Positions 1-64,000 of a stretch of 64,000 nt of DNA are shown piece after piece. The DNA lies in assembly GCF_018682675.1 (NCBI RefSeq), contig NZ_JAFMTR010000010.1:1-64000 (forward strand), read 5' to 3'. This DNA comes from Sphingopyxis soli. Lineage in GTDB: Bacteria > Pseudomonadota > Alphaproteobacteria > Sphingomonadales > Sphingomonadaceae. Position 1 is the first letter of the stretch; each line of letters starts with the position of its first letter. The notes beneath the pieces are model-generated. The model was not told the DNA's origin and made no database searches. It saw only the letters and a list, made by a program, of their open reading frames with translations. The translations under genes were made by a program, and so were the position numbers.

Positions 1-1149
1 GCCGATCAGGATCGACCCGGTGGCGCCGATCGGGTGGCCGAGCGCCATCGCGCCGCCGTTGATATTGACCTTTTCGCGGTCGAGATCGAGGTCGCGGATG
101 AACTTCTCGGCGACGACGGCAAAGGCCTCGTTGATTTCCCAGACGTCGATATCGTTCTTCGTCAGTCCGGCCTTTTCGAGCACCTTTTTCGCCGCCGGAA
201 CCGGCGCGTTGAGCATCAGCGTCGGATCGTCGCCGACATTGGCATAGGCGACGACGCGGGCGCGTGGTTTCAGCCCGTGCCTGTCGGCATAGTCTTTCGA
301 CGTCAGCAGGATCGCCGCGGCCCCGTCGACGACCCCCGAGCTGTTGCCTGCATGATGGATGCCTTCCCATTCGAGGCCCGGATAGACGCGCTGGATCTGC
401 TTGGCGAACGTCACGCCACCGCCAAGGTCGAAATCCTTGAGCGCGCCGAAGCTCGCCTTGAGCCCCGCGAGCCCTTCGGCGGTCGTTTCGGGGCGCGGGA
501 ATTCCTCGCGGTCGAGCGCAACGCTGCCGTCGGGATTGAGGACGGGCACCACCGATCTGTCGAAGCGGCCTTCGGCAATCGCGGCGGCGGCGCGCTTCTG
601 GCTTTCGAGCGCCAGGGCATCGACAGCCTCGCGGCTGATGCCCTCGCGAGCGGCGATCGCGTCGGCGCAGACGCCCTGGTGCGACTGGGGATGGATCGCA
701 TCGAGCGCGGCATGGCCCGATCCCATGCCGAGCGGCTTGATCCCGGCATTGGCCTCCTCGGCGGCGAGGGTTGCGGTATAGCTCATCATCTCGGTACCGC
801 CGGCGATGACGCAATCTTCCATGCCCGACATGACGGTCGCTGCGGCGAAGTTCACCGAGCTGATGCCGCCGCCGCAGAAGCGGTCGAGCGTCGTTCCCGA
901 TGCCTTGGTGTCATAGCCGGCCGAAAGCGCCGCCATGCGGCCGAGATCGCCCCCCTGCTTGCCCTTCTGGGTCGAGGTCGACCAGATGATGTCGTCGACC
1001 GTTGCGGTATCGAGATTGTTGCGGTCGCGGATCGCGGCGAGAACGGTTGCCGCGAGATGCTGGGGATGCAGATGCGACAAGGCGCCCTTGCCGGGCTTGC
1101 CGATCCCGCGCGGGGTACGGACGGCGTCAATGATATAGGCTTCGGTCAT
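1..1149 (-). CDS. Acetyl-CoA C-acyltransferase (thiolase), C-terminus cut by window edge
   Basis: Thiolase that would cleave a 3-ketoacyl-CoA with free CoA, the last step of a beta-oxidation round. Reading the minus strand from the ATG at 1149, the N-terminus MTEAYIIDAVRTPRG is typical. The nucleophilic cysteine lies in DRFCGGGISS (Cys92), and the glycine-rich signature GGAMALGHPIGATG is read just before the edge. About 383 codons are present against a usual 390-400, so only the last few residues are missing. It is the last visible gene of a minus-strand run: crotonase, two acyl-CoA dehydrogenases, thiolase, starting at 4322, with 17 bases between it and the dehydrogenase upstream. It is the only thiolase in the window. 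Substrate length cannot be read from the sequence. Confidence 0.93.
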   Translation of the reverse strand, partial: MTEAYIIDAVRTPRGIGKPGKGALSHLHPQHLAATVLAAIRDRNNLDTATVDDIIWSTSTQKGKQGGDLGRMAALSAGYDTKASGTTLDRFCGGGISSVNFAAATVMSGMEDCVIAGGTEMMSYTATLAAEEANAGIKPLGMGSGHAALDAIHPQSHQGVCADAIAAREGISREAVDALALESQKRAAAAIAEGRFDRSVVPVLNPDGSVALDREEFPRPETTAEGLAGLKASFGALKDFDLGGGVTFAKQIQRVYPGLEWEGIHHAGNSSGVVDGAAAILLTSKDYADRHGLKPRARVVAYANVGDDPTLMLNAPVPAAKKVLEKAGLTKNDIDVWEINEAFAVVAEKFIRDLDLDREKVNINGGAMALGHPIGATGSILIG

Positions 1150-1166
1150 GGCGTGAATCCTTGTGG

Positions 1167-2372
1167 TCAGGCGGGGATCTGGTTGAAGGGGACGCCCTTG
1201 TCGGGGCGATGGTCCTGAGGCAGGCCGAGGATCTTCTCGGCGATGGTGTTCAGCAGCATCTCGTCGGCGCCACCCGCGATGCGGCCTGTGGGGGCATTGA
1301 TCCAGCTAGAGGTCCAATCCTCCTTTTGCGAGGCATGGTCGTCGAAGGCGAAGCCGTCGCTGCCCCGAAGGTCGATCGCGAGTTCGGAGAGCTTCTGGCG
1401 CGACCGCACCGACACCAGCTTGTTGAGCGAGCCCTCGGGGCCAGGGACCATACCCGCCTGCATCATCGCCATCGCGCGCGCGGTGATCGAATTGAGACCG
1501 TTCCGCATCGCATAATTGCGCGCGATCTGCTGCCGGATGCGGCCGTCGGCGATCGCGGGTTTGCCGTTGACCAGGATAGCCTTCGCCAGTTCCACGAACA
1601 GGTCGAGATGCGGGCCGAAGCCGCCGCTGTCGGTCGCGACATAGCGTTCGATCATCAGCGTCGCCATTGCGACGGCAAAGCCGCCGCCAACGGGCGACAT
1701 GCGCTGATCGTCGTCGACCTTCACATCGTCGAAGAACACCTCGTTGACGTGGCTGTCGCCACCCGCAAGCCTGATCGGACGCACGGTGACGCCGGGCGCT
1801 TTCATGTCGACCCAAAAATAGGTGAGACCCTTGTGTTTTGGTACGTTCGGGTCGGTGCGGACGACGATGACGCCATAATCGCTATACTGTGCCCAACTCG
1901 TCCAGACTTTTTGCCCGTTGATTTTCCATCCGTTGCCGTCGGGTTCGGCCTTGGTCCGCAGTCCGGCGAGGTCGGATCCGCCCGCGGGTTCCGAGAAGAG
2001 CTGGCACCAGATTTCCTCGCCGCGCAGCGCCTTCAGCACGCGCTCCTTCACAAAGGCCTTGTCTTCGCCGAACTGCATCAGGATCGGCACCGGCATACCG
2101 AGCGAGATGCCGAAATAGGCGTTGGGGAAGCCGTGCTTCATTTCCTCGCTGTCGAAGGTCACCTTCTCGAGATGCCCGAGCCCCTGACCGCCATATTCGA
2201 CCGGCCAGTTGATGCCTGCGTAGCCCGATTCGAACTTTGCAGCCTGATAGCGGCGGGCGAGGGCAAGGTCGTCGGCTTCGGACAGGCCTTTGCGCGCCGC
2301 TTTGCCGAACGCCGGCACCATCGATTCGAGCCAGGCGGCAGCCCTGGCGCGATAGGCTTCGAGATTGCTCAT
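1167..2372 (-). CDS. Acyl-CoA dehydrogenase, large (alpha-type) subunit of pair 1
   Basis: FAD-dependent acyl-CoA dehydrogenase of 401 residues, expected to introduce an alpha,beta double bond into an acyl-CoA. It has the N-terminal helical domain, the mid beta-domain with the CQLFSEPAGGSDLA flavin/substrate signature, and the C-terminal segment RIAGGADEML followed by KILGLP. Where medium-chain enzymes carry the catalytic Glu of IYEG, this protein has AGGAD, as in subunits of heteromeric dehydrogenases. It overlaps the upstream dehydrogenase gene by 4 bases (ATGA), indicating translational coupling and a probable alpha2beta2 complex. By analogy with the ChsE1-ChsE2 type, the pair would act on a bulky CoA ester; the substrate itself is unknown. 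Confidence 0.9.
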   Translation of the reverse strand: MSNLEAYRARAAAWLESMVPAFGKAARKGLSEADDLALARRYQAAKFESGYAGINWPVEYGGQGLGHLEKVTFDSEEMKHGFPNAYFGISLGMPVPILMQFGEDKAFVKERVLKALRGEEIWCQLFSEPAGGSDLAGLRTKAEPDGNGWKINGQKVWTSWAQYSDYGVIVVRTDPNVPKHKGLTYFWVDMKAPGVTVRPIRLAGGDSHVNEVFFDDVKVDDDQRMSPVGGGFAVAMATLMIERYVATDSGGFGPHLDLFVELAKAILVNGKPAIADGRIRQQIARNYAMRNGLNSITARAMAMMQAGMVPGPEGSLNKLVSVRSRQKLSELAIDLRGSDGFAFDDHASQKEDWTSSWINAPTGRIAGGADEMLLNTIAEKILGLPQDHRPDKGVPFNQIPA

Positions 2373-3463
2373 GCCGCTTCTCCCGTCAGGCAGTCGACCA
2401 ATATATCTTCCCAGAACAGCCCGTTGCCCTGCTCGATCGCGAGGCTGCGCGCGCGGCGCATGTGGAGGTGGAGACCCGCCTCCCAGGTTACGCCGATGCC
2501 GCCGTGGATCTGGATGCCGTCGCGTGCGGCGGTGTCATAGGCCTCGGTCGCCGACAGGCGCGCCGATGCCGCCGCGACGATGAAATCGGGAGCACCCTCG
2601 CGCGATGCGGCATGGATGCAGTTCGCGCGCGCAAGTTCGACCAAACCGTAAAGTTCGGCGATGCGATGCTTGACTGACTGGAAGGCACCGATGACCTGAC
2701 CGAAGGCGCGGCGCGTGAGCGCATAGTCGCGCGCGATTTCCATCATCGCCTCGGCGCCGCCCGTCTGCTCGTGCGCGGTAATGACCGCTTGGAGCGCGAG
2801 GATGTGGAGCGCGGCTTCGCGCGCTGCGCCGTCGATGGCCAGCGGCTGCGCCGGTATATCGGTGAAACCAAGGTGGGCGTAGCAGCGGCTGTTGTCGAAA
2901 CTGCCGATGGCGCTGCGCTCGACATCGGAAAGTTCGGCCACGACGAGAAGGGGGCCCAGCGCCCCCATGGCGTAGACCACCGCGATGTCGGCGACGAGGC
3001 CGCCGGTAACCCCGGCCGCCCGCCCGCTGATCCGGCCATCGGCAAAGCGGATTGCCGGATAGGCGGGCAGCGGATCGGAGCCCGACGCAAAGGCGACGGC
3101 GCCGACGATTTCGCCGCTGGCAAGCCCTGGCAGCCAGCGCGCCTTCTGTTCGTCCGACCCGTAAAGCTCGATGGCTTTGGCGCAGCCGAAACCCGAAGTC
3201 AGGAAAGGTGCGCCGCTCAGGGTGCGGCCCGCCTGATGCGCGATCAGGCCGAGTTCAACGAGGCCCAGTGCAAGCCCGCCATATTGCTCCGGCAGGGCGA
3301 GGGCGGTCCAGCCCTGTTCCTTGGCAGTGTTCCAGAACCCCTCATGATAGCGGCCGGTCATCTCGAGCAGCGGCAACAGCTCGTCCTTGCTCACCCGCGC
3401 CTCGAGCACGCGGCGCGATTCGGTTGCGATCGCCTGCTGGCCTTCGTCATACAAAATCGACAT
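2369..3463 (-). CDS. Acyl-CoA dehydrogenase, small (beta-type) subunit of pair 1
   Basis: A 364-residue acyl-CoA dehydrogenase-fold protein, partner of the gene at 1167-2372. The N-terminus MSILYDEGQQAIATESRR is typical of the family. The flavin/substrate mid-domain is shortened and degenerate, and the C-terminal helical domain ends in the conserved QIHGGIGVTWEAGLHLHMRRA block. The two genes overlap by four bases. The shortened mid-domain and the obligate neighbour fit the beta subunit of a heteromeric enzyme that shares one FAD per alpha-beta dimer; this is known for actinobacterial steroid dehydrogenases and is inferred here. It follows the crotonase gene by 58 bases and probably belongs to the same transcript. 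Confidence 0.88.
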   Translation of the reverse strand: MSILYDEGQQAIATESRRVLEARVSKDELLPLLEMTGRYHEGFWNTAKEQGWTALALPEQYGGLALGLVELGLIAHQAGRTLSGAPFLTSGFGCAKAIELYGSDEQKARWLPGLASGEIVGAVAFASGSDPLPAYPAIRFADGRISGRAAGVTGGLVADIAVVYAMGALGPLLVVAELSDVERSAIGSFDNSRCYAHLGFTDIPAQPLAIDGAAREAALHILALQAVITAHEQTGGAEAMMEIARDYALTRRAFGQVIGAFQSVKHRIAELYGLVELARANCIHAASREGAPDFIVAAASARLSATEAYDTAARDGIQIHGGIGVTWEAGLHLHMRRARSLAIEQGNGLFWEDILVDCLTGEAA

Positions 3464-3521
3464 GCCCGTCCAATCTTTCGCTTTTTTTCGGTCTATTCCT
3501 CGGTCCGACGCGACGCTTCCG

Positions 3522-4322
3522 CTAGCGGATCGTAAATTTCTTGGCCTTGTCGGCCATCAGCGCCGCGCGGTTCACCTGCGGCACGCCGACCGGATTGCCG
3601 ATCTGGCAATATTTGAGGCCCTGCTGGAGTGCGACGCTGCGCGGCAGATCGAGCGATTCCCAAATCGCCTTGACCGAACCGGCGGTCGCTGCCGGGGGTT
3701 TCGCCGCGATCGCCGTCGCCAGTTCGTGCGCGCGCGGCCACAGCTCGTCCAGCGTCGTGATTTCGCTCACCAGTCCGATGCGAAGCGCGGTCCCGGCGCC
3801 GATGCGCTCGTCATTGCCGAGCAATACCATACGCAGCACGTCGTGCAGCGGCATGTGATACGTCATGCCGATCGGTTCGAGCGCGCTCGTCATGCCATAG
3901 GTGACGTGCGGGTCGAAGAAGGTCGCTTCCTCGGAACAGATGATGATGTCGCTCTCGTTGAGCCAGTAAAAGGCGCCGCCCGCGGCCATGCCGTGCACCG
4001 CGGCGATCACCGGCTTCCAGCAGTTCATCGACTTGGGCCCTAGGTAATTGCCGGGGTCTTCGCAGTGCCAGATGTTGGCGAGGTCGACGACGGTCCCACC
4101 GGGCTTTTGCGATTCCTTGACGTCGACCCCGGTGCACCACGCCTTGCCCGGGGCGGCGCGGAGCACGCAGCAATGGACATCGTCCTCGCGCGCGATCCAC
4201 TTCCACAGATGTTCGAATTCGTCCATCATCTGCTTGGTGAAGCTGTTCATCGCCTCGGGCCGGTTGAGGGTGATCGTAGCGATATGATCGGCGACATCGA
4301 CCAGAATGGTTTCATACTGCAT
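3522..4322 (-). CDS. Crotonase-fold protein (enoyl-CoA hydratase/isomerase family), atypical active site
   Basis: A 266-residue crotonase superfamily member with N-terminus MQYETILVDVADHIATITLNRPEAMNSF and the oxyanion-hole region HGMAAGGAFYWLNESD. Aligned by eye with mitochondrial enoyl-CoA hydratase, both catalytic glutamates appear to be replaced: the QPE block reads DPH, and the second Glu position reads LRM instead of MEM. It is therefore probably not a simple hydratase; isomerase, hydrolase or C-C lyase activity are possible. It is the first gene of the minus-strand operon that continues into dehydrogenase pair 1 and the thiolase. It faces the gene at 4426 across a 103-base spacer holding a copy of the shared operator. 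Confidence 0.88.
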   Translation of the reverse strand: MQYETILVDVADHIATITLNRPEAMNSFTKQMMDEFEHLWKWIAREDDVHCCVLRAAPGKAWCTGVDVKESQKPGGTVVDLANIWHCEDPGNYLGPKSMNCWKPVIAAVHGMAAGGAFYWLNESDIIICSEEATFFDPHVTYGMTSALEPIGMTYHMPLHDVLRMVLLGNDERIGAGTALRIGLVSEITTLDELWPRAHELATAIAAKPPAATAGSVKAIWESLDLPRSVALQQGLKYCQIGNPVGVPQVNRAALMADKAKKFTIR

Positions 4323-4368
4323 GGGCGGGGCTTCCTCTCCGACCGTTCCTGTTCGGCGTTCTCATGGT

Positions 4369-4396
4369 TGACCTAGTTATACAACTCGCTATGACA
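4369..4396. promoter_or_regulatory. Shared operator, copy 1, in a divergent promoter
   Basis: The near-palindrome AGTTATACAACT lies at 4375-4386 within the extended sequence GACCTAGTTATACAACTCG. On the plus strand TTGACC (4369-4374) and TATGAC (4391-4396) are separated by 16 bases and would make a sigma70-like promoter with the palindrome in the spacer. The site lies between the crotonase operon (minus) and dehydrogenase pair 2 (plus). Six more copies occur in the window. A repressor bound here would block both promoters. Binding is inferred. Confidence 0.75.
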
Positions 4397-4425
4397 TAGT
4401 CCACAACAAGAGGGCAAGGCCTGCG

Positions 4426-5517
4426 ATGAATTTCGACCTTAGCGATGAACAGAAAATGCTTGGCGAGCAAGCGCGGTCGCTTCTGGCCGATATGTCGTCG
4501 TTCGACCGTCTGCGAACACTGATCGATTCGGGCGCCGAATGGGACGAGCCGCTGTGGCGCGCGCTCGCCGGCATGGGCTTCCTCGGTGCTGCGATTCCCG
4601 AGGAGCATGGCGGGCTCGGCCTTGGCGCGCTCGACCTTGGCGTGATCATGGAAGCGCTCGGCGCCGCGAATGCTTCGGTGCCGTTCATGAGTTCGATCAT
4701 CCTGGGAGCCGAGGCGATCCGGCTGGCTGGCAGCGAGGCGCAGAAGGCGGCGTGGCTTCCCAAACTGGCGAGTGGCGAGGCGGTCGCGACCTTCGCCTAT
4801 ACCGAAGGTCCGGGGCCGGTGTTCGCGACGGGCGCATCGCTCGCGGGCGGGCGCCTTTCGGGAAGCAAGTCTCCGGTCGCCGACGCCGGCATTGCCGATA
4901 TCGCGGTCGTTCTCGTCGCGGGAGGCAGTTTTGCGCTGGTCGAATTGGATCAGCCCGGCGTGACGCGGACGAAGCTCGACAGCTTTGACCAGCTCCGCCC
5001 GCACTACCGCCTCGATTTTGCCGGTGCCGTGGCGGAGGCAATGCCGGGAGCAGGCAAACTCGACCGGCTGATCGACCATGCGGCGGTGCTTGCGGCGTTC
5101 GAAGCCGTGGGGGCGTCCGAAGCCTGCCTTCGCATGGCGCGCGACTATGCGATGGAACGCCAGATGTTCGGACGTCCGCTCGCGGGGTATCAGGCGATCA
5201 AACACAAGCTCGCCGATGTCGCGGTGGCGACCGAACTCGCGCGCTCCAATGCCTATTATGGCGGTTGGGCAGCCGAGTCTTCGCCCGACGATCTGCCGGC
5301 AGCGGCGGCGGCAGCGCGCCTGTCGGGCATCAAATGCTTTGAACTCGCGGCGCGCGAGAATCTGCAGGTGCACGGCGGCATCGGCTATACGTTCGAGGCG
5401 AACTGCCATTTCTATTACCGGCGCGAACGTATGCTCGCCGTGCATCTCGGCAACCGGGGTTTCTGGGCCGACCGGTTGCTGAATGCGCAGCCGGGCAGCC
5501 AGGTGAAGGCGGCGTAA
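4426..5517 (+). CDS. Acyl-CoA dehydrogenase, small (beta-type) subunit of pair 2
   Basis: A 363-residue acyl-CoA dehydrogenase-fold protein beginning MNFDLSDEQKMLGEQARSL. The middle beta-domain is short, and the C-terminal domain has QMFGRPLAGYQAIKHKLAD and QVHGGIGYTFEANCHFYYRR. It is followed after one base by the larger dehydrogenase at 5519, the usual arrangement for an alpha2beta2 enzyme. It is the first plus-strand gene after shared operator copy 1, so expression is probably controlled there. It would help oxidise an acyl-CoA intermediate; the substrate is unknown. The N-terminal half resembles the beta subunit of pair 1, suggesting duplication and specialisation for successive rounds of degradation. 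Confidence 0.88.
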   Translation: MNFDLSDEQKMLGEQARSLLADMSSFDRLRTLIDSGAEWDEPLWRALAGMGFLGAAIPEEHGGLGLGALDLGVIMEALGAANASVPFMSSIILGAEAIRLAGSEAQKAAWLPKLASGEAVATFAYTEGPGPVFATGASLAGGRLSGSKSPVADAGIADIAVVLVAGGSFALVELDQPGVTRTKLDSFDQLRPHYRLDFAGAVAEAMPGAGKLDRLIDHAAVLAAFEAVGASEACLRMARDYAMERQMFGRPLAGYQAIKHKLADVAVATELARSNAYYGGWAAESSPDDLPAAAAAARLSGIKCFELAARENLQVHGGIGYTFEANCHFYYRRERMLAVHLGNRGFWADRLLNAQPGSQVKAA

Positions 5518-5518
5518 G

Positions 5519-6742
5519 ATGGATTTCAACGACAGCTCCGAAGAAGCCGCCTTCCGCTCGCAAGCGCGCGATTGGCTCGCTGCGCATGCCCCAGCGCACG
5601 AGCTGACGCCGGGCGAAAAAATATCCGACACCGAAGAGGCCGATCGTAGCCGGGCGTGGATGCGCGCGCTTTACGAGGGCGGCTGGTCGGGGCTGACCTT
5701 CCCCAAGGCGCTCGGCGGGCGCGGGCTGTCGGGCGCGGAGGCGGTGATCTTCGCCGAGGAAGAGGGCAAATATCACCTGCCCAAGGGGCCCTTCACTTCG
5801 ATCGGCACCGGCATGGCGCTGCCCGTGATCGCGAAACACGGCACCGACGCACAGCGCGCACGCTTTATCGAAGCGACGCTGAAGGGCGACCTGACGTGGT
5901 GCCAGCTCTTCTCCGAGCCTGCCGCGGGGTCCGACCTCGCGGCGCTGCGCACCAAGGCGGTGCGTGCCGATGACGGCAGCGGCGACTGGATCGTCAACGG
6001 CCAGAAAGTCTGGTCGAGCTGGGCGCATTTGACGGACTGGGGTATTCTGGTCGTGCGGACCGACCCAACCTTGCCCAAGCATAAGGGGCTGACCTTCTTC
6101 GTCGTCGACATGAAGACGCCGGGAATCGAGACGCGCCCGATCCGCCAGATTTCGGGTGCGAGCGAGTTCAACGAAACCTTTCTCACCGACGTCCGCATTC
6201 CCGACGCGAACCGGATCGGGGCAGAGGGCGAGGGCTGGGCCTGCTGCATGACCGTCTTGATGGGAGAACGTCTCGGCTCGGGTGCGCATCGCAGCGGGAT
6301 CGGGCCTTTGCTCGATTATGCCGCGGCGACCCCCGACGGGCATGGCGGCACCATGCTCGACGACCGTGCGGTGCGCCAGCAACTCGCCGAAGCACTCGCC
6401 GAGGAACAGGGCGAACGTTTCTTTCAGGCGCGGCTGCGGACGATGGTCTCCAAAGGTGAAAATCCCGGCGCACTCGCGGGGATGGTCAAGCTTGCCTATG
6501 CGGGGCGCTACCAGAAGACCAATGGCCTCGCGCTCGAGCTGCGCGGGCTCGCGGGCATCGCCCCCGAAGCTGGCGACACCGCGACCGGTGACGTTCAGTA
6601 TGATTATATCTATTCGACCGTGATGCGCATCGCAGGCGGCGCCGACGAGGTGCTGCGCAACCAGATCGCCGAACGCGTTCTGGGGATGCCGGGCGAAGTG
6701 CGAATGGACAAGGATGTGCCATTCGAGACGTTGAAGGGGTAA
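5519..6742 (+). CDS. Acyl-CoA dehydrogenase, large (alpha-type) subunit of pair 2
   Basis: A 407-residue acyl-CoA dehydrogenase beginning MDFNDSSEEAAFRSQARDWL. It carries the CQLFSEPAAGSDLAALRTKA signature, the VNGQKVWSSWAH beta-strand motif and the C-terminal RIAGGADEVLRNQIAERVLGMP. As in the large subunit of pair 1, AGGAD stands where homotetrameric enzymes have the catalytic Glu. The start codon lies one base after the stop of the small subunit, so the two are translationally linked. The high similarity in layout to 1167-2372 suggests paralogues that handle different chain or ring intermediates. A hairpin follows the stop and separates it from the convergent ligase gene. Confidence 0.9.
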   Translation: MDFNDSSEEAAFRSQARDWLAAHAPAHELTPGEKISDTEEADRSRAWMRALYEGGWSGLTFPKALGGRGLSGAEAVIFAEEEGKYHLPKGPFTSIGTGMALPVIAKHGTDAQRARFIEATLKGDLTWCQLFSEPAAGSDLAALRTKAVRADDGSGDWIVNGQKVWSSWAHLTDWGILVVRTDPTLPKHKGLTFFVVDMKTPGIETRPIRQISGASEFNETFLTDVRIPDANRIGAEGEGWACCMTVLMGERLGSGAHRSGIGPLLDYAAATPDGHGGTMLDDRAVRQQLAEALAEEQGERFFQARLRTMVSKGENPGALAGMVKLAYAGRYQKTNGLALELRGLAGIAPEAGDTATGDVQYDYIYSTVMRIAGGADEVLRNQIAERVLGMPGEVRMDKDVPFETLKG

Positions 6743-6750
6743 TTCGTCTC

Positions 6751-6769
6751 CCTCTCCTTTAGGGAGAGG
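6751..6769. terminator. Hairpin between convergent genes
   Basis: CCTCTCC, loop TTTAG, GGAGAGG forms a 7-bp stem in the 32-base gap between the stops of the dehydrogenase (plus) and the ligase (minus). There is no clear T-run, so termination in both directions is only suggested. Confidence 0.4.
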
Positions 6770-6774
6770 ACGGG

Positions 6775-8262
6775 CTAGGCCGCCCGTCGCCGCTCCGCCG
6801 CCGCCTTTGCCAGGGGGGCAACCAGATCCTTCTTCAAGATCTTCCCGTTCGGATTGAGCGGCATCATATCCATTACGACAAGCGTGCGCGGAACCTTGTT
6901 GTCGCCCAGATGCTCCCTGCAAAAGGCGATGATCTCGTCGCCTGTCGCGGCCTGGCCGGGGCGAAGCGTCACGGCCGCCGCAATATCCTCGCCCAGCACC
7001 TCGTGCGGCACGCCAACGACGGCGGCCTGTTGGACCGCCGGGTGCAGATGCAGCACGGTCTCGATCTCGAGCGGCGTGATGTTGTAGCCGCCGCGGATGA
7101 TCAACTCTTTCGACCGGCCGGCCATGATCAGGTCGCCATCTTCATCCACATAGCCGAGGTCGCCGGTCTTGGTCCAGCCGCCCTTGAAGCTCTCGGCGGT
7201 CGCCTCTGCGTCGTTCCAGTAGCGACGCGGGTGCTTCTGCCAGCCGTAGATTTCGCCGACGACATTTGGCTCGGATATGACATTGCCCGCCTCGTCACGA
7301 ATCTGCATATGCGCCGGCAGCTTGCCGACGCAGCCGGGCTTCAGCACCTGCTCCTGGCTGGTCGTGCCCAGCCCGACCCCGCCTTCGGACATGCCGTAAC
7401 TGTTGCGGATGCGCAGGTGCGGCCACAGGTCGGCCGCGCGTTTCACCGAATCGTGCGGAAGCGGCGCGGTGCCGGTCATCAGATATTTGACCCCCGCCAT
7501 ATCGTAGTCGGCAACGTCGGGATGATCGAGCACGAGGCGCAGCATCGATGGCACCAAATAGATCAGGTTCGGGCGCTTTTCCTTCGCCAGCTCGAGGAAG
7601 CCCTTGGGATCGAACTTCGGCTGGGTGATCGCGGTCGCGCCGCCGCGCGCGGGGAGCATCACGATGCCGATATTGCCGCCGGAGCCGGTGAGCGGCAACG
7701 CGTGCAGCGTCGAGCGCGAGCGGTCCTGATTATAGCCGGTGACCCCGGTCATCAGGTCGGGATGCGAGACGACGACGCCCTTGATCTTGCCCGTCGTGCC
7801 CGACGTTCCGAGGATTTCGGCATCGGCGTCGGGGTCGAGGCTGGCCTGATCGGGAAGCGCGGACAGGTCGCGCGGCATTGCGTCGACATGCCAGCAGCCG
7901 TCGAGTTCCAGATCCTCCACCAACTCGGGGGCGTCGGTCAGACAGAAGCGCGGTTCGCATAGAGCCGCATAGTCGGAAATCTCGCGCGGGTTGAGACGCG
8001 TGTTGATCGGGCAGGCGATCCCGCCAGCGCGGAACACCGCAAACACCGCGATCGCCATTTCGACCGCGCGTGCATTGCTGATCGGCAGGAACACGCGGTC
8101 GCCGGGAACGAGGCCCGCCGCGGCGAGGCCGCCGCCGATCTCGTCGGCCTCGCGGTCCCATTCGGCGAAGCTGATCTGGCGCCGTGTATCGTCGTGCGCG
8201 ATCTCGCTCGCCTGATGCTGCGCACGCACCTTCAAAGCATCGCTGATGCGGCGAACTTCCAT
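6775..8262 (-). CDS. AMP-forming acyl-CoA synthetase (class I adenylate-forming)
   Basis: A 495-residue ligase that would activate a carboxylic acid to its CoA thioester through an acyl-adenylate. Motifs in order are the P-loop-like TSGTTGKIKGVVVSH, the aromatic/A5 block YGMSEGG, the A7-A8 region GDLGYVDEDGDLIMAGRSKELIIRGG, and the C-terminal catalytic lysine in NPNGKILKKD. All core motifs are intact and the length is normal. It is divergent from the MaoC-type gene at 8338 across shared operator copy 2, so the first activation step and a hydration step would be co-induced. It is one of three such ligases in the island. Substrate specificity cannot be predicted. Confidence 0.9.
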   Translation of the reverse strand: MEVRRISDALKVRAQHQASEIAHDDTRRQISFAEWDREADEIGGGLAAAGLVPGDRVFLPISNARAVEMAIAVFAVFRAGGIACPINTRLNPREISDYAALCEPRFCLTDAPELVEDLELDGCWHVDAMPRDLSALPDQASLDPDADAEILGTSGTTGKIKGVVVSHPDLMTGVTGYNQDRSRSTLHALPLTGSGGNIGIVMLPARGGATAITQPKFDPKGFLELAKEKRPNLIYLVPSMLRLVLDHPDVADYDMAGVKYLMTGTAPLPHDSVKRAADLWPHLRIRNSYGMSEGGVGLGTTSQEQVLKPGCVGKLPAHMQIRDEAGNVISEPNVVGEIYGWQKHPRRYWNDAEATAESFKGGWTKTGDLGYVDEDGDLIMAGRSKELIIRGGYNITPLEIETVLHLHPAVQQAAVVGVPHEVLGEDIAAAVTLRPGQAATGDEIIAFCREHLGDNKVPRTLVVMDMMPLNPNGKILKKDLVAPLAKAAAERRRAA

Positions 8263-8302
8263 TACGGCACTATCCCCTTGCTTCGCTATTGGGGATGTAT
8301 TA

Positions 8303-8320
8303 CCTAGTTATACAACTGGT
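8303..8320. promoter_or_regulatory. Shared operator, copy 2, in a divergent promoter
   Basis: AGTTATACAACT at 8306-8317 within TACCTAGTTATACAACTGG. It is identical to copy 1 over CCTAGTTATACAACT. It lies in the 75-base spacer between the acyl-CoA ligase (minus) and the MaoC-type hydratase (plus), about 20 bases upstream of the latter's start, so binding would occlude the promoters or the transcription start. Confidence 0.75.
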
Positions 8321-8337
8321 GACAAGGGAGATATGCG

Positions 8338-9624
8338 ATGGCCGAGGCGAAAAACGACATCAAGGAAAGCGAAGAGTGGCAGAAGGCCGTCGCCTACGAG
8401 ATTACCGACGCGGACATAGAGCGGCAGCGCAAGCTGCTGGGGTTCGACCAGGCGGCGAAAACGCGCGAATATATCCAGGTCGCGACCGAGGACAATATCC
8501 GCAACTTCGCGCACGGTATCGGCGACGACAATCCGCTCTATACCGATCCGCATTATGCGAAGAAGACCCGCTGGGGCAGCGTCATCGCGCCCGGGATGAT
8601 GGCGGGCGTCATCAACCGGCCGATGCTGGGCGACCCCGTTCCCGACGAGATCAAGGCGCTCCGCAAGAGTCTGTTCAAGGGCATCCACGTCTTCGTGTCG
8701 GGCTCGCAATGGGATTTTTACCGCCCGATCTATCCGGGCGATACAATCTACAGCTTCAACGGCGACGAGACCTGCGAGGTCAAGCAGTCCGAATTCGCAG
8801 GGCGTTCGGTGATCGGCGTGCGCCGCGACGTGAAAATCAACCAGCGCGGCGAGGTCGTCGCGGTCTATCGCATCCTGCGCGTACTGACCGAGCGCAAGAC
8901 CGCCGCCAAGAAGGGCAAATATTCGTCGATCGAGCCCGCGACCTACACCGACGAGGAAATGCAGGCGATTGAGGATATTTATGCCGCCGAACGCGTCCAG
9001 GGCGCCGAAAAGCGCTGGTTCGAGAGCGTCGAGAAGGGTGACTCGCTGGGGCTGCAGGTCAAGGGGCCGCTGACCGTCACGGACGTGATCTGCTTCCATG
9101 CCGGCGGTTACGGCTTTGTGCCCTATGCGCCGACCGCGAACCGCCTCGCGCACAAGAACCGCCAGCGCATCCCGGCCTTCTATGTGAAGAATGAATATGG
9201 CATTCCCGACGTCGCGCAGCGGCTGCACTGGGACCCGACCTGGGCGCAGGCGATCGGCAATCCGATGGCCTATGACTATGGAGTGATGCGCGAAAATTAC
9301 CTGTGGCAATATCTCAGCGACTGGGCCGGCGACGATGCCGTCATCACCCACATTCACGACGAGATCCGCAAGTTCAACTATATGGGCGACGTCCAGCGCG
9401 TGACGGGCGAAGTGCTCGCGAAACGGGAGGAGGGCGGCCAGAGCTTCGTCGATGTGGCGGTGAAATTCACCAACCAGCGCGACGAGGAAACCGTGCGCGC
9501 GACCGCGACGATCGCATTGCCGAGCAAGTCCCGCCCGCTTCCGCTTTATCCCGCCGTGCCCGACGACCTCGCCGAAAAGGCAGTGCGCATGCTGGCGCGC
9601 CACCGCGAACTTGGCGGGGATTGA
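8338..9624 (+). CDS. MaoC/FAS1-like double hot-dog enoyl-CoA hydratase
   Basis: A 428-residue protein with an N-terminal FAS1-like dehydratase/MaoC-N hot-dog domain (about residues 20-180) and a second hot-dog segment near the C-terminus. The R-hydratase-like motif FAHGIGDDNPLYTDPHYA is seen near residue 57, with Tyr where classical MaoC enzymes have His. The preceding start context GGGAGATATGCGATG supplies a good ribosome binding site. Such enzymes hydrate bulky 2-enoyl-CoAs, and two-domain forms accept large substrates. Because the five crotonases nearby lack complete catalytic glutamate pairs, this is the best candidate for the main hydratase of the pathway. It lies downstream of operator copy 2 and upstream of two crotonases. 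Confidence 0.82.
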   Translation: MAEAKNDIKESEEWQKAVAYEITDADIERQRKLLGFDQAAKTREYIQVATEDNIRNFAHGIGDDNPLYTDPHYAKKTRWGSVIAPGMMAGVINRPMLGDPVPDEIKALRKSLFKGIHVFVSGSQWDFYRPIYPGDTIYSFNGDETCEVKQSEFAGRSVIGVRRDVKINQRGEVVAVYRILRVLTERKTAAKKGKYSSIEPATYTDEEMQAIEDIYAAERVQGAEKRWFESVEKGDSLGLQVKGPLTVTDVICFHAGGYGFVPYAPTANRLAHKNRQRIPAFYVKNEYGIPDVAQRLHWDPTWAQAIGNPMAYDYGVMRENYLWQYLSDWAGDDAVITHIHDEIRKFNYMGDVQRVTGEVLAKREEGGQSFVDVAVKFTNQRDEETVRATATIALPSKSRPLPLYPAVPDDLAEKAVRMLARHRELGGD

Positions 9625-9634
9625 CGACGGCCCC

Positions 9635-9770
9635 ATCCTCCCCACTAGTGGGGAGGTGGCAGCGCGCGGCGCTGACGGAGGGGGTTGGAGTGCGGGAACC
9701 GCCGGTCGAATGCCGCCGCCCCCCTCCACCGTTCTGCGAACGGTCCCCCTCCCCGCAAGCGGGGAGGATT
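9635..9770. repeat. Dispersed inverted-repeat element, copy A (inverted orientation)
   Basis: Intergenic, about 136 bases, bounded by CCTCCCCACTAGTGGGGAGG and CCCTCCCCGCAAGCGGGGAGG. Its reverse complement shares ordered blocks with the elements at 48551-48718 and 59414-59547: GGGGACCG, a short hairpin, GGTGG, then CCCTCCGTCAGCGC and GCTGCCACCTCCCC. It is the only copy inside the catabolic island. The GGGGAGGA at its end also supplies the ribosome binding site of the crotonase at 9772. Confidence 0.75.
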
Positions 9771-9771
9771 T

Positions 9772-10566
9772 ATGAGTGAAGTGCTGATCGACAATGATGC
9801 GGGGGTCCGCACCATCACCCTCAACCGGCCCGACCGGCTCAACGCGCTGACAAGCTCGATCATGGCGCCGCTCGCCGACGCCTGCGCCGACGCGGCGCGC
9901 GATGCGTCGGTCGGCTGCGTCGTCGTGACCGGCGCGGGCAGGGGGTTCTGCGCCGGTGGCGATCTCAAGGAAGGCGGCGCCGACAAGGCGGTCGTGCCCG
10001 CCAATTCCGACGTCGGAAGCCGCAATGAGCAGAGCTTCATACGGCTGCGCGGGTTCATGGAAAGCTCGCGCCTGCTCCACGAAATGCCCAAGCCGACGAT
10101 CGCGATGGTCAACGGCCCGGTCGCGGGCGCGGGGATCGGCCTCGCCGGGGCGTGCGACCTGCGCTTTGCCGGCAGGAGTGCGAGCTTCCTGACCGCCTTC
10201 GACCGCATCGGGGCGGGCGGTGATTTCGGATCGACCTGGTTCTGGACCAAGATTCTCGGCACCGGCGTCGCGCGCGAATTGTTTCTCCTCGGCGAGAAGC
10301 TCTCCGCAGAAGAGGCCTTTGCAAAAGGCATCTACACGCGTTTGTTCGACGACGAAGCGCTCCACGACGCGACGATGGCGGCGGCGCGGCGCCTCGTCGA
10401 CGGTCCGCGCATGGGCTATCGCTATATGAAAGCCAACCTCAACAACGCCGAGGACTGGGCGTTCGAGGCCGCGCTCGATGCCGAAGCGCTGAACATGGGC
10501 CTGTCGACCAGCGCGACCGCGATGATCTGGCGCGAGAAGAAGAAGGCCGAGAATCCGGATGGCTGA
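9772..10566 (+). CDS. Crotonase-fold protein (enoyl-CoA hydratase/isomerase family)
   Basis: A 264-residue crotonase member. The start at 9772 follows GGGGAGGATTT; an upstream extension would read through the repeat element and is rejected. The N-terminus is MSEVLIDNDAGVRTITLNRPDRLNAL, and oxyanion-hole segments GFCAGGDLKEGG and NGPVAGAGIGLAGACD are present. By eye, the first catalytic Glu (QPE block) is replaced by TAF while the second is kept in VARELFL. One-glutamate enzymes of this family are often isomerases or hydrolases rather than hydratases. The gene overlaps the next crotonase by 8 bases. It could move or hydrate a double bond after dehydrogenation; the exact reaction is uncertain. 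Confidence 0.88.
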   Translation: MSEVLIDNDAGVRTITLNRPDRLNALTSSIMAPLADACADAARDASVGCVVVTGAGRGFCAGGDLKEGGADKAVVPANSDVGSRNEQSFIRLRGFMESSRLLHEMPKPTIAMVNGPVAGAGIGLAGACDLRFAGRSASFLTAFDRIGAGGDFGSTWFWTKILGTGVARELFLLGEKLSAEEAFAKGIYTRLFDDEALHDATMAAARRLVDGPRMGYRYMKANLNNAEDWAFEAALDAEALNMGLSTSATAMIWREKKKAENPDG

Positions 10567-11356
10567 TTTCACGCATATCCGCATCGATCGTCATGAGCAG
10601 GGTATTGCGGCGGTGGTCGTCGCGCGGGCCGATATCGGCAACGCGTCGTCGCCCGAAATGCTCGGCGAGATTCGCGATGCCTTTGCCGCGCTATCGGGTG
10701 AGCGCGACGTGCGCGCGATCATTTTCGCCGCCGAAGGAAAGCATTTCTCGGTCGGCGCCGATTTCGCGTTTCTGCAACGGCTGAAGGGCATGTCGGCCAG
10801 CGAGATCAAGGATACGGTCTACGCGAACTTCCAGGGCGCGGCGCGTGCGATCTATCGCTGTCCCAAACCGACGCTCGCACTGGTGCAGGGGGCTGCGGTG
10901 ACGGTTGGCTGCGAACTCGCGCTCGCGTGCGATTTCCGTGTCGCTGCCGAAACCGCGATGTTCCAGGAAAGCTGGATCAAGCTCGGCATCATGCCGCCGC
11001 TCGGCGGAACCTTTCTGTTGCCCCGCATCGTCGGACTGGGCCGCGCGATGGAGATGTGCCTCCGCGGCAAGCAGGTGCGCGCCGACGAGGCGCTCGCTAT
11101 GGGACTGGTGAGCGAAGTCGTCGCGCGGGACGATCTGGAAGCGCGCGGCATGGCATTGGCCCGCGAACTCGCGGCTTCGGCGCCGCTCGGCTATGCGACG
11201 GTCAAGCAATCGATCCAACGCGCGCTCGAAAGCAGCATGGAAGCCGAGTGGCAGGCGAACCTGCCGAACCAGGCGCTGCTCCTCGGCAGCCAGGACCATC
11301 GCGAGGGGTTGGCAGCGGCAACCGAAAAGCGCGCGCCGCAGTTTCGCGGCGAATAG
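10559..11356 (+). CDS. Crotonase-fold protein (enoyl-CoA hydratase/isomerase family)
   Basis: A 265-residue crotonase beginning MADFTHIRIDRHEQGIAAVVVARADI, without the usual LNRP block. It retains HFSVGADFAFLQ and a oxyanion-hole region QGAAVTVGCELALACD. The QPE equivalent reads QESW (first Glu position appears replaced by Trp), while the second Glu is present in GRAMEMCLRG. It overlaps 9772-10566 by 8 bases and is probably co-translated. It ends 2 bases before the stop of the convergent thioesterase gene with no terminator visible between them. Isomerase function is as likely as hydration. Confidence 0.87.
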   Translation: MADFTHIRIDRHEQGIAAVVVARADIGNASSPEMLGEIRDAFAALSGERDVRAIIFAAEGKHFSVGADFAFLQRLKGMSASEIKDTVYANFQGAARAIYRCPKPTLALVQGAAVTVGCELALACDFRVAAETAMFQESWIKLGIMPPLGGTFLLPRIVGLGRAMEMCLRGKQVRADEALAMGLVSEVVARDDLEARGMALARELAASAPLGYATVKQSIQRALESSMEAEWQANLPNQALLLGSQDHREGLAAATEKRAPQFRGE

Positions 11357-11358
11357 TC

Positions 11359-12150
11359 TCAATCGCGCGGGCGACCCAGCCCCACGAACACCGTCTGCGT
11401 TCCCTTGGCATAGACGCCGCCCTCGTCCGCGAAGATCGTCTGCGCGACGGCGTGGCCGTTGCCCGCACCCTCGGTATGCGCGTCGAGCAGAAACCAGTCG
11501 CCGCGCGGCATGCGCAGGAACTGGACCGAAATGTCGAGATTGGCATAGCTCCATTCATGCGCGTGCGTCGCGCTGCCGACGCCATTGCCGAAATCGGCAA
11601 AGAGGCATGCCTTCACGAACGGCGACGTCGGAATGCCCGAAACGACCTCGCCATCCATTCGCATCCACGATACGCCGCGGCCGGGTTCACGGACCCGGCC
11701 CATGATCGGGCGAGTCTTGATCGCCCCCGCCATGCTGGCGCCAACGAGAAAATTATCCTCGGGCACGTCCGCGGGTGCCGGGTGCGGTTGGGGCGGCGGG
11801 AATTCCGGGGTGTCGAGGTGCCGCGCGCGAAGGACATGCGCCTGCGCGACGAGCTTGCCCCCCGCGACAAGTTCGATGCGGTGAAGCTGCGCCTGCCGCC
11901 CCTGCCGTACCGGCACGATGCGGGGTACCAGCAGCGTCCGCGGGACAATTCCCAAAATATCGATCGTCAGGCGGCAGATCTCGAAATCGGGATCGAAGCC
12001 CGCATCCTCGACGATATGCCCGATCAGCGCCGCGATCGGCCCTCCCGCGACTGCCTCGGCGAACCAGGGATTGCGTGCGAGGCCCGAAGGGTCGAAACCT
12101 TCGCCATCGGCGGTGAAATAATGCGGAACGGTAATCGTATCGAGGCTCAT
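11359..12150 (-). CDS. Acyl-CoA thioesterase-like protein (TesB/4HBT-like double hot-dog)
   Basis: A 263-residue protein resembling TesB-type or 4HBT_3 acyl-CoA thioesterases. The start is the ATG at 12150, preceded by AGGAGGGATTG; a TTG one codon upstream is too close to that site. Conserved features include the GGPIAALIGHIVED block near residue 37, a PVRQGRQAQLHRIELVAGGKLVAQA strand pair, and a C-terminal hot-dog ending in WFLLDAHTEGAGNGHAVAQTIFADEGGVYAKGTQ. It may release CoA from dead-end thioesters during degradation. It is divergent from dehydrogenase pair 3 across operator copy 3. The catalytic residues are not certain from inspection. Confidence 0.75.
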   Translation of the reverse strand: MSLDTITVPHYFTADGEGFDPSGLARNPWFAEAVAGGPIAALIGHIVEDAGFDPDFEICRLTIDILGIVPRTLLVPRIVPVRQGRQAQLHRIELVAGGKLVAQAHVLRARHLDTPEFPPPQPHPAPADVPEDNFLVGASMAGAIKTRPIMGRVREPGRGVSWMRMDGEVVSGIPTSPFVKACLFADFGNGVGSATHAHEWSYANLDISVQFLRMPRGDWFLLDAHTEGAGNGHAVAQTIFADEGGVYAKGTQTVFVGLGRPRD

Positions 12151-12190
12151 CAATCCCTCCTAAACAAGCTCGCGCAAGCATACAACATAT

Positions 12191-12220
12191 TTGACGTAGT
12201 TATATAACTCGGGCATAGCA
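12191..12220. promoter_or_regulatory. Shared operator, copy 3, in a divergent promoter
   Basis: The perfect palindrome AGTTATATAACT at 12198-12209 sits in TTGACGTAGTTATATAACTCG. TTGACG (12191-12196) and CATAGC (12214-12219) are 17 bases apart and could be a plus-strand promoter enclosing the palindrome. It is placed between the thioesterase (minus) and dehydrogenase pair 3 (plus), 38 bases before the latter's ATG. Confidence 0.75.
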
Positions 12221-12247
12221 TTGGCCAGATTCGAGGGAGAGCGTGCG

Positions 12248-13459
12248 ATGGACCTGAGCTATGGCGAGGCCGCCGAAGCCTTTCGCGCGGAGGTCCGCGC
12301 CTTTCTGTCGTCGCACTGGCCGCCCGCCGCGGACTTGCGCGGTGCCGATCTCAAGGCCTTCATCCGCGCCTTCCGTGCCGCCGCAACCGAAGCGGGCTAT
12401 CTCTATCGGGCGGTTCCGAAGCGTTATGGCGGCTCGGAGCAGCCGGTCGACGTCATCAAGGCGCAGGTGATCCGCGAAGAATTCGCCCGCGCCCGCGCGC
12501 CGATGGAGGTCGGCGGCAACGGCATGAACATGACGGTGCCAACGCTGCTCGAAAAGGGAACCGACGAGCAGAAGGAATTATTCATCCGGAGGACGGTCGA
12601 AGGCGATTATATCTGGGGTCAGGGATATTCCGAGCCCGGATCGGGGTCCGACCTGGCAAGCGTGCGGACCAAGGGCGAATTGTCCGCCGACGGCAGCAAG
12701 TGGATCATCAACGGCCAGAAGATCTGGACGTCGCAGGGGATGCAGTCGACGCACATGTTCATGCTCGTGCGCACCGAGCCCGACGCGCCGAAGCATGACG
12801 GCATCACCTATCTGCTGATCGACCTGAACCAGCCCGGCGTCACCCGGCGGCCGATCCGCCAGATGACGGGCGAGCAGGGCGATCACACCTTCTGCGAATT
12901 CTTCTTCGACAATGCCGAAACGCCGGTGTCGTGGCAGGTCGGCGAACGCGGGCAGGGCTGGTATGTCAGCCGCACGACGCTGAAGCATGAGCGCGCGAGC
13001 ATCGGCAGCGCCGACGGGCTCGGGCGCCAGTTCGCCAAGCTGGTCGAACTGGCAAAGGAAGTCGATCGTATCGGCGACCCAGTGATCCGCGACAAGCTCG
13101 CGCAGATCGAGGGTTTCGTCCTCTCGCACCGCTACACCAGCTTTCGCCTGTTCAGTTGCGCCGCGGCGGGCGAGGATCCGGGGCCGGTGTCGCTGATGAT
13201 GAAGCTGCTGCTCACCGAGATCGGGCATGAGATGGCACTCCTCGCGCAGGAACTGATCGGCGAACATGCCTTCACTGAACCCGCAGGCGCGGGCGGACGC
13301 GGTAACCGCGGGCCGCGCGGCCCCGAAAAATGGCTCGACCAGATCATGGGCAGCCTCGGCAATTCGATCGCCGGCGGCGCATCGAACATCCAGCGCAACA
13401 TCATCGGCGAACGCGGCCTCGGCCTGCCGCGCGACCTCGCGATGAGCGGGGAACGCTGA
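12248..13459 (+). CDS. Acyl-CoA dehydrogenase, large (alpha-type) subunit of pair 3
   Basis: A 403-residue acyl-CoA dehydrogenase. The start is the ATG at 12248 with GAGGGAGA upstream; a TTG at 12221 lies beside the operator and is rejected. Visible are GQGYSEPGSGSDLASVRTKG, INGQKIWTSQGMQS and the C-terminal SIAGGASNIQRNIIGERGLGLP. Here the GGAS-N-IQ block is closer to the canonical YEGTSQIQ than in pairs 1 and 2 but still lacks the Glu at that position. The small subunit follows after 3 bases. The pair begins an operon that continues through the acyltransferase, the DUF7064-like gene and a nitronate-monooxygenase-like gene, ending at 17813. Confidence 0.9.
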   Translation: MDLSYGEAAEAFRAEVRAFLSSHWPPAADLRGADLKAFIRAFRAAATEAGYLYRAVPKRYGGSEQPVDVIKAQVIREEFARARAPMEVGGNGMNMTVPTLLEKGTDEQKELFIRRTVEGDYIWGQGYSEPGSGSDLASVRTKGELSADGSKWIINGQKIWTSQGMQSTHMFMLVRTEPDAPKHDGITYLLIDLNQPGVTRRPIRQMTGEQGDHTFCEFFFDNAETPVSWQVGERGQGWYVSRTTLKHERASIGSADGLGRQFAKLVELAKEVDRIGDPVIRDKLAQIEGFVLSHRYTSFRLFSCAAAGEDPGPVSLMMKLLLTEIGHEMALLAQELIGEHAFTEPAGAGGRGNRGPRGPEKWLDQIMGSLGNSIAGGASNIQRNIIGERGLGLPRDLAMSGER

Positions 13460-13462
13460 CCG

Positions 13463-14449
13463 ATGCATTTTCACCTGACCGAAGAACAGAAGGCGATCCA
13501 GGAAGCCGTGCGCGGCACGCTCGCCGACAGCTGGCCGATCGAGCGTATCCATGCCTTCGCCGACGGCGACGCCGATTTCGACCGCGCAAGCTGGGATGCG
13601 CTGATGGCGCTCGGCCTTGGCGGCATCTTGTTACCCGACAGCGGTATGGGGTTGCTCGATGCCGCGCTGGCCTGCGAGGTCGCGGGCGAGGCGGCGGCGG
13701 CAGGGCCGCTAATCGGCCAGCTCCTCGCCGTCGCGGCGGCTGCGGCGAGCGGCAAAGCCAATCCCGATGCCTTGGCGAGTGGCGAAGCCGTCGCGACGCT
13801 GGTGCACGGCGGCAGCGCGTTCGTCCCTTGCGCGCGCGCCGCCGATATCTTCCTGGTCGTCGACCGCGCCGCGGGCGTGCGGCTGGTGCCCGCGGGTGAC
13901 GGCGTGACGATCGAAGCGGTCAGGGCCTCGGATCGCACCCGGCCGGTGTCGAAGGTCGCATTCGCAGACGGCGCGGGCGAAATGCTGTTCGCCGCGGCGG
14001 ATCCTGTCACCGCGCGCCTTGCCGATGCGGCACTGGTGCTCTGCGCCGCCGACGCGCTCGGCGGCGCGCAGAAGGTCACCGACATGAGCGTTGCCTATGC
14101 CAAGGAGCGCGAGCAGTTCGGGCAGCCGGTCGGGCGCTTTCAGGCGCTCAAGCACCAGCTCGCGCATATGGCGCTCGACGTCGAGCCCGCGCGGGCGCTC
14201 GTCTGGTATGCCGCCTATGCGTGGGATGCGGAGCTTCCCGACGCGCCCAGGGCTGCAGCGATGGCGAAAGCGCATCTGTGCGACGTCTATGTCCGCGCGA
14301 CGCGCGCTGCGGTCGCCGCGCATGGCGGTATCGGCTACACATGGGAATATGGCCTCAATTACTGGTTCCGCCGCGCCTTGTTCGACCGTGCCTGGCTCGG
14401 CAGCCCGTCGGAGCATCGCGCGCGGGCGGCCGATCTGGCAAGCTGGTAA
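13463..14449 (+). CDS. Acyl-CoA dehydrogenase, small (beta-type) subunit of pair 3
   Basis: A 328-residue dehydrogenase-fold protein beginning MHFHLTEEQKAIQEAVRGTL. It has a reduced mid-domain, the EREQFGQPVGRFQALKHQLA helix and the terminal AAHGGIGYTWEYGLNYWFRRA. It is shorter than homotetrameric enzymes (about 380-400), consistent with a beta subunit. It follows the large subunit with a 3-base gap and precedes the acyltransferase gene (GTG start) by 3 bases. Together with 12248-13459 it should form a heteromeric enzyme; the substrate is unknown. Confidence 0.87.
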   Translation: MHFHLTEEQKAIQEAVRGTLADSWPIERIHAFADGDADFDRASWDALMALGLGGILLPDSGMGLLDAALACEVAGEAAAAGPLIGQLLAVAAAAASGKANPDALASGEAVATLVHGGSAFVPCARAADIFLVVDRAAGVRLVPAGDGVTIEAVRASDRTRPVSKVAFADGAGEMLFAAADPVTARLADAALVLCAADALGGAQKVTDMSVAYAKEREQFGQPVGRFQALKHQLAHMALDVEPARALVWYAAYAWDAELPDAPRAAAMAKAHLCDVYVRATRAAVAAHGGIGYTWEYGLNYWFRRALFDRAWLGSPSEHRARAADLASW

Positions 14450-14452
14450 GCG

Positions 14453-15823
14453 GTGAACGCGCCGGACAGCCTGCAATTGGCACCGGGGGTGCGGAGGCTG
14501 CGCCCCGACGATCATTTCATGATCCTGTCGGAGACCGACGCCTCGCCGATGCACGTCGGCGCGCTGATCATCCTCGACGTGCCGCTTGACGCGCAGGAAG
14601 GGCTGGCCGCTGTGCTCCGCCGCCAGCTTGCCGATCGGCTCCCGGCGACGCCGCTGCTCGTGCGCCTGCACGAAGCGCCCGACGGCTATGACAGCGACGT
14701 CTGGGCCGACATCGCGCGCGCCGATCTCGAAACGCTCGTTGCCGCCGAACCGCACGACGGCGCCTGGAACGAGGCCGAGCTATACGACGCGGTCGCGTCG
14801 CTCAATATGCGGCGGCTCGACCTGTCGGGGCCGCCCTTCGCGGCGCATGTCTTCGAACAACTTACGGCGGGCGGCAGCGCAATCTATCTCAAGGTTCATC
14901 ACAGCGTCGCCGATGGGATCGGGTTTCAGGCCATCCTCGGCCTGCTCAGCGACGCGGCGCCGCCAGCAACCGCGCGCTTCGCCGATGCGCGACTGCCCGA
15001 GCCCGAAAAATGGTGCCAGCGTGCCGAAGCACGCTTTGCGGCCGAGGCCGATTTGCGCGCCGCGCAAGCCGCGCGCCGCAAGGATGCGCTCGCCGCGCTC
15101 GAAGCGTTCAAGGACGATCGCGAACCGACGCCGGAGCTCAAAATGTCGGGGCCAACGTCGGACCGGCGCCGCTATGCGACGATCAGCATGCCGCTCGCGC
15201 GGGTGAAAGCGGCAGGCGCCAGACTTGACGCGACCGTCAACGACATTTTCCTGACGCTCGCCAGCACCGCGCTGCGCAATTATCTGATCGAGATCGACGA
15301 TCTCCCCGCAACCCCGCTGGTGATCAATTCGGCGCGTTCGTACCGCCGCGACACGCACGGGATGTTCGGCAACCGCATTGTCGCCCTGCATCCGCACCTC
15401 GCGACGCATCTCCCCGATCCGGTCGAGCGGCTTCGCGCGATCCAGGCGTCGATGGCATCCGAAATGCAGCGCACCGGCCATGACGAGGCGCTTCTTGACG
15501 CCGCCGAAAAGCCTTTTGGCGCGCGCGATCGCCGCGTCGCCTTCGCCGAGCACATGGCGGGCGGCAAGCGGCTGCTCCCCGGCAATCTGACGCTGTCGAA
15601 CGTCCCCGGCCCCGCGGAAGCACGCAGCTATGCCGGCTTTCGCCAACTTCATAATTACCCCGTCCCGATCATCGGCTCGGGCCGCTTTCTCAACATCACG
15701 TCGCGGCGCAGCGGCGACAATCTCGACATGGGTGTCATCGCCGATGCCGCGAAGATCGCCGACGTCGGCCGCGTCGCCGCGCTCTTCACCGCCGCTCTCG
15801 ACGAACTGGAGTTTCTTGCATGA
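14453..15823 (+). CDS. Wax ester synthase/diacylglycerol acyltransferase-like protein
   Basis: A 456-residue member of the bifunctional WS/DGAT acyltransferase family, starting at a GTG three bases after the dehydrogenase. The catalytic motif HHSVADG is at residues 149-155 (His-His-x3-Asp-Gly). Further conserved blocks are NDIFLTLASTALRNYL (about 265), the short GNRIV segment and the NLTLSNVPGP block near the C-terminus. Family members transfer acyl groups from acyl-CoA to alcohols. Its place inside a beta-oxidation operon, overlapping the next gene by 4 bases, is unusual: it may esterify a hydroxylated intermediate or store substrate as a wax-like ester. That role is inferred; the family assignment is firm. 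Confidence 0.88.
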   Translation: MNAPDSLQLAPGVRRLRPDDHFMILSETDASPMHVGALIILDVPLDAQEGLAAVLRRQLADRLPATPLLVRLHEAPDGYDSDVWADIARADLETLVAAEPHDGAWNEAELYDAVASLNMRRLDLSGPPFAAHVFEQLTAGGSAIYLKVHHSVADGIGFQAILGLLSDAAPPATARFADARLPEPEKWCQRAEARFAAEADLRAAQAARRKDALAALEAFKDDREPTPELKMSGPTSDRRRYATISMPLARVKAAGARLDATVNDIFLTLASTALRNYLIEIDDLPATPLVINSARSYRRDTHGMFGNRIVALHPHLATHLPDPVERLRAIQASMASEMQRTGHDEALLDAAEKPFGARDRRVAFAEHMAGGKRLLPGNLTLSNVPGPAEARSYAGFRQLHNYPVPIIGSGRFLNITSRRSGDNLDMGVIADAAKIADVGRVAALFTAALDELEFLA

Positions 15824-16878
15824 CCGACGATCTCGCCTTCAAGCCCGAGGACGACCGCTACCACCAGCTGTCCGACGATCCTTACGAGACCGAAACCAAC
15901 TGGTGGTCGTTCAGCAGCCCCGAACGCAAGATCGGCTGCTGGATCCACGCGCCCTATTATCCCAACCGCAAGAGCGTCACCTGGCGTATCTTCGCGTGGG
16001 ACGACGAGGGGTATGATCCGGCGCGCATGGCCTATTACCGCAAGGTCGAGGAAGCACCGATGCCCGACGCGCCCGACCTCACCGATATCGTCTTCCCCGG
16101 CGACAAGGCGGGCGGGGGCTATTCGCTGAAGATGCTCGAGCCGGGCATGAAATATCATCTGCAGTACGACGATCCCGCGCGTGGCTTCGCCCTCGATTTC
16201 ACGCACACCGGACTCCATGAACCGCATCGCTTCCCGCCCGGCAAGCCCCCGTTCATGACAACGCCGCATTACGACCAGCTGGGCCATGTCGAAGGCTGGC
16301 TGACCTTGCGCGGCGAGCGTATCCGCATCGACGGGATCGGCGTGCGCGATCGCACCTGGGGTCCTCGCGGCGGGCCTTATGCCGCGAGCCCCAAAGTCTA
16401 TGCCAGCGACATGGAGCGGGTGAAGCACCCCGGCGGCGCGCGCTGGCGCGAGATCGAGCGCGAACGCGGGCGCGGGCGCATCCAATATATCTTCGGCCAT
16501 CGCCGCGACGGCACCGGCTTCCTCGGCTTCGTGCGCGTACAGGATGGCGGCGCCGACGGCTGGGCGCCGATGAACGCCGGCTGGATCCGCCGCGACGGCA
16601 CCTTCGGCAGCCTCGATCCCGCCCGATCGCGGATGCGCACCTTCCGCAGCCCCAAAACCGGCTGGAGCACGCACATGCAGGTCGAGCTCGTCGACGAGCT
16701 GGGCCGCGAAATGGTCAGCGAGGGTTTCGTCGTCAGCACGATGAGCGAAGCGGGATATGGGGTGAACCAGCTGATGCGCTGGGACATTGACGGCGGGATC
16801 GGCTGGGGCGAAGATCAGGATGTGTGGAATCCGCAGCACTTTATGCGCATGCTCGACGCGTTGAAGGCGACCGCTTGA
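15820..16878 (+). CDS. DUF7064/DUF7065-like protein of unknown function (AttH/CrtC-like lipocalin fold suspected)
   Basis: A 352-residue soluble protein beginning MTDDLAFKPEDDRYHQLSDDPYETETNWWSF, rich in aromatic residues. The GVRDRTWGPRGG motif near residue 175 and the general pattern recall the DUF7064/DUF7065 family and, more distantly, AttH/CrtC-type hydratase folds. No signal peptide or membrane segment is seen. It overlaps the WS/DGAT gene by 4 bases and is followed by a TTGA overlap with the nitronate-monooxygenase-like gene, so the three are translationally coupled. A hydratase-like or lipid-binding role is possible but unproven. The family name is given from memory of sequence features and is moderately certain. 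Confidence 0.6.
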   Translation: MTDDLAFKPEDDRYHQLSDDPYETETNWWSFSSPERKIGCWIHAPYYPNRKSVTWRIFAWDDEGYDPARMAYYRKVEEAPMPDAPDLTDIVFPGDKAGGGYSLKMLEPGMKYHLQYDDPARGFALDFTHTGLHEPHRFPPGKPPFMTTPHYDQLGHVEGWLTLRGERIRIDGIGVRDRTWGPRGGPYAASPKVYASDMERVKHPGGARWREIERERGRGRIQYIFGHRRDGTGFLGFVRVQDGGADGWAPMNAGWIRRDGTFGSLDPARSRMRTFRSPKTGWSTHMQVELVDELGREMVSEGFVVSTMSEAGYGVNQLMRWDIDGGIGWGEDQDVWNPQHFMRMLDALKATA

Positions 16879-17813
16879 CTGCGATGCTGTCCAATCTTGC
16901 GCTGCCGCTGATGTGCGCCCCGATGAGCTTCGCTTCGTCGGTACCGCTCGCGGTGGCCTGTTGCCGTGCCGGGGTGACCGGTGGTTGGCAGGGCGGTACA
17001 GTCACGTCCTTTGCCGAGTTCGAGGCATATCTTAAGTCGCTGGCCGCCATCGGCGGTGCGCCGCCGATCGTGAACATGCCCGCCCGCTGGGGCACCGATC
17101 CGCAGGCCGCTGACCGGCTCGATCTGCTCGAACGCTACCGCGTGCCCCTCGTGCTATCGAGCCTGGGCGATCCCTCGGCGCTTGTCGCGCGCGTGCACGG
17201 TTGGGGCGGGCGTGTCGTCCATGACGTGACGACGATGAAGCATGCTGAAAAGGCGATCGCCGCGGGGGCCGACGGGCTGATGCTGACTTGCGCCGGGGCA
17301 GGCGGGCATACCGGCTTTCTGACGCCGATGGCGTTTGTCCCCGCGGTGCGACGGATCTTCGACGGGCTGCTGATCGTCGCGGGCGGCATCGCCGACGCGC
17401 ATGGCATTGCGGCGTCGCTCGCGCTCGGCGGCGACATCGCCTGCATGGGTACCCGCTTCATCGCAACGCCCGAAAGCGGCGTCGTCGAGGGGCATCGCGC
17501 GATGATCCCGACAGTGGGCGCCGACGATATCGTCGCATCGGCAGCGATGAATGGCGTCCCGGCGCACTGGATGCGGCAGTCGATCGAAGCGGTCGGTCTC
17601 GACGCCAAGGCGCTGCCCGCCGTGCGTTCGCCGATGCCCGAGGGCGTCATGCCGTGGCGCGACATCTGGAGCGCCGGGCAAAGCGCAGGGCTGATCGACT
17701 CAATCGAGCCGGTCGCCGATCTGGTCGCGCGCTTGACGAGGGATTTCGACGCGCTGCCTGCGGTGCCCGACTGGCGCGGACGCCTTTCCCGCCTGACCCA
17801 CGGCTGGGGCTAA
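16875..17813 (+). CDS. Nitronate monooxygenase/enoyl reductase-like FMN protein (NPD family)
   Basis: A 312-residue TIM-barrel flavoprotein of the 2-nitropropane dioxygenase family. The TTG at 16875 overlaps the preceding stop (TTGA) and has GAAGG seven bases upstream; an ATG at 16884 is the alternative. FMN/phosphate-binding blocks are CAGAGGHTG (the conserved His), IVAGGIADAHG and GGDIACMGTRFIAT. The family includes nitronate monooxygenases, FabK-type enoyl reductases and IpdC of steroid ring C/D catabolism, so in this context a CoA-ester reductase or oxidoreductase is more plausible than nitronate oxidation. It is the last gene of the operon and overlaps the convergent MDR gene by 4 bases. 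Confidence 0.82.
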   Translation: MTAMLSNLALPLMCAPMSFASSVPLAVACCRAGVTGGWQGGTVTSFAEFEAYLKSLAAIGGAPPIVNMPARWGTDPQAADRLDLLERYRVPLVLSSLGDPSALVARVHGWGGRVVHDVTTMKHAEKAIAAGADGLMLTCAGAGGHTGFLTPMAFVPAVRRIFDGLLIVAGGIADAHGIAASLALGGDIACMGTRFIATPESGVVEGHRAMIPTVGADDIVASAAMNGVPAHWMRQSIEAVGLDAKALPAVRSPMPEGVMPWRDIWSAGQSAGLIDSIEPVADLVARLTRDFDALPAVPDWRGRLSRLTHGWG

Positions 17814-18808
17814 TCCATCGTCAGCACGATCCGTCCCGCACTTTTTCCCGCCGCCGCATCCGCCATCGCCGCCTGAAAGTCCGCGAGCGCATAGCTTCGC
17901 GCAATAGCAGGCCTCAGCTTGCCTTCCGCTGCCAGCCCGAACACCGTATCGCGATTGGCGGCGCTTTTTTCGGGCTCGAAGATTCCGAACTGGCGAATGT
18001 CGACTCCGATCAGGCTCGCGCCTTTGAGCAATGGCAGGTTGGTGCGCAGCGACGCGATCCCAGCTGGGAATCCGATCACCAGATGCCGCCCGTTCCACGC
18101 CAGCGACCGAAACGCCGGGTCGGTCGCCTCGCCGCCGACCGGATCGAAGACGACATCGACGCCCTGGCCGCCGTTCGCCGCCTTGACCTGATCGCGCCAG
18201 TCGCCGCCGCGCGCATCGATCACCACGTCGGCGCCGCCCGCGGCCGCGAGTGCGCGCTTGTGTTCGCTCGACGCCGATCCGATCACGCGTGCGCCCAGAT
18301 ATTTGCCGATCTGCACCGCGGCATAGCCGGTTGCGCCCCCCGCGCCGAGGACGAGGAGCGTCTCGCCCGCCTGGAGCCGCCCGCGGTCGACCAGTGCGTG
18401 CCAAGCCGTCGCGTAGCTCACCGGGAACACGGCAGCCTCCTCGAACGACAGTGCCTGCGGCATCCGGCGTACTGTGCGAGCGGGCAGGTTTACAGCGCTG
18501 GCGAACATGCCGCCCCAGCCGCTCGCGACAACCCTGTCGCCCACCGCGAAATCGCGCACCTCGTCGCCGGTCGCGTCGACAACCCCAGCGCATTCGCTGC
18601 CGGGGATATATGGGACCGGCGGCTTCACCTGATAACCACCGGCGGCGGTCAGCACATCGACGAAGCTGATCCCCGATGCTTTCACGGAAATGCGGACTTG
18701 CGTCGGAGAGGGCGGCCCCGGGTCATGATCGACAAGCCGATAGGCATCGGGCGGTCCCAGTTCGTCCGCCATGACGGCGCGGCGAATGGCTGTCGGCAGG
18801 ATCGGCAT
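17810..18808 (-). CDS. MDR-family NAD(P)H:quinone/enoyl reductase
   Basis: A 332-residue medium-chain dehydrogenase/reductase of the zinc-free quinone-oxidoreductase branch. The N-terminal GroES-like domain contains GSECAGVVDATGDEV, and the nucleotide-binding fold shows LVLGAGGATGYAAVQIGKYLGARV (about 145-165) and VDVVFDPVGG. It begins MPILPTAIRRAVMADELGP with AAGAGG six bases upstream. Zinc ligands are missing, so it should be a reductase of enones, quinones or enoyl-CoAs using NADPH. It is divergent from the flavoprotein at 18878 across operator copy 4, and its end overlaps the end of 16875-17813 by 4 bases. Confidence 0.85.
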   Translation of the reverse strand: MPILPTAIRRAVMADELGPPDAYRLVDHDPGPPSPTQVRISVKASGISFVDVLTAAGGYQVKPPVPYIPGSECAGVVDATGDEVRDFAVGDRVVASGWGGMFASAVNLPARTVRRMPQALSFEEAAVFPVSYATAWHALVDRGRLQAGETLLVLGAGGATGYAAVQIGKYLGARVIGSASSEHKRALAAAGGADVVIDARGGDWRDQVKAANGGQGVDVVFDPVGGEATDPAFRSLAWNGRHLVIGFPAGIASLRTNLPLLKGASLIGVDIRQFGIFEPEKSAANRDTVFGLAAEGKLRPAIARSYALADFQAAMADAAAGKSAGRIVLTMD

Positions 18809-18827
18809 GGGACACCTCTTGTCACGC

Positions 18828-18852
18828 GAATATAAGAAGTATAACTAGGTTA
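18828..18852. promoter_or_regulatory. Shared operator, copy 4 (degenerate right arm)
   Basis: Read on the minus strand the site is AACCTAGTTATACTTCT, matching the consensus ACCTAGTTATAYAACT except at two bases; the core is at 18835-18846. It lies between the MDR gene (minus, start 18808) and the NPD flavoprotein (plus, start 18878). On the minus strand CTAACC and TATATT flank it with promoter-like spacing. Confidence 0.6.
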
Positions 18853-18877
18853 GATAGGTATGGGAAGGGGTAGGCTG

Positions 18878-19858
18878 ATGGGCTTCAAGACGCGGATCAC
18901 CGAAATGCTGGGGATCGAACATCCGATTGTCCAGGGCGGGATGCAGGCGGTCGGGACCGCCGAGATGGCGAGCGCGGTTTCGAACGCTGGCGGGCTCGGC
19001 ATCATCACCGCGCTGACCCAACCGAGTCCCCAAGCGCTGCGCGACGAGATCGAGCGTTGCCGATCGCTTACCGACAAGCCGTTCGGCGTCAACCTGACGG
19101 TCTTTCCGACGATTAACTCGCCCGACTACAACGCTTATGCCGATGCGGTGGTCGAGAGCGGCGTCAAGATCATGGAGACGGCGGGCACCCCGGCGGTCCG
19201 CGAGATCTGGGCACGGGTAAAGCCGCACGGAGTCACCATTCTCCACAAATGCACCGCGGTGCGCCACGCGCTGTCGGCCGAGAAGGGGGGCTGCGACATC
19301 ATCTCGATCGACGGCTTTGAATGCGCCGGGCATCCGGGAGAAGACGATGTCCCCGGCCTGATCCTGATTCCGGCGGCGGCCGACAAGGTGAAGATCCCGA
19401 TGCTTGCATCGGGCGGTTTCGGCGACGGCCGCGGTTTGATCGCCGCGCTCAGTCTCGGCGCCGAGGGCATCAACATGGGCACGCGCTTCTGCGCGACCAA
19501 AGAAGCGCCCCTGCATGACAATGTGAAGCAGGCCTATCTCGACAACGACGAGCGCGGCAGCTTCCTGATCTTCCGCAATTTCAAGAATACCGCGCGCGTC
19601 GGCAAAAGCGAAGTCAGCGAAGAGGTCGTTCGCCGCCTGTCGCAGCCCGGTGCGAAATTCGGCGATGTCCAGGAACTTGTCGCCGGCACAGCGGGACGCG
19701 AGTTGTTGCGGACCGGCGATCTCAGCAAGGGTGTCTTCTGGGCGGGCATGGTCCAGGGACTGATCCATGATATCCCGACCTGTCAGGAGCTGATCGACCG
19801 CATAATCGCCGAAGCCGAAGCGATCCTCGATCAGCGGCTTGCGGGCTTCCGGCGCTGA
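18878..19858 (+). CDS. Nitronate monooxygenase-like FMN protein (NPD family)
   Basis: A 326-residue TIM-barrel flavoprotein. The ATG at 18878 is preceded by GGGAAGGGG at good spacing; an ATG six codons upstream (18860) lacks a site. It opens MGFKTRITEMLGIEHPIVQGGM, the usual FMN-binding start of the family, followed by NAGGLGIIT, KPFGVNLTV, an ECAGHPGEDD segment in place of GGHxG, MLASGGFGDGRG and GINMGTRFCAT. It stands alone as a single-gene plus-strand unit after operator copy 4. A role as flavin-dependent oxidoreductase of a CoA intermediate is inferred from the context; nitronate oxidation is the textbook activity. Confidence 0.85.
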   Translation: MGFKTRITEMLGIEHPIVQGGMQAVGTAEMASAVSNAGGLGIITALTQPSPQALRDEIERCRSLTDKPFGVNLTVFPTINSPDYNAYADAVVESGVKIMETAGTPAVREIWARVKPHGVTILHKCTAVRHALSAEKGGCDIISIDGFECAGHPGEDDVPGLILIPAAADKVKIPMLASGGFGDGRGLIAALSLGAEGINMGTRFCATKEAPLHDNVKQAYLDNDERGSFLIFRNFKNTARVGKSEVSEEVVRRLSQPGAKFGDVQELVAGTAGRELLRTGDLSKGVFWAGMVQGLIHDIPTCQELIDRIIAEAEAILDQRLAGFRR

Positions 19859-19919
19859 TGGCCGCCGCTGAGCTGATCGGCTATCGCCCGCAGCACAGCT
19901 GGCGCGACCGCGCGCAGCC

Positions 19920-20666
19920 CTAACGCTGCCCACCGTCGACGCGCAGCAGCGCGCCCGTGGTGTAGGATGAAGCCGGACTCGCGAGCATCAGCGCGGCAGT
20001 GACGATCTCGGGCGGATTGCCCGGACGGCCCAGCGCGACAGGCTGCTTCTCGCGCTTCTTCGCGTCCCAGGCGTCGGCGATATCGGTCAGGAACGGCCCT
20101 GCCGAAATGGTGTTCACGCGCACTTTCGGGCCATATTCGCGGCTCAGCGACACCGTCATCGCGTTAAGCGCCGCCTTCGCCGCGCCATAAGGGACTACGC
20201 CGGGCAACGCCATCAGCGCGCCCGTCGAGCTGATGTTGATGATCGCCCCGCCATCGCCGTCGGCCATGCGCTTGCCGATCTGGCTGGCGAGGCGGAAGGG
20301 GCCCTTGAAATTCAGGTTCATCACGCTGTCGAACAGGCTTTCGGGCATGTCGTGGCTCGGCATTGGCGGCGACATGCCGGCGTTGTTCACCAGCACATCG
20401 ACGCGGCCGAACTCGGCGTAGGCGGCGTCGATCAGGGCGTCGCACTCGGCCCATTTGCCGACATGCGCGGCAAAGGGCAGCGCGCGGCGCCCGAGCGCAC
20501 GGCACTCGGCGGCGACCGCCTCGCAATTGTCGAGCTTGCGGCTCGCGACGATGATATCGGCGCCGCGCTCCGCAAAGGCCTTGACCATCTGATAGCCGAG
20601 CCCGCGCGAACCGCCAGTGACGAGGATGATTTTCCCCGTGAAATCGAACAGCGGATCGGGGGTCAT
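19920..20666 (-). CDS. Short-chain dehydrogenase/reductase (SDR)
   Basis: A 248-residue classical SDR. The ATG at 20666 overlaps the stop of the dehydrogenase upstream (ATGA); longer reading frames extend into that gene and are rejected. NAD(P) binding motif TGGSRGLG at 17-24, NNAGMS, INISSTG and the catalytic YGAAK are intact, and it ends in the usual RVDGGQR. It is the last gene of the MarR, kinase, ACAD11-like, SDR unit. It probably oxidises a 3-hydroxyacyl-CoA or a ring hydroxyl. Confidence 0.9.
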   Translation of the reverse strand: MTPDPLFDFTGKIILVTGGSRGLGYQMVKAFAERGADIIVASRKLDNCEAVAAECRALGRRALPFAAHVGKWAECDALIDAAYAEFGRVDVLVNNAGMSPPMPSHDMPESLFDSVMNLNFKGPFRLASQIGKRMADGDGGAIINISSTGALMALPGVVPYGAAKAALNAMTVSLSREYGPKVRVNTISAGPFLTDIADAWDAKKREKQPVALGRPGNPPEIVTAALMLASPASSYTTGALLRVDGGQR

Positions 20667-21943
20667 ACCGCGCTCCTTTGCTTCAGCGCGGCGAGCCGCG
20701 TCGGGATATGCTCGCTCGGGAACAACCCCGCCGCGGGCCTGGCATTCTTCAGATACGCCTTCGCGACTTGCGCCTTGTGCACTTCGGTCGGACCGTCGGC
20801 GAGCGCCAGGCTGGGCAGCCCCATCCACATGTCGGCGAGCGGCGTTTCGAGCGTCACCCCCAGGCTGCCGTGCAGCTGGATCGCGCGCTGGACGATGTCG
20901 TGATAGACCTTCGCCATCTGCACCTTGCACATCGCGATATGGGTGCGCGCCGCGCCATGCGGTTCATTGTCGATGATCCATGCGGTCTTGAGCACGAGCA
21001 GGCGGAACTGCTCGAGCTCGATGATCGAATCGGCGATCGCCCCCTGCACGAACTGGTGTTCGCTCAATTGCCTACCCTGCGTCCGCCGCGACACTGCGCG
21101 TTCGAGCATCATGTCGATCGCTCGCTGGCATTTGCCAACGGTGCGCATCGCATGGTGGACGCGCCCGCCGCCGAGCCGCGCCTGCGCGACCTTGAACCCT
21201 TCGCCGGGCCCGCCGAGCATTGCGTCGAGCGGAACGCGGACTTTGTTGTAGCGGATATAGGCGTGGGTTCCGTCGTCCGCGCCCTTGCTGTCGCCCATCG
21301 TTTGCGAATGGCGAAGGAATTCGATCCCCGGCGTGTCGGTCGGCACGATCAGCATCGACATCCGGCTATGCGGCGGGTTTTCGGGATTGGTCACCACCAT
21401 GACGATCAGGAAGGCGGCGTAGCGCGCGTTCGAGGAGAACCATTTCTCGCCCTCGATCACCCATTCTTCGCCGTCCTGATACGCACGACAGGTGAATTCC
21501 TTGGGATCGGCGCCAGCTTGCGGCTCGGTCATCGAAAAGGTCGAGACGATCGTGCCCGCCATCAAAGGCTCCAGGAAACGGGCCTTCTGCTCGTCGGTGC
21601 CGAACATGGCCAGGATTTCGCTGTTTCCGGTGTCGGGCGCGGCGGTGCCGAATATCGTCGGCGCCCAATAGCTGCGCCCGAGGATTTCGTTCATCAACGC
21701 GAGCGTCAACTGGCCATGGCCCGGCCCGCCCAAGTCGGCGCCAAGATGGCAAGCCCACAGACCCTGCGCTTTCACCTGCTCCTGCAGCGGCGCCATATAG
21801 GCGCGCGATTCCTTGTTCGCGACGTCATAGGGCGCCCCATGGCCGGGAAATAGGATATCCATCGGCTCGCATTCTTCGCGGACAAAGCGTGCCATCCAGT
21901 CGAGCTTCGCCTGCAATTCGGGTTCGATACGGAAATCGATCAT
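20663..21943 (-). CDS. ACAD10/11-like acyl-CoA dehydrogenase (LvaC-type)
   Basis: A 426-residue acyl-CoA dehydrogenase, longer than the paired ones and not accompanied by a small subunit. It begins MIDFRIEPELQAKLDWMARFVREECEP and has FSMTEPQAGADPKEF, VIEGEKWFSSNARYA and an extended C-terminal QLHGSLGVTLETPLADMW and LADGPTEVHKAQVAKAYL. The GP-T-E-V-H block occupies the position of YEGTSQ, as in ACAD10/11-type enzymes. The immediately upstream gene (14 bases apart) is an APH-fold kinase, so the two together correspond to the kinase-dehydrogenase fusion ACAD11 and to LvaA plus LvaC of levulinate catabolism. It may therefore process a phosphorylated 4-hydroxyacyl-CoA. Function by analogy; high confidence for the family. 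Confidence 0.9.
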   Translation of the reverse strand: MIDFRIEPELQAKLDWMARFVREECEPMDILFPGHGAPYDVANKESRAYMAPLQEQVKAQGLWACHLGADLGGPGHGQLTLALMNEILGRSYWAPTIFGTAAPDTGNSEILAMFGTDEQKARFLEPLMAGTIVSTFSMTEPQAGADPKEFTCRAYQDGEEWVIEGEKWFSSNARYAAFLIVMVVTNPENPPHSRMSMLIVPTDTPGIEFLRHSQTMGDSKGADDGTHAYIRYNKVRVPLDAMLGGPGEGFKVAQARLGGGRVHHAMRTVGKCQRAIDMMLERAVSRRTQGRQLSEHQFVQGAIADSIIELEQFRLLVLKTAWIIDNEPHGAARTHIAMCKVQMAKVYHDIVQRAIQLHGSLGVTLETPLADMWMGLPSLALADGPTEVHKAQVAKAYLKNARPAAGLFPSEHIPTRLAALKQRSAV

Positions 21944-21956
21944 GGACTGTCCCCGG

Positions 21957-23024
21957 TTAGCCGATCAGGCGGATGAGTTTTTCGGCTTCGGCGAAATTGC
22001 CGCGCACCAGCCGGTCGAAGAAGCGGCCGGTTTCGGCGCTCAAAATGCCCTTGGCCGCCTGCGCGACCTTATATTCGAGGATGCAGCCGCCCTTGAACAT
22101 CGCGAGCACGAGATAATAATCGAAGCTGGCCATACTGCGCCCGGTGCCCCCGGCATAATGCGCCATCAATTCCTGCCGCGTCGGCCAGTCGCCGACATTG
22201 TAGAGCGCCTTTTCGGGCACATGGCCGGGGAAACGATCGTCGCGAATGCCGTTGCAGAACCAGGCGAGGTCGAGCAGCGGATCGGCGATCGTCGACAGCT
22301 CCCAGTCGATCAATGCCGTCAGGCGGCACGGCGGATCGAAGGCGAACAGGGCGTTGGGCGTGCCGACGTCGCCGTGAATGATCCCCGGCCGGAAGTCGTC
22401 CGGAACATTGGCGCGCAGCCAGTCTCGGGCGAGCGCATAGCCCGGCAGTTCGCGCCATTCATGGTCGTAGAGCTGTTTGTAGCTCCTGATCTGCCCCTCC
22501 CACCGATCGACCTGCCGCTCGAGAAAATTGTCGGGGCGCCCGAAGTCCTCAAGGCCTACCGCCTTGTAATCGACATTGGCGAGCGCAATCAGTCCGTCGA
22601 CCATCGCGTACGGCACCTCGCGCGCGTGCGGCGGTTTGTCGAAGGGCGGGCGGTCGTGGATTTTCTCGTTGGAGAGGTCGGCGGGCCAGCCCTCGACGAG
22701 ATCCATGACATAGAAGGGCGCGCCGATCACGCCGGCATCGGCGCAGCTGCCATGGCAATAGGGATGCGGGACATCGGTTCCGCCGAGCGCGGTGAGTACC
22801 CGCGCCTCGCGCATCACGCTCTTCTCGCTGCCCGGCGGCGGCACCGCGGGCGGGCGGCGGAGGATCAGCGTATCGCCGCCGCGGTTCAGCGACAGGATGA
22901 CGTTCGACGTGCCGCCGTGGATTTTCTTTGCCGTCAACGGACCGGTGCCGAGTGACGGAATATGCGCGTCGAGCCACGGCGTCAGCCGTTCGGGATCGGC
23001 GAGCGCCGCGATATCGTCCTTCAT
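21957..23024 (-). CDS. APH-fold kinase (ACAD10/11 kinase-domain / LvaA-like)
   Basis: A 355-residue aminoglycoside-phosphotransferase-fold kinase. The catalytic loop HGDVGTPN is at residues 217-224 (Asp219 base, Asn224) and the metal-binding Asp240 is in LIDWELSTIADPLLDLAW. The nucleotide-binding lobe includes LILRRPP near residue 55 and the conserved E in SVMREARVL. Length and motifs match the kinase halves of ACAD10/11 and LvaA, which phosphorylate the hydroxyl of 4-hydroxyacyl-CoA. The start overlaps the MarR stop by 4 bases. Antibiotic resistance is unlikely, given the dehydrogenase neighbour. Confidence 0.88.
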   Translation of the reverse strand: MKDDIAALADPERLTPWLDAHIPSLGTGPLTAKKIHGGTSNVILSLNRGGDTLILRRPPAVPPPGSEKSVMREARVLTALGGTDVPHPYCHGSCADAGVIGAPFYVMDLVEGWPADLSNEKIHDRPPFDKPPHAREVPYAMVDGLIALANVDYKAVGLEDFGRPDNFLERQVDRWEGQIRSYKQLYDHEWRELPGYALARDWLRANVPDDFRPGIIHGDVGTPNALFAFDPPCRLTALIDWELSTIADPLLDLAWFCNGIRDDRFPGHVPEKALYNVGDWPTRQELMAHYAGGTGRSMASFDYYLVLAMFKGGCILEYKVAQAAKGILSAETGRFFDRLVRGNFAEAEKLIRLIG

Positions 23025-23482
23025 TCGTCGCGCTCCCGCAAATAGGCTTCGATGCCGACGCGGATCGCGTGCAGCTGGCTCGCCGCCGCCGCGAAGGTCG
23101 CGCTGTCGATCCGCGCCAGCAATGCGTTGGTGACGGCCTGCGCACGCTGATGGTCGACCGCCTTGAGCGTGCGGCCGACATCGGTCGCGACGATCAGCGA
23201 GGCGCGCTTGTGAACGGGGTTTTCGGCGAAAACGACGAGGCCCAGTTCGGCGAGCCGGTTGGCGGCGCGCTGCACGACCTGCCGCGGGTGGCCGAGGCTG
23301 CGGCCGATCTGCGCTACCGTGGGCGCGTCGGCGGCGTTGACCACCGCGGTGAGCACGGTGAGTTCCATTTCGGCAAGTCCGCTTTCGGCGCGGGTATCCG
23401 CGTACAGCGCGCGCATCCGGCCGCGCAATCGCGCGACCTCGTCGGCGAATCGTTCGAAATCGGCAAAGCGCTGTGCGGTCAT
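23021..23482 (-). CDS. MarR-family transcriptional regulator
   Basis: A 153-residue winged-helix regulator. The N-terminal helix is followed by a winged-helix core around LTVLTAVVNAADAPTVAQIGRSLGHPRQVVQRAANRLAELGLV (about 42-85) and a C-terminal dimerisation helix. It is first in the operon with the kinase, ACAD11-like and SDR genes (4-base overlap with the kinase). Two TGACAC-type palindromes lie immediately before its start codon, fitting autoregulation. The ligand is probably a pathway intermediate such as a CoA ester or lactone; this is inferred. Confidence 0.9.
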   Translation of the reverse strand: MTAQRFADFERFADEVARLRGRMRALYADTRAESGLAEMELTVLTAVVNAADAPTVAQIGRSLGHPRQVVQRAANRLAELGLVVFAENPVHKRASLIVATDVGRTLKAVDHQRAQAVTNALLARIDSATFAAAASQLHAIRVGIEAYLRERDE

Positions 23483-23516
23483 GACACTTTAATGTCGAAA
23501 TGACACCAAAGTGTCA
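23481..23516. promoter_or_regulatory. Candidate MarR operators upstream of the kinase operon
   Basis: TGACACCAAAGTGTCA at 23501-23516 is a perfect palindrome with 6-base arms and a 4-base spacer. A second, imperfect copy TGACACTTTAATGTC begins at 23482 and overlaps the start codon. They lie in the 42-base gap before the MarR gene, where a repressor would be expected. They are unlike the shared operator. Confidence 0.65.
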
Positions 23517-23524
23517 ATATCAAT

Positions 23525-23947
23525 TCAGCGCGTCGTCATCGCCCGGAACAGCGATGTCTCGGCCTGCCAGTCGACCCGGACCCTCCTGTAAGCGAAGCGC
23601 CAGCCGCCCTCGGTGCGAACCAGCCGGTCGTCATAGGTGCCGCTGTGGTCGGGCCCGAAGTTGCTGTGCACCGCGAAATAGCTGCGCGCCGTCGCCTGAT
23701 CGCCGTCGATCGCGATCAGCGGATTGGTGATATGGTGGCGAACGAACGTCAGCCGCGGATCGCGCGTTCCGGACCCGAGCGAGGTAGCGATCGCTTCGGG
23801 GCCCGTCGGGCTCGCACCCGGATAGTCCAGCACGCCGTCGTCGGCGAAGCACGCCGCCAGTTCGGCCACGCGCCCGCGGTCGCCGTTATAGGTATAGCGT
23901 GCGAGGAGGTCGCGGATCGCGTCGCGGTCGGCGCCAAGATCAGCCAT
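23525..23947 (-). CDS. SnoaL-like / NTF2-fold protein
   Basis: A 140-residue protein with the SnoaL-type alpha-beta cone fold: N-terminal DAIRDLLARYTYNGDRGRVAELAACFADDGVLDY, and later RHHITNPLIAIDGDQATARSYFAV and the C-terminal YDDRLVRTEGGWRFAYRRVRVDW. Family members are ketosteroid-isomerase-like enzymes, cyclases or binding proteins. It overlaps the end of the SMP-30 gene by 8 bases and is probably co-translated with it. In this context an isomerase acting on the pathway ketone is conceivable. Catalytic residues were not assigned. Confidence 0.82.
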   Translation of the reverse strand: MADLGADRDAIRDLLARYTYNGDRGRVAELAACFADDGVLDYPGASPTGPEAIATSLGSGTRDPRLTFVRHHITNPLIAIDGDQATARSYFAVHSNFGPDHSGTYDDRLVRTEGGWRFAYRRVRVDWQAETSLFRAMTTR

Positions 23948-24800
23948 TGTGGTTCAACTTCAGCCCGGGCTCGCCCCAACGCATCTTTGCCAGTCGTCCC
24001 GATTTCGACAGGGTGATATAGGCATCGCGCATATCCTCGCCGCCAAAGGCGATATTGGTGACATAGGGTTCGCCCTCGATGGCGAATTTCGAAACCTCGC
24101 CGCCGGGCGTGATCGTCGAAATCCCGCCCGCAAACAGCGTCGCCACGCAGACATTGCCCGCCGAGGTGACTGCCAGGCTGTCGAACCCGACCGGCCCCGG
24201 CGCGGTTGCAATCCACGTCGGGCGCTGCGCTTCGACCTTGCGATCATAACGCCATAGCCGAGCCTGGTGCGTATCGGCGACATAAACGTGCCTGCCGTCG
24301 GGCGAGAGGCCGACGCCGTTATACGACACCGCGTGCCGGTTGATCGCGGCGATCGACGATCCGTCGGGCAGCGCGCTGAACAACCCGCTTGCAGAGCGGA
24401 TCCCGTCGCGAGTCTTGCCGAGGTCGGTGAACCATATCCGCCCGTCGGCGTCGAAGACGATGTCGTTCGGCGCCTCCAGTGCGATGCCGTCGCAGCTGTC
24501 GTAGAGGCGTTCGAACTTGCCGGTCGACAGATTGACGCGCTCCACCCGCCCTTCGTGCCCGGGTCCGCGCGCATTCTGGAATTTGACCGGGTCGAGCCCG
24601 CCATTGTTGCAGACATAGAGAGCACCGTCGGGTCCAATCGCCGCGCCGTTCGGTCCGCCGCCGATCTCGCAGACGGCTTCGGTTCGGCCGTCCCAGCAGC
24701 GGGTTATGCGTCCGCCCGCCAGTTCGACGACGATCACCGACCCGTCGGTCATGACGACCGGGCCCTCGGGAAAGGCAAGGCCTTCCGCGACGATCTCCAT
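23940..24800 (-). CDS. SMP-30/gluconolactonase-family protein (candidate lactonase)
   Basis: A 286-residue six-bladed beta-propeller of the SMP-30/gluconolactonase/LRE family. It starts MEIVAEGLAFPEGPVV (the metal-binding Glu of the EGP motif), contains APNDIVFDADGRIWFTDLG (metal-binding Asn) and GVGLSPDGRHVYVADTH (Asp), the usual divalent-metal ligands. Family enzymes hydrolyse lactones. It is directly upstream of the SnoaL-like gene and near the kinase/ACAD11-like pair, which would use a 4-hydroxy acid formed by lactone opening. The gene faces the DECR-like SDR across operator copy 5. Confidence 0.87.
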   Translation of the reverse strand: MEIVAEGLAFPEGPVVMTDGSVIVVELAGGRITRCWDGRTEAVCEIGGGPNGAAIGPDGALYVCNNGGLDPVKFQNARGPGHEGRVERVNLSTGKFERLYDSCDGIALEAPNDIVFDADGRIWFTDLGKTRDGIRSASGLFSALPDGSSIAAINRHAVSYNGVGLSPDGRHVYVADTHQARLWRYDRKVEAQRPTWIATAPGPVGFDSLAVTSAGNVCVATLFAGGISTITPGGEVSKFAIEGEPYVTNIAFGGEDMRDAYITLSKSGRLAKMRWGEPGLKLNHNG

Positions 24801-24810
24801 CCGACCCTCT

Positions 24811-24836
24811 CCTATATAACCTAGTTATGTATGTCT
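24811..24836. promoter_or_regulatory. Shared operator, copy 5 (half-sites overlapping)
   Basis: TATATAACCTAGTTATGTAT combines the conserved left half ACCTAGTTAT (24819-24828) with a divergent right half, and a second inverted half-site TATATAAC precedes it. It lies between the SMP-30 gene (minus) and the SDR operon (plus) that contains the GntR gene. A regulator bound here would therefore control the regulator gene as well, if no internal promoter exists. Confidence 0.6.
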
Positions 24837-24884
24837 TGACACGTGGCGGGGGAGCGCGCAACCCTCGGCGCCGGGAGAGAGACA

Positions 24885-25766
24885 TTGCCGGTACCGCAGC
24901 ATCATATCGTGGCGACACCGCCACCGTTCGACCAGCCGCCTTATCCGGCGGACATATTTGCCGGGCAGACCGTGCTCGTCACCGGCGGCGGATCGGGGAT
25001 GGGGCTCGCCATGGCGAAGGCCTTTGCACAGGGCGGCGCGCAGGTCGCTGTCATGGGGCGCAGCATGGAACGCGCCGAGGAAGGCGCGGCGCAGATCGCG
25101 GCGCTGGGCGTTCGGGCCCACGCAATGAGCTGCGATGTCCGCCAGCCCGAGGCGATCGCTGTCGCCTTTGACGAGACCGAGCGCGAATTGGGCCCGATCG
25201 GGCTGCTCGCCAATAATGCCGGCGCCAATTTCCCGATCCTTGCCGAGGATATTTCGCCCAACGCATGGAATGCGGTCACGCGGATCGCGATCGACGGCAC
25301 CTTCCTCTGCTCGGCCGAATTTGCGCGGCGCCGGATCGCCCGCGGCGAGGGCGGGGCGATCGTCAACAACAGCGCGCAATATATCTGGACCGGTTTTCCC
25401 GGCGACGCGCACAGCGCGGCAGCGAAGACCGCGCAGGCGACGATGACCAAGAAACTCGCCGCCGACTGGGCGCCCCATGGCATCCGTGTCAACGCGATCG
25501 CCGCGGGTTTTTTCCCCCACGACACGTCGACCGCAGGGCGCCGAGAGGGAGGCATCGCACCACTCCAGAACATGATCCCCGCCGGTCGCACCGGCGATAT
25601 CTGGGAATTCGGGTGGCTGTCGGCGATGACCTGCACCCCGCTGTTCGGCGACATGACCGGGCAGGTGATCGTGCAGGATGGTGGCGAAAGCCTGCGCCGC
25701 TCGCTGATCATGCCCGATTTCGTCCCGCCGCGCGAACGCGCCGACGGGCCTTGGGGGTGGCAATGA
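24885..25766 (+). CDS. SDR of the 2,4-dienoyl-CoA reductase type
   Basis: A 293-residue SDR. The TTG at 24885 has GGGAGA seven bases upstream and gives an N-terminus MPVPQHHIVATPP; a GTG at 24843 would add 14 residues and has no site. TGGGSGMG (about 35-42) binds NAD(P)H, and ANNAGANF resembles the DECR NNAAGNF block. The catalytic Tyr lies 15 residues before the Lys (QYIW...SAAAK), the spacing typical of DECR and not of classical YxxxK SDRs. It may reduce a dienoyl-CoA or a related conjugated intermediate. It opens the operon SDR, pseudo-SDR, SDR, GntR, ligase and overlaps the next gene by 4 bases. Confidence 0.87.
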   Translation: MPVPQHHIVATPPPFDQPPYPADIFAGQTVLVTGGGSGMGLAMAKAFAQGGAQVAVMGRSMERAEEGAAQIAALGVRAHAMSCDVRQPEAIAVAFDETERELGPIGLLANNAGANFPILAEDISPNAWNAVTRIAIDGTFLCSAEFARRRIARGEGGAIVNNSAQYIWTGFPGDAHSAAAKTAQATMTKKLAADWAPHGIRVNAIAAGFFPHDTSTAGRREGGIAPLQNMIPAGRTGDIWEFGWLSAMTCTPLFGDMTGQVIVQDGGESLRRSLIMPDFVPPRERADGPWGWQ

Positions 25767-26266
25767 GCGGCTGGCTGAACGGCAAGCGCGCGCGCATCGA
25801 GGGCGAGTGTCCGGCAATCGCGTCGGCATTGGCTGCGCAAGGCGCTTCGCTCGTCGATGTGGGTGACTGCGACATCTGGGTTCACATTGCACCGCCGCCT
25901 CCGATCAAGCTTGCGCACGAACTGACGCATGCCGAATGGCGCGCCAGTCTCGACGCCGGGCTCGACCGCCGCTTCCTCGGCGCGAAAGATTTTGCCGGGC
26001 AATGCCGCGCGCGCGGTACGGGCGGCGCGATACTTTTCGTCGGCGCCCCCGAACAGGCGCTCGGCGCCGATCAGGCGGCGGCCGTTGGCGCGCTCGGGAA
26101 CCTGACCAAGACGCTCGGGGTCGAATGGGCGCGCGACGGCATTCGCGTGAACAGCGTCCTGACCCGCGACGCGGGCGACACGCTCGGCAATCTCGCGGCT
26201 TATCTGGTCAGCGATTATGCCGCTTATGTCACGGGCGCGGTGATGGGGATCGACCTGGATGACTGA
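25763..26266 (+). CDS. SDR-derived pseudoenzyme (no cofactor or catalytic motif)
   Basis: A 167-residue protein that aligns with an SDR over its whole length but lacks every catalytic feature. The TGxxxGxG loop is replaced by GECPAI, the NNAG motif by VHIAPP, and the YxxxK segment reads AAAVGALGN. The typical late core VEWARDGIRVNSVLTRDAGDT and the terminal TGAVMGIDLDD are preserved. ATG overlaps the previous stop (ATGA) and its end overlaps the next SDR start by 8 bases. It is not obviously decayed: it is in frame, coupled and without stops. A structural partner for a flanking SDR is possible, as in other SDR heteromers; this is inferred. Confidence 0.8.
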   Translation: MSGWLNGKRARIEGECPAIASALAAQGASLVDVGDCDIWVHIAPPPPIKLAHELTHAEWRASLDAGLDRRFLGAKDFAGQCRARGTGGAILFVGAPEQALGADQAAAVGALGNLTKTLGVEWARDGIRVNSVLTRDAGDTLGNLAAYLVSDYAAYVTGAVMGIDLDD

Positions 26267-27119
26267 TCGCGCGCGCCTCGACGGGCAGGTCGCGTTCGTC
26301 ACCGGCGGCGGCGGCGGCATCGGGCGCGCCATCGCGCTGCGGCTTGCCGAGGCGGGCGCGGACGTTTCGATTTTCGAGATTTTCCCGGAGCGCGCCGAGG
26401 AAGCCGCCGCGCGGGTGCGCGAACAGGGCCGGCAGGCGCTGCCGATTGTCGGCGACGTCATGGACAGCGGCGCGTTGCGCGCCGCGGTCGATGCCGCCGC
26501 TGCGGAGTTCGGGCGGCTCGATATTCTGGTCAACAATGCCGGCGGCGTATCGGCGCGCCCGTTCCTCGAGCAGAGCGAGCGCAGCATGCGCAAGCATATC
26601 GACATCAATCTGATGTCGATGCTGATCGCGACACAAGCCGCCGCGAAACACATGGTCGACGGCGGGCGTGGCGGCGCGATCATCAATGTCGCGAGTATCG
26701 AGGCGAGCCGCGCGGCGCCCAACTTCGCGGTCTATGCGGCGTGCAAGGCCGGGATGCTCAGCTTCACCAAATCGATGGCGGTCGAATTGTCGGGACACGG
26801 CATTCGCGTCAACTGCATCGCACCCGACCACACGATCACCCCGGGCAATCAGGGCAATCGCGCCGGGCCCGTCGATCCGGCGACGTGGAAGCGGCGCAGC
26901 GACGACGATATCGATGCGATGAACCGGCTGATTCCGTTGGGCCGCGAGGGCGTCGATACGGAATGCGGCGATGCGGCGGTTTTTCTGGCGAGCGCGATGT
27001 CGACCTATGTCACCGGCATATTGCTGCCCGTCGATGGCGGCACCTGGGCGTCGTCGGGCTGGGTACGCGGGCGCGACCGCCGGTGGACGTTGAACGAAGG
27101 ACTGGCTTTTGGCGCTTGA
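26259..27119 (+). CDS. Short-chain dehydrogenase/reductase (SDR)
   Basis: A 286-residue classical SDR. TGGGGGIG (about 15-22) for NAD(P), ILVNNAGGVS, NVASIEAS and the catalytic YAACK are all present. Compared with 250-residue SDRs it has an insertion around 200-225 (PDHTITPGNQGNRAGPVDPATWKRR) and a C-terminal tail WVRGRDRRWTLNEGLAFGA, suggesting a specialised substrate pocket. It overlaps the pseudo-SDR by 8 bases. A 102-base gap with a hairpin separates it from the GntR gene. Confidence 0.9.
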   Translation: MTDRARLDGQVAFVTGGGGGIGRAIALRLAEAGADVSIFEIFPERAEEAAARVREQGRQALPIVGDVMDSGALRAAVDAAAAEFGRLDILVNNAGGVSARPFLEQSERSMRKHIDINLMSMLIATQAAAKHMVDGGRGGAIINVASIEASRAAPNFAVYAACKAGMLSFTKSMAVELSGHGIRVNCIAPDHTITPGNQGNRAGPVDPATWKRRSDDDIDAMNRLIPLGREGVDTECGDAAVFLASAMSTYVTGILLPVDGGTWASSGWVRGRDRRWTLNEGLAFGA

Positions 27120-27180
27120 GCGACGGATCGGCGCCCGGCATTGCGAAATTGCGCGGGGCACCATAATGACGCAGCAAGGA

Positions 27181-27203
27181 AAAACCCCGGTCTGACGGGT
27201 TTT
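27181..27203 (+). terminator. Hairpin before the GntR gene
   Basis: AAAACCC and GGGTTTT form a 7-base stem with a 9-base loop, 61 bases after the SDR stop and 18 bases before the GntR start. It could attenuate read-through or be a weak terminator with a T-run in its 3' arm. Its role is uncertain. Confidence 0.35.
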
Positions 27204-27221
27204 GGCAAAGGGGCAGATGCA

Positions 27222-27998
27222 TTGCAGAGCGATAGGGACAACGTGCGAATTCGGGTTCCCAAGACGTCGGAATTGGTAGCGGACCAGATCCGCGCGCAAA
27301 TCATCCGCGGCGAACTGACCGAAGGCGATTCGCTCCCGCCCGAAGGCGTGCTGATGACGACGCTCGGCGTCTCGCGCCCGACGCTGCGCGAAGCCTTCCG
27401 TATCCTCGAAGCCGAAAGCCTGATCAGTGTCGTGCGCGGATCGCGCAGCGGCGCGCGCGTCCATCGCCCCTCGACCGAACTCGTCTCGCGCTACGCCGGC
27501 TATGTGCTCGAATCGCAGGGTACGACGATCGCCGACCTTTACGCTGCGCGCCTTGCGATCGAGCCGACGGTCGTTCGATGGCTGGCGACGGCAAAGGGCG
27601 AGACGCCAGGCATGCCGAAGCTCAAGACGGTGCTCAAGGAATTGGGCGATATGCTCGCGAACGAACAATATGACGAGTTCATCGATAATATCGCCTATTT
27701 CCACCAGGTGCTCGTCGAGGCGACCGGAAACAAGACGCTCAGCTTCATGAATCGCATGCTGCTCAATCTCGCGCGCACCCACCAGAACGACTATCAGCGC
27801 CGCCACCCGCGTTCGACCGAGGAACGCATGAAGAGCATCCGCGCCGGTTTCAAATCATACGACAAGCTGATCGGCCTGATCGAAAAGGGCGAGGTCGAGG
27901 AAGCGGTCGCGCATTGGCGTCTTCACCTGCGCAACGCCAACGAAACCTGGGCCGTACGCGGCGAGGGCGAGCGGATCGTCGACTCGCTCCACGGATGA
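27222..27998 (+). CDS. GntR-family regulator with FCD-type C-terminal domain
   Basis: A 258-residue FadR/FCD-like regulator. The likely start is TTG 27222 with AAAGGGG upstream; GTG 27243 is an alternative. The winged helix spans about residues 15-80, with IIRGELTEGDSLPPEGVLMTTLGVSRPTLREAFRILEAESLI and the wing VVRGSRSGARV. The C-terminal helical bundle includes FIDNIAYFHQVLVEATGNKTL and VEEAVAHWRLHL. It overlaps the ligase gene by 4 bases. FCD regulators sense carboxylates or acyl-CoAs, which fits a degradation cluster. It is the best candidate for binding the seven shared operators, because the other two regulators have their own palindromes and its operon lies behind operator copy 5; this is inferred. 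Confidence 0.9.
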   Translation: MQSDRDNVRIRVPKTSELVADQIRAQIIRGELTEGDSLPPEGVLMTTLGVSRPTLREAFRILEAESLISVVRGSRSGARVHRPSTELVSRYAGYVLESQGTTIADLYAARLAIEPTVVRWLATAKGETPGMPKLKTVLKELGDMLANEQYDEFIDNIAYFHQVLVEATGNKTLSFMNRMLLNLARTHQNDYQRRHPRSTEERMKSIRAGFKSYDKLIGLIEKGEVEEAVAHWRLHLRNANETWAVRGEGERIVDSLHG

Positions 27999-29500
27999 GC
28001 TTTATCGAGGCGATGACCGCTGCGGCGGCGCGGGCGCCCGATGCGCCGCTCACCGTCGCCTCCGATCTGCGACCCTGCACCACGACATTGGGCGAGGTGG
28101 TCGCAGCGGGTCGACGGATGGGCACGCGAATGACGGCAGCGGGCGTCGGCTCCGGCGATATCGTCGCGTGTATGATTCCCAACTGGCGCGAGTGGCTCGT
28201 AGTGGCAGTGGCGGCGGCGCAGTCGGGAGCCGTGATGCTGCCGGTCGTCACCATTTATGGTGCCAAAGAGCTTGGCTTCATCCTGCGCCAGTCGGGCGCC
28301 AGATGGCTATTTACCCCCGACCGATTCCGCAATGTCGAATATGATCGGCTGGTAGAGGATTGCGGCGACCTTCCTGCGCTCGAACGCCATGTCACCACGG
28401 GCCGCGATTTTGACGCGCTTGAGGCTGACGGCCCCATCGGCGGCCCGGTGCCGGTCGACCCCGATGCGCTGGCGCTGCTCGTCTACACGTCGGGTACGAC
28501 CGCAGATCCGAAGGGCGTGATGCATTCGGCGCGCGGCCTCCTCGCCGAACTGGCGACGATGCAGGCGATGCGCGGCGGCGACGCGAACGATGCCGTGATC
28601 TCGCCCTGGCCGCCGGGCCATGTCGCGGGCGCGCTGTCGATGTATCGCTACCTGTGCCAGGGAGCGCCGCTGGTGCTGATGGATCAGTGGGACCCCGCGC
28701 TGGCGGCGGAACTGGTCGACCGGCATCGCGTGACCACGTCGTCGGGCACGCCGTTCCACCTGTCGGGCATGATCGCGGCCGCCGATGCCAATGGCAACGA
28801 CCTGACGTCGCTGCGCCAATATCTCGTTGGCGCCGCGCCGGTGCCGCCATCGCTGATCGAACGATGTCGGGCGCAGGGCCTTGCGGTCTATCATTGTTAT
28901 GGGTCGAGCGAGCATCCGACCGTCACCTCGGGCGTCATCGACGACCCCCTCGACAAGCAGCTCCACACCGAAGGCCGCGCTATCCCGGGATCGGAGATGC
29001 GCTTCGTCAATGACGATGGCGCTGACGTCCCGGCGGGTCAGGATGGCGAAATCTGCACGCGCGGACCTGAATTGTTCATCGGGTATCTCGACCCCAAGCT
29101 CAACGACACCGCGTTCCTTCCGGGGGGCTGGTACCGCACGGGCGACATCGGCCGCCTCGACGAGGATGGCTATCTGCTCATCACCGATCGCAAGAAGGAT
29201 ATCATTATCCGGGGGGGCGAGAATATCTCGTCGAAGGAGGTCGAGGCCGTGCTTCTGTCGCACCCGGCGATTGTCGACGCTGCGGCGGTCGCGGCGCCCG
29301 ATGAGCGGATGGGCGAAGTCGTGCGCGCATGCGTCGTACTCGCCGAGGGCGCGGCGTTGACCTTGGACGATGTACGCAGCCACTTCGCTGGCGCGGGGAT
29401 TGCCCGTCAGAAGACCCCCGAGCGCCTTACCATCCTGCCTGCGCTTCCGCGAAATGCATCGGGCAAGGTGCTGAAGCACGAACTCCGGCGAAGCGTTTAG
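27995..29500 (+). CDS. AMP-forming acyl-CoA synthetase
   Basis: A 501-residue adenylate-forming ligase beginning MSFIEAMTAAAARAPDAPLT at the ATGA overlap with the GntR gene. Motifs are YTSGTTADPKGVMHS, the aromatic block YGSSEHP, YRTGDIGRLDEDGYLLITDRKKDIIIRGGENIS and the catalytic Lys in NASGKVLKHE. It would activate a carboxylic acid substrate or pathway intermediate. Co-translation with the GntR regulator suggests that regulation responds to the acid or its CoA ester. The convergent SDR gene overlaps its end by 4 bases. Confidence 0.9.
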   Translation: MSFIEAMTAAAARAPDAPLTVASDLRPCTTTLGEVVAAGRRMGTRMTAAGVGSGDIVACMIPNWREWLVVAVAAAQSGAVMLPVVTIYGAKELGFILRQSGARWLFTPDRFRNVEYDRLVEDCGDLPALERHVTTGRDFDALEADGPIGGPVPVDPDALALLVYTSGTTADPKGVMHSARGLLAELATMQAMRGGDANDAVISPWPPGHVAGALSMYRYLCQGAPLVLMDQWDPALAAELVDRHRVTTSSGTPFHLSGMIAAADANGNDLTSLRQYLVGAAPVPPSLIERCRAQGLAVYHCYGSSEHPTVTSGVIDDPLDKQLHTEGRAIPGSEMRFVNDDGADVPAGQDGEICTRGPELFIGYLDPKLNDTAFLPGGWYRTGDIGRLDEDGYLLITDRKKDIIIRGGENISSKEVEAVLLSHPAIVDAAAVAAPDERMGEVVRACVVLAEGAALTLDDVRSHFAGAGIARQKTPERLTILPALPRNASGKVLKHELRRSV

Positions 29501-30291
29501 TTGCGCATGATGAACCCGCCGTCGACGTTCAGCGCCTGACCCGTAATCCAGTCGCCCGCCGGCGAGCAAAGCAGCAACAGCGCCCCGACCAAGTCCTGCG
29601 GCTCGCCGCGCGGCTGCTTGACCACGCGCGCCATCGCCGCTTGCACGAACGGGCTCTCTTCCGGAGTCAGCGCCTTGCCAGCGTCGGACATCGTCATCCC
29701 CGGCGCGATCGCGTTGACGTTGACGTTCATCCGGCCCAGCTCGGTGGCGAGCGTCGTCGTCAGCCCGAGCAGCGCGACCTTGCTGATCCCGTAGGTGGTC
29801 TGCGCGGGGAATCCCCCTGCCGAAAGCTGATTGACGATCTTGCCGCCTCCGCGCGCCTGGAACAGCGGGACCGCGGCCTTTGAACAGATCAGCGCGCCGG
29901 TCAGGTTGACGCGCATCAGCTTCTCGAAATCGGCGATGCTCGTCTGGATAGCAGGGGTCCCGACCGCCTCGACCATCAACGCGGCATTGTTGACGAGAAT
30001 ATCGAGCCCGCCGAACGCCGCCTGCGTCGCCTCCATCATCGCCGCGACTGATGTTTCGTCGGCGATGTCGGCCTGCACCGCGATCGCCTTGCCGCCCGCA
30101 TCGTTGATCTCGGCGGCCACGCGCTCGGCGCCTTCCTTGTTGAGGTCGGCGACGACGACGCTGGCGCCCGCATTGGCCAAGCCGACTGCATAGGCCCGCC
30201 CGATGCTGTTGCCGCGCCCGCCCGCGCCCGTGACGATCGCGACCTTGCCGTCGAGGCGGAACTGGTCGTTGGTGAAATCGGCCACGTTCAT
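29497..30291 (-). CDS. Short-chain dehydrogenase/reductase (SDR)
   Basis: A 264-residue SDR. The cofactor loop is a variant, TGAGGRGNSIG, typical of a group with an inserted Arg-Gly-Asn. NNAALMV, SAGGF and the catalytic YGISK are present, and the C-terminus ends NVDGGFIMRN. It overlaps the aldehyde dehydrogenase stop by 4 bases (ATGA) and is the last gene of the P450, VOC, ALDH, SDR set. It may oxidise the alcohol that the P450 forms, followed by the aldehyde dehydrogenase. The order of steps is inferred. Confidence 0.9.
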   Translation of the reverse strand: MNVADFTNDQFRLDGKVAIVTGAGGRGNSIGRAYAVGLANAGASVVVADLNKEGAERVAAEINDAGGKAIAVQADIADETSVAAMMEATQAAFGGLDILVNNAALMVEAVGTPAIQTSIADFEKLMRVNLTGALICSKAAVPLFQARGGGKIVNQLSAGGFPAQTTYGISKVALLGLTTTLATELGRMNVNVNAIAPGMTMSDAGKALTPEESPFVQAAMARVVKQPRGEPQDLVGALLLLCSPAGDWITGQALNVDGGFIMRN

Positions 30292-31772
30292 GCCTCCTGC
30301 TTCGGGAAGATCGGCGCGCCGACGCCGATGGTGACGGTCTTGTAGTGCAGGAACTCGTCGATCCCGGCCTTGCCGCCCTCCTTACCGAACCCCGAAATAC
30401 CGACGCCGCCGAAGGGGGTGTGCGGATTGATCTGGAACCCGCCATTATTATAGACGCCGCCCGCGTTCAGTCGCTCGGACAGGCGGTGGACGCGCTGCAG
30501 GTCGTTTGATTGGATATAGGCCGCGAGCCCATATTCGCTGTTGTTGGCGATCGCGACCGCCTCGTCCTCGTCGTGGAACTTGATCACGACGACGGCGGGC
30601 CCGAAGATTTCGACCTGGCTGATTTCATGGTCGGGATCGGCATCGACGATCAGCGTCGGTTCGATGAAATTGCCGCTCGCCAGGTCGCCGCCGCAGCGTC
30701 CGCCGCCGAGCAGGAAGGTCGCGGCATTGTCGGCCTTGGCACGGTCGAACATGCCGGTGATGCGGTCGACCGCAGCCTTGTTGATCACGGGCCCGACCGC
30801 GACGGTCGGGTCCATGGGATCGCCGACCTTGAACTGGCCGATGATCGCCTTCAACCGCGCTACGAAATCGTCGTAGATGTCGGCGTGGACAAGCTGGCGG
30901 GTAGGGAGGGCGCAGCCCTGACCCGACAGGCAGCCAACGGTCCAGAACACGGCGCGTTCGGCTGCCGCCTGAATATCGCAATCGGGGAAGACGAGGCTCG
31001 CCGATTTGCCGCCGAGTTCCATCACCGACGGCTTGATCTCTTCGGCGCACGCCGCAAGGATCTTGCGCGCGGTGATCGGCCCGCCGGTGAAGCTGATCTT
31101 GCGGATCTTCTTGTGCCGCACGATCGCATCACCCGCTTCGGCGGTGCCGGGCAGAATCGACAGTACGCCGTCGGGCACACCCGCCCTTGCGCACAATTGC
31201 GCGAACAGCTCGGGTGCGAAGGGGGTGATTTCGGCGGGCTTGCAGATCACGCAATTGCCCGCGGCGAGCGCGGCGCACACCTTCATGCCCAGCGAGATCA
31301 GCGGGCCGTTCCAGGTGATGATGATGCCGACGATGCCGATCGGCTCGGGCACCGTGTAGGACAGCTCGCCGCGCGTATCGAAAGTGCTCAGCAGGTCGCC
31401 CGACAATTTGTCGCACCAGCCGGCATAATAGCGCGTCCAGCCCACCGCGGTCTCGACCCCGCGCTCGCCAACCATCAAGGTCGTCCCGCCGTCGAGCGCC
31501 GCCGCGCGCGCAAGGTCCGCCTTGTTTTCCTCGAGCAGGTCGGCGAGGCGGTTGAGGATGTTGCGGCGCGTCTCCGGCGGCGTTCGGCGCCATTGCTCGC
31601 GCACCGCTTCCGCCTTGGCGACCGCTTCATCGACCTCTTTCGTCCCGGCAAGCGGGATGTCCGCCTGCACCGACTGGGTGACGGGGTGAAGATGCGGATG
31701 TGTCCCGCCGCTGCCGCTGCTGCGTTGCTCATGTCCCAAATGCAGGTGAACTGCGGGTGCTGCGCTTGCCAT
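30288..31772 (-). CDS. NAD(P)-dependent aldehyde dehydrogenase
   Basis: A 494-residue ALDH superfamily enzyme. Catalytic residues seen are Cys287 (GQGCALPTR), Glu252 (MELGGKS), Asn155 (ITWNGP) and Lys178 (CKPAE). The N-terminus carries a His/Gly-rich stretch, HLHLGHEQRSSGSGG, found in several ALDH groups. It would convert an aldehyde to a carboxylic acid. It lies between the VOC gene (22 bases upstream) and the SDR (4-base overlap), in the operon that starts with P450. P450 hydroxylation, alcohol oxidation by SDR and aldehyde oxidation here would produce a carboxylate for the CoA ligases; this is a hypothesis. Confidence 0.93.
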   Translation of the reverse strand: MASAAPAVHLHLGHEQRSSGSGGTHPHLHPVTQSVQADIPLAGTKEVDEAVAKAEAVREQWRRTPPETRRNILNRLADLLEENKADLARAAALDGGTTLMVGERGVETAVGWTRYYAGWCDKLSGDLLSTFDTRGELSYTVPEPIGIVGIIITWNGPLISLGMKVCAALAAGNCVICKPAEITPFAPELFAQLCARAGVPDGVLSILPGTAEAGDAIVRHKKIRKISFTGGPITARKILAACAEEIKPSVMELGGKSASLVFPDCDIQAAAERAVFWTVGCLSGQGCALPTRQLVHADIYDDFVARLKAIIGQFKVGDPMDPTVAVGPVINKAAVDRITGMFDRAKADNAATFLLGGGRCGGDLASGNFIEPTLIVDADPDHEISQVEIFGPAVVVIKFHDEDEAVAIANNSEYGLAAYIQSNDLQRVHRLSERLNAGGVYNNGGFQINPHTPFGGVGISGFGKEGGKAGIDEFLHYKTVTIGVGAPIFPKQEA

Positions 31773-31794
31773 AATGGATCCTCTCTCGTTTCTG

Positions 31795-32229
31795 TCAGTC
31801 GGTTTGGGGCAGGGCGAGCGTCAGGCCGCCGTCGGCGCCCGGTCGCATCGCCGGGCTCCAGACGATTTCCCAGCCATTGCCGTCGGGGTCGGCGAAATAG
31901 CCCGAATACAGCCCGCCATCGCGATCGCGGATTGGGCTGGTGATTGTAGCGCCGGCGGCGATAGCCCCGGCAAACTGCGCATCGACGTCGGCCTTCGTCT
32001 CGACAAAGATCGCGTTGACCGCGCGCGGCGTCGCCGACAGGTCGATGCCGCTTTCGGCGGCCAGATAATCACGCGGGACGAAGACGATCACCACGGTCCC
32101 GGCGCGCAGCATCAAAGACCCCGGCATGTCGGGTCCCCACGTGTGCCAGCCGAGATCGTCGACGTAAAATTTGCGCAGCGCCGCGATGTCGCCCGCGGGC
32201 ACCATCAGCATATGCAGGGCTTGATCCAT
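31795..32229 (-). CDS. VOC-family (glyoxalase/dioxygenase-like) protein
   Basis: A 144-residue vicinal-oxygen-chelate protein. It opens MDQALHMLMVPAGDIAALRKFYVDDLG, the usual first beta-alpha-beta unit with a putative metal-ligand His at position 6, and has GNGWEIVWSPA near the C-terminus, where the Glu is the other typical ligand. Members include lyases, isomerases, extradiol dioxygenases and resistance proteins. It follows the P450 by 4 bases and precedes the ALDH by 22 bases. The reaction cannot be inferred from sequence. Confidence 0.8.
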   Translation of the reverse strand: MDQALHMLMVPAGDIAALRKFYVDDLGWHTWGPDMPGSLMLRAGTVVIVFVPRDYLAAESGIDLSATPRAVNAIFVETKADVDAQFAGAIAAGATITSPIRDRDGGLYSGYFADPDGNGWEIVWSPAMRPGADGGLTLALPQTD

Positions 32230-32233
32230 CTCT

Positions 32234-33421
32234 TTAACTCCACGCCAGATGCAGGTGTTCGAGCGCCATCACGCTGCCGCCGCGGCACGTCTCGTCGCCC
32301 CTTTCGATCTGCCGGAAATGGCCGATGCGGCAGAACCAGGCGCGATAGAAGACGATCAGCTCCATCCGTGCGAGGTGGAGGCCGAGGCAGGTGTGGATGC
32401 CCGATCCGAACGCGGCATGGCGATAGAATTGCCGCTCGACCGATACGGTTTTTGGATCGGGATTGAGCCCTTCATCCCACCCGACGAGCGGTAGCGGGGC
32501 GAGGATACAGTCGCCAGCGAAGAGCTTTACGCCCTCCAGCTCGGTATCCGCGACGATGTAGCGCGGCGTCGCGACGAAGGCGTATCGGCGCAGCAATTCC
32601 TCTACGAGATCGGGGATCACATCGGGATCGTCGATCGCGCGCTGGCGCAGCGCCTCGTCGTGCGCGAGGTGGCGCATCCCGAAACTCATCGCATTGGTCA
32701 CGGTGTCGAGCCCCGCGAGAAACATCAGGAAGCCGATCGACATCAGCTCCTCGAACGTCAGCCGGCGCCCATCCACCTCGGCGACGATGATCTTGGAGAT
32801 CATGTCGTCGCGCGGTTCGGCCAGGCGCTGCTGGATCAGCTCGGCGAGATGGCCGAGGATCGTCTGCGCCAGCGCGTTGCGCTCGTCTGGCGTCGCGCGC
32901 GCGTTGAAAAAGCCGACGACCAGATGACGGAACTCGTCGAACTTCTCCATCGGAAAGCCGAACAATTCCATAAACACCGCGACCGGCAGGCGCGACGCGA
33001 TGCTCGATACGAACTCGCATTCGCCCGTCTCGACGATCTCGCCCAGCAGCTGGTCGGTCCATTCGACCACCCGCGCTTCGAGCGGCGCGATTGCCTTCGA
33101 TTCAAAAAAGGGCCGCAGCATTTGCCGGTAAGGGCGATGCTCGGGCGGGTCGAGCATCTCGGGGATCATCGTCGGCTGGTTCGGATTGGGCGGGATCGAC
33201 AGATAGCGGCTCGAATAAATCTCCGGATGCCGGATTACCTGAGACACCGATGACGCGGTGTTGCACATCCAGTGCCCGCCATGCGCATTGGTCCAGAACA
33301 CCGGCGGCGCGGTCTCCTTCAGTTCCCAATAGCGATCATGGACGTCGGCCAGCAAGCCGGGGTCGGCGATATAGTCGAACTCATAGACCGGCGAACGCGC
33401 CGGGGTCTGCGACTCGGTCAT
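32234..33421 (-). CDS. Cytochrome P450 monooxygenase
   Basis: A 395-residue soluble bacterial P450. The heme-thiolate Cys345 lies in FGSGIHTCLG, the I-helix reads FLAGLDTVTNA, and the E-R-R pair is seen in EELLRR with a downstream Arg. No membrane anchor is present. No ferredoxin or reductase gene is adjacent. It is the first gene of the operon with VOC, ALDH and SDR and is divergent from a TetR gene, with a perfect palindrome in the 62-base spacer. A hydroxylation of an alkyl or ring carbon is likely; specificity is unknown. Confidence 0.92.
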   Translation of the reverse strand: MTESQTPARSPVYEFDYIADPGLLADVHDRYWELKETAPPVFWTNAHGGHWMCNTASSVSQVIRHPEIYSSRYLSIPPNPNQPTMIPEMLDPPEHRPYRQMLRPFFESKAIAPLEARVVEWTDQLLGEIVETGECEFVSSIASRLPVAVFMELFGFPMEKFDEFRHLVVGFFNARATPDERNALAQTILGHLAELIQQRLAEPRDDMISKIIVAEVDGRRLTFEELMSIGFLMFLAGLDTVTNAMSFGMRHLAHDEALRQRAIDDPDVIPDLVEELLRRYAFVATPRYIVADTELEGVKLFAGDCILAPLPLVGWDEGLNPDPKTVSVERQFYRHAAFGSGIHTCLGLHLARMELIVFYRAWFCRIGHFRQIERGDETCRGGSVMALEHLHLAWS

Positions 33422-33443
33422 GTTCCTCTCCTCTTGCGCTCAA

Positions 33444-33459
33444 GTAAACGGATGTTTAC
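33444..33459. promoter_or_regulatory. Candidate TetR operator in the P450/TetR divergent promoter
   Basis: GTAAACGGATGTTTAC is a perfect palindrome with 6-base arms and a 4-base spacer, midway between the P450 start (33421) and the TetR start (33484). It is a typical TetR-type position and differs from the shared operator. Confidence 0.75.
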
Positions 33460-33483
33460 ATCAAGAGTCAACGGGGAGGCAGC

Positions 33484-34047
33484 ATGGCAACGGCAATCAA
33501 CGAAAAGGCACGCGACGCCGACCGGACGCGACAGGCGATCCTCTATGCTGCGCAGCAAATTTTCGCGGAAAAAGGATTCGCCGAGGCCGGCGTGCGCGAC
33601 ATTACCGCGCGCGCCGGGGTGAACCCGTCGCTGGTAAGCCGCTATTTCGGCGGCAAGCTGAAACTGTTCGAGGCGGCGCTCGATGCGGCGCTCGATGCGC
33701 GGATGATGACGGACTTGCCCAAGCAAGGGTTCGGCCGCGCGATCATGGCGCGCTTCGCGGACGAGGGGAAGGGGCGGGTGCAGCCGCTGCCGATCCTGTT
33801 CGGCGCGGCGCCCGACAGCGAAGCGCGCGCCATCGCGCTGCGCCTGCTGCACGATCATGTGCTCGCGCCATTGTCCGAATGGTTCGGGGGCGAGACCGGC
33901 GAGGTCAAGGCGGCCGCCTTCATGGTCGTTTCGCTCGGCTTCTTCACCTATCGCGACCAGTTGCCGTTGCGGCAATTTGCGGGGCCGGTCGAGCCCGGCC
34001 TGCGCCGTTGGCTGGAAGACACGTTTCAGGCCATCGTCGACGACTAG
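33484..34047 (+). CDS. TetR-family transcriptional regulator
   Basis: A 187-residue regulator. The HTH is at about residues 12-58: RQAILYAAQQIFAEKGFAEAGVRDITARAGVNPSLVSRYFGGKLKLF. The C-terminal ligand-binding domain is helical, containing DHVLAPLSEWFGG and GFFTYRDQLPLRQFAG. GGGGAGGCAGC precedes the ATG. It is divergent from the P450 operon, so it probably represses the P450, VOC, ALDH, SDR set and itself through the palindrome at 33444-33459. The inducer would be a P450 substrate or product. Confidence 0.92.
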   Translation: MATAINEKARDADRTRQAILYAAQQIFAEKGFAEAGVRDITARAGVNPSLVSRYFGGKLKLFEAALDAALDARMMTDLPKQGFGRAIMARFADEGKGRVQPLPILFGAAPDSEARAIALRLLHDHVLAPLSEWFGGETGEVKAAAFMVVSLGFFTYRDQLPLRQFAGPVEPGLRRWLEDTFQAIVDD

Positions 34048-34057
34048 GCCCGACATG

Positions 34058-34315
34058 TCACAGCGTTGCCATGTCGATCACGAAGCGATATTTGACGTCC
34101 GATTTCTCCATCCGTCCGCAGGCCGTGTTGATGTCGGCCATCGCGATGGTTTCCGTCTCGGGCACGATGCCGTGCCGGGCACGGAAATCGAGCATCTCCT
34201 GCGTTTCCCTTATCCCGCCAATCGCCGAGCCCGCGACCGATTAGCGGCCGCCGGGCAGCAGCCCCGAGGCGGCATCGGGGGCGGTTGCGCCCCGGGCGGC
34301 GACAGCTTGGGTCAT
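34058..34315 (-). pseudogene. Remnant of a zinc-dependent alcohol dehydrogenase (internal deletion, stop codon)
   Basis: Two in-frame pieces with an internal TAA at 34241-34243. The first (ATG at 34315, MTQAVAARGATAPD) is a short N-terminal-like piece. The second, 60 codons after the stop, ends in [19 protein letters not shown], then [19 protein letters not shown] and [10 protein letters not shown], which matches the C-terminus of YahK/AdhA-type NAD(P)-dependent zinc alcohol dehydrogenases. The catalytic and most of the cofactor domain are gone. The ATG overlaps the stop of the upstream dehydrogenase subunit (ATGA), so the gene was once last in that operon. The identity of the C-terminal piece is strong; that of the N-terminal piece is tentative. 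Confidence 0.7.
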
Positions 34316-35214
34316 GCGGCACCCTCCAGCAACAAGGCGGCGTCGGCGGGGGCGATGAACTGCAGCAGGTGCGCGCGCTTCAGGCAGAGATGCGGCGAGG
34401 CCTCGTCGGTCATGCCGATGCCGCCATGGACCTGGATATTGGCGCGGCCGTTGTCGAGCGCGGCCTGGTCGCCGAGCCGCTTGGCGGCGGCGATATGAAA
34501 GGCGGCGTCCGTATCGCGCGCGTCGAGCGAACAGGCGGCATAATAGAGCTGCGACCGCGCCACCGCGGCGCGCACCGCCATGTCGGAACAGATATGCTTG
34601 AGCGCCTGGAACCAGCCGATCGGCCGTTCGAACTGCTGGCGAAGCCTGGCATAATCGGCCGCCATGTCGCGCGCCGCGTCGGCGCAGCCGACGGCATAGG
34701 CTGCGGCCAGGAGTTGCAGGTGCAGCGGCGCGGCGGCGTCCTCCGTCGATACCGACGTCGTCCATTGCTGCCGGCTCTGGTCGGTCGACAGGTCGATCGT
34801 GGGCGCGTGTGTCCGGTCGTTCGGCATATCGAACAGGCGCAACCCGCTGGCTGTCCAAATCAGCGCGGCATGCGAACCGTCCGGATCGAGCACGCGCATA
34901 TCGCTTGGTTCTTCGGCAGGCAGCGCAAGCGCGACCTTGCCGTCAAAACCATCGGCGAACCACCGTCGAGCCACTGTGGTCGAGATCAGTCCGATCGGCG
35001 CGAGGACGCGGCCGAGCTCGGAGAAGACAACTGCCTCGGTCGCATGGTCCAGGTCCATTCCGGGTGCGGTCATGCCCGTCCAGCCCATCGCTTCGAGATC
35101 GCCCCAAAGACCGGTGGGACGCGACCGCGCTTCCTCCAGCGGCATATGGGCCCGGCACCAGTCGGCGGTCGCGGTCCGCAGCGCTTCCTGCTCGTCGTCC
35201 AAAGTCAGATCCAT
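34312..35214 (-). CDS. Acyl-CoA dehydrogenase, small (beta-type) subunit of pair 4
   Basis: A 300-residue dehydrogenase-fold protein. The ATG at 35214 gives MDLTLDDEQEALRTATADW and lies 4 bases after the stop of the large subunit; longer reading frames extend into that gene and are rejected. It contains the ARLRQQFERPIGWFQALKHICSD helix and the C-terminal QVHGGIGMTDEASPHLCLKRAH. It is the smallest of the four beta subunits, with a reduced middle domain. It is placed downstream of its partner, in contrast to pairs 1 and 2. It probably forms a heteromer with 35219-36373. Confidence 0.86.
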   Translation of the reverse strand: MDLTLDDEQEALRTATADWCRAHMPLEEARSRPTGLWGDLEAMGWTGMTAPGMDLDHATEAVVFSELGRVLAPIGLISTTVARRWFADGFDGKVALALPAEEPSDMRVLDPDGSHAALIWTASGLRLFDMPNDRTHAPTIDLSTDQSRQQWTTSVSTEDAAAPLHLQLLAAAYAVGCADAARDMAADYARLRQQFERPIGWFQALKHICSDMAVRAAVARSQLYYAACSLDARDTDAAFHIAAAKRLGDQAALDNGRANIQVHGGIGMTDEASPHLCLKRAHLLQFIAPADAALLLEGAA

Positions 35215-35218
35215 CGCG

Positions 35219-36373
35219 TCACCTCGACTTGGGCAGGCCGAGCAAGCGCTCGCCGATGATGTCGCGCTGGATCTGCGCCGTGCCGCCCGCGATCGTCGCG
35301 GCGAAACCGCGGAGATAATCCTGCACCGCATTGTCGTCGCCATAGGCAAAGTCGATCATGTCCTCGCCCATCAACAGCACGGCCATCCGCTCGAGCCGCT
35401 GACCGAGCTCGGAGGTGAACAGCCGGATCACCGACGCTTCGGGCCCCGGTTGCCCGGTGCGCACGACTTCGGAAATATTGCGGTAGGTCATTGCGCGCAG
35501 CGCCGCGACCTCGGCGCGCATCTGCGACAACTGGTCGGCGATGCGGTCGTCCTTGATCATTCCGTTCGCGCGCGCAGTCGTGACCAGCTCGGCAATCTCC
35601 TGCCCCGCCTTGACCTGTTCGGCGATAAAGCCCGTTCCACGCTCGAAGCTCAGCGTCGACATCGCGACCTTCCACCCGTTGCCGAGCCCGCCGACGACAT
35701 TGGAAAGCGGAATGCGGACATCGTCGTAAAAGACCTCGGCAAACTCGGTCTGCCCCGACATCTTCTTGATCGGCCGCACTGTGATCCCCGGCGCATGCAT
35801 GTCGCAGATCGCCCAGCTCAGCCCGGCGTGCCGCTGCGACCCTTCCTCGGTCCGCAGCACCAGTTCCTGCCAGTCGGCGACATGCGCAAAGCTTGTCCAG
35901 ATCTTCGACCCGTTGACGACCAATTCGTCGCCCTCGATTCGCCCGCGCGTCTTGATGCCGGCGAGGTCGGAGCCCGCGCCCGGCTCCGAAAAGCCCTGGC
36001 ACCAGATCGCTTCGCCCTTCAGGATGCGGGGCAGGTGATAGGCCTTCTGCTCTTCGCTCGCGTTCAGGATCAGCGTCGGCCCGCCATGGTTGATCCCGAC
36101 GAAATTGGCGCCGATCCATGGGGCGTGCGCCTTTGCATATTCCTCCAGCCAGATCACCTGCTGGACGATCGACAGTCCGCGGCCGCCATAATCGGCAGGC
36201 CAGTTTATCCCCGCCCAGCCGGCGTCGAACAGCCGCCGCTGCCACGCTTTGTCGAAACCGATCGCGTCGGCCGCGTCGAGCGGGCGTTTTTCTGCGGGCA
36301 CATTGGCGTGTAACCAGTCACGGCACTCCTCGCGAAAGCGCGTCTCTTCGACGGAAAAGCCGATGTCCATCAA
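35219..36373 (-). CDS. Acyl-CoA dehydrogenase, large (alpha-type) subunit of pair 4
   Basis: A 384-residue acyl-CoA dehydrogenase. It shows WCQGFSEPGAGSDLAGIKTRG, VNGSKIWTSFAH and a C-terminal TIAGGTAQIQRDIIGERLLGLP, which is close to canonical YEGTSQIQR but with AGG in place of the YEG, so no Glu at that site. It overlaps the crotonase gene upstream by 4 bases and precedes its small partner by 4 bases. Together with the crotonase and the DECR-like SDR it makes a co-transcribed degradation module. It would act on a bulky CoA ester; the exact substrate is unknown. Confidence 0.9.
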   Translation of the reverse strand: MMDIGFSVEETRFREECRDWLHANVPAEKRPLDAADAIGFDKAWQRRLFDAGWAGINWPADYGGRGLSIVQQVIWLEEYAKAHAPWIGANFVGINHGGPTLILNASEEQKAYHLPRILKGEAIWCQGFSEPGAGSDLAGIKTRGRIEGDELVVNGSKIWTSFAHVADWQELVLRTEEGSQRHAGLSWAICDMHAPGITVRPIKKMSGQTEFAEVFYDDVRIPLSNVVGGLGNGWKVAMSTLSFERGTGFIAEQVKAGQEIAELVTTARANGMIKDDRIADQLSQMRAEVAALRAMTYRNISEVVRTGQPGPEASVIRLFTSELGQRLERMAVLLMGEDMIDFAYGDDNAVQDYLRGFAATIAGGTAQIQRDIIGERLLGLPKSR

Positions 36374-37125
36374 TCGGCCTTTTTCGCGTTGCCGATCGGC
36401 TCGCCCTTCTTGCGCATCGCGGGGTCAAAGCCCGCATTGCGCATCAGTTCGTGGTTCAGCCCCGCGCCGAGCGCCATGCCGTCGGTGTCGTAAACCAGCC
36501 GCTTGTTCTCGGCATTGCTGTGGCGGCTGTTGCCGAGGATCAGCGCGGCGAGCTCTGACACCTTGGCATCCAGTTCGTCATCGGCGACGCAGTAGTTGGC
36601 GAGCCCCATCGCGGCGGCTTGCTCGCCAGTATAGGGCTGACACGTCAGCATCATCTCCAGCGCCTTCGCCTGACCGACGCGGCGCGGCAGGCGCTGCGAC
36701 AGGCCCCAGCCCGGAACCAGCCCCCATTTGCCATGCGTATCGGCGAAGCGCGCGCTAGCGTCGCACACGATGAAATCGGCCGAGAGCGCGAATTCCAGCC
36801 CGCCGGTGTAGCAACTGCCGCGCACCTTCGCGATCACCGGCTGCGGCAGCTTGGTCAGACGTTCGAGGATCAGCATCTCCTGCCGCAGCCAGCCGAGCGC
36901 ATCGGCGTGCGGCGCCTGCTTCAGATCATGGCCGGCGCAGAAATGCCCCCCCGCGCCCGTCACGACGATCAGGCCGATCTCGCTGCCATCGGCTTCGATA
37001 TCGCGGATATGCGCGCGGAATTCGCGAAACAGCTCGCGGTTGATCGCGTTGCGCTGGGCGGGCCGGTTCAGCGTCAATGTGCAGATGCCGCCAGCATCGT
37101 GCCGCAGGACGAGCGCTTCGCTCAT
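36370..37125 (-). CDS. Crotonase-fold protein (enoyl-CoA hydratase/isomerase family)
   Basis: A 251-residue crotonase. The ATG at 37125 overlaps the SDR stop by 4 bases; the longer frame upstream would overlap that gene heavily. It begins MSEALVLRHDAGGICTLTLNRPAQRNAI, with HFCAGHDLKQAP and KVRGSCYTGGLEFALSADF. In the E144-equivalent position it has ADTHGKWGL (His for Glu) while a Glu is kept in KALEMMLT. It may be an isomerase, hydrolase or hydratase. It precedes dehydrogenase pair 4 with a 4-base overlap. Confidence 0.88.
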   Translation of the reverse strand: MSEALVLRHDAGGICTLTLNRPAQRNAINRELFREFRAHIRDIEADGSEIGLIVVTGAGGHFCAGHDLKQAPHADALGWLRQEMLILERLTKLPQPVIAKVRGSCYTGGLEFALSADFIVCDASARFADTHGKWGLVPGWGLSQRLPRRVGQAKALEMMLTCQPYTGEQAAAMGLANYCVADDELDAKVSELAALILGNSRHSNAENKRLVYDTDGMALGAGLNHELMRNAGFDPAMRKKGEPIGNAKKAD

Positions 37126-38033
37126 GCCACGTCTCCCCGCGTTTTGGCGATTGCCGCCGCCGCCGTGCCGCTTTCGCGTGCGCGTTTGCCGAACTGCTCG
37201 CGGATCGGCACGAATTCGGGCATCACCAAGGACCGCCGCAGCCAGTTCGCGGCATCGACGACCAGCGTGTGCCCGCTGATATAGGTCGCATAGGGCGAAC
37301 AGAGGAAGGTCGCTGCCCAACCGAGTTCGCGCACCTCGCCGACGCGCATTCCCGGGATCGTGTTGTCGCCGCGCTCGCCGACGCGGTGGCGCGTCATATG
37401 GTCGGGCAGATCTTCATGCGGGAAACGCCCGGGCGCAATGCAATTGACGCGGATGCCGTCGGGTGCCCATTCGACCGCGAGGCTCTGCGTCAGGTTGGCG
37501 ACGCCCGCCTTCGCCGCCGCCGAATGCGAGGTGCCCGGTCCGCCCGCCCAGCTATAGGTCGCCCCGATATTCAGGATTGCGCCGGGCAGCCCCGCCGCGA
37601 GTCTCCGGATCGCAAATTCGCGGCTGCAGTTATAGGTGCCGTTGAGGACGATATCGACGACGGTGCGAAACCCGTTCGGCGTCATTTCTTCCGCCGGCGC
37701 GGGGAAATTTCCTGCTGCATTGTTGATCAGCACGTCGACCGGTCCAAGCTTCGCCTCGATCGCGTCGAACGCCGTCGCGACAGCGTCGGGATCGCGCACG
37801 TCGCACGCGACGGCGATCGCCTCGGCGCCGACGTCGCGGATCGCCGCGAGCCCGGCTTCGAGATGCTCGGGCTTGCGGCTCAGCACCGCGATCTTGGCGC
37901 CCAGCCGGGCAAATTCGACCGCCATGCCCTTGCCCAGCCCGGTGCCGCCGCCGGTCACGGCGACAACCTGTCCGGCATAGGTCCCATCGGGCAGCGCTTT
38001 CGCGCCAAGCGGAGGCGGGGCGGGGAGGGCCAT
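37122..38033 (-). CDS. SDR of the 2,4-dienoyl-CoA reductase type
   Basis: A 303-residue SDR with TGGGTGLGKG (about 26-35), the DECR hallmark NNAAGNF, and a catalytic Tyr 15 residues before Lys (TYSWAGG...SAAAK). These features match bacterial and peroxisomal 2,4-dienoyl-CoA reductases, which use NADPH. It is a paralogue of the SDR at 24885-25766. Its stop overlaps the start of the crotonase below by 4 bases, and its start follows the crotonase at 38034 with no gap. A function in reducing conjugated enoyl intermediates is likely. Confidence 0.88.
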   Translation of the reverse strand: MALPAPPPLGAKALPDGTYAGQVVAVTGGGTGLGKGMAVEFARLGAKIAVLSRKPEHLEAGLAAIRDVGAEAIAVACDVRDPDAVATAFDAIEAKLGPVDVLINNAAGNFPAPAEEMTPNGFRTVVDIVLNGTYNCSREFAIRRLAAGLPGAILNIGATYSWAGGPGTSHSAAAKAGVANLTQSLAVEWAPDGIRVNCIAPGRFPHEDLPDHMTRHRVGERGDNTIPGMRVGEVRELGWAATFLCSPYATYISGHTLVVDAANWLRRSLVMPEFVPIREQFGKRARESGTAAAAIAKTRGDVA

Positions 38034-38813
38034 CTATTTGCCTTTATACTGCGGCGCGCGCTTCTCGCGGATCGCGGCGCGGGCCTCGTGATAATCGTCG
38101 GTCTTGAACAGATAGCTTTGCGCATAAAGCTCGGCGCGCGTGCCGGTGCGGATCGTCGCACCGTGCATCAGGTTGATCATTTCCTTTGCCATCGCGAGGT
38201 TGATCGGCGGTTTGGCGGCGATATCGCGCGCGACCGCCAGCGCCCGGGCGTCGAGGTCATCGGGTTCGACGACGAAATCGACCGCGCCCCATTCCAGCGC
38301 GGTCGCAGCGTCGATCTTCTGCCCGGTCATCACCATATATTTGGTTCGCGACGGGCCGATCAGCGCGGTCATCATCTGCGTCCCGCCGGTATCGGGGAGT
38401 ACCCCGTACAGGATCTCGGGCAACGCCATCTTCAGCGTCGTGTCGCTAATCCGAATATCGGCGGCGAGCGCGAGTTCGCACCCGCCGCCGATAGCGCCCC
38501 CCTTCAGCGCCGCGATGATCGGCTTGGTCGATTCCTGCATCCGCAGGCGGCCTTCCTGGTGGCGGCGGACGAAATGGAAATCGCTTTCGTCGCGCGCGCG
38601 CTGGCCCAGCACATTGGTGTCGCGCCCTGAGCAGAAGCTTTTTCCGGTTGCGCGGATCAGGATTGCGTTCGACGCGGTCTCGTCAAGCGCCTCGCCAACG
38701 AGCTGCTGGAACAGCGCCGACATGCTGTCGTCCATCGCATTGTGCCGCTCGGGGCGATTCAGCGTGATGATGCGCAGCGAACCGTCGCGCTCGCTCAAGA
38801 TCCGATCGGCCAT
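38034..38813 (-). CDS. Crotonase-fold protein (enoyl-CoA hydratase/isomerase family)
   Basis: A 259-residue crotonase. The ATG at 38813 has GGGAGAAG at seven bases, while a further-upstream ATG (38855) would overlap the operator region. It begins MADRILSERDGSLRIITLNRPERHNAM and has SFCSGRDTNVLG and LKGGAIGGGCELALAADI. The first Glu is kept in the LPEILYG block but the second reads RTKYMVMTG, so only one of the two hydratase glutamates is present. It is the first gene of the minus operon crotonase, DECR-like SDR, crotonase, dehydrogenase pair 4. It is divergent from 38909 across operator copy 6. Confidence 0.88.
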   Translation of the reverse strand: MADRILSERDGSLRIITLNRPERHNAMDDSMSALFQQLVGEALDETASNAILIRATGKSFCSGRDTNVLGQRARDESDFHFVRRHQEGRLRMQESTKPIIAALKGGAIGGGCELALAADIRISDTTLKMALPEILYGVLPDTGGTQMMTALIGPSRTKYMVMTGQKIDAATALEWGAVDFVVEPDDLDARALAVARDIAAKPPINLAMAKEMINLMHGATIRTGTRAELYAQSYLFKTDDYHEARAAIREKRAPQYKGK

Positions 38814-38849
38814 GGCCGTGCTTCTCCCAACAGCATTTCGATATAGGTC

Positions 38850-38876
38850 TTGCACGAGTTATATAACTAGGTCAAT
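38850..38876. promoter_or_regulatory. Shared operator, copy 6, in a divergent promoter
   Basis: The perfect palindrome AGTTATATAACT at 38857-38868; on the minus strand the extended site GACCTAGTTATATAACTCG equals the consensus and TTGACC overlaps its left end as a -35 element. On the plus strand TTGCAC (38850-38855) is a possible -35. It lies between the crotonase operon (minus) and the SDR/ligase operon (plus). Confidence 0.75.
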
Positions 38877-38908
38877 TATGTCGCGACAGGGAGATGGAGA
38901 GAAAGCGG

Positions 38909-39667
38909 ATGTTCGAAGGCAAGACCGCGCTGGTCACCGGCGGTTCGCGCGGCATCGGCGCCGCGGTCGTGCGGCGACTCGGCGCCGCGGGCGCGCATGT
39001 CGCGATCAACTACGCCGGCAGCAAGGAGGCGGCCGAGACGCTCGCGGCGGAGATCGTCGCGGCGGGCGGCAAGGCGTTCGCGGTGCAGGCCGACGTTTCG
39101 ACGCTCGCGGGGATCGAGTCGCTGTTCAGGGCGTGCGATGCGCAGTTCGGCGGCCCCCCAAATCTCGATTTTCTGATCAACAATGCCGGCGTCGGCCGCG
39201 GCGGGCGCGACGGTACGCTCAAGGGGGCGGGCGAGGAGCTGTACGACGAATTGTTCGCCGTCAATGTGAAGGGTCCGCATTTTGTCACGCAAGCCGCGCT
39301 GCCGCGGCTGCGCGACGGCGGGCGGATCGTCAATATCGGGTCGATGTCGGGCAAGGTCGGCCAACCCTTCGCCGCCGCCTATGCGATGACCAAGCGCGCG
39401 GTGCAGAGCCTGACCTTCTCTACCGCGCTCGCGGTCGCCAAGCGCCAGATCACCTGCAACTGCATTGCGCCCGGTGCAGTCGCCACCGACTTCATCACCG
39501 CGCTGCGCGAAACGCCCGGTTGGGACGAGGCCACTGCGAAACACACGCCGATGGGACGCCTTGGCGAGCCTGACGACATCGCGGGCGCGGTCATGATGCT
39601 GCTCGGCGACGATGCGCGCTGGGTCACCGGTCAGATCATCGAGGCGAGCGGAGGCCTTGCGCTCTGA
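38909..39667 (+). CDS. Short-chain dehydrogenase/reductase (SDR)
   Basis: A 252-residue classical SDR. The ATG at 38909 has GGAGA eight bases upstream; the ATG at 38894 is directly fused to GGGAG and is rejected. TGGSRGIG (about 9-16), INNAGVG, NIGSMSGK and the catalytic YAMTK are intact, and it ends EASGGLAL. The stop overlaps the ligase start (TGATG). It opens an operon of five oxidoreductases, a ligase and a DUF2889 protein ending at 44626, behind operator copy 6. It probably oxidises a 3-hydroxyacyl-CoA or ring hydroxyl. Confidence 0.9.
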   Translation: MFEGKTALVTGGSRGIGAAVVRRLGAAGAHVAINYAGSKEAAETLAAEIVAAGGKAFAVQADVSTLAGIESLFRACDAQFGGPPNLDFLINNAGVGRGGRDGTLKGAGEELYDELFAVNVKGPHFVTQAALPRLRDGGRIVNIGSMSGKVGQPFAAAYAMTKRAVQSLTFSTALAVAKRQITCNCIAPGAVATDFITALRETPGWDEATAKHTPMGRLGEPDDIAGAVMMLLGDDARWVTGQIIEASGGLAL

Positions 39668-41166
39668 TGGCGTTGATGACCGAAAAGCTGCGCGCGATCA
39701 TGGCGCTCGATCCGGATCGGACCGAGATCGATTTTGAGGGGCACGACTATAGCTGGCGACAAATCGCCGAGACTGTCCGCGCGATCGAGAATGCGCTCGA
39801 AACGATGGGACTGCCCGCGGATACGCGCGTTGGCGTGATGCTGCGCAACCGTCCCGGCCATGTCGCCGCGATCGTCGCGGTGCTTTCGACCGACCGCTGC
39901 CTCGTTACCCTCAATCCCATCCTGCCCGACGCAAAGCTGTTCGCGGACATCGAAGGGCTCGGGCTTCCCGTCGTCATCGCCGACGCGACCGACCTCGCTC
40001 GGCCCGGCGTCGCGGAGGCGCTTGAGCGCGCGGGCTCGGCCGTCGTCGAGATCGGCGCGCGCCTCGACGGCGCGCGAGTCGTCCCGAGCGACAGGCGCGC
40101 CGAAGTGCAGACTTCACCCGGCGTCGCGATCGAAATGCTCACCAGCGGCACCACGGGAACGCCGAAACGCGTCCCCTTGAGCCGCGACTCCTTCGATGCG
40201 AGCTTTCGCGGTTTCACAAAATATGAGCGCGGCCGCAGCTTCGACGACCCGCCGAGGCTCAACTCGGGTTGTACGATGATCGTCAATCCGCTCACCCATA
40301 TCGGCGGCATCTATGGCTGCATCGGGGCGCTCGCGGCGGGACGGAAGATCGCGCTCCTGGAAAAATTTACCGTCGAGGCGTGGGTTTCTGCCGTGAAGCG
40401 CAACCGTCCTGCGGTCGCGCCCGCAGTCCCTTCGGCGGTGCGGATGCTGCTCGACGCCGATGTCGACCCTGCGGACCTGTCGAGCCTCAAGTCGCTCATC
40501 TCGGGCACCGCGCCGCTTTCACCCGATCTCGTCGATGCCTTTCTCGCCAAATATGGCATCCCGATTTGCGGCAATTATGGAGCGACCGAATTCGCCGGTG
40601 CGATTGCCGGGTGGACCATCGACGATTTTCGCCGGCTGTGGGCGGAAAAGCGCGGCGCCGTCGGCCGCGTCCACGGCGATATCGAGGCGCGCGTCGTCGA
40701 TGCGGAAAGCGGCGCGGTCTTGCCCCATGGGACCGAGGGCTTGCTCGAGCTCAAGGGGCGCCAGCTTGACAACGACATGCAATGGCTGCGCACGACCGAT
40801 CGCGCGGTGCTCGACGCCGATCGTTTTCTTTATATCCGGGGACGCGCCGACAACGCGATCATCCGTGGGGGGTTCAAGATCCATCCGGACGATGTCGTCC
40901 GTGCGATCAACGATCATCCCGCCGTGCGCGAAGCCGCGGTGGTCGGCGTACCCGACGCGCGGCTCGGCGCCGTGCCCGCGGCGGCAATCATCCTCAAGGA
41001 CGGCGCCGCCGAACCGGAGGTCGACGTTCTCAAGACGTGGCTAAGGGAGCGGCTGATCGCGTATCAGGTGCCGGTACACATCCGCTACGTTGCCGACTTT
41101 CCGCGCACGCCTTCGATGAAACCATCCGCGCCGGGATTGCAGTCCCTGTTCGAAGGAGCGTCGTGA
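39667..41166 (+). CDS. AMP-forming acyl-CoA synthetase-like protein
   Basis: A 499-residue class I adenylate-forming enzyme. It has MLTSGTTGTPKRVPLS, GNYGATEFAG, the RADNAIIRGGFKIHP block and a C-terminal TPSMKPSAPGLQ in which the Lys may be the adenylation lysine. The A3 loop ends KRVP instead of KGV, and the start MALMTEKLRAIMALDPD is short, so it belongs to a divergent subgroup. Genes on both sides overlap (TGATG at the start; TGATG with the next SDR). Probably a CoA ligase of a pathway acid; amino-acid or other adenylation is less likely. Confidence 0.85.
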   Translation: MALMTEKLRAIMALDPDRTEIDFEGHDYSWRQIAETVRAIENALETMGLPADTRVGVMLRNRPGHVAAIVAVLSTDRCLVTLNPILPDAKLFADIEGLGLPVVIADATDLARPGVAEALERAGSAVVEIGARLDGARVVPSDRRAEVQTSPGVAIEMLTSGTTGTPKRVPLSRDSFDASFRGFTKYERGRSFDDPPRLNSGCTMIVNPLTHIGGIYGCIGALAAGRKIALLEKFTVEAWVSAVKRNRPAVAPAVPSAVRMLLDADVDPADLSSLKSLISGTAPLSPDLVDAFLAKYGIPICGNYGATEFAGAIAGWTIDDFRRLWAEKRGAVGRVHGDIEARVVDAESGAVLPHGTEGLLELKGRQLDNDMQWLRTTDRAVLDADRFLYIRGRADNAIIRGGFKIHPDDVVRAINDHPAVREAAVVGVPDARLGAVPAAAIILKDGAAEPEVDVLKTWLRERLIAYQVPVHIRYVADFPRTPSMKPSAPGLQSLFEGAS

Positions 41167-41984
41167 TGGAAGATTTCAGCGGCAAGTCGGTCATCGTCAC
41201 CGGCGGCGGGCGCGGCGTCGGGCGCGGGATCGCCAAGGCCTTCGCGGCAGCAGGCGCGGAGGTCATGCTCGGCGCGCGAACCATATCCTACGCCGAGGAT
41301 GTGAAGGCCGAGATCGAAAAGGCAGGCGGCGCCGCCGAATGCTTCGCCGCCGACATCGCGCGTCACGCCAATTGCCGCGCGCTCGTCGAAGCCACGGTGC
41401 AAGCCTTCGGCACCGTCGACATCATCGTCCACGCCGCGGCCGACATTCCGCATGGCGGGGTTGGCCATGTCGACGACGAGCGTCTGGAAGCGGGCTTTGC
41501 GAGCATCGCGAAAGCCGCCTGGTGGCTGCTCGACGCCGCGCGGCCCCATCTCGCCGACGCGAAGGACGGCGGGCGATTCATTGCGATCGGTTCGATCAAC
41601 GGCACCTTCAACGTCGTTCCCAACATGACCGCTTATGGCATGGCGAAGGCTGCGCTCGACGCTTTCATTCGCGCCGCTGCCGGCGACGTCGTGGGCGAGG
41701 GGATCACGGTCAACGCGATCAATCCGGGCCTCGTCGCCAGCGACCGCGCCAAAGCCGTGCTCGGCGACAAGGGCCTCGCCGCTTATGGTGCTACCGTGCC
41801 CGTCGGCCGCGCGGGTACGCCGGCCGATATCGCGCACGCCTGCCTGTTCCTCGCCTCGGCAAAGTCCGACTATATCACCGGCACGACGATCAAGATGGAC
41901 GGCGGCTCGACGGTCGCGGCGTCGTCGGGTCGCAACGGCATCTTGCAGGAACGACTCAAGCTCCAGCAGGGAAAGGCGCCCTGA
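41166..41984 (+). CDS. Short-chain dehydrogenase/reductase (SDR)
   Basis: A 272-residue SDR beginning MEDFSGKSVIVTGGGRGVGRG. The cofactor loop is TGGGRGVG; the second motif reads VHAAADIP rather than NNAG; IGSINGTF and the catalytic YGMAK are intact. It has a C-terminal extension of about 20 residues ending LKLQQGKAP. It shares the TGATG overlaps with the ligase upstream and the next SDR. Role: a dehydrogenase step in the degradation, substrate unknown. Confidence 0.9.
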   Translation: MEDFSGKSVIVTGGGRGVGRGIAKAFAAAGAEVMLGARTISYAEDVKAEIEKAGGAAECFAADIARHANCRALVEATVQAFGTVDIIVHAAADIPHGGVGHVDDERLEAGFASIAKAAWWLLDAARPHLADAKDGGRFIAIGSINGTFNVVPNMTAYGMAKAALDAFIRAAAGDVVGEGITVNAINPGLVASDRAKAVLGDKGLAAYGATVPVGRAGTPADIAHACLFLASAKSDYITGTTIKMDGGSTVAASSGRNGILQERLKLQQGKAP

Positions 41985-42778
41985 TGGACCTCGGGATTGC
42001 CGGAAAGGTTGCGCTCGTCTTCGGGGGATCGAAGGGTATCGGGCTCGGTTGCGCGCACGAGTTCGCACGCGAAGGCTGCAAGACCGTGATCGCCGCGCGG
42101 ACGCAGGCGACGATCGATACTGCGGTTGCCGAGGTGCGAGCGGCAGGCGGACAGGTCGCCGGCATCTCCGCTGATTGCACGACCAGGGACGGGATAGCAT
42201 CGGCGGTCAGCGCATCGACCGGTGCGTTCGGGGCACCCGACATTTTGATCTTCAACGTCGACTCCGGCCCCAAAGGGGCTTTCCTCGACGTCGACGACGA
42301 GACTTTTTTCGCCGCGAACAACAACAATGTCATGGCGTTCCGCTGGGCCGTGCAGGCGGTGTTTCCGCATATGCGCGAGCAGGGCTGGGGCCGCATCCTG
42401 ACCATCGGCACCAATTCGGTCAAGGCGCCGCACCGCAAGCTCCCGCGCGCGGCGCAGAACACCTACCGCGTCGGCGCGCTGGCGCTCTCGAAGACGTTGT
42501 CGGCCGAACTCGGTCCCTTCGGCATTACCGTTAACACGCTGGGCACCGGTGCGATCGCGACGCCGCAATTCCGCGAGGTGTTTACGAAGATCGCCGAGGC
42601 CCAAGGCCAGACCTACGAAGACCATATCGCCGCGCGCGTCAGCGCGTGGCCCGTCCAGCGAATGGGCACGCCCGAGGATATGGCGGCCGCCGCGGCGTTC
42701 CTCTGTTCGGATCGTGCCGGGTTCATCACCGGTCAGGTGCTGATCGTCGATGGCGGCAATCTTGAAGTTTTGCAATAA
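41984..42778 (+). CDS. SDR-family protein with altered active site
   Basis: A 264-residue SDR starting MDLGIAGKVALVFGGSKGIGLG with a largely conserved cofactor loop (GGSKGIG). The NNAG region reads IFNVDSG and the catalytic segment reads NTYRVGALALSK, so the Lys four residues after Tyr is missing. Subfamilies with such substitutions exist, so activity may be altered rather than lost. The C-terminus IVDGGNLEVLQ is normal. The start overlaps the previous stop (TGATG). A gap of 23 bases with AAGGAAGCAAGGG leads to the next SDR. Confidence 0.87.
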   Translation: MDLGIAGKVALVFGGSKGIGLGCAHEFAREGCKTVIAARTQATIDTAVAEVRAAGGQVAGISADCTTRDGIASAVSASTGAFGAPDILIFNVDSGPKGAFLDVDDETFFAANNNNVMAFRWAVQAVFPHMREQGWGRILTIGTNSVKAPHRKLPRAAQNTYRVGALALSKTLSAELGPFGITVNTLGTGAIATPQFREVFTKIAEAQGQTYEDHIAARVSAWPVQRMGTPEDMAAAAAFLCSDRAGFITGQVLIVDGGNLEVLQ

Positions 42779-42801
42779 TCTGAAAGCAAGGAAGCAAGGG
42801 C

Positions 42802-43596
42802 ATGAAACTCGACAAGAATTTGGCTGCAGTCGTCACTGGTGGCGCCTCGGGCCTTGGCCGCGCCAGTGCCGAAGCGCTCGCGGCCGCGGGACTGAAAGTC
42901 GCGATCTTCGACGTCAATGAAGAGGGCGGCAAGGCGGTCGCCGACGCGATCGGGGGGATTTTCTGCAAGGTCGATATCATCAGCGAGGACAGTGTCGTCG
43001 CGGGGTACGAGGCCGCGCGCGCCGCACACGGCCAGGAGCGGGTGCTCGTCCACTGCGCGCAAATATCGAAGGGCGGAAAGACCGTCCGTTACGACAAGGC
43101 GACGGGCGGCTATGTCCGCTACTCGACCGAAGACTACGCCTTCTCCGCACAGGGCATCCTGATCGCCAGCTACCGGCTGGCATCGCTGTCGGCGCTCGGC
43201 ATGGCGAATGCCGAGCCGCTGAACGACGATGGCGAGCGCGGCGCGATCATCCTCACGGCCTCGGCCGCGGCACAGGATGCGCAGATTGGGCAGGTCGGCT
43301 ACGGCTCGCTCAAGGCCGGGGTCAACGGGCTCGTCCTGCCGCTGGCGCGCGATCTGATGGACCTTGGCATCCGCGTCAATTCGATCATGCCCGGCATCTT
43401 CGCAACACCGCCGATGCTCGCGGTCAAGGATCGCGCCCCGGCGATTTTCGAGGGGCTGTCGGCATCCGTGCCGTTCCCCAAGCGTCTGGGTCATCCCGAA
43501 GAGTTCGGTTCGCTGGTGCTGGAGCTTGTCCGCAACGGCTATTTCAACGGTCAGAGTCTGCGGCTCGATGGCGCCATCCGTATGCCGCCCAAATAG
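42802..43596 (+). CDS. SDR resembling 3-hydroxyacyl-CoA dehydrogenase type II (HSD17B10-like)
   Basis: A 264-residue SDR with TGGASGLG (about 12-19), the DVNEEGG acidic NAD-selectivity site after strand 2, and the catalytic YGSLK. The NNAG block is VHCAQIS, reminiscent of the VNCAG of mitochondrial HSD17B10, as are the long insertion near residues 85-100 (KTVRYDKATGGYVRY) and GERGAIILTASAAA. HSD10-like enzymes oxidise 3-hydroxyacyl-CoAs and steroid hydroxyls with NAD. It precedes the DUF2889 gene by 10 bases. Confidence 0.87.
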   Translation: MKLDKNLAAVVTGGASGLGRASAEALAAAGLKVAIFDVNEEGGKAVADAIGGIFCKVDIISEDSVVAGYEAARAAHGQERVLVHCAQISKGGKTVRYDKATGGYVRYSTEDYAFSAQGILIASYRLASLSALGMANAEPLNDDGERGAIILTASAAAQDAQIGQVGYGSLKAGVNGLVLPLARDLMDLGIRVNSIMPGIFATPPMLAVKDRAPAIFEGLSASVPFPKRLGHPEEFGSLVLELVRNGYFNGQSLRLDGAIRMPPK

Positions 43597-43606
43597 GATC
43601 AAGGTC

Positions 43607-44626
43607 TTGAACGCTCCCCAGCAATTTCCCTTTGCACGGCAGTCGGCGGGCCCGGCGCCGGAGCGTCGTCCGGGCTCGATCCGGCGCACGACTTCGATCG
43701 ACTCCGACTGGCCCGATGGCTTCGGCCAGGCATGGGTCATGGCCGGGCGCGCTCGCGATCTACTGACCTCTTTCACGGGCGAAGCAGTGGAACTCGCCCG
43801 CGGCGACTTTCGCATCCGGACGTCACCGATCCGCGAGATACTCGAAATATCGGCGACGCCCGATCACCCGCGGCTTCAGGACATGGTCGGGGTGCGCGCG
43901 GGCGGGGCCAGCCGCCACGCGCTCGCCGCGACCTTGGGCGACATCCGCGGTACGCCGACCTTTCAACTCCTCGACGATTTCGCGGGCGCCAGCCTCGTCG
44001 CCGGTTGGATATGGTCGCGCTGGATCGACGACTGGCAGGCGGCGATGCGGAGCAAGGGCACGCAATCGACCGCTGGCAACAAGGGACGGATGCTCAACAT
44101 TTGCACCGGCTTTACCGAAGGCGCGAGTTCGCTGACGGAAGGTGGCGGCGTCGACCATGCGCATCAATCATCGACCGAGGTCGGTCCGCTCGTCAACCCG
44201 AACGATCCGGTCGGCTGGCACACCATGGCTGAACAGGGCACCCGCCCCCAGGCAAGGCGCGCGCGTCGCATCGACATCTGGCGCGCGGAAGGCGTGCTAA
44301 AGGTCGACGCGGGCTTTCAGGACAGCGGGCCCAATCCGCAAGGGACGCGGACCGCGATCCACGAGTATCGGGTCTATGCGGAGATCGACGAGGCGAGCGA
44401 AACCCTGCTTTCGCTTCAGGCCCTGCCGCTGATCCTGCCGTTCCGCGAATGCCCCGGTGCCTCGATGAAAGCGGCGCGGATGGTCGGCCAGAATGTCGCG
44501 GATTTTAGGCAGGCAGTTCTCGATACGCTCGCCGGCACGCTCGGCTGCACCCATCTCAATGATGTCCTGCGCGCCCTTGCCGACGCGCCCGCCCTCGCAC
44601 GATTATTACCCAAAGCGCCGGATTGA
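43607..44626 (+). CDS. DUF2889-family protein
   Basis: A 339-residue protein starting at TTG 43607 with AGGATCAAGG upstream. The N-terminal ~30 residues are basic (RRPGSIRRTTSIDSDWPDG). The C-terminal part shows the DUF2889 pattern: LEISATPDHPRLQDMVGVRAG and then FRECPGASMKAARMVG, with a late DTLAGTLGCTHLNDVLRALA in which Cys, His and Asp are conserved-looking. No signal peptide or membrane segment. The family recurs in catabolic operons for polycyclic substrates, but its role is unknown. It is last in the operon that begins at 38909, and a spacer with operator copy 7 follows. Confidence 0.82.
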   Translation: MNAPQQFPFARQSAGPAPERRPGSIRRTTSIDSDWPDGFGQAWVMAGRARDLLTSFTGEAVELARGDFRIRTSPIREILEISATPDHPRLQDMVGVRAGGASRHALAATLGDIRGTPTFQLLDDFAGASLVAGWIWSRWIDDWQAAMRSKGTQSTAGNKGRMLNICTGFTEGASSLTEGGGVDHAHQSSTEVGPLVNPNDPVGWHTMAEQGTRPQARRARRIDIWRAEGVLKVDAGFQDSGPNPQGTRTAIHEYRVYAEIDEASETLLSLQALPLILPFRECPGASMKAARMVGQNVADFRQAVLDTLAGTLGCTHLNDVLRALADAPALARLLPKAPD

Positions 44627-44641
44627 AGCGCGAAATCGCAC

Positions 44642-44662
44642 GCGTTCCGCAACGGAAAGCGC
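44642..44662. terminator. Hairpin between DUF2889 gene and TonB receptor
   Basis: GCGTTCCG and CGGAAAGCGC can pair around a CAA loop. There is no T-run. It may end the oxidoreductase transcript. Confidence 0.3.
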
Positions 44663-44683
44663 AATTCACTTGTCTATCTTGTT

Positions 44684-44706
44684 AGACCTAGTTATATAAC
44701 TGACGT
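44684..44706. promoter_or_regulatory. Shared operator, copy 7, upstream of the TonB receptor
   Basis: The perfect palindrome AGTTATATAACT at 44690-44701 within GACCTAGTTATATAACTGAC, identical to the inverse of copy 6 over the left 15 bases. It lies 45 bases before the receptor start codon. TTAGAC and GTAGCG flank it as weak promoter elements. Confidence 0.75.
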
Positions 44707-44745
44707 AGCGAGGACGTATGAAGCCTCGCGGGGAGGATGTTGACC

Positions 44746-47214
44746 ATGAATTTCAAGCAGAAGCGCGATTCGTTCCGGATGCTCACCGCGGTCTCGCTGA
44801 CGGCGATTGCCTTGTCATCGGCACCCGCATTCGCGCAAGCCGCCCCTCCGCCGCCAGCCGAGAACGAAACCATCGGTCTCGAAGACATCATTGTCCAGGC
44901 GCGCAAGGTGAATGAAAATCTGCAGGATGTTCCCGTTGCGGTGACCGCCTTTACCGGCGAGAGCCTGGAAGCTCAGGGCGCTATCCGTGTCCAGGATATC
45001 GCGAACTTCACCCCGGGACTTTATATCCGCTCGGGGTCGAACAGCCCCGCCGGCATCACCGTTGCGCTCCGCGGCCAGTTTCAGAACGACACGCTTGCGA
45101 CGCTCGACCCCTCGGTCGGCACCTATGTCGACGGCGTTTACTGGGCGCGCGCTTACGGCCTCAACACAACCCTGCTCGATATCAGCTCGGTCCAGGTGCT
45201 CAAGGGGCCGCAAGGTACCTTGTTCGGGCGCAACACGACCGGCGGCGCGATGCTGATCAACTCCAACGACCCGCGGCTCGGCGAATTCAGCGGCAAACTG
45301 TCGGCAACCTACGGGCGCTTCAACGAGTTCGAGCCGACGGCGGTCGTCAACATCCCGATTGGCGACAAGGTCGCGATCCGTCTTGCGGGCAAGCGATTCA
45401 GCCGCGACGGCTATACGACGAACAGCGTTCCGGCAAATACGGCCAGCGCGGTGACTGCGGTCACCACCGCCGTCGCGCGGCGCCCGGTCGGCGGCAATCT
45501 CGACGGTCTCAAGCTCGACAACCGCGACCGCTGGCAGGCGCGCGGCAAGCTGCTTATCCAGCCGACCGATAACCTCAGCCTTCTGTTTTCGGGCGAATAT
45601 TTCAAGATGGACGAGGCTGCGCCGAGCCGCAATCTCGTTTATACGACGCGGGCGTTCAGCGGCGCCAATTCGACCTACAATACCGCCGCCACCAGCGGAA
45701 CATTCGTCGGCATATTGAACGGCAATCCGCCGGCCAGCGCGACGGCGCCCGGCCTTGCGATTCTCGCGACGGAAGCGGCGCGGCTTGCGGCGGGGGGGCG
45801 GATCACCGCCAACAACGAGATCCCCTATGTCTACGCCAAGACGCAGACCTACAATTTTACGGGTGCGCTCGACACCAGCTTCGGTCAGGCGAAACTGATC
45901 GCTAGCTATCGCAAGGTCAGCGCCAACGCCGGCTTCGATCTCGACGGTTCGGCCTACCCGATCCACTTCACCGAAAGCCAGCAGGAGCTGAAGCAGCAAT
46001 CGGCGGAACTCCAGTTCACCGGCAAGATGTTCGGCGACGCCGTCGACTTTGCAGCGGGCGCGTTCGTCTTCCATGAAAACGGCTTTGACCAGTCGATCTC
46101 GATCACGGTACCGGCCCTCAATCCGGTGACGTCGCATTTCTGGGGCTATATCGATAACGACAGCATCGGCGTGTATGGCCAGGCGACCTGGCATCTCAAC
46201 GACAAGCTGTCATTGACCGGCGGCCTGCGCTATTCGGTCGACGACAAGGGGCTCGAAACGCGCAGCAACAATTTCAACCGCACCAGTGGGTTGACGACAT
46301 GCGCGGTGGTTGCCGGCGTTCCGGCATTCAGTGCCGGCGAGATCGTCGATCCGATCCAGTGCGCCTTCAAGCGCCGCGACAGCTTCGGCGGATGGTCCTA
46401 TACGGCCAGCGTCGATTACAAGCTCAACGACGATATCCTTGTCTATGCCAAGACCGCCAAAGGTTTCCGGTCGGGGGGACAGAATCTCCGTGCGCCGAAC
46501 ACGGCTTCGTTCATCCCCTTCGCACCCGAAGTCGCCTACTCTTACGAAGTCGGTTTCAAGGGCGAGTTTCTCGACAATCGCGTGCGGTTGAACGTTGCGG
46601 CCTATACGAGCGACGTGAACGGCATTCAGCGTTCGACGCTGGTGTCCGTCCCACCCGTACCCCCGGCGACCGTCCCCGGCACCGCGACGCTGCTCGGCAA
46701 CGCGGGCAAGGCTCGGATTCGCGGCCTCGAGGCCGAACTGACCGCCGTGCTGTTCGAAGGCTTCACCGTCCAGGCGTCCGGCGCGCTGGTCGATCCGAAA
46801 TATGTCCGCTATTCGGATTTGACCGGCGACCGCTCGTTCGAACGGTTCAGCGGTGTGTTCAAGAAGCAATATTCGCTCGCCGCGGACTATACCACGCCCG
46901 TCGGAAACAGCGCGCGGATCAACCTTCACGTCGATTATTCGTGGCGCAGCAAGGTGCCGCTCGACATCTACAACTATGCGCCCAATCCCGAGAATAACGC
47001 GATCGTCGCTGCGACCACCGGGCCGGCGCTCGGCCTGCTCGGAGCGCGCGCCTCGGTCGAGTTTCTCGACCGGTTCGAGATCGGCGTGTTTGCGCGCAAT
47101 ATCACCAACGAGCGCGAATATGTTCAAAACCAGCTGGTTGCGCCGGTCGGATATATCTCGGCGACCTACAACGAACCGCGCACATATGGCGTGACCGCCA
47201 GCGTCGAATTCTAG
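44746..47214 (+). CDS. TonB-dependent outer-membrane receptor
   Basis: An 822-residue receptor. The ATG at 44746 has GGGGAGG nine bases upstream; the ATG at 44737 directly abuts the site. The N-terminal signal peptide ends AFAQA at about residue 31. EDIIVQARK is a TonB-box-like segment, followed by a plug domain with VQDIANFTPGLYIRSGSN and VQVLKGPQGTLFGRNTTGG. The barrel ends at the C-terminal aromatic residue (ASVEF). It should import the substrate or a conjugate across the outer membrane. It stands behind operator copy 7, so uptake and degradation are co-regulated. A terminator separates it from the MFS gene. Confidence 0.93.
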   Translation: MNFKQKRDSFRMLTAVSLTAIALSSAPAFAQAAPPPPAENETIGLEDIIVQARKVNENLQDVPVAVTAFTGESLEAQGAIRVQDIANFTPGLYIRSGSNSPAGITVALRGQFQNDTLATLDPSVGTYVDGVYWARAYGLNTTLLDISSVQVLKGPQGTLFGRNTTGGAMLINSNDPRLGEFSGKLSATYGRFNEFEPTAVVNIPIGDKVAIRLAGKRFSRDGYTTNSVPANTASAVTAVTTAVARRPVGGNLDGLKLDNRDRWQARGKLLIQPTDNLSLLFSGEYFKMDEAAPSRNLVYTTRAFSGANSTYNTAATSGTFVGILNGNPPASATAPGLAILATEAARLAAGGRITANNEIPYVYAKTQTYNFTGALDTSFGQAKLIASYRKVSANAGFDLDGSAYPIHFTESQQELKQQSAELQFTGKMFGDAVDFAAGAFVFHENGFDQSISITVPALNPVTSHFWGYIDNDSIGVYGQATWHLNDKLSLTGGLRYSVDDKGLETRSNNFNRTSGLTTCAVVAGVPAFSAGEIVDPIQCAFKRRDSFGGWSYTASVDYKLNDDILVYAKTAKGFRSGGQNLRAPNTASFIPFAPEVAYSYEVGFKGEFLDNRVRLNVAAYTSDVNGIQRSTLVSVPPVPPATVPGTATLLGNAGKARIRGLEAELTAVLFEGFTVQASGALVDPKYVRYSDLTGDRSFERFSGVFKKQYSLAADYTTPVGNSARINLHVDYSWRSKVPLDIYNYAPNPENNAIVAATTGPALGLLGARASVEFLDRFEIGVFARNITNEREYVQNQLVAPVGYISATYNEPRTYGVTASVEF

Positions 47215-47241
47215 GGACCACAGGGCGCTCCTCGGAGCAAT

Positions 47242-47281
47242 GGGGAGGGGACGGCCTGGCCGGACCCTCCCTCTTTTTTTC
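47242..47281 (+). terminator. Intrinsic terminator after the TonB receptor gene
   Basis: GGGAGGG and CCCTCCC form a stem extended by a second block (CGGCC/GGCCG) after a two-base bulge, followed by CTCTTTTTTT. It lies 27 bases after the receptor stop. The MFS gene is then either expressed by read-through or from its own promoter. Confidence 0.85.
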
Positions 47282-47296
47282 CGGGAAAGGAACAAC

Positions 47297-48547
47297 ATGA
47301 CGTCGGAAGCTTCCAGTCGCCGTGGTCTGACGCTTGGCCTGCTCGTGATCGTTGCGATCCTGAGCTATGTCGATCGCCAGGTCTTCACGCTCTTCCAGGA
47401 CGACATCAAGCTCGAGCTCGGTCTCGATGACGGCCAGCTCGGCTTGCTCACCGGCATAGCCTTTGCCGCCTTTTACGCGATCGCCGCCTTTCCGATCGCG
47501 CGCTACGCCGACCGCGGCGACCGGCGGCTCGTGATCGCGGTTTGCGTGTCGATCTGGAGCCTCGCGACTGCGTTGTCCGGCTTCGCCCATAGTTTCTGGC
47601 AGATGCTCCTCGCGCGCATCGGTCTCGCCGCGGCGGAGGCGGGCGCTGGCCCCGCCGGCATGTCGCTGCTCACCGATATCTTCCCCAAGGATCGCCGCAC
47701 GACGGTCATCTCGGTCATGCTTGCCGCCAACGCCGTCGGCCTCTCGGGTGGGCTCGCGCTCGCGGGATGGCTTTCGCAATGGTATGATTGGCGCACGGTC
47801 TTCCTGATCGTCGGTCTGCCCGGCGTCGGCCTCGGCCTGCTGGTCTATCTGCTCGCCGCCGAACCGCGCCGCCGCGGTATCGTGGGGCCTGCACTGCCGC
47901 CGCAGACGACCCTTGGCGAAGTACTGCGCACGATGGCGTCGAACCCGTCGCTGCGCTGGGTCGGGCTACTTCTCTGCATGGTCCCGCTCACCGGTTTCGC
48001 CTTCATCTTGTGGGGCGCGTCCTTCTTTCAGCGCGTACACGGGCTGGATAAGACCGAGACCGGCTTCTGGCTCGGTGGCGCGATGGCCGCGGGGCTGGTG
48101 ATTGGCAATCTCGTGGCGGGCTGGGTCAGCGACAGATATGGCCAGGCGAATCCTCGCTTCAACGGCTGGTTTGCCGGGATCGGCCTGCTCCTCTCTTTTC
48201 CCTTCGGCGTCGGTTTCGCGCTGACCAGCAACGCCTGGCTGGCGCTCGCCTGCTTCGTTGTGGTGAAGTTCATGATGACGCTGCACCTCGGGCCGATCAT
48301 CGCGCTCTGCTTTGCGCAGGTGCCGGTTCAGATGCGCGCCATGATGTCGGCGACGATCAACATGTTCATCGGGCTTGCCGGGGTCGGCCTCGGCGGTACG
48401 GTGGCTGGCTATGTCAGCAAGGCGTTCACGCCGGCTTACGGCGATCTGTCGTTGCAACCGTCGCTGGCGATTCTGTCGGGGTGCCTGCTGGTCGGCGGAG
48501 TTGCGGCGATCATGGCGGGCAGGACGGCGAGGCCGCTGGTCGAATAA
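47297..48547 (+). CDS. MFS transporter (spinster-like 12-TM permease)
   Basis: A 416-residue major-facilitator permease with about twelve membrane segments. It starts MTSEASSRRGLTLGLLVIVAILSYVDRQVF, an RQVF motif common in Spns-like and anion:cation symporter transporters. The loop motif GxxaDRxxRR appears as ARYADRGDRR at about 75. It probably moves the substrate or a product across the inner membrane. Adjacent to the TonB receptor, it forms an uptake pair, although an intrinsic terminator separates them. A repeat element follows the stop. Confidence 0.9.
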   Translation: MTSEASSRRGLTLGLLVIVAILSYVDRQVFTLFQDDIKLELGLDDGQLGLLTGIAFAAFYAIAAFPIARYADRGDRRLVIAVCVSIWSLATALSGFAHSFWQMLLARIGLAAAEAGAGPAGMSLLTDIFPKDRRTTVISVMLAANAVGLSGGLALAGWLSQWYDWRTVFLIVGLPGVGLGLLVYLLAAEPRRRGIVGPALPPQTTLGEVLRTMASNPSLRWVGLLLCMVPLTGFAFILWGASFFQRVHGLDKTETGFWLGGAMAAGLVIGNLVAGWVSDRYGQANPRFNGWFAGIGLLLSFPFGVGFALTSNAWLALACFVVVKFMMTLHLGPIIALCFAQVPVQMRAMMSATINMFIGLAGVGLGGTVAGYVSKAFTPAYGDLSLQPSLAILSGCLLVGGVAAIMAGRTARPLVE

Positions 48548-48550
48548 GAA

Positions 48551-48718
48551 TCCTCCCCGTCGCGAAGCGATGGGGGAGTCGCAGACGGCGCGCAGCGCTA
48601 GCGGGACCGCTCGCGCAGCGAGTGGTGGAGGGGGCCAGCGACGCCGCGCCAACGCCCGTTCGTCAGCCCTGCGGGCTGCCACCTTGTATCTCTCCATGGC
48701 TGCGCCACAGGGAGGATC
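48551..48718. repeat. Dispersed inverted-repeat element, copy B
   Basis: About 168 bases, bounded by TCCTCCCCGTCGCGAAGCGA at the left and GGCTGCGCCACAGGGAGGAT at the right. The internal blocks GGGACCGCTCGCGCAGCGAG TGGTGG-type hairpin and GTCAGCCCTGCGGGCTGCCAC correspond to copies A and C. It lies between the MFS gene and the cytochrome c gene, exactly at the right end of the catabolic island. Confidence 0.8.
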
Positions 48719-48723
48719 TGGCT

Positions 48724-49155
48724 CTATTTCTGGCTTTCCAGATACAGGATCAGCGCCTTGCGATCGGATGCGTCGATGACGCCCGCGAACGCCATGCGCG
48801 TGCCCGGGGCGTATTTCATCGGGCTTTCAAGGAACTGGTCGAGGTGCGCGGCATCCCAGGTTCCGCCTTTCGCCTTCAGGGCCGAGGAGTAGGAGAAGCC
48901 TTCATGCGCCGCGACCGCGCGGCCCACGACGCCGTGGAGGTTGGGACCAATGCCGTTGGCGCCGCCCTTGTCGATCGTGTGGCACGCGACGCAGCGCTTG
49001 AAGACCTGCTCGCCCATCGCGGCGGTCGGCTCGACCGCGGGAGCGGCGGTTTCGGCAGAAGCCGCGTCGGCGCTCGACGTGTCGGCCGACGGTTCGCTCC
49101 TGGCGCATCCGGCAAGCAGCAACGCGCCCGCCAGCAGGACGGGCGCGATGCGCAT
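48724..49155 (-). CDS. Lipoprotein-anchored class I cytochrome c
   Basis: A 143-residue c-type cytochrome. The N-terminus MRIAPVLLAGALLLAGC has a lipobox with Cys17 for lipid modification, followed by an Ala/Ser/Thr/Glu-rich linker. Heme attachment is CVACH at 55-59, and the axial Met is in KYAPGTRMAF. The region GGANGIGPNLHGVVGR is typical of cytochrome c-550 types. It shares a 1-base overlap with the upstream cytochrome gene. It probably carries electrons in the periplasm between complex III and an oxidase. It is part of the flanking chromosome. Confidence 0.9.
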   Translation of the reverse strand: MRIAPVLLAGALLLAGCARSEPSADTSSADAASAETAAPAVEPTAAMGEQVFKRCVACHTIDKGGANGIGPNLHGVVGRAVAAHEGFSYSSALKAKGGTWDAAHLDQFLESPMKYAPGTRMAFAGVIDASDRKALILYLESQK

Positions 49156-49781
49156 TACTTCTTCGCTTCGGCCGGAGCAGCGGGCGCGGCGGCCGCGCCT
49201 TCGGCACCCTTGGCGGCGTCGGCAGGGGCAGCGGCCGCGTCGGCAGCCGGAGCGGCTTCGGCCGCGGGCAGCGGCAGGTTCGAGCCCTGCGCGTTGAGAT
49301 AGACGATCAGGTTGGCGCGGTCTTCGGGGTTCGACAGGCCCGCGAACGACATCTTGGTGCCGTTGGCGAACTTGCGCGGGCTGGTCAGCCAATGGTCCAT
49401 CTTTTCGAAGTCCCAGGTGCCCCCGACATTCTTGAGCGCGTCGGAAAAGGCGAAGCCTCCCTTGCCCTGGCCGATCGGTTCACCCATCGTCGCATAGAGG
49501 TTGGGGCCGATGCCGTTGGCGCCGCCCTGATTGATCGTGTGGCACGCCGCGCATTTGGCGAACACCGCCTCGCCCTTGGCGACATCGGCTGCGGCCAGCA
49601 GGTTGGGTAGCGGAACAGCCGACGCGCCGCCGCCTTCGCCGCCCTCGGCATCCTCGATCGGATAGCCGGGCTTGTGGGGATCGTGGCTGGCGAACACCAT
49701 GCCCGAGCCGATCGTCAGGCCCAGTGCGCAAATGCCGGCGAACAATACCCAGCCGGCAATTGTGTTGTTGCGATTGTCCAT
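49155..49781 (-). CDS. Membrane-anchored cytochrome c (CycM/c-552-like)
   Basis: A 208-residue cytochrome with a single N-terminal membrane anchor (residues 9-31) and heme motif CAACH at 77-81. The axial Met is in FANGTKMSFAG. The start is the ATG at 49781; the longer frame upstream is not coding. The tail, from about residue 180, is an Ala/Pro/Glu-rich low-complexity segment (AAEAAPAADAAAAPADAAKG). It is divergent from prephenate dehydratase. It resembles the CycM/c-552 type that donates electrons to cytochrome aa3 oxidase. Confidence 0.9.
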   Translation of the reverse strand: MDNRNNTIAGWVLFAGICALGLTIGSGMVFASHDPHKPGYPIEDAEGGEGGGASAVPLPNLLAAADVAKGEAVFAKCAACHTINQGGANGIGPNLYATMGEPIGQGKGGFAFSDALKNVGGTWDFEKMDHWLTSPRKFANGTKMSFAGLSNPEDRANLIVYLNAQGSNLPLPAAEAAPAADAAAAPADAAKGAEGAAAAPAAPAEAKK

Positions 49782-49949
49782 GCTTGCAGCCCCGTTCGCT
49801 TGCCGCCCGCCCTCGGGCGCGTGATATGATTTGGTCGCTCCCTTACTGGGGCATGGTGCGCGGCGCAAGGGGATGAAATCGCACGCAGCGCCGGTTGCGC
49901 GCGCTCGCATGCCTCGCTATGCGCCGCGGCGCAGTTGGGAAGGGCGGTC

Positions 49950-50840
49950 ATGGGCAGTTACACGGCGTCGGCGCAGCATCTGGTGGACGAAATGAAGGCG
50001 GCCGCGCTCGCCGATCCGGCGCGCGGGCTGGCCTTTCAGGGTGCCCCCGGTGCGAACAGCGACCTCGCCGCGCGCGAATATGACCCCGCTTCGCTGCCGC
50101 TGCCCTGCTATTCGTTCGAGGACGCGATCGATGCGGTGCGGGATGCCAGGGTCGACCGCGCGATCATCCCGATCGAGAACAGCCTGCACGGCCGCGTCGC
50201 CGACATCCATTTCCTGCTCCCCGAATCCGGCCTGCACATCGTCGGCGAGCATTTCCTGCCGATCCGCTATGGTCTGATGAGCCGCAATCTCGGTCCCGTG
50301 ACCCGCGCGATGAGCCACGAGCAGGCGCTTGGACAGTGCCGAAAATGGCTGCGCGCGAATAATATCTCCCCGATCGCGCACAGCGATACCGCGGGCGCCG
50401 CCGCGTGGGTCGCCGACAGCGACGAAGTCGGGCTCGCCGCTCTGGCGCCGCCGCACGCCGCCGAACTGTACGGGCTGACGTTGCACGGAACGGGGATGGA
50501 GGATGCGGATCACAATATGACGCGCTTCGTCGTTCTGGCGCGCGAGCCGCTGGCCGAGCCGCCGGCGGGCGTGCCGCTGATGACGACCTTCGTCTTCGAG
50601 GTGAAGAATATTCCCGCCGCGCTCTACAAGGCGCTCGGCGGTTTCGCGACCAACGGCGTCAATATGACCAAGCTCGAAAGCTATCAGGTCGGCGGCAGCT
50701 TCGCGGCGACCAAATTTTATGCCGATATCGTCGGCGCGCCGGGCGACGAACGCATCGACCGCGCGCTCGAGGAGCTCGACTTCCAGACAAAATCGCTGCG
50801 CCTGCTCGGTTCTTATCCCCAAGCGCGCCTGCGGCCCTAG
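49950..50840 (+). CDS. pheA: Prephenate dehydratase
   Basis: A 296-residue monofunctional prephenate dehydratase that makes phenylpyruvate for phenylalanine synthesis. The ATG at 49950 has GGGAAGG six bases upstream. Catalytic TRF lies in DHNMTRFVV, and the N-terminal lobe contains GAPGANSDLAA and IENSLHGRVADI. The C-terminal ACT domain, residues ~205-290, has TKLESYQVGG, where the usual ESRP reads ESYQ. It ends 6 bases from the convergent phosphatidyltransferase gene. Confidence 0.92.
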   Translation: MGSYTASAQHLVDEMKAAALADPARGLAFQGAPGANSDLAAREYDPASLPLPCYSFEDAIDAVRDARVDRAIIPIENSLHGRVADIHFLLPESGLHIVGEHFLPIRYGLMSRNLGPVTRAMSHEQALGQCRKWLRANNISPIAHSDTAGAAAWVADSDEVGLAALAPPHAAELYGLTLHGTGMEDADHNMTRFVVLAREPLAEPPAGVPLMTTFVFEVKNIPAALYKALGGFATNGVNMTKLESYQVGGSFAATKFYADIVGAPGDERIDRALEELDFQTKSLRLLGSYPQARLRP

Positions 50841-50846
50841 GGCTTT

Positions 50847-51518
50847 CTAGACGCCGCGTTTGCGGAGCATGTTTGCGGTCGCCAGGCTCTGGACGACGAA
50901 CAGCGTCACGAGGATGCTCGCGACGACCAGCGCGAACAGGTCGAAGGCCGAAAAGCTGCTGCCAAGAACTTTGTGCCCCCCGACAAGCGGCATCGCGACC
51001 GTCATCGCCATCAGCATCAGCCGCAATTCGGTCGGCCCCCCGGCCATGTAGGACAGGCGGAATTCGCCAACGACCTTCGCGGCGAGGAAGGTGTGGATCG
51101 ACAGCAGGAAATAGCCGATCACCGCCATCAGCGCGACGTCGAACCGCATATAGGGGCTCGCGCCGATCGCGCCGATCATCAGCAGCGTGCCGACCGCGTC
51201 GACGCTGTGGTCGAGGAAATAGCCATAGGAGGGCCGCTCGATTCGCCGCCAGCGCGCAAGGCTGCCATCGAGCGAATCGCCGAACCAGTTGACGACATAT
51301 CCGACCAGCGAAAGCGCGAGCCATTCGCTCTCGATCCAGCTCAACATATAGCCGGCCGCGACGAGCACCGCGCCCGCGAAACCGAGCGCAGTGAGCTGGT
51401 CGGGCGTGACCCAATGGGGCAGGCGGGGACAGATCCAGTTGAGCAGGCGGCGTTCGCTGCGCGCGAGGATATTCTGCTGGATGCGGGTCGGCACGGTGGC
51501 CGCCGGGGTCGTCGTCAT
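50847..51518 (-). CDS. CDP-alcohol phosphatidyltransferase family protein
   Basis: A 223-residue inner-membrane enzyme with about six membrane segments. The CDP-alcohol signature is DG (84-85), AR (88-89), Gly99, Asp103 and Asp107 in DGSLARW...YGYFLDHSVD. The ATG at 51518 has GAAAGG five bases upstream. Enzymes of this family condense CDP-diacylglycerol with an alcohol; the substrate here is not known. It is convergent with prephenate dehydratase. Confidence 0.88.
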   Translation of the reverse strand: MTTTPAATVPTRIQQNILARSERRLLNWICPRLPHWVTPDQLTALGFAGAVLVAAGYMLSWIESEWLALSLVGYVVNWFGDSLDGSLARWRRIERPSYGYFLDHSVDAVGTLLMIGAIGASPYMRFDVALMAVIGYFLLSIHTFLAAKVVGEFRLSYMAGGPTELRLMLMAMTVAMPLVGGHKVLGSSFSAFDLFALVVASILVTLFVVQSLATANMLRKRGV

Positions 51519-51715
51519 GAAAGCCTTTCGTCGCCGCTGTCGCAAAAATGCCAGCGGGATGTCATTGCGCTGTCATAGTTGGTGCGGGGCAAGTGGGAAA
51601 GAGGCTGCGGGTCTCTTTGACGGAATAGCGGGCCGTTTGCCGCCAATTCGGGGCGGTTGGGCGATTGGCACCCGTCCGCGCGGTCGATAGACTGGCGCGA
51701 AAGCGGGGGTCGGAT

Positions 51716-52339
51716 ATGGCGGATTTTTCTGTTGGACGGATTTCGCAGCGCGGGTTTGGGAGGCTTTTCAGCGCACGCGGCCGCGACGGCCGGTTGGATT
51801 TCTGGATCTTCGTCGCCCTGGTCTTCGGCCCGTTGATCGTCCTGCAGTTCGCGATGCAGATCGTGCTGGTCCTTCCCTCGACGGATGTTCTCGCGGCGAA
51901 CGCGCCGGGCGATGCGGCGGCGAGCCGGAAGATGTTGGAGAGCCAGATGAAGGGCATGGCCAGCGCGGCCTACGCCAGTATCGGCATCGTCCTGATCGGC
52001 GCGCTGCTGCTGCTCTCGGCGACGGCGCGCCGGTTGCACGATCGGGGACGCGCGGGCTGGTGGGCGCTGATCCTGCCGCTCGGCCTGTTCGCGACAGGGC
52101 TGGGGCAGGCGCGCCGCACGGCCGAGGCGGTCGAGCGGATGCCGGCGCTGATGGAAAAAATGCAACGCCAGCCCGGTAATCCGGCGTCGATGATCGATTG
52201 GATGACGCAGGCGAATGCGTCGGCGCACGGCCCCGATTGGCCGGCGATCGTCGCCGGACTGCTGCTTGTCTGGCTGGCGATCGAGCTGGGGCGCGCCGGG
52301 ACCGACGGTCCCAATCGCTTCGGCCCGGCGCCTGGATGA
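51716..52339 (+). CDS. DUF805 family membrane protein
   Basis: A 207-residue membrane protein with segments at about 30-50, 85-105 and 110-130, a C-terminal one near 185, and the DUF805 motif RLHDRGRAGWW and terminal GTDGPNRFGP. An earlier in-frame start (51665) would add a basic peptide without a site and is rejected. The function of the family is unknown. The 197-base spacer before it shows nothing that I recognise. Confidence 0.85.
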   Translation: MADFSVGRISQRGFGRLFSARGRDGRLDFWIFVALVFGPLIVLQFAMQIVLVLPSTDVLAANAPGDAAASRKMLESQMKGMASAAYASIGIVLIGALLLLSATARRLHDRGRAGWWALILPLGLFATGLGQARRTAEAVERMPALMEKMQRQPGNPASMIDWMTQANASAHGPDWPAIVAGLLLVWLAIELGRAGTDGPNRFGPAPG

Positions 52340-52346
52340 AGCCCGG

Positions 52347-52862
52347 CTAATCCTGCCAGGGGCCGATTTCGCCGATGTCCCCGATCGTGCGATAACGGAC
52401 GGCGCCATCGACCCAGGCGACCTCCCACATCGGCGCGGGGCGGGCCCATTCGCCGATCACGAACAGCGGCAGCCGGTTGGCGACGACGAAGGCGAGGTCA
52501 TCGGCGGTCGGGCCGGGGACGACGGTTTCCGACCGCTGGTGCAGGCGGATGACGGCGAGAGTTCCTTCGGGCGGCGGCCGCAGCGGCTGCTTGACGGGAA
52601 GGCCGAAGCTGCCAGCGATCGATGGATAGCCCTTTGCGTCGCGGGCGATCAGCAACACCTTGTCGGCGGTCGGATAGGGGCCGCCGACCGGCCGCCCGGC
52701 GACCTTGCGCCCCGCAACCGCAGCATATTCGCGGATGTCGGTGTCGGCGATCGCGGGGGAAGCCGTTCGGACAGACGGCTCGCCGACGCCGGATGACGTC
52801 GTGTCCTCAATGCCGGCACCGGAAAGGGCGGCGACGAGAAGGGCGGACAATATTGCGAACAC
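52347..52862 (-). CDS. Hypothetical secreted protein
   Basis: A 171-residue protein of unrecognised family, starting at GTG 52862 with GGAG eight bases upstream. The first ~18 residues (MFAILSALLVAALSGAG) look like a signal peptide. The C-terminal half has alternating strands with GTLAVIRLHQRSETVVPGP, DLAFVVANRLPLFVIG and W-D-G blocks. It is 24 bases downstream of the J-domain-like gene and is likely in the hscC operon. No function is inferred. Confidence 0.7.
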   Translation of the reverse strand: MFAILSALLVAALSGAGIEDTTSSGVGEPSVRTASPAIADTDIREYAAVAGRKVAGRPVGGPYPTADKVLLIARDAKGYPSIAGSFGLPVKQPLRPPPEGTLAVIRLHQRSETVVPGPTADDLAFVVANRLPLFVIGEWARPAPMWEVAWVDGAVRYRTIGDIGEIGPWQD

Positions 52863-52886
52863 AAGACGGGCTCCGGACCAGGCGCT

Positions 52887-54476
52887 CTACAGGAAGGCGG
52901 GCAGAATCTTGCCTGCCTCCATGGCAGGAATTTCGGTCAACAGCTCGTAGAAACTGCCAATCGTGCGGCAAATATCGGCTTCGGACGCGCTCCGGCCGCT
53001 CAGGACGTCGCGAACCCGTTGCTCGGGCACGCCCGATCGCTTGATCAATTTTCCGATCACATCGCCCGGAATCGTCGCCTGCTTGTGGACCAAAGGCCAC
53101 TCGCGATCATCATATTCATCATGGACCACCGAGAACATCCGGTAACGGTAATCGGGCGAAATATTGTCGATGTTCCGGCTCTGTCGCAGAAATATCCTCG
53201 GATTGCGGATGAAGTCCGCGCAGGCTTGCGGCTGCTCCCGCAATCGCCCGATCTCCGCCGCACGAAATCGCGCGTCGGCGACTTGTGCTTCATACGGCAG
53301 GTTATCGATGACCAGATAATAGGTGTCCGCAATGTCGCGCATCATCGCGCGGCCAGCTTCCTCGGTCAGCGATTCGGGCATGTTGGCGGACCGCTGCAGC
53401 GTCGAAAAACTCTTGGGGCTCCTGGCGCGGAGCGTTTCGAGCGAGCGGCCGTCGGCGGCCGCTTTCGGGAAGCTGGCGATGAAGCTTGCGATATGCTTGT
53501 CGGCGTTCGCCGCTTCCAGAGCCGCGAGCGCGGCGGGGTTGTGATCGATCCCCGGCTGGTCGTCGCCGACGATCTGCGACAGCATCGAAAGCGCGAAGAT
53601 GGCAAGCCCGATCCAGGTCCAGACACCGGGGCCCTTGACGTTGCCGCCCGCCGCTTTCTTTTCCCAGCGGGCGACGAGTCCGGGTTGCCAATGCTCCTGC
53701 TCGAGCCAGGGATAGTCGCGGCGAATCGTCGCGATGAGGTTCCCCATGCGCGACTTGTCGACCACGCGCGTCCACAGCATTCCCTGCGGCTTGCCCTTGG
53801 CGAGTTCGATCCATTCGCGATGGTAGGCGTGGCCGGGGGTGTTCAGTTCGCGCACCACGCGCAGGCCGTCATGGGCGTTGAAGAGCCAGGGGATGGCTGG
53901 ATGGATGCCGAGTTCGTGGACGCGGTCCTCCCAGTTGAAATAGGCCGATATGCGGGGGAACAGATCGGCGCCGCGCGGATAGCGCTCGGCCAGCAATTGC
54001 GCAAGCCAGGCTTCGACCCGGGCATAGTGACCCAGATCGCCCATCCGGTCGTCGGCAAAGAGTATGTCGAGATGCTGACGAAGCTCGAGCGATTCCTCGC
54101 GCGTCAGATCGTTTTCGGCGACGAACAGGTCCACGATGCGCTGAAAGCGTTTGTCGTCGTCCTCGCTGTATTCGACGGTAAACACCGGCTTGGCTTCGGG
54201 TTCGGCGGGCGGCGCTTCGTCGGCCGGAATGGCCCCTTCGGGCAGGGGATCGCCAAGACCGAAATCGTCCGGTTCCCCGTCCGCAAAGGCCTCTGGCGGG
54301 TGGAGGAATTCGCCCGACAGCGCCGCATCGCGGGCATGGCGCAAGTCCATATAGGCCTCGGTTTCCGCCTCGTGATCGAGCGCCTTCAGCAGGCGTGAAT
54401 AGGCCTCGCGGATCGCCTTGCGATCCTCGGTGGGCGCGATCTGGAGGATGGTCCACGGCCAATGGGTCGTGCTCAC
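52887..54476 (-). CDS. J-domain-like co-chaperone partner of HscC (DjlB/DjlC-like)
   Basis: A 529-residue protein starting at GTG 54476, which overlaps the hscC stop (GTGA). The first ~50 residues resemble a J-domain (PWTILQIAPTEDRKAIREAYSRLLKALD), but the HPD loop reads ALD, so classical Hsp70 stimulation may be altered. A single membrane segment lies near 300 (WTWIGLAIFALSMLSQIVGD). The rest is acidic and helical. E. coli has HscC beside the J proteins DjlB and DjlC, so a dedicated co-chaperone role is likely. A degenerate J-domain is the notable feature. Confidence 0.8.
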   Translation of the reverse strand: MSTTHWPWTILQIAPTEDRKAIREAYSRLLKALDHEAETEAYMDLRHARDAALSGEFLHPPEAFADGEPDDFGLGDPLPEGAIPADEAPPAEPEAKPVFTVEYSEDDDKRFQRIVDLFVAENDLTREESLELRQHLDILFADDRMGDLGHYARVEAWLAQLLAERYPRGADLFPRISAYFNWEDRVHELGIHPAIPWLFNAHDGLRVVRELNTPGHAYHREWIELAKGKPQGMLWTRVVDKSRMGNLIATIRRDYPWLEQEHWQPGLVARWEKKAAGGNVKGPGVWTWIGLAIFALSMLSQIVGDDQPGIDHNPAALAALEAANADKHIASFIASFPKAAADGRSLETLRARSPKSFSTLQRSANMPESLTEEAGRAMMRDIADTYYLVIDNLPYEAQVADARFRAAEIGRLREQPQACADFIRNPRIFLRQSRNIDNISPDYRYRMFSVVHDEYDDREWPLVHKQATIPGDVIGKLIKRSGVPEQRVRDVLSGRSASEADICRTIGSFYELLTEIPAMEAGKILPAFL

Positions 54477-56170
54477 AGCCGCTGGTCCTGTTCGATTTCC
54501 TGCAGCGCGGTCGTCATCGCTCCGCGCGCCTCCTCGATCGCGCGCGGATCCTGGGTTTCGAGCACGCCCTCGAAATGGAGCAGCATCCGCCCGATATGCT
54601 CGCGCCGCTCGTCGATGAATTCTTCGTAGAGGCGCGCCGCCCATCCGACGACATACTGGTTTTCCGCGACGTCGCGGGGGTGCGTCTTGAGCGCCGCGAG
54701 TTGTTCGCGCCGCTCTTCGATCTGTTCGGCCGTCAACGTCTCGCTGTCGTCGGCGATCAGCATCGATCGCGTCTCGCCGGTTTCGGGAATCGTGACGTCG
54801 ACGTCGAGAAGTCCCGAACTGTCGTAGGTGAAACGGCAATCGATCGATACCTGGCCCGCCGGCTTTTTCGGGATCGGAAACTCCATCGTTCCGAGCAGGA
54901 TGTTGTTCGCGACCTCTCGCGATTCGCCCTGGTAGATGTTCAGCTTGATGTGCGTCTGGTTGTCCGACATCGACGAATAGCTGTTCGTGCGGCTGATCGG
55001 CGTCGGGCTGTTCCGGCTGATTATGGGCGAGAAGAGGCCGGCGCGCAGCCGGCCATGGCTGTCATGTTCGGTGACCTCGATGCCGAGCGTGAAGGGGCAG
55101 ATGTCGGTAAGCCGCACTTCGTCGAGCGCGGCGTTGCGTGCGACGAGCCCCGCCTGAATCGCCGCGCCGATAGCCACCGCATGGTCGGGATGGACGAGGT
55201 GGTTCGGAAAGCGCCCGAACATCTTGGTGATCGCCTTGCGGATGATCGGCATCCGCGTCGCTCCGCCGACGAGGACAATGTCGCTCAAGGCCTCGATGCG
55301 CAGGTTGCTGTCGCGCAGCGAACGAAGGATCGGATCGCGCAGGCGCGCGAGCAGCGACGTGGAGAGACCTTCGAATTCGTCGGCGCTGATCGACAGGTCG
55401 AACTGCCGTTCGGGAAGCGTCAGCCTGACGCTGGCTTCGGCATGGTCGGTCAGTATCCGCCGCGCCATGTCGGCGACCTGGAACAGCCGTGCATCGAGCA
55501 GGTTCCGCCGGACATCGGAAGGGAAGTCGTGTTTTTGAGTCCAGTGCGCGACGATTGCGTTGGTGAAATCGTCGCCGCCAAGCCGGTTGTCGCCCGACGA
55601 GGCGCGCACCTCGACGATCGCGTCGAACATCTCGACGATCGACACGTCGAAAGTGCCGCCGCCGAGGTCGAAGACCAGAAAGGGTTCGCGATCCTCCTTG
55701 TCGGCGATGCCGAAGGCGAGCGCGGCCGCGGTCGGCTCGTTGAGCAACCGCGCGACCTTCAGACCGGCGAGCTCGCCGGCGCGGCGCGTCGCCTTGCGCT
55801 GCTTGTCGTTGAAATAGGCGGGAACGGTGATGACCGCCTCGGTCACCTCCCGCCCGGTCGCGGCCTCGATATCCTCTTTCAGGCTGCGCAGCACGATCGC
55901 CGACAAATCTTCCGCCTTGAAGGCGTAGCGGCCGATCTTGATCGTCCGGTTGGTGCCGATAAAGCGCTTGAAGCTGGTGACCGCCTCGGCCGGTTTCAGC
56001 ACCCAGTGATTGAGCGCGGGCTTGCCGACCAGTGTCGTGCCGTCGGGCAATATCGCGACCGCCGATGGCGTCAGCAGATCGCCCAATGCGTTGGGGATCA
56101 GCCGTGTCTCGCCATTTTCAAAGATTGCCGCTGCGCTGTTGGTCGTACCCAAATCGATGCCGACGATCAT
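54473..56170 (-). CDS. hscC: Hsp70-family chaperone HscC
   Basis: A 565-residue specialised Hsp70. The nucleotide-binding domain has GIDLGTTNS (4-12), the FDLGGGTFDVS phosphate loop and VGGATRMP. The substrate domain contains PFTLGIEVTEHDSHG, FSPIISRNSPTP, and MEFPIPKKPAGQVSIDCRFTYDSSGLLDVDV, close to HscC of E. coli, and the lid is shortened compared with DnaK (about 640). It is coupled to the J-like gene downstream by a GTGA overlap. It is probably not the general DnaK, but a dedicated chaperone. Confidence 0.92.
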   Translation of the reverse strand: MIVGIDLGTTNSAAAIFENGETRLIPNALGDLLTPSAVAILPDGTTLVGKPALNHWVLKPAEAVTSFKRFIGTNRTIKIGRYAFKAEDLSAIVLRSLKEDIEAATGREVTEAVITVPAYFNDKQRKATRRAGELAGLKVARLLNEPTAAALAFGIADKEDREPFLVFDLGGGTFDVSIVEMFDAIVEVRASSGDNRLGGDDFTNAIVAHWTQKHDFPSDVRRNLLDARLFQVADMARRILTDHAEASVRLTLPERQFDLSISADEFEGLSTSLLARLRDPILRSLRDSNLRIEALSDIVLVGGATRMPIIRKAITKMFGRFPNHLVHPDHAVAIGAAIQAGLVARNAALDEVRLTDICPFTLGIEVTEHDSHGRLRAGLFSPIISRNSPTPISRTNSYSSMSDNQTHIKLNIYQGESREVANNILLGTMEFPIPKKPAGQVSIDCRFTYDSSGLLDVDVTIPETGETRSMLIADDSETLTAEQIEERREQLAALKTHPRDVAENQYVVGWAARLYEEFIDERREHIGRMLLHFEGVLETQDPRAIEEARGAMTTALQEIEQDQRL

Positions 56171-56273
56171 TCCGCCCCCAAGACCCCCGATAGCGGCGAT
56201 CCCGATGATCGCGCCCCCAAAACGCGGCCTGCCTCAACTCGTTTCGTCGATCAATGCAAAGTTCATCCGTAAA

Positions 56274-59087
56274 TCAATGCGCTTCGCCCCAGCTCTTGCC
56301 GATGCCGACCTCGACCTCGAGTGGGACCGACAGAGTCAGCGCGGGCTCGGCGGCGCCCGTCATGACGCGGCGAATCACGTCGCCCGCGGCTTCGGCCTTG
56401 TCTTCGGGCGCCTCGAAGACGAGTTCGTCGTGGACCTGGAGCAGCATCTTGACTTCGGCGAGGCCTGCGTACTCCAGCGCTTTCGGCATCCGCGCCATCG
56501 CGCGCTTGATCAGGTCGGCGCTGGTGCCCTGAATGGGCGCGTTGATCGCGGCGCGCTCGCTGCCCGCGCGTTCGTTCTGGTTCGGCGCCTTGATGCGCGG
56601 GAACCAGGTCTTCCGCCCGAACAGCGTCTCGGTGTAGCCGCGCGCCCGCGTCGTTTCGAGCGTGTCGGTGATATAGTCCGAGATGCCGGGGAAGCGCTCG
56701 AAATAGCGGCTGATGAGCGCCTGCGCCTCGTCGGGCGTGATCTCGAGGCGGTTCGCGAGGCCCCAGCGGGAAATGCCGTAGAGAATCGAGAAATTGACCG
56801 TCTTGGCCTTGCCGCGCGTGTCGCGATTGACCTCTCCGAACAGTTCGATCGCCGTGGCGGCGTGGATGTCCTGTCCCTGCGCAAAGGCTGCCTTGAGTTC
56901 GGGAACATCGGCCATATGCGCCGCGAGGCGGAGTTCGATCTGGCTATAGTCGGCCGCGATCAGCACCTTGCCCGGTGCGGCGATGAAGGCGTCGCGAATC
57001 TGGCGGCCGGTTTCGGTGCGGATCGGGATATTCTGCAGGTTCGGATCGGTCGACGATAGACGCCCGGTCTGCGCGCCGACCAGGCTGTAGCTGGTATGGA
57101 CGCGGCCGGTCTTCGCGTTGATCTGCTGTTGCAGGGCGTCGGTATAGGTGGATTTGAGCTTCGCGAGCTGGCGCCATTCGAGGATCTTCCGCGCGATCGG
57201 CACCCCGTCGCGTTCGAGCCGTTCGAGTTCGCTCTGGTCGGTCGACCAGTCGCCCGACTTGCCCTTGCGCCCGCCTTTGAGCCCGAGCTTGTCGAACAGG
57301 ATTTCGCCGAGTTGCTTCGGGCTTCCAATGGTGAAGGGCTGGCCCGCGAGTTCGTGAATCTCGCCTTCCATGCGCAGCATCTCGCTTGCAAATTCAGCCG
57401 ACAGCTTCGCCAGATAGTCGCGGTTCACGGTGATGCCGACACGCTCCATCCCCTCGACGATCGCGGCGAGCGGGCGGTCGACCATTTCATAGACGCGCGT
57501 CCCGCCTTCGAGCGGCAGACGGAGTTTCAGCAGCTTCCACAGCCGCCACGCCACCTCGGCATCCTCGGCGGCATATTGGGTCGCCCGGTCGAGCGGCACT
57601 TCGGCGAAGCTGATCTGCGATTTGCCGGCGCCGCATATTTCCTTGAACGACAGGCAGACATGGTCGAGGTGCAGCTTCGACAGTTCGTCGAGGCCGTGAC
57701 CGTGCTTGCCCGCGTCGAGTGCGAAGCTCATCACCATCGTATCGTCATAGGGCGCGACGGTCAGCCCATGCTGCGCGAGCACGCCGATGTCATATTTGAG
57801 GTTGTGGCCGACCTTGAGCACCGCATCGTCGGCAAACAGCGCGCCGAGCCGCGCGAGCGCCTCCTTCATCGGGATCTGCGCGGGCTTTTCGGCAAACATG
57901 TCGGTGCCGCCGTGGCCGAGCGGGATGTAGCAGGCCTTGCCTGCGCCCGTCGACAGGCTGACCCCGACGAGGTCGCCGGTGACGCTGTCGAGGCTCGCCG
58001 TCTCGGTGTCGACCGCAACGACATGGGCCGCGTGCGCCTCGGCAATCCAGCGGTCGAGCGCATCGAGCGTCGTCACCGTTTCATAGCGCGCACGGTCGAT
58101 CGTCGGCCATGCGGGCAGGGCGGGCGTCGACGGGGCGACGGGAGCCGCGGGTGCAGGCGTTCCGTTCGCGCGCGGCAACGTCGGCGGCCCGCTCGGTGTC
58201 GTGCCATTGTCGAGTTTGGCCGAGAGCGAACGGAAGCCATGCTCGTCGAGAAAGGCTTTCAGCGGCGCGGGCGGGATCGCGCCGAGCTTCAACGAATCGA
58301 GCGGATCGGGCAGCGGCACGTCGCGCTTGAGGTCGACCAGGATGCGCGACAGTTCGGCCATGCTGCGATGCTCGATCAGATTTTCGCGCAGCTTGCTCGG
58401 CTTCATCGTTTCGGCGCCGTCGAGCGCGGCGGTCAGATTGCCATATTCCTGGATCAGCTTGGTCGCCGTCTTCGGTCCCACACCGCGCACGCCCGGGACA
58501 TTGTCGACGCTGTCGCCCATCAGCGCGAGCACGTCGCCGACGAGGTCGGGGGTGACGCCGAATTTCTCGTCGACCGCCGCCAGCCCGAGGCGGACATTCT
58601 TCATCGTGTCGAGCATGTCGACGTGCGGGCCGTCGGCGGGTTCGCGGATCAGCTGCATCAAATCCTTGTCGGAGGACACGATGGTGACGTCCCAGCCTTC
58701 GCGCACCGCGGCTTCGGCGTAGGAGGCGATCAGGTCGTCGGCCTCGAACCCCTCCATCTCGATGCACGGCAACGAGAAAGCGCGGGTCGCGTCGCGGATC
58801 AGCGGGAATTGCGGGCGCAGATCCTCGGGCGGCTCGGGCCGGTTCGCCTTGTACTGGTCGTAGATTTCGTTGCGGAACGACTGGCTGCTATGGTCGAGGA
58901 TGACCGCAAGGTGCGTCGGCCCGTCGGCGTCGTTGAGGTCCTTCGCGAGCTTCCACAGCATCGTCGTATAGCCGTAAACCGCGCCGACCGGCACCCCGTT
59001 CGGGTTCGTCAGCGGCGGCAGGCGGTGATAGGCGCGGAAGATGTAGCTGGAGCCATCGACCAGATAGAGATGATTCTTCTCGGACAT
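56274..59087 (-). CDS. polA: DNA polymerase I
   Basis: A 937-residue family A DNA polymerase with three domains. The 5' nuclease domain (residues 1-300) starts MSEKNHLYLVDGSSYIFRAYH. The 3'-5' exonuclease domain retains the DEDD-type residues: DTETASLD, KVGHNLKYD and YAAEDAEV, so proofreading should be active. The polymerase motifs are DYSQIELRLAAH (A), KTVNFSILYG (B) and QVHDELVFE (C). It repairs gaps and removes primers. A perfect hairpin lies 41 bases upstream of the start. Confidence 0.97.
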   Translation of the reverse strand: MSEKNHLYLVDGSSYIFRAYHRLPPLTNPNGVPVGAVYGYTTMLWKLAKDLNDADGPTHLAVILDHSSQSFRNEIYDQYKANRPEPPEDLRPQFPLIRDATRAFSLPCIEMEGFEADDLIASYAEAAVREGWDVTIVSSDKDLMQLIREPADGPHVDMLDTMKNVRLGLAAVDEKFGVTPDLVGDVLALMGDSVDNVPGVRGVGPKTATKLIQEYGNLTAALDGAETMKPSKLRENLIEHRSMAELSRILVDLKRDVPLPDPLDSLKLGAIPPAPLKAFLDEHGFRSLSAKLDNGTTPSGPPTLPRANGTPAPAAPVAPSTPALPAWPTIDRARYETVTTLDALDRWIAEAHAAHVVAVDTETASLDSVTGDLVGVSLSTGAGKACYIPLGHGGTDMFAEKPAQIPMKEALARLGALFADDAVLKVGHNLKYDIGVLAQHGLTVAPYDDTMVMSFALDAGKHGHGLDELSKLHLDHVCLSFKEICGAGKSQISFAEVPLDRATQYAAEDAEVAWRLWKLLKLRLPLEGGTRVYEMVDRPLAAIVEGMERVGITVNRDYLAKLSAEFASEMLRMEGEIHELAGQPFTIGSPKQLGEILFDKLGLKGGRKGKSGDWSTDQSELERLERDGVPIARKILEWRQLAKLKSTYTDALQQQINAKTGRVHTSYSLVGAQTGRLSSTDPNLQNIPIRTETGRQIRDAFIAAPGKVLIAADYSQIELRLAAHMADVPELKAAFAQGQDIHAATAIELFGEVNRDTRGKAKTVNFSILYGISRWGLANRLEITPDEAQALISRYFERFPGISDYITDTLETTRARGYTETLFGRKTWFPRIKAPNQNERAGSERAAINAPIQGTSADLIKRAMARMPKALEYAGLAEVKMLLQVHDELVFEAPEDKAEAAGDVIRRVMTGAAEPALTLSVPLEVEVGIGKSWGEAH

Positions 59088-59127
59088 GGCGGCGGTGTAG
59101 CAGCGGCGGCGCGGGCGGCCTAGCTGT

Positions 59128-59146
59128 GTCGGCGCGAGGCGCCGAC
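59128..59146. other. GC-rich hairpin upstream of polA
   Basis: GTCGGCGC and GCGCCGAC pair perfectly around a three-base GAG loop. It is 41 bases before the polA start on the minus strand and could act in the polA leader or as a transcription stop for the opposite strand. No T-run follows. Confidence 0.4.
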
Positions 59147-59413
59147 GGGCCGTCTCGAATGTCTGTTTCGGGGGCGGCTATCCGTCATGCCGTCTTTCTC
59201 CATCGTGCGCCGGAATTCCAAAGTTCAGGAAAGTTCAGCCTTATGCGTTCCCCATTTTGGCCCGGAAGCGCCTCGCACGCCTCGCGGCGGCCGCAAGTTC
59301 GATCGCTTCTGTCCGATCGATGAAAGAGCGGTAGGAAGGCTGGCACAACGGGATAAAATAGGAAAGGCCTGTTTGAAGGCGGTGTCTGCTTTGGGGTGGG
59401 GAGCAGTCGCAAG

Positions 59414-59547
59414 CTCCTCCCTGTGGCGCAGCCATGGGGAGGGGGACCGCTCGCGAAGCGAGTGGTGGGCCGCGACGTCGGCGCGAAAGCCCCTCCGTCA
59501 GCGCTTCGCGCTGCCACCTCCCCATCGCTGCGCGACAGGGAGGATCT
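59414..59547. repeat. Dispersed inverted-repeat element, copy C
   Basis: About 134 bases, the best-preserved copy. The ends CTCCTCCCTGTGGCGCAGCC and the reverse of TCGCTGCGCGACAGGGAGGA pair closely. Inside are a GACCGCTCGCGAAGCGAGTGG hairpin and the CTCCGTCAGCGCTTCGCGCT hairpin. Copies A and B share these blocks. Confidence 0.85.
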
Positions 59548-59590
59548 TATGGCCGCAACCTGTCGCTTCCGGTCGTTGCAGCAGGTGACC

Positions 59591-60772
59591 TTATCCCCGA
59601 TATGCGATAGCCAGCCTTGCTGCCGCGGAAACTGCCGCGGCGCGCGCGTCGTCGGTGGTGCCGCCCGCAACTTTCGCCAGCGCGACGCCCATGCGGCGAT
59701 ACGGGCGCGTGACGGGCTTGCCGAAGATGCGGGCGTCGACCGCGGTCTGGGCATTCGGCGGGGTCAGCGCGTCGGCGAGACCGGTGATCGCGAAATCCTC
59801 AGCATCGCGGTCGGCGAGCAGCACCGCGCTGGCGCTGGCGTCGGGCGCGACAATCGCGGGGATGGGCAGGCCGAGGATCGCGCGGGCGTGAAGGTCGAAT
59901 TCCGACAGTTCCTGCGAGATCAGCGTGACCATCCCGGTGTCGTGCGGGCGGGGCGAAAGCTCCGAGAAGATGACCTCGTCGCCCTTCACGAAAAATTCGA
60001 CCCCGAAGATGCCGTGGCCGCCAAGTGCGTCGACCACCTTGGTTGCCATATCCTGCGCCGATTGCAGCGCCGCCCCCGACATTGCCGCGGGCTGCCAGCT
60101 TTCGCGATAGTCGCCGCGTTCCTGCCGGTGGCCGATGGGCGGGCAAAACGACACGCCATCCTTGTGGCGGACGGTCAGCAGCGTGATTTCATAGTCGAAG
60201 TCGATGAAGGCTTCGGCGATCACGCGCAGCCGGTCGCCGCGCATCCCTGCGGCGGCATAGTCCCACGCGGCGTCAACACCGTCGGCATCCCCGACCGTGC
60301 TCTGCCCCTTGCCCGACGAGGACATGACCGGCTTCACAACCAGCGGGAAGCCGATGCGTGCGGCGGCGGCGGCGAGTTCCTCGCGGCTCGTTGCATATTC
60401 GAAGGTCGACGTTTTCAGGCCGAGCTCGCTCGCGGCAAGATCGCGAATGGCATCGCGGTTCATCGTCAGCTGCGCCGCGCGCGCCGACGGGACGACATGG
60501 AAGCCCCCGGCCTCGACCTCGGCGAGGATTTCGGTACGGATCGCCTCGACCTCCGGCACGATATGGTCGGGCTGGTGCTTTTCGATCGCGGCGCGCAGCG
60601 CGTCGCCGTCGAGCATCGAGAAAACCTCGCGCGCGTCGGCGACCTGCATGGCGGGCGCGCCGTCATAGCTGTCGCACGCGACGACATGGCAGCCTAGCCG
60701 CTTTGCCGAGATCACGAACTCGCGCCCGAGTTCGCCCGAACCGAGCAGCAGGATTTTGGCGGTGGGGGTCAT
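59591..60772 (-). CDS. purT: Phosphoribosylglycinamide formyltransferase 2
   Basis: A 393-residue ATP-grasp enzyme that formylates GAR with formate in purine synthesis. It starts [27 protein letters not shown] (nucleotide-binding), and has SRAAQ-type [20 protein letters not shown] and the ATP-grasp glycine loop [14 protein letters not shown]. The metal/active-site [14 protein letters not shown] motif is present. Length and motifs match PurT. It is transcribed away from the truncated MFS remnant upstream. Confidence 0.95.
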
Positions 60773-60842
60773 GGGCGCGCTCCGTGGATGGCTGGAATGC
60801 GGCGGCTCTAGTCGCGCCTGCCGGGATTCGCCAGTGCGGGTT

Positions 60843-61100
60843 TCATATGTCGAGGATGCGGATTTCGGGGATCAGCGCCCACCAGAGCAGGGCGCCGAGC
60901 GCGGCGAGCGCAGCCGCGAAGGCATAGGCGTAGCCACCAAGATAATCGACGATCAGTCCGGTGATAATCGGACCGACGGTCCCCGACACATTGCCAAACG
61001 CGTTCTGGACGCCGACCCAGCTTCCTGCTGCGCGCGGACCTGCAAAAATCTGCGCGACCGCAATTCGCAAGCCGTCCCCAAAGCCATGAGGGAGAGATCA
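60843..61100 (-). pseudogene. Truncated C-terminal fragment of an MFS permease
   Basis: The frame ending at 60843 encodes GDGLRIAVAQIFAGPRAAGSWVG, then NAFGNVSGTVGPIITGLIVDYLGGY and a membrane segment. This matches the last quarter of an MFS transporter, with GDGLR and GPRAAG typical of that region. An in-frame stop lies about 10 codons upstream of the preserved part, and no N-terminal ten transmembrane segments exist. The nearest ATG gives 75 residues only. It is a remnant. Confidence 0.75.
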
Positions 61101-61126
61101 CAGGCGGCGGGGAGGCGCTCGACGAA

Positions 61127-61618
61127 TTATGAGGGCCAGTGCGAGGTGTCGTGGTCGGGATGCTGGCGATTGCTCGCCCGGATGGCGCTGGCGACGCTGC
61201 TCATCGTCTCTTCGGTGGTGCCTTCCGCGCTGATCGGCAGGTTGGCGAAGAGGGGGAGCTGGCCTTCGACGCCGAATTGCATCCGCGGCGCGAACTTCGC
61301 GGGTTCGTCGAACGAGCCCGTCGTCAGGTTGATGTGCTTGCTGTCGAAATAGTCATAGGTGAGCGGCGTGCCGCAGTCGCGGCAGAAGCCGCGTGCGGCC
61401 TTGTCCGAACTGTTGAAGGTCGCCGGGCTCCCGCGCGTCCACGTCAGCGCGTCGCGCGGCACCCCGATCAGCGCCGCGAAGAAATTGCCGGCGGCCTTCT
61501 GGCACATCCGGCAGTGGCAGATGTGCGACGTGTCGAGCACCGCGGTGACATGCCAGCGCACCGCCCCGCACTGGCAGCCGCCCGAGGCTTCGGTTTCGAT
61601 GCGTTGAGGGCTGTCCAT
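61127..61618 (-). CDS. GFA/CENP-V domain protein
   Basis: A 163-residue zinc-binding protein of the glutathione-dependent formaldehyde-activating enzyme family. Zinc cysteines are Cys15 and Cys17 (GGCQCG), Cys34, Cys36 and Cys39 (CHCRMC) and Cys79, Cys82 (CRDCGT). The role could be glutathione adduct handling, but most members are uncharacterised. It is divergent from the DUF302 gene across a 259-base spacer with an 8-base-arm palindrome. Confidence 0.88.
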   Translation of the reverse strand: MDSPQRIETEASGGCQCGAVRWHVTAVLDTSHICHCRMCQKAAGNFFAALIGVPRDALTWTRGSPATFNSSDKAARGFCRDCGTPLTYDYFDSKHINLTTGSFDEPAKFAPRMQFGVEGQLPLFANLPISAEGTTEETMSSVASAIRASNRQHPDHDTSHWPS

Positions 61619-61653
61619 CTCTTCTCACTCCGGTTGAACTGTCCGATGGTCCT

Positions 61654-61671
61654 TTAGGGTCCTGACCCTAA
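61654..61671. promoter_or_regulatory. Perfect palindrome between GFA and DUF302 genes
   Basis: TTAGGGTCCTGACCCTAA has two perfect 8-base arms around a 2-base spacer, 35 bases upstream of the GFA start. Its function is unknown; it may be an operator or an element end. Confidence 0.45.
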
Positions 61672-61877
61672 GCACCGAAACAGCAGCGGGCAAATTACCT
61701 CGTCGAAAACTGTTCGCCACCCTTCTGCCGAATCTCCGCAATCGGCCGGTCGGCGGCAGAATTGCGGGCGCGGCGCTCCAATAGCGGCCGTGCATCGAAC
61801 CGATAGCCAAGGACGATTTTCCTGCGCGGCGGCGGCGCGCGATAACGCCCGCGACAATCTCTCGCAGGAGTTCCCCC

Positions 61878-62369
61878 ATGAACCGCTTCAAGTTTCTGAT
61901 CCCGCTATTCGTCACCGCTTCCTTCGCAGCGGCCGTCCCGGTCGCTCATGCACAGGCGGCGCCTGTCCGTGCCGAAACGGCCGCCGATGTCCTCTCGCTG
62001 CGCAGCGCCAACGGTTTCGATGAAACGGTCTCGAAACTTACCGCCGATGTCGCAGGGAAGGGCATTCGTCACTTTGCGACGATCGACCAGGCCGACCTCG
62101 CGCGCGGCGCGAACCTGCCGCTGAAGCGCTCGACGCTCGTCCTGTTCGGCAACCCGCCGCTGGGGGTGCAGTTCCTGCAATCGAACCCGCTCGCGGGGCT
62201 CGACTGGCCGGTACGGATGCTCGTGACCGAGGACGCTGCGGGCGCCGTCACCGTATCGTGGACCGACTTCGATGCCATCGCCAGGCGCTACCGGATCACC
62301 GACCGCGCCGCGCAGTTCAAGATGGCGGGCGAGGTCGCCGCCTCGATCGCGAGTGCCGCGACCCAATGA
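61878..62369 (+). CDS. Exported DUF302 family protein
   Basis: A 163-residue protein with a signal peptide (MNRFKFLIPLFVTASFAAAVPVAHA, cleavage near 25). The mature part fits DUF302: HFATIDQADLARGANLPLKRSTLVLFGNPPLGVQFL and LVTEDAAGAVTVSWTD. The family is found with sulfur/redox genes, but its function is undefined. It overlaps the YeeE gene by 4 bases (ATGA). Confidence 0.88.
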   Translation: MNRFKFLIPLFVTASFAAAVPVAHAQAAPVRAETAADVLSLRSANGFDETVSKLTADVAGKGIRHFATIDQADLARGANLPLKRSTLVLFGNPPLGVQFLQSNPLAGLDWPVRMLVTEDAAGAVTVSWTDFDAIARRYRITDRAAQFKMAGEVAASIASAATQ

Positions 62370-63307
62370 TTCCGTCCGCTGGCATCCTTGCCGTGGCGCT
62401 CGTCTCCGCCGCGCTGATGGGGCTCGCCATCCAGCGCGGCGCGACCTGTATGGTGGCCGCGGTCGATGAGGCGATGAGCGAGGGGCGCTACGGGCGCGCC
62501 GCCGCGCTTGCCGAGGCCGCGATCTGGGTCGGCGGGCTGGCTGCGATCGCGGCGGCGGCGGGCTGGCTGCATATGACGCCCGCCGCCTATGCCGTCACCG
62601 GCTGGACCGTCGCGGGCGGCGTGCTGCTGGGTGTCGGCGCGTGGGTCAATCGCGCCTGCGTGTTCGGCGCGGTCGCCCGGATCGGGGCGGGGCAATGGGC
62701 GTGGCTGGCGACACCGGTCGGTTTTTTCCTCGGCTGCCTGGTTCCGGTGGAGGCACCGATGGGCCATGCGGGATCGTCGTTCGGCGCCGGGACCGAGGGC
62801 GCCGTAATCGTCACGCTGTTCGCGGCTTGCGCCATCTGGCGCGTCAGCCAGCTGTTTTCCGCCGAGCATATCGGACGCCATCTGTGGCACCCGCATCGCG
62901 CGACGCTGCTGATCGCGGTGACCTTCGTGACGACGCTGCTCAGCGCAGGGTACTGGGCCTATACCGACGCGCTCGCGGCGCTCGCGCGGTCGATGGATGC
63001 GATGCTGTCGCTGCGCGTGCTGATGGTCGCCGCGCTGCTCGGCGGAGCGGTGGCGGGCGGCGCGATCGCGGGCAAGCTGCGCCGCGAGCGACCGCGCGGG
63101 CCGGACGTGCTGCGCTGCCTCGCCGGCGGCGCGTTGATGGGCACCGGCGCCTCGCTCGTGCCGGGAAGCAACGACGGGCTGATCCTGCTCGGGCTGCCGG
63201 CGCTGCTGCCGCACGCGTGGGTCGCCGTTGCGACGATGGCGCTCGCCATCGCGCTGGCGATCCGGCTTGCGGCTGTAACCGGGGAGGCTGGCACCGCGAA
63301 GCCTTGA
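62366..63307 (+). CDS. YeeE/YedE family (sulfur-transport-like) membrane protein
   Basis: A 313-residue protein with about nine membrane segments. The conserved cysteines of YeeE/TsuA-type channels are in QRGATCMVAAVDE and NRACVFGA, with a third domain of GTGASLVPGSNDGLIL. The family transports thiosulfate or related sulfur species. It overlaps the DUF302 gene by 4 bases; DUF302 and YeeE are often neighbours. The LysR gene follows after 62 bases. Confidence 0.88.
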   Translation: MIPSAGILAVALVSAALMGLAIQRGATCMVAAVDEAMSEGRYGRAAALAEAAIWVGGLAAIAAAAGWLHMTPAAYAVTGWTVAGGVLLGVGAWVNRACVFGAVARIGAGQWAWLATPVGFFLGCLVPVEAPMGHAGSSFGAGTEGAVIVTLFAACAIWRVSQLFSAEHIGRHLWHPHRATLLIAVTFVTTLLSAGYWAYTDALAALARSMDAMLSLRVLMVAALLGGAVAGGAIAGKLRRERPRGPDVLRCLAGGALMGTGASLVPGSNDGLILLGLPALLPHAWVAVATMALAIALAIRLAAVTGEAGTAKP

Positions 63308-63369
63308 AACTGGCGGCGTCGGCCGGTTGCTGATAGTCTTGCTGCCGCGTTGCTTTGGGGACGACGCTT

Positions 63370-64000
63370 ATGGAAATGCAACAGATCCGCTATTTCGTCG
63401 CGCTCGCGCAGACGCTCAATTTCACGCGCGCGGCGGAGCATTGCAACGTCAGCCAGCCCGCGCTGACCCGCGCGATCCAGCAGCTCGAGCATGAACTCGG
63501 CGGGCCGCTGTTCCACCGCGAGCGCAACAACACGCACCTGTCCGAACTCGGACGGATGATGATGCCCTATCTCGAGAGCGTGGCCGAAAGCGCGCGCGCG
63601 GCCAAGGCGGCCGCAGCATCGGCGAAGAAGGCCGAGCATGTCACGCTGACCCTGGGGGCGATGTGCACGATCGGTCCCGATCTGGTCGCCGACCTGATCG
63701 TCCGTTTCCAGGCTGCGCATCCCGATATCGAGGTGAAGGTCATCGACGGCGAGGCGTCGATGATGATCGACGCGCTGGAAAAGGGCGATATCCACCTGAG
63801 CCTTGTCGGCGTGCCCGACGATCTGCCCGAGCAATTCCACCAGCTGCCGATCTTCGAGGAACGCTTCGTGATCCTGTTGCCGCCGGGGCATCGCCTTGCC
63901 GAACGCAATGCGATCCGCGTCGGCGATCTCGATGGCGAGCCCTATGTCGGGCGGTCGACCTGCGAAGTGTTCAAGATGGTTGCGCGCGATTTCGCGAAGC
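63370..64000 (+). CDS. LysR-family regulator (C-terminus beyond the window)
   Basis: The first 210 residues of a LysR-type regulator. The winged helix is MEMQQIRYFVALAQTLNFTRAAEHCNVSQPALTRAIQQLEHELGG, and the effector-binding domain starts at about residue 90 (VTLTLGAMCTIGPDLV). It continues beyond position 64000; about 80-100 residues are missing. No target can be named with confidence; the neighbouring YeeE/DUF302 genes are candidates. Confidence 0.92.
   Translation, partial: MEMQQIRYFVALAQTLNFTRAAEHCNVSQPALTRAIQQLEHELGGPLFHRERNNTHLSELGRMMMPYLESVAESARAAKAAAASAKKAEHVTLTLGAMCTIGPDLVADLIVRFQAAHPDIEVKVIDGEASMMIDALEKGDIHLSLVGVPDDLPEQFHQLPIFEERFVILLPPGHRLAERNAIRVGDLDGEPYVGRSTCEVFKMVARDFAK

Follow-up and report, generated by a model that had tools for sequence, protein, structure and literature searches.

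The window, i.e. the whole 64,000-nucleotide stretch of Sphingopyxis soli DNA that was analysed, carries a catabolic island in which the gene runs and the candidate operator sites between them are arranged as follows (coordinates, strand, feature).

1167..4322, minus: ECH1 and the ACAD-a pair, leaving site 4371 leftward
4371..4386, plus: candidate operator ACCTAGTTATACAACT, between ECH1 (minus) and ACAD-b1 (plus)
4426..6742, plus: ACAD-b pair, leaving site 4371 rightward
6775..8262, minus: acyl-CoA ligase ACS1
8302..8317, plus: candidate operator ACCTAGTTATACAACT, between ACS1 (minus) and the MaoC-like hydratase (plus)
8338..11356, plus: MaoC-like hydratase and two ECH
11359..12153, minus: acyl-CoA thioesterase
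12194..12209, plus: candidate operator ACGTAGTTATATAACT, ACG variant, 1 mismatch, between the thioesterase (minus) and ACAD-c1 (plus)
12221..17813, plus: ACAD-c pair, WS/DGAT-like, DUF7065, NMO-like
18835..18850, minus: weaker candidate operator ACCTAGTTATACTTCT, 2 mismatches, between ADH (minus) and an NMO-like gene (plus)
20663..24800, minus: run SMP-30, SnoaL, MarR, APH, ACAD-d, leaving site 24819 leftward
24819..24834, plus: weaker candidate operator ACCTAGTTATGTATGT, 3 mismatches, between the SMP-30 run (minus) and the SDR-SDR-GntR1 run (plus)
24843..25766, plus: SDR (PF13561/PF00106), first gene of the run to GntR1, true start probably later
26259..27119, plus: SDR (PF13561/PF00106) directly before GntR1
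27141..27998, plus: GntR1, GntR wHTH and FCD regulator, proposed binder, ORF start uncertain
29497..33421, minus: run SDR, ALDH, glyoxalase, P450, lacking its own site, adjoining TetR
33484..34047, plus: TetR gene
34312..38855, minus: ECH, an ORF at 37122-38033 (not scanned), ECH, ACAD-e pair, leaving site 38857 leftward
38857..38872, minus: candidate operator ACCTAGTTATATAACT, between the ECH/ACAD-e run (minus) and the SDR4/ACS3 run (plus)
38894..41166, plus: SDR4 and acyl-CoA ligase ACS3
41339..44626, plus: SDR5 and DUF2889 genes, true starts probably later
44686..44701, plus: candidate operator ACCTAGTTATATAACT, before the TonB-dependent receptor
44737..48547, plus: TonB-dependent receptor and MFS transporter

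An additional SDR-like stretch lies within 25265-26266.

All seven sites proposed in a first-pass annotation are present, with starts that differ by 0-2 bases from those it gave, and they lie where it had placed them, six in the spacer of divergent genes and one before the TonB receptor; five, rather than the four it had counted, contain the core AGTTATAYAACT exactly. With at most 2 mismatches this core gives 11 strand-matches in the window, whereas 0.29 are expected and the maximum among 100 shuffles is 3. A scan of the 3.63-Mb genome, which the annotation had suggested as a check, found matches within 2 mismatches only on the window contig (C106) and on contig C44: the 16-mer ACCTAGTTATAYAACT yields ten rows, namely six window sites, three C44 sites and one reverse-strand duplicate. 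At no more than 1 mismatch there are seven rows in this genome and none for the reversed pattern, and the 83 kb following the window hold no operator site. At 3 mismatches the 16-mer is not enriched in the genome (9+9 versus 15+8 for the reversed pattern); therefore, the weak window sites 18835 and 24819 depend on relatives for support.

The sites do span the island, as had been claimed, but the regulon is larger than the window, given the three further sites on C44, among them C44:10092. One of the three stands directly before the gene of a second GntR/FCD protein (GntR2, C44:8056-8835). In another genome of the genus, which consists of a single contig, the genes of C44 and of the window are united in one island of about 70-75 kb. 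The P450 and MarR sets had been named as exceptions to the regulon. The P450 run indeed lacks a site of its own; the exception is doubtful for the MarR set (MarR at 23021-23482, minus), which is probably inside the regulon since it belongs to a close co-directional run leaving site 24819 leftward.

In several genera, orthologues of the island's genes are preceded by such operator sites as well. Counterparts of site 4371 lie beside the ECH1 homologue in genomes G370 (31.3 bits), G357 (23.6) and G345 (23.1), and the spacer of site 8302 also carries a site in G319, G370, G345 and G357, with further sites beside ACS1 in G056 and before MaoC in G265. Site 12194 has counterparts before ACAD-c1 in G319 (23.6 bits), G370 (23.5) and G345 (23.1), and site 44686 before the receptor or beside the DUF2889 homologue in G296, G319, G357 and G348. 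As for the two weak sites, the NMO-like gene at 18860 has homologues with a site beside them in G319 (32.7 bits) and G302 (30.8), and a 16-mer identical to site 18835 (ACCTAGTTATACTTCT) is found upstream of GntR1 at five loci (L137, L138, L140, L141, L147); site 24819 has counterparts that adjoin the gene for SMP-30 or SnoaL in G319 (17.4 bits), G370 (29.4) and G345 (23.2). Weaker sites stand before gntR1 itself in G319 (46363, 19.1 bits), G348 (3836, 17.4) and G302 (102433, 19.5). Classes of gene orientation at the sites are approximate, because the ORF caller behind them was crude and picked false antisense ORFs at sites 24819 and 38857; the gene directions given above do not come from these classes.

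The operator had been described as near-palindromic. A dyad is present; however, the site is asymmetric. A set of 100 non-redundant sites, each scoring 20 bits or more, has the consensus AGTTATAYAA(C/G)T, i.e. GT-N6-AC, a core whose strength is partly by construction because the sites were selected with a matrix trained on the own genome's ten sites. The best dyad over these sites is AGTTATATAACT, centred between positions 10 and 11, while the left-hand ACCT hardly varies and is not mirrored at the right-hand end. The alternative dyad ACYTA-N6-TARGT, centred at 8.5, was rejected, with a mean pair complementarity of 0.50 over 8 pairs as against 0.72 over 6 pairs for the centre at 10.5. An operator of direct repeats, as for NanR, was also dropped, as a half-site scan of the flanks of the 100 sites gave small peaks only.

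It had also been claimed that several sites lie between the -35 and -10 boxes of a promoter. At the three of the seven sites that fall within 4200-12400, a scan for the strict sigma-70 consensus detected no promoter, but conserved TTGAC boxes in relatives favour the claim. TTGAC is fused to the left edge of the site, with TTG before its AC, in 13 of the 100 sites (2.3 expected) and follows directly after the site in 9 (0.2 expected); since many of these 22 sites are one promoter in different genomes and hence non-independent, the support for promoters is one of conservation. In the window, site 12194 has TTGAC fused to its left edge, and site 24819 is immediately followed by TTGACA, as it is in relatives.

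Among 397 genomes of the family, the 16-mer occurs at no more than 1 mismatch in 16 and a GntR1 homologue in 29, at most six first-look candidates having been scored per genome, so that absences are valid to that depth. GntR1 was found in 15 of the 16 motif genomes and the motif in only one of the 368 genomes without GntR1 (Fisher p ~2e-18, which overstates independence because the genomes are related); of 35 carriers of the reversed pattern, four have GntR1 (p ~0.31). The one exception, G190, has a single 1-mismatch match and no GntR1 match. Of the 29 genomes with GntR1, 14 lack the 16-mer at that threshold; in G222, G259, G322 and G235 its place in the GntR1 neighbourhood is taken by a site with 2 mismatches (28.9 bits). 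At loci with a GntR1 relative of 46-99% identity, which overlap partly with the genomes compared above, 72 sites of at least 20 bits were found in 1.29 Mb, while 11 control matrices, column-permuted or reversed, gave about 0.8; Sphingopyxis strain H073 has a GntR1 of 99% identity; 46 of the 75 loci have at least one site, and 29 have none in the stretch scanned. Four loci with a relative under 46% identity have no site of at least 20 bits. G244 and G346, which have island genes and a GntR1 homologue of 50-55%, have nothing that reaches 14 bits in stretches of 20 kb and 40 kb, the look-alikes scoring 10.6 and 13.7 bits and 10.4 and 9.4 bits, respectively, with the first matrix. Overall, two features of a regulog were found, a site before orthologous operons in several genera and co-occurrence of site and regulator across genomes.

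By its domains, GntR1 appears to be a member of the FadR (FCD) subfamily of GntR regulators, with an N-terminal wHTH (PF00392, 2.5e-17, 62.7 bits against a cut-off of 27) and a C-terminal FCD domain (PF07729, 1.1e-15, 58.6 bits against 24.3). Its AlphaFold2 model (mean pLDDT 82.5, pTM 0.66; residues 1-36 below pLDDT 50) has seven C-terminal helices, where an FCD domain is all-helical with six or seven. Among 17 homologues, the stretch SRPTLREAFRILEAE of the recognition helix hardly varies. FCD metal ligands are one Asp and three His, and are absent from some members. In the GntR1 alignment D132, H188 and H262 are invariant in all 27 rows and the position of the third His holds Ser or an aromatic residue, for which the invariant H258 might stand in.

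Since the 16-mer lies before nearly every operon of the island and co-occurs with one GntR protein, ACCTAGTTATAYAACT is very probably the operator of GntR1, a NanR-like FCD protein, in a local repressor regulon that would switch the island as a unit; the earlier proposal of one regulon under the GntR protein is supported, as far as sequence comparison reaches, by the genome-wide scan and the cross-genome test. We infer direct binding, and repression rather than activation. GntR1, whose gene lies within the run leaving site 24819, would be bound at about ten operators before island operons, seven in the window and three on C44. It would thereby keep off the acyl-CoA ligases, the paired acyl-CoA dehydrogenases and the hydratases, and would also silence the retro-aldolase-like thiolase module, the TonB receptor, the second FCD regulator and its own operon. 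GntR1 would be released by an intermediate of the pathway, probably a carboxylic acid or the CoA thioester of one, and the island would come on together.

E. coli FadR is a dual regulator, a precedent for GntR1 acting at these sites as an activator or in both ways. However, TTGAC boxes resembling a -35 element overlap or abut 22 of the 100 sites (a non-independent set) in two registers, which fits steric repression better and makes an activating role unlikely. Still less probable is that GntR2 is the binder or shares the sites with GntR1. It is encoded on the same island, directly behind a site, and has a homologue in 9 of the 16 motif genomes (p ~2e-8), but its distribution fits worse than that of GntR1: at the same search depth and E<=1e-20, it has no match in six motif genomes that have GntR1 (G037, G120, G179, G265, G323, G348), the motif is in none of 13 genomes with a GntR2 match but no GntR1 match, and the two proteins share only 36% identity over 72 wHTH residues. 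The 16-mer could in principle be a promoter or structural element spread with the island, as it is rich in A and T, lies close to start codons and has a conserved T five bases ahead of it in 80 of the 100 sites; this is very improbable, as its position relative to the TTGAC boxes varies and, within 1 mismatch, it is almost confined to genomes with GntR1. The MarR protein, whose dimer the near-palindrome would suit and which is encoded in the run adjoining site 24819, was rejected as the least credible binder: of the 30 genomes searched, only 6 have a homologue (E<=1e-8), and G319, G345, G056 and G357, all with strong sites, have none.

The island probably breaks down some bulky acid. An Ltp2-like thiolase (match 6ok1), a ChsH2-like OB protein and an ACAD nearest to 4x28, a steroid side-chain enzyme, resemble steroid side-chain chemistry, and the APH, which resembles the kinase part of ACAD11, suggests together with the SMP-30-like lactonase a step on a 4-hydroxy acid or lactone. 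No substrate was assigned, since of the NCBIfam matches listed for 20 proteins (the first 25 rows for four of them) none reached its cut-off. A wider reading is tentative, somewhat easier to doubt than to accept: GntR1 may represent a new FCD clade that uses an asymmetric operator code of its own (ACCTAGTTATAYAAST, GT-N6-AC), and may head a two-step circuit (GntR1 acting on the gene of the FCD regulator GntR2) within a conserved island of about 70-75 kb whose products would break down a bulky acid, branched or cyclic, through CoA-dependent steps, and the regulator-operator pair, by itself, may extend beyond sphingomonads to Henriciella and a Caulobacter MAG. The conserved operator provides a gene list for one catabolic pathway, including parts on another contig, and points to the regulator gene that would govern it, which is of relevance mainly to research on sphingomonad catabolism and regulon evolution. 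Among the titles and abstract openings found in the literature, those on DUF2889 included, none describes this regulon, the regulator or the island.

Among known systems, NanR of E. coli (PDB 6on4, 6wfq), of the FadR/FCD subfamily, is the best match of GntR1 by sequence profile (2.8e-21), NCBIfam and fold (6on4, E 2e-8, TM only 0.39/0.49), and it is a local catabolic repressor, as GntR1 is predicted to be. However, the NCBIfam NanR score is 102.7 bits, far under the cut-off of 260, and a His of NanR, a metal ligand there, is Tyr, Phe or another residue in the GntR1 family. None of the proteins scanned was recognised as the product of a sialic acid gene, a further difference from NanR. NanR binds (GGTATA)3 repeats, whereas the GntR1 core is a single GTTATA with flanks that hold no clear repeat; the asymmetric engagement of its operator described for NanR (PMC8012715) may be likened to the asymmetric GntR1 site.

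The TKGT/ACMA operators of FadR, LldR, GlcC and PdhR are likewise AT-rich near-palindromes with GT and AC, often in divergent spacers. In a published FadR-subfamily survey (PMC4494728) GT and AC are 2-3 nt apart, while the 100 sites have GT-N6-AC, a gap of 6 nt. This mismatch does not exclude GntR1 from the subfamily, because NanR and BioR are listed there as exceptions to the consensus too, and GntR1 would add another to the usual rule. BioR, which controls biotin synthesis (PMC5343134), has the operator TTATMKATAA (PMC4494728), with TTAT/ATAA half-sites in common with the GntR1 site; TTATATAA differs in lacking the two-base spacer and in its extra ACCTAG. Finally, the PsrA, FadP and LiuR regulons resemble the proposed one in the coordinate control of genes for fatty-acid or branched-chain degradation (PMC5343134), but these regulators, compared here by family, are TetR and MerR family proteins, unlike GntR1.

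The window is the first 64 kb of the 131.6 kb contig C106 (genome of 3.63 Mb in 116 contigs), and roughly the first 48.5 kb of it carry a catabolic island of acyl-CoA ligases, paired acyl-CoA dehydrogenases (ACADs), enoyl-CoA hydratases, a MaoC-like hydratase, SDRs, NMO-like proteins, a P450 run, a TonB receptor, and an MFS transporter. Three regulators are found among them, of which GntR1 has its nearest named record in Sphingopyxis sp. H073 (99%). A second contig of the same genome, C44 (39.5 kb; coordinates shared with locus L026), carries related features.

Regulators, gene runs, and C44 operator sites of the island
Window, 27141-27998: GntR/FCD regulator GntR1
Window, 23021-23482: MarR regulator
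Window, 33484-34047: TetR regulator
Window, 20663-24800, minus strand: single run of SMP-30 lactonase-like, SnoaL, MarR, APH kinase-like, and ACAD genes
C44, 8041: site in the spacer that separates an amidohydrolase gene from the second GntR/FCD gene (GntR2)
C44, 10092: site before the thiolase - ChsH2-like OB protein - CoA-transferase run
C44, 34238: site before an acyl-CoA ligase
C44 (L026), 10126-13988: one run of Ltp2-like thiolase, ChsH2-like OB protein, and 735-aa CoA-transferase III protein, with the island operator ahead

All seven operator copies reported in the window by the first-pass annotation exist, and AGTTATAYAACT is exact in five of them. The shorter 12-mer pattern, with at most one mismatch, occurs at seven places in the whole genome, five of them within the window and two on C44; however, it proves little alone since its reversed control is about equally frequent (5+7 rows versus 7+7 for the 12-mer). 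The full 16-mer, ACCTAGTTATAYAACT, gives seven rows in the genome with at most one mismatch, as compared with none for the control. The anticipated concentration in the island was borne out at up to two mismatches, where all ten rows (six window sites, one reverse-strand duplicate, and the three C44 sites) lie on C106 or C44, but not at three, where other contigs are also matched and the reversed control is equally frequent. With a matrix built from 100 sites, window positions 1-48550 yield seven sites scoring 16 bits or more, and the next 83 kb of C106 yield no site that reaches 14 bits.

In G345, a single-contig genome (2.98 Mb) of the same genus, the C44 and C106 genes occupy one stretch that runs from about 464 kb (an estimate based on gene lengths) up to a site at 537 kb, and further sites are interspersed among them; in G370 and G319, one contig likewise bears genes of both. 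Therefore, a single island is very probably split between C44 and the window. The window's contig starts inside the island, and C44 is probably its neighbour in the genome. The Ltp2-like thiolase (best PDB match 6ok1) is among the island's most conserved genes, being 86-95% identical in these three genomes. The operator in the promoter region of the GntR2 gene (L026 8041-8835) suggests a regulatory cascade through GntR2.

Homologues of GntR1 (E<=1e-30) occur in 29 of the 397 family genomes and the 16-mer, within one mismatch, in 16, fifteen of which are GntR1 genomes (p about 2e-18). The reversed pattern is matched in 35 genomes, four of them with GntR1 (p about 0.31). Total matches, counted by eye, are alike (42 for the motif, 43 for the control), and it is clustering and association that set the motif apart. 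G190, the sole genome with the motif but no GntR1, has one match. In the remaining 14 GntR1 genomes the 16-mer is absent at up to one mismatch; four of these (G222, G259, G322, and G235) carry a two-mismatch site of 28.9 bits near GntR1. GntR2 homologues (E<=1e-20) are found in 24 of the 397 genomes; the motif is absent from all 13 with GntR2 but not GntR1, and six with both motif and GntR1 lack GntR2. A MarR homologue is present in 6 of 30 genomes examined.

Seventy-nine named loci around GntR1 relatives were scanned. The 75 with 46-99% identity hold 72 sites of at least 20 bits, with one or more in 46 loci, versus about 0.8 for permuted matrices; the four loci below 46% identity hold none. 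In Novosphingobium- and Blastomonas-type genomes, G345, G370, G056, and G296, sites adjoin counterparts of ACS1/MaoC, ECH1/ACAD-b, ACAD-c, the SMP-30/SnoaL group, the TonB receptor or DUF2889 gene, GntR2, and the thiolase run, the full set not being present in every genome. In Pontixanthobacter, two Henriciella, and a Caulobacter MAG, sites lie near GntR1 homologues and the target genes are at best weakly matched. The amidohydrolase/GntR2 spacer has a site in G000, G319, G357, G056, G296, and G370; in G345, nothing in that spacer reaches 17 bits. Counting against the pattern, G244 (C2, 480001-500000) and G346 (C81, 32001-72000) have island genes and a GntR1 of 50-55% identity, yet nothing in these stretches reaches 14 bits; the operator may have changed there. 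Records L141, L155, and L176, labelled as Gammaproteobacteria (RIFCSPHIGHO2_12_FULL_63_22) and a Rudaea MAG, may be mixed or mislabelled bins since their GntR1 is 81% and 68% identical to the Sphingopyxis-type one.

The finding of these copies is real, and its interpretation as a regulon is largely right. The P450 run, with TetR as its neighbour, indeed has no site, but the leftward run of site 24819 includes the MarR set, also thought exempt. The APH protein encoded in that SMP-30 run resembles the kinase portion of ACAD11, a hint that the pathway includes a 4-hydroxyacyl or lactone step. GntR1 belongs to the run leaving site 24819 and, therefore, is probably autoregulated; in several relatives, weaker sites stand immediately upstream of gntR1. 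In the simplest model, GntR1 would keep the entire island repressed until its FCD domain binds an acid or acyl-CoA of the pathway.

FCD domains usually have four metal ligands. GntR1 keeps three of them and, therefore, its ligand pocket may differ from that of NanR, its nearest solved relative. The dyad that best fits 100 non-redundant sites is AGTTAT/ATAACT; the operator is asymmetric, with a nearly invariant left side, ACCTAGTTAT, and a loose right side. Positions -8 to -1 are somewhat informative: 80 of 100 sites have T at -5, a preference that holds in all four, approximate, orientation classes (13/17, 10/10, 22/29, and 5/5); further upstream and to the right, information is low (at most 0.39 bits). 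TTGAC is fused to the site in 13 of 100 cases (2.3 expected) and stands just after it in nine (0.2 expected), many of these being one promoter in several genomes; such an excess is as expected for a promoter-covering repressor.

This would be a new regulon of an established type; its operator is unusual. Six bases separate GT and AC here, whereas the FadR-subfamily rule, as given in PMC4494728, places them 2-3 apart, with NanR and BioR as named exceptions. The asymmetry of the operator resembles the asymmetric engagement of DNA by NanR described in PMC8012715.
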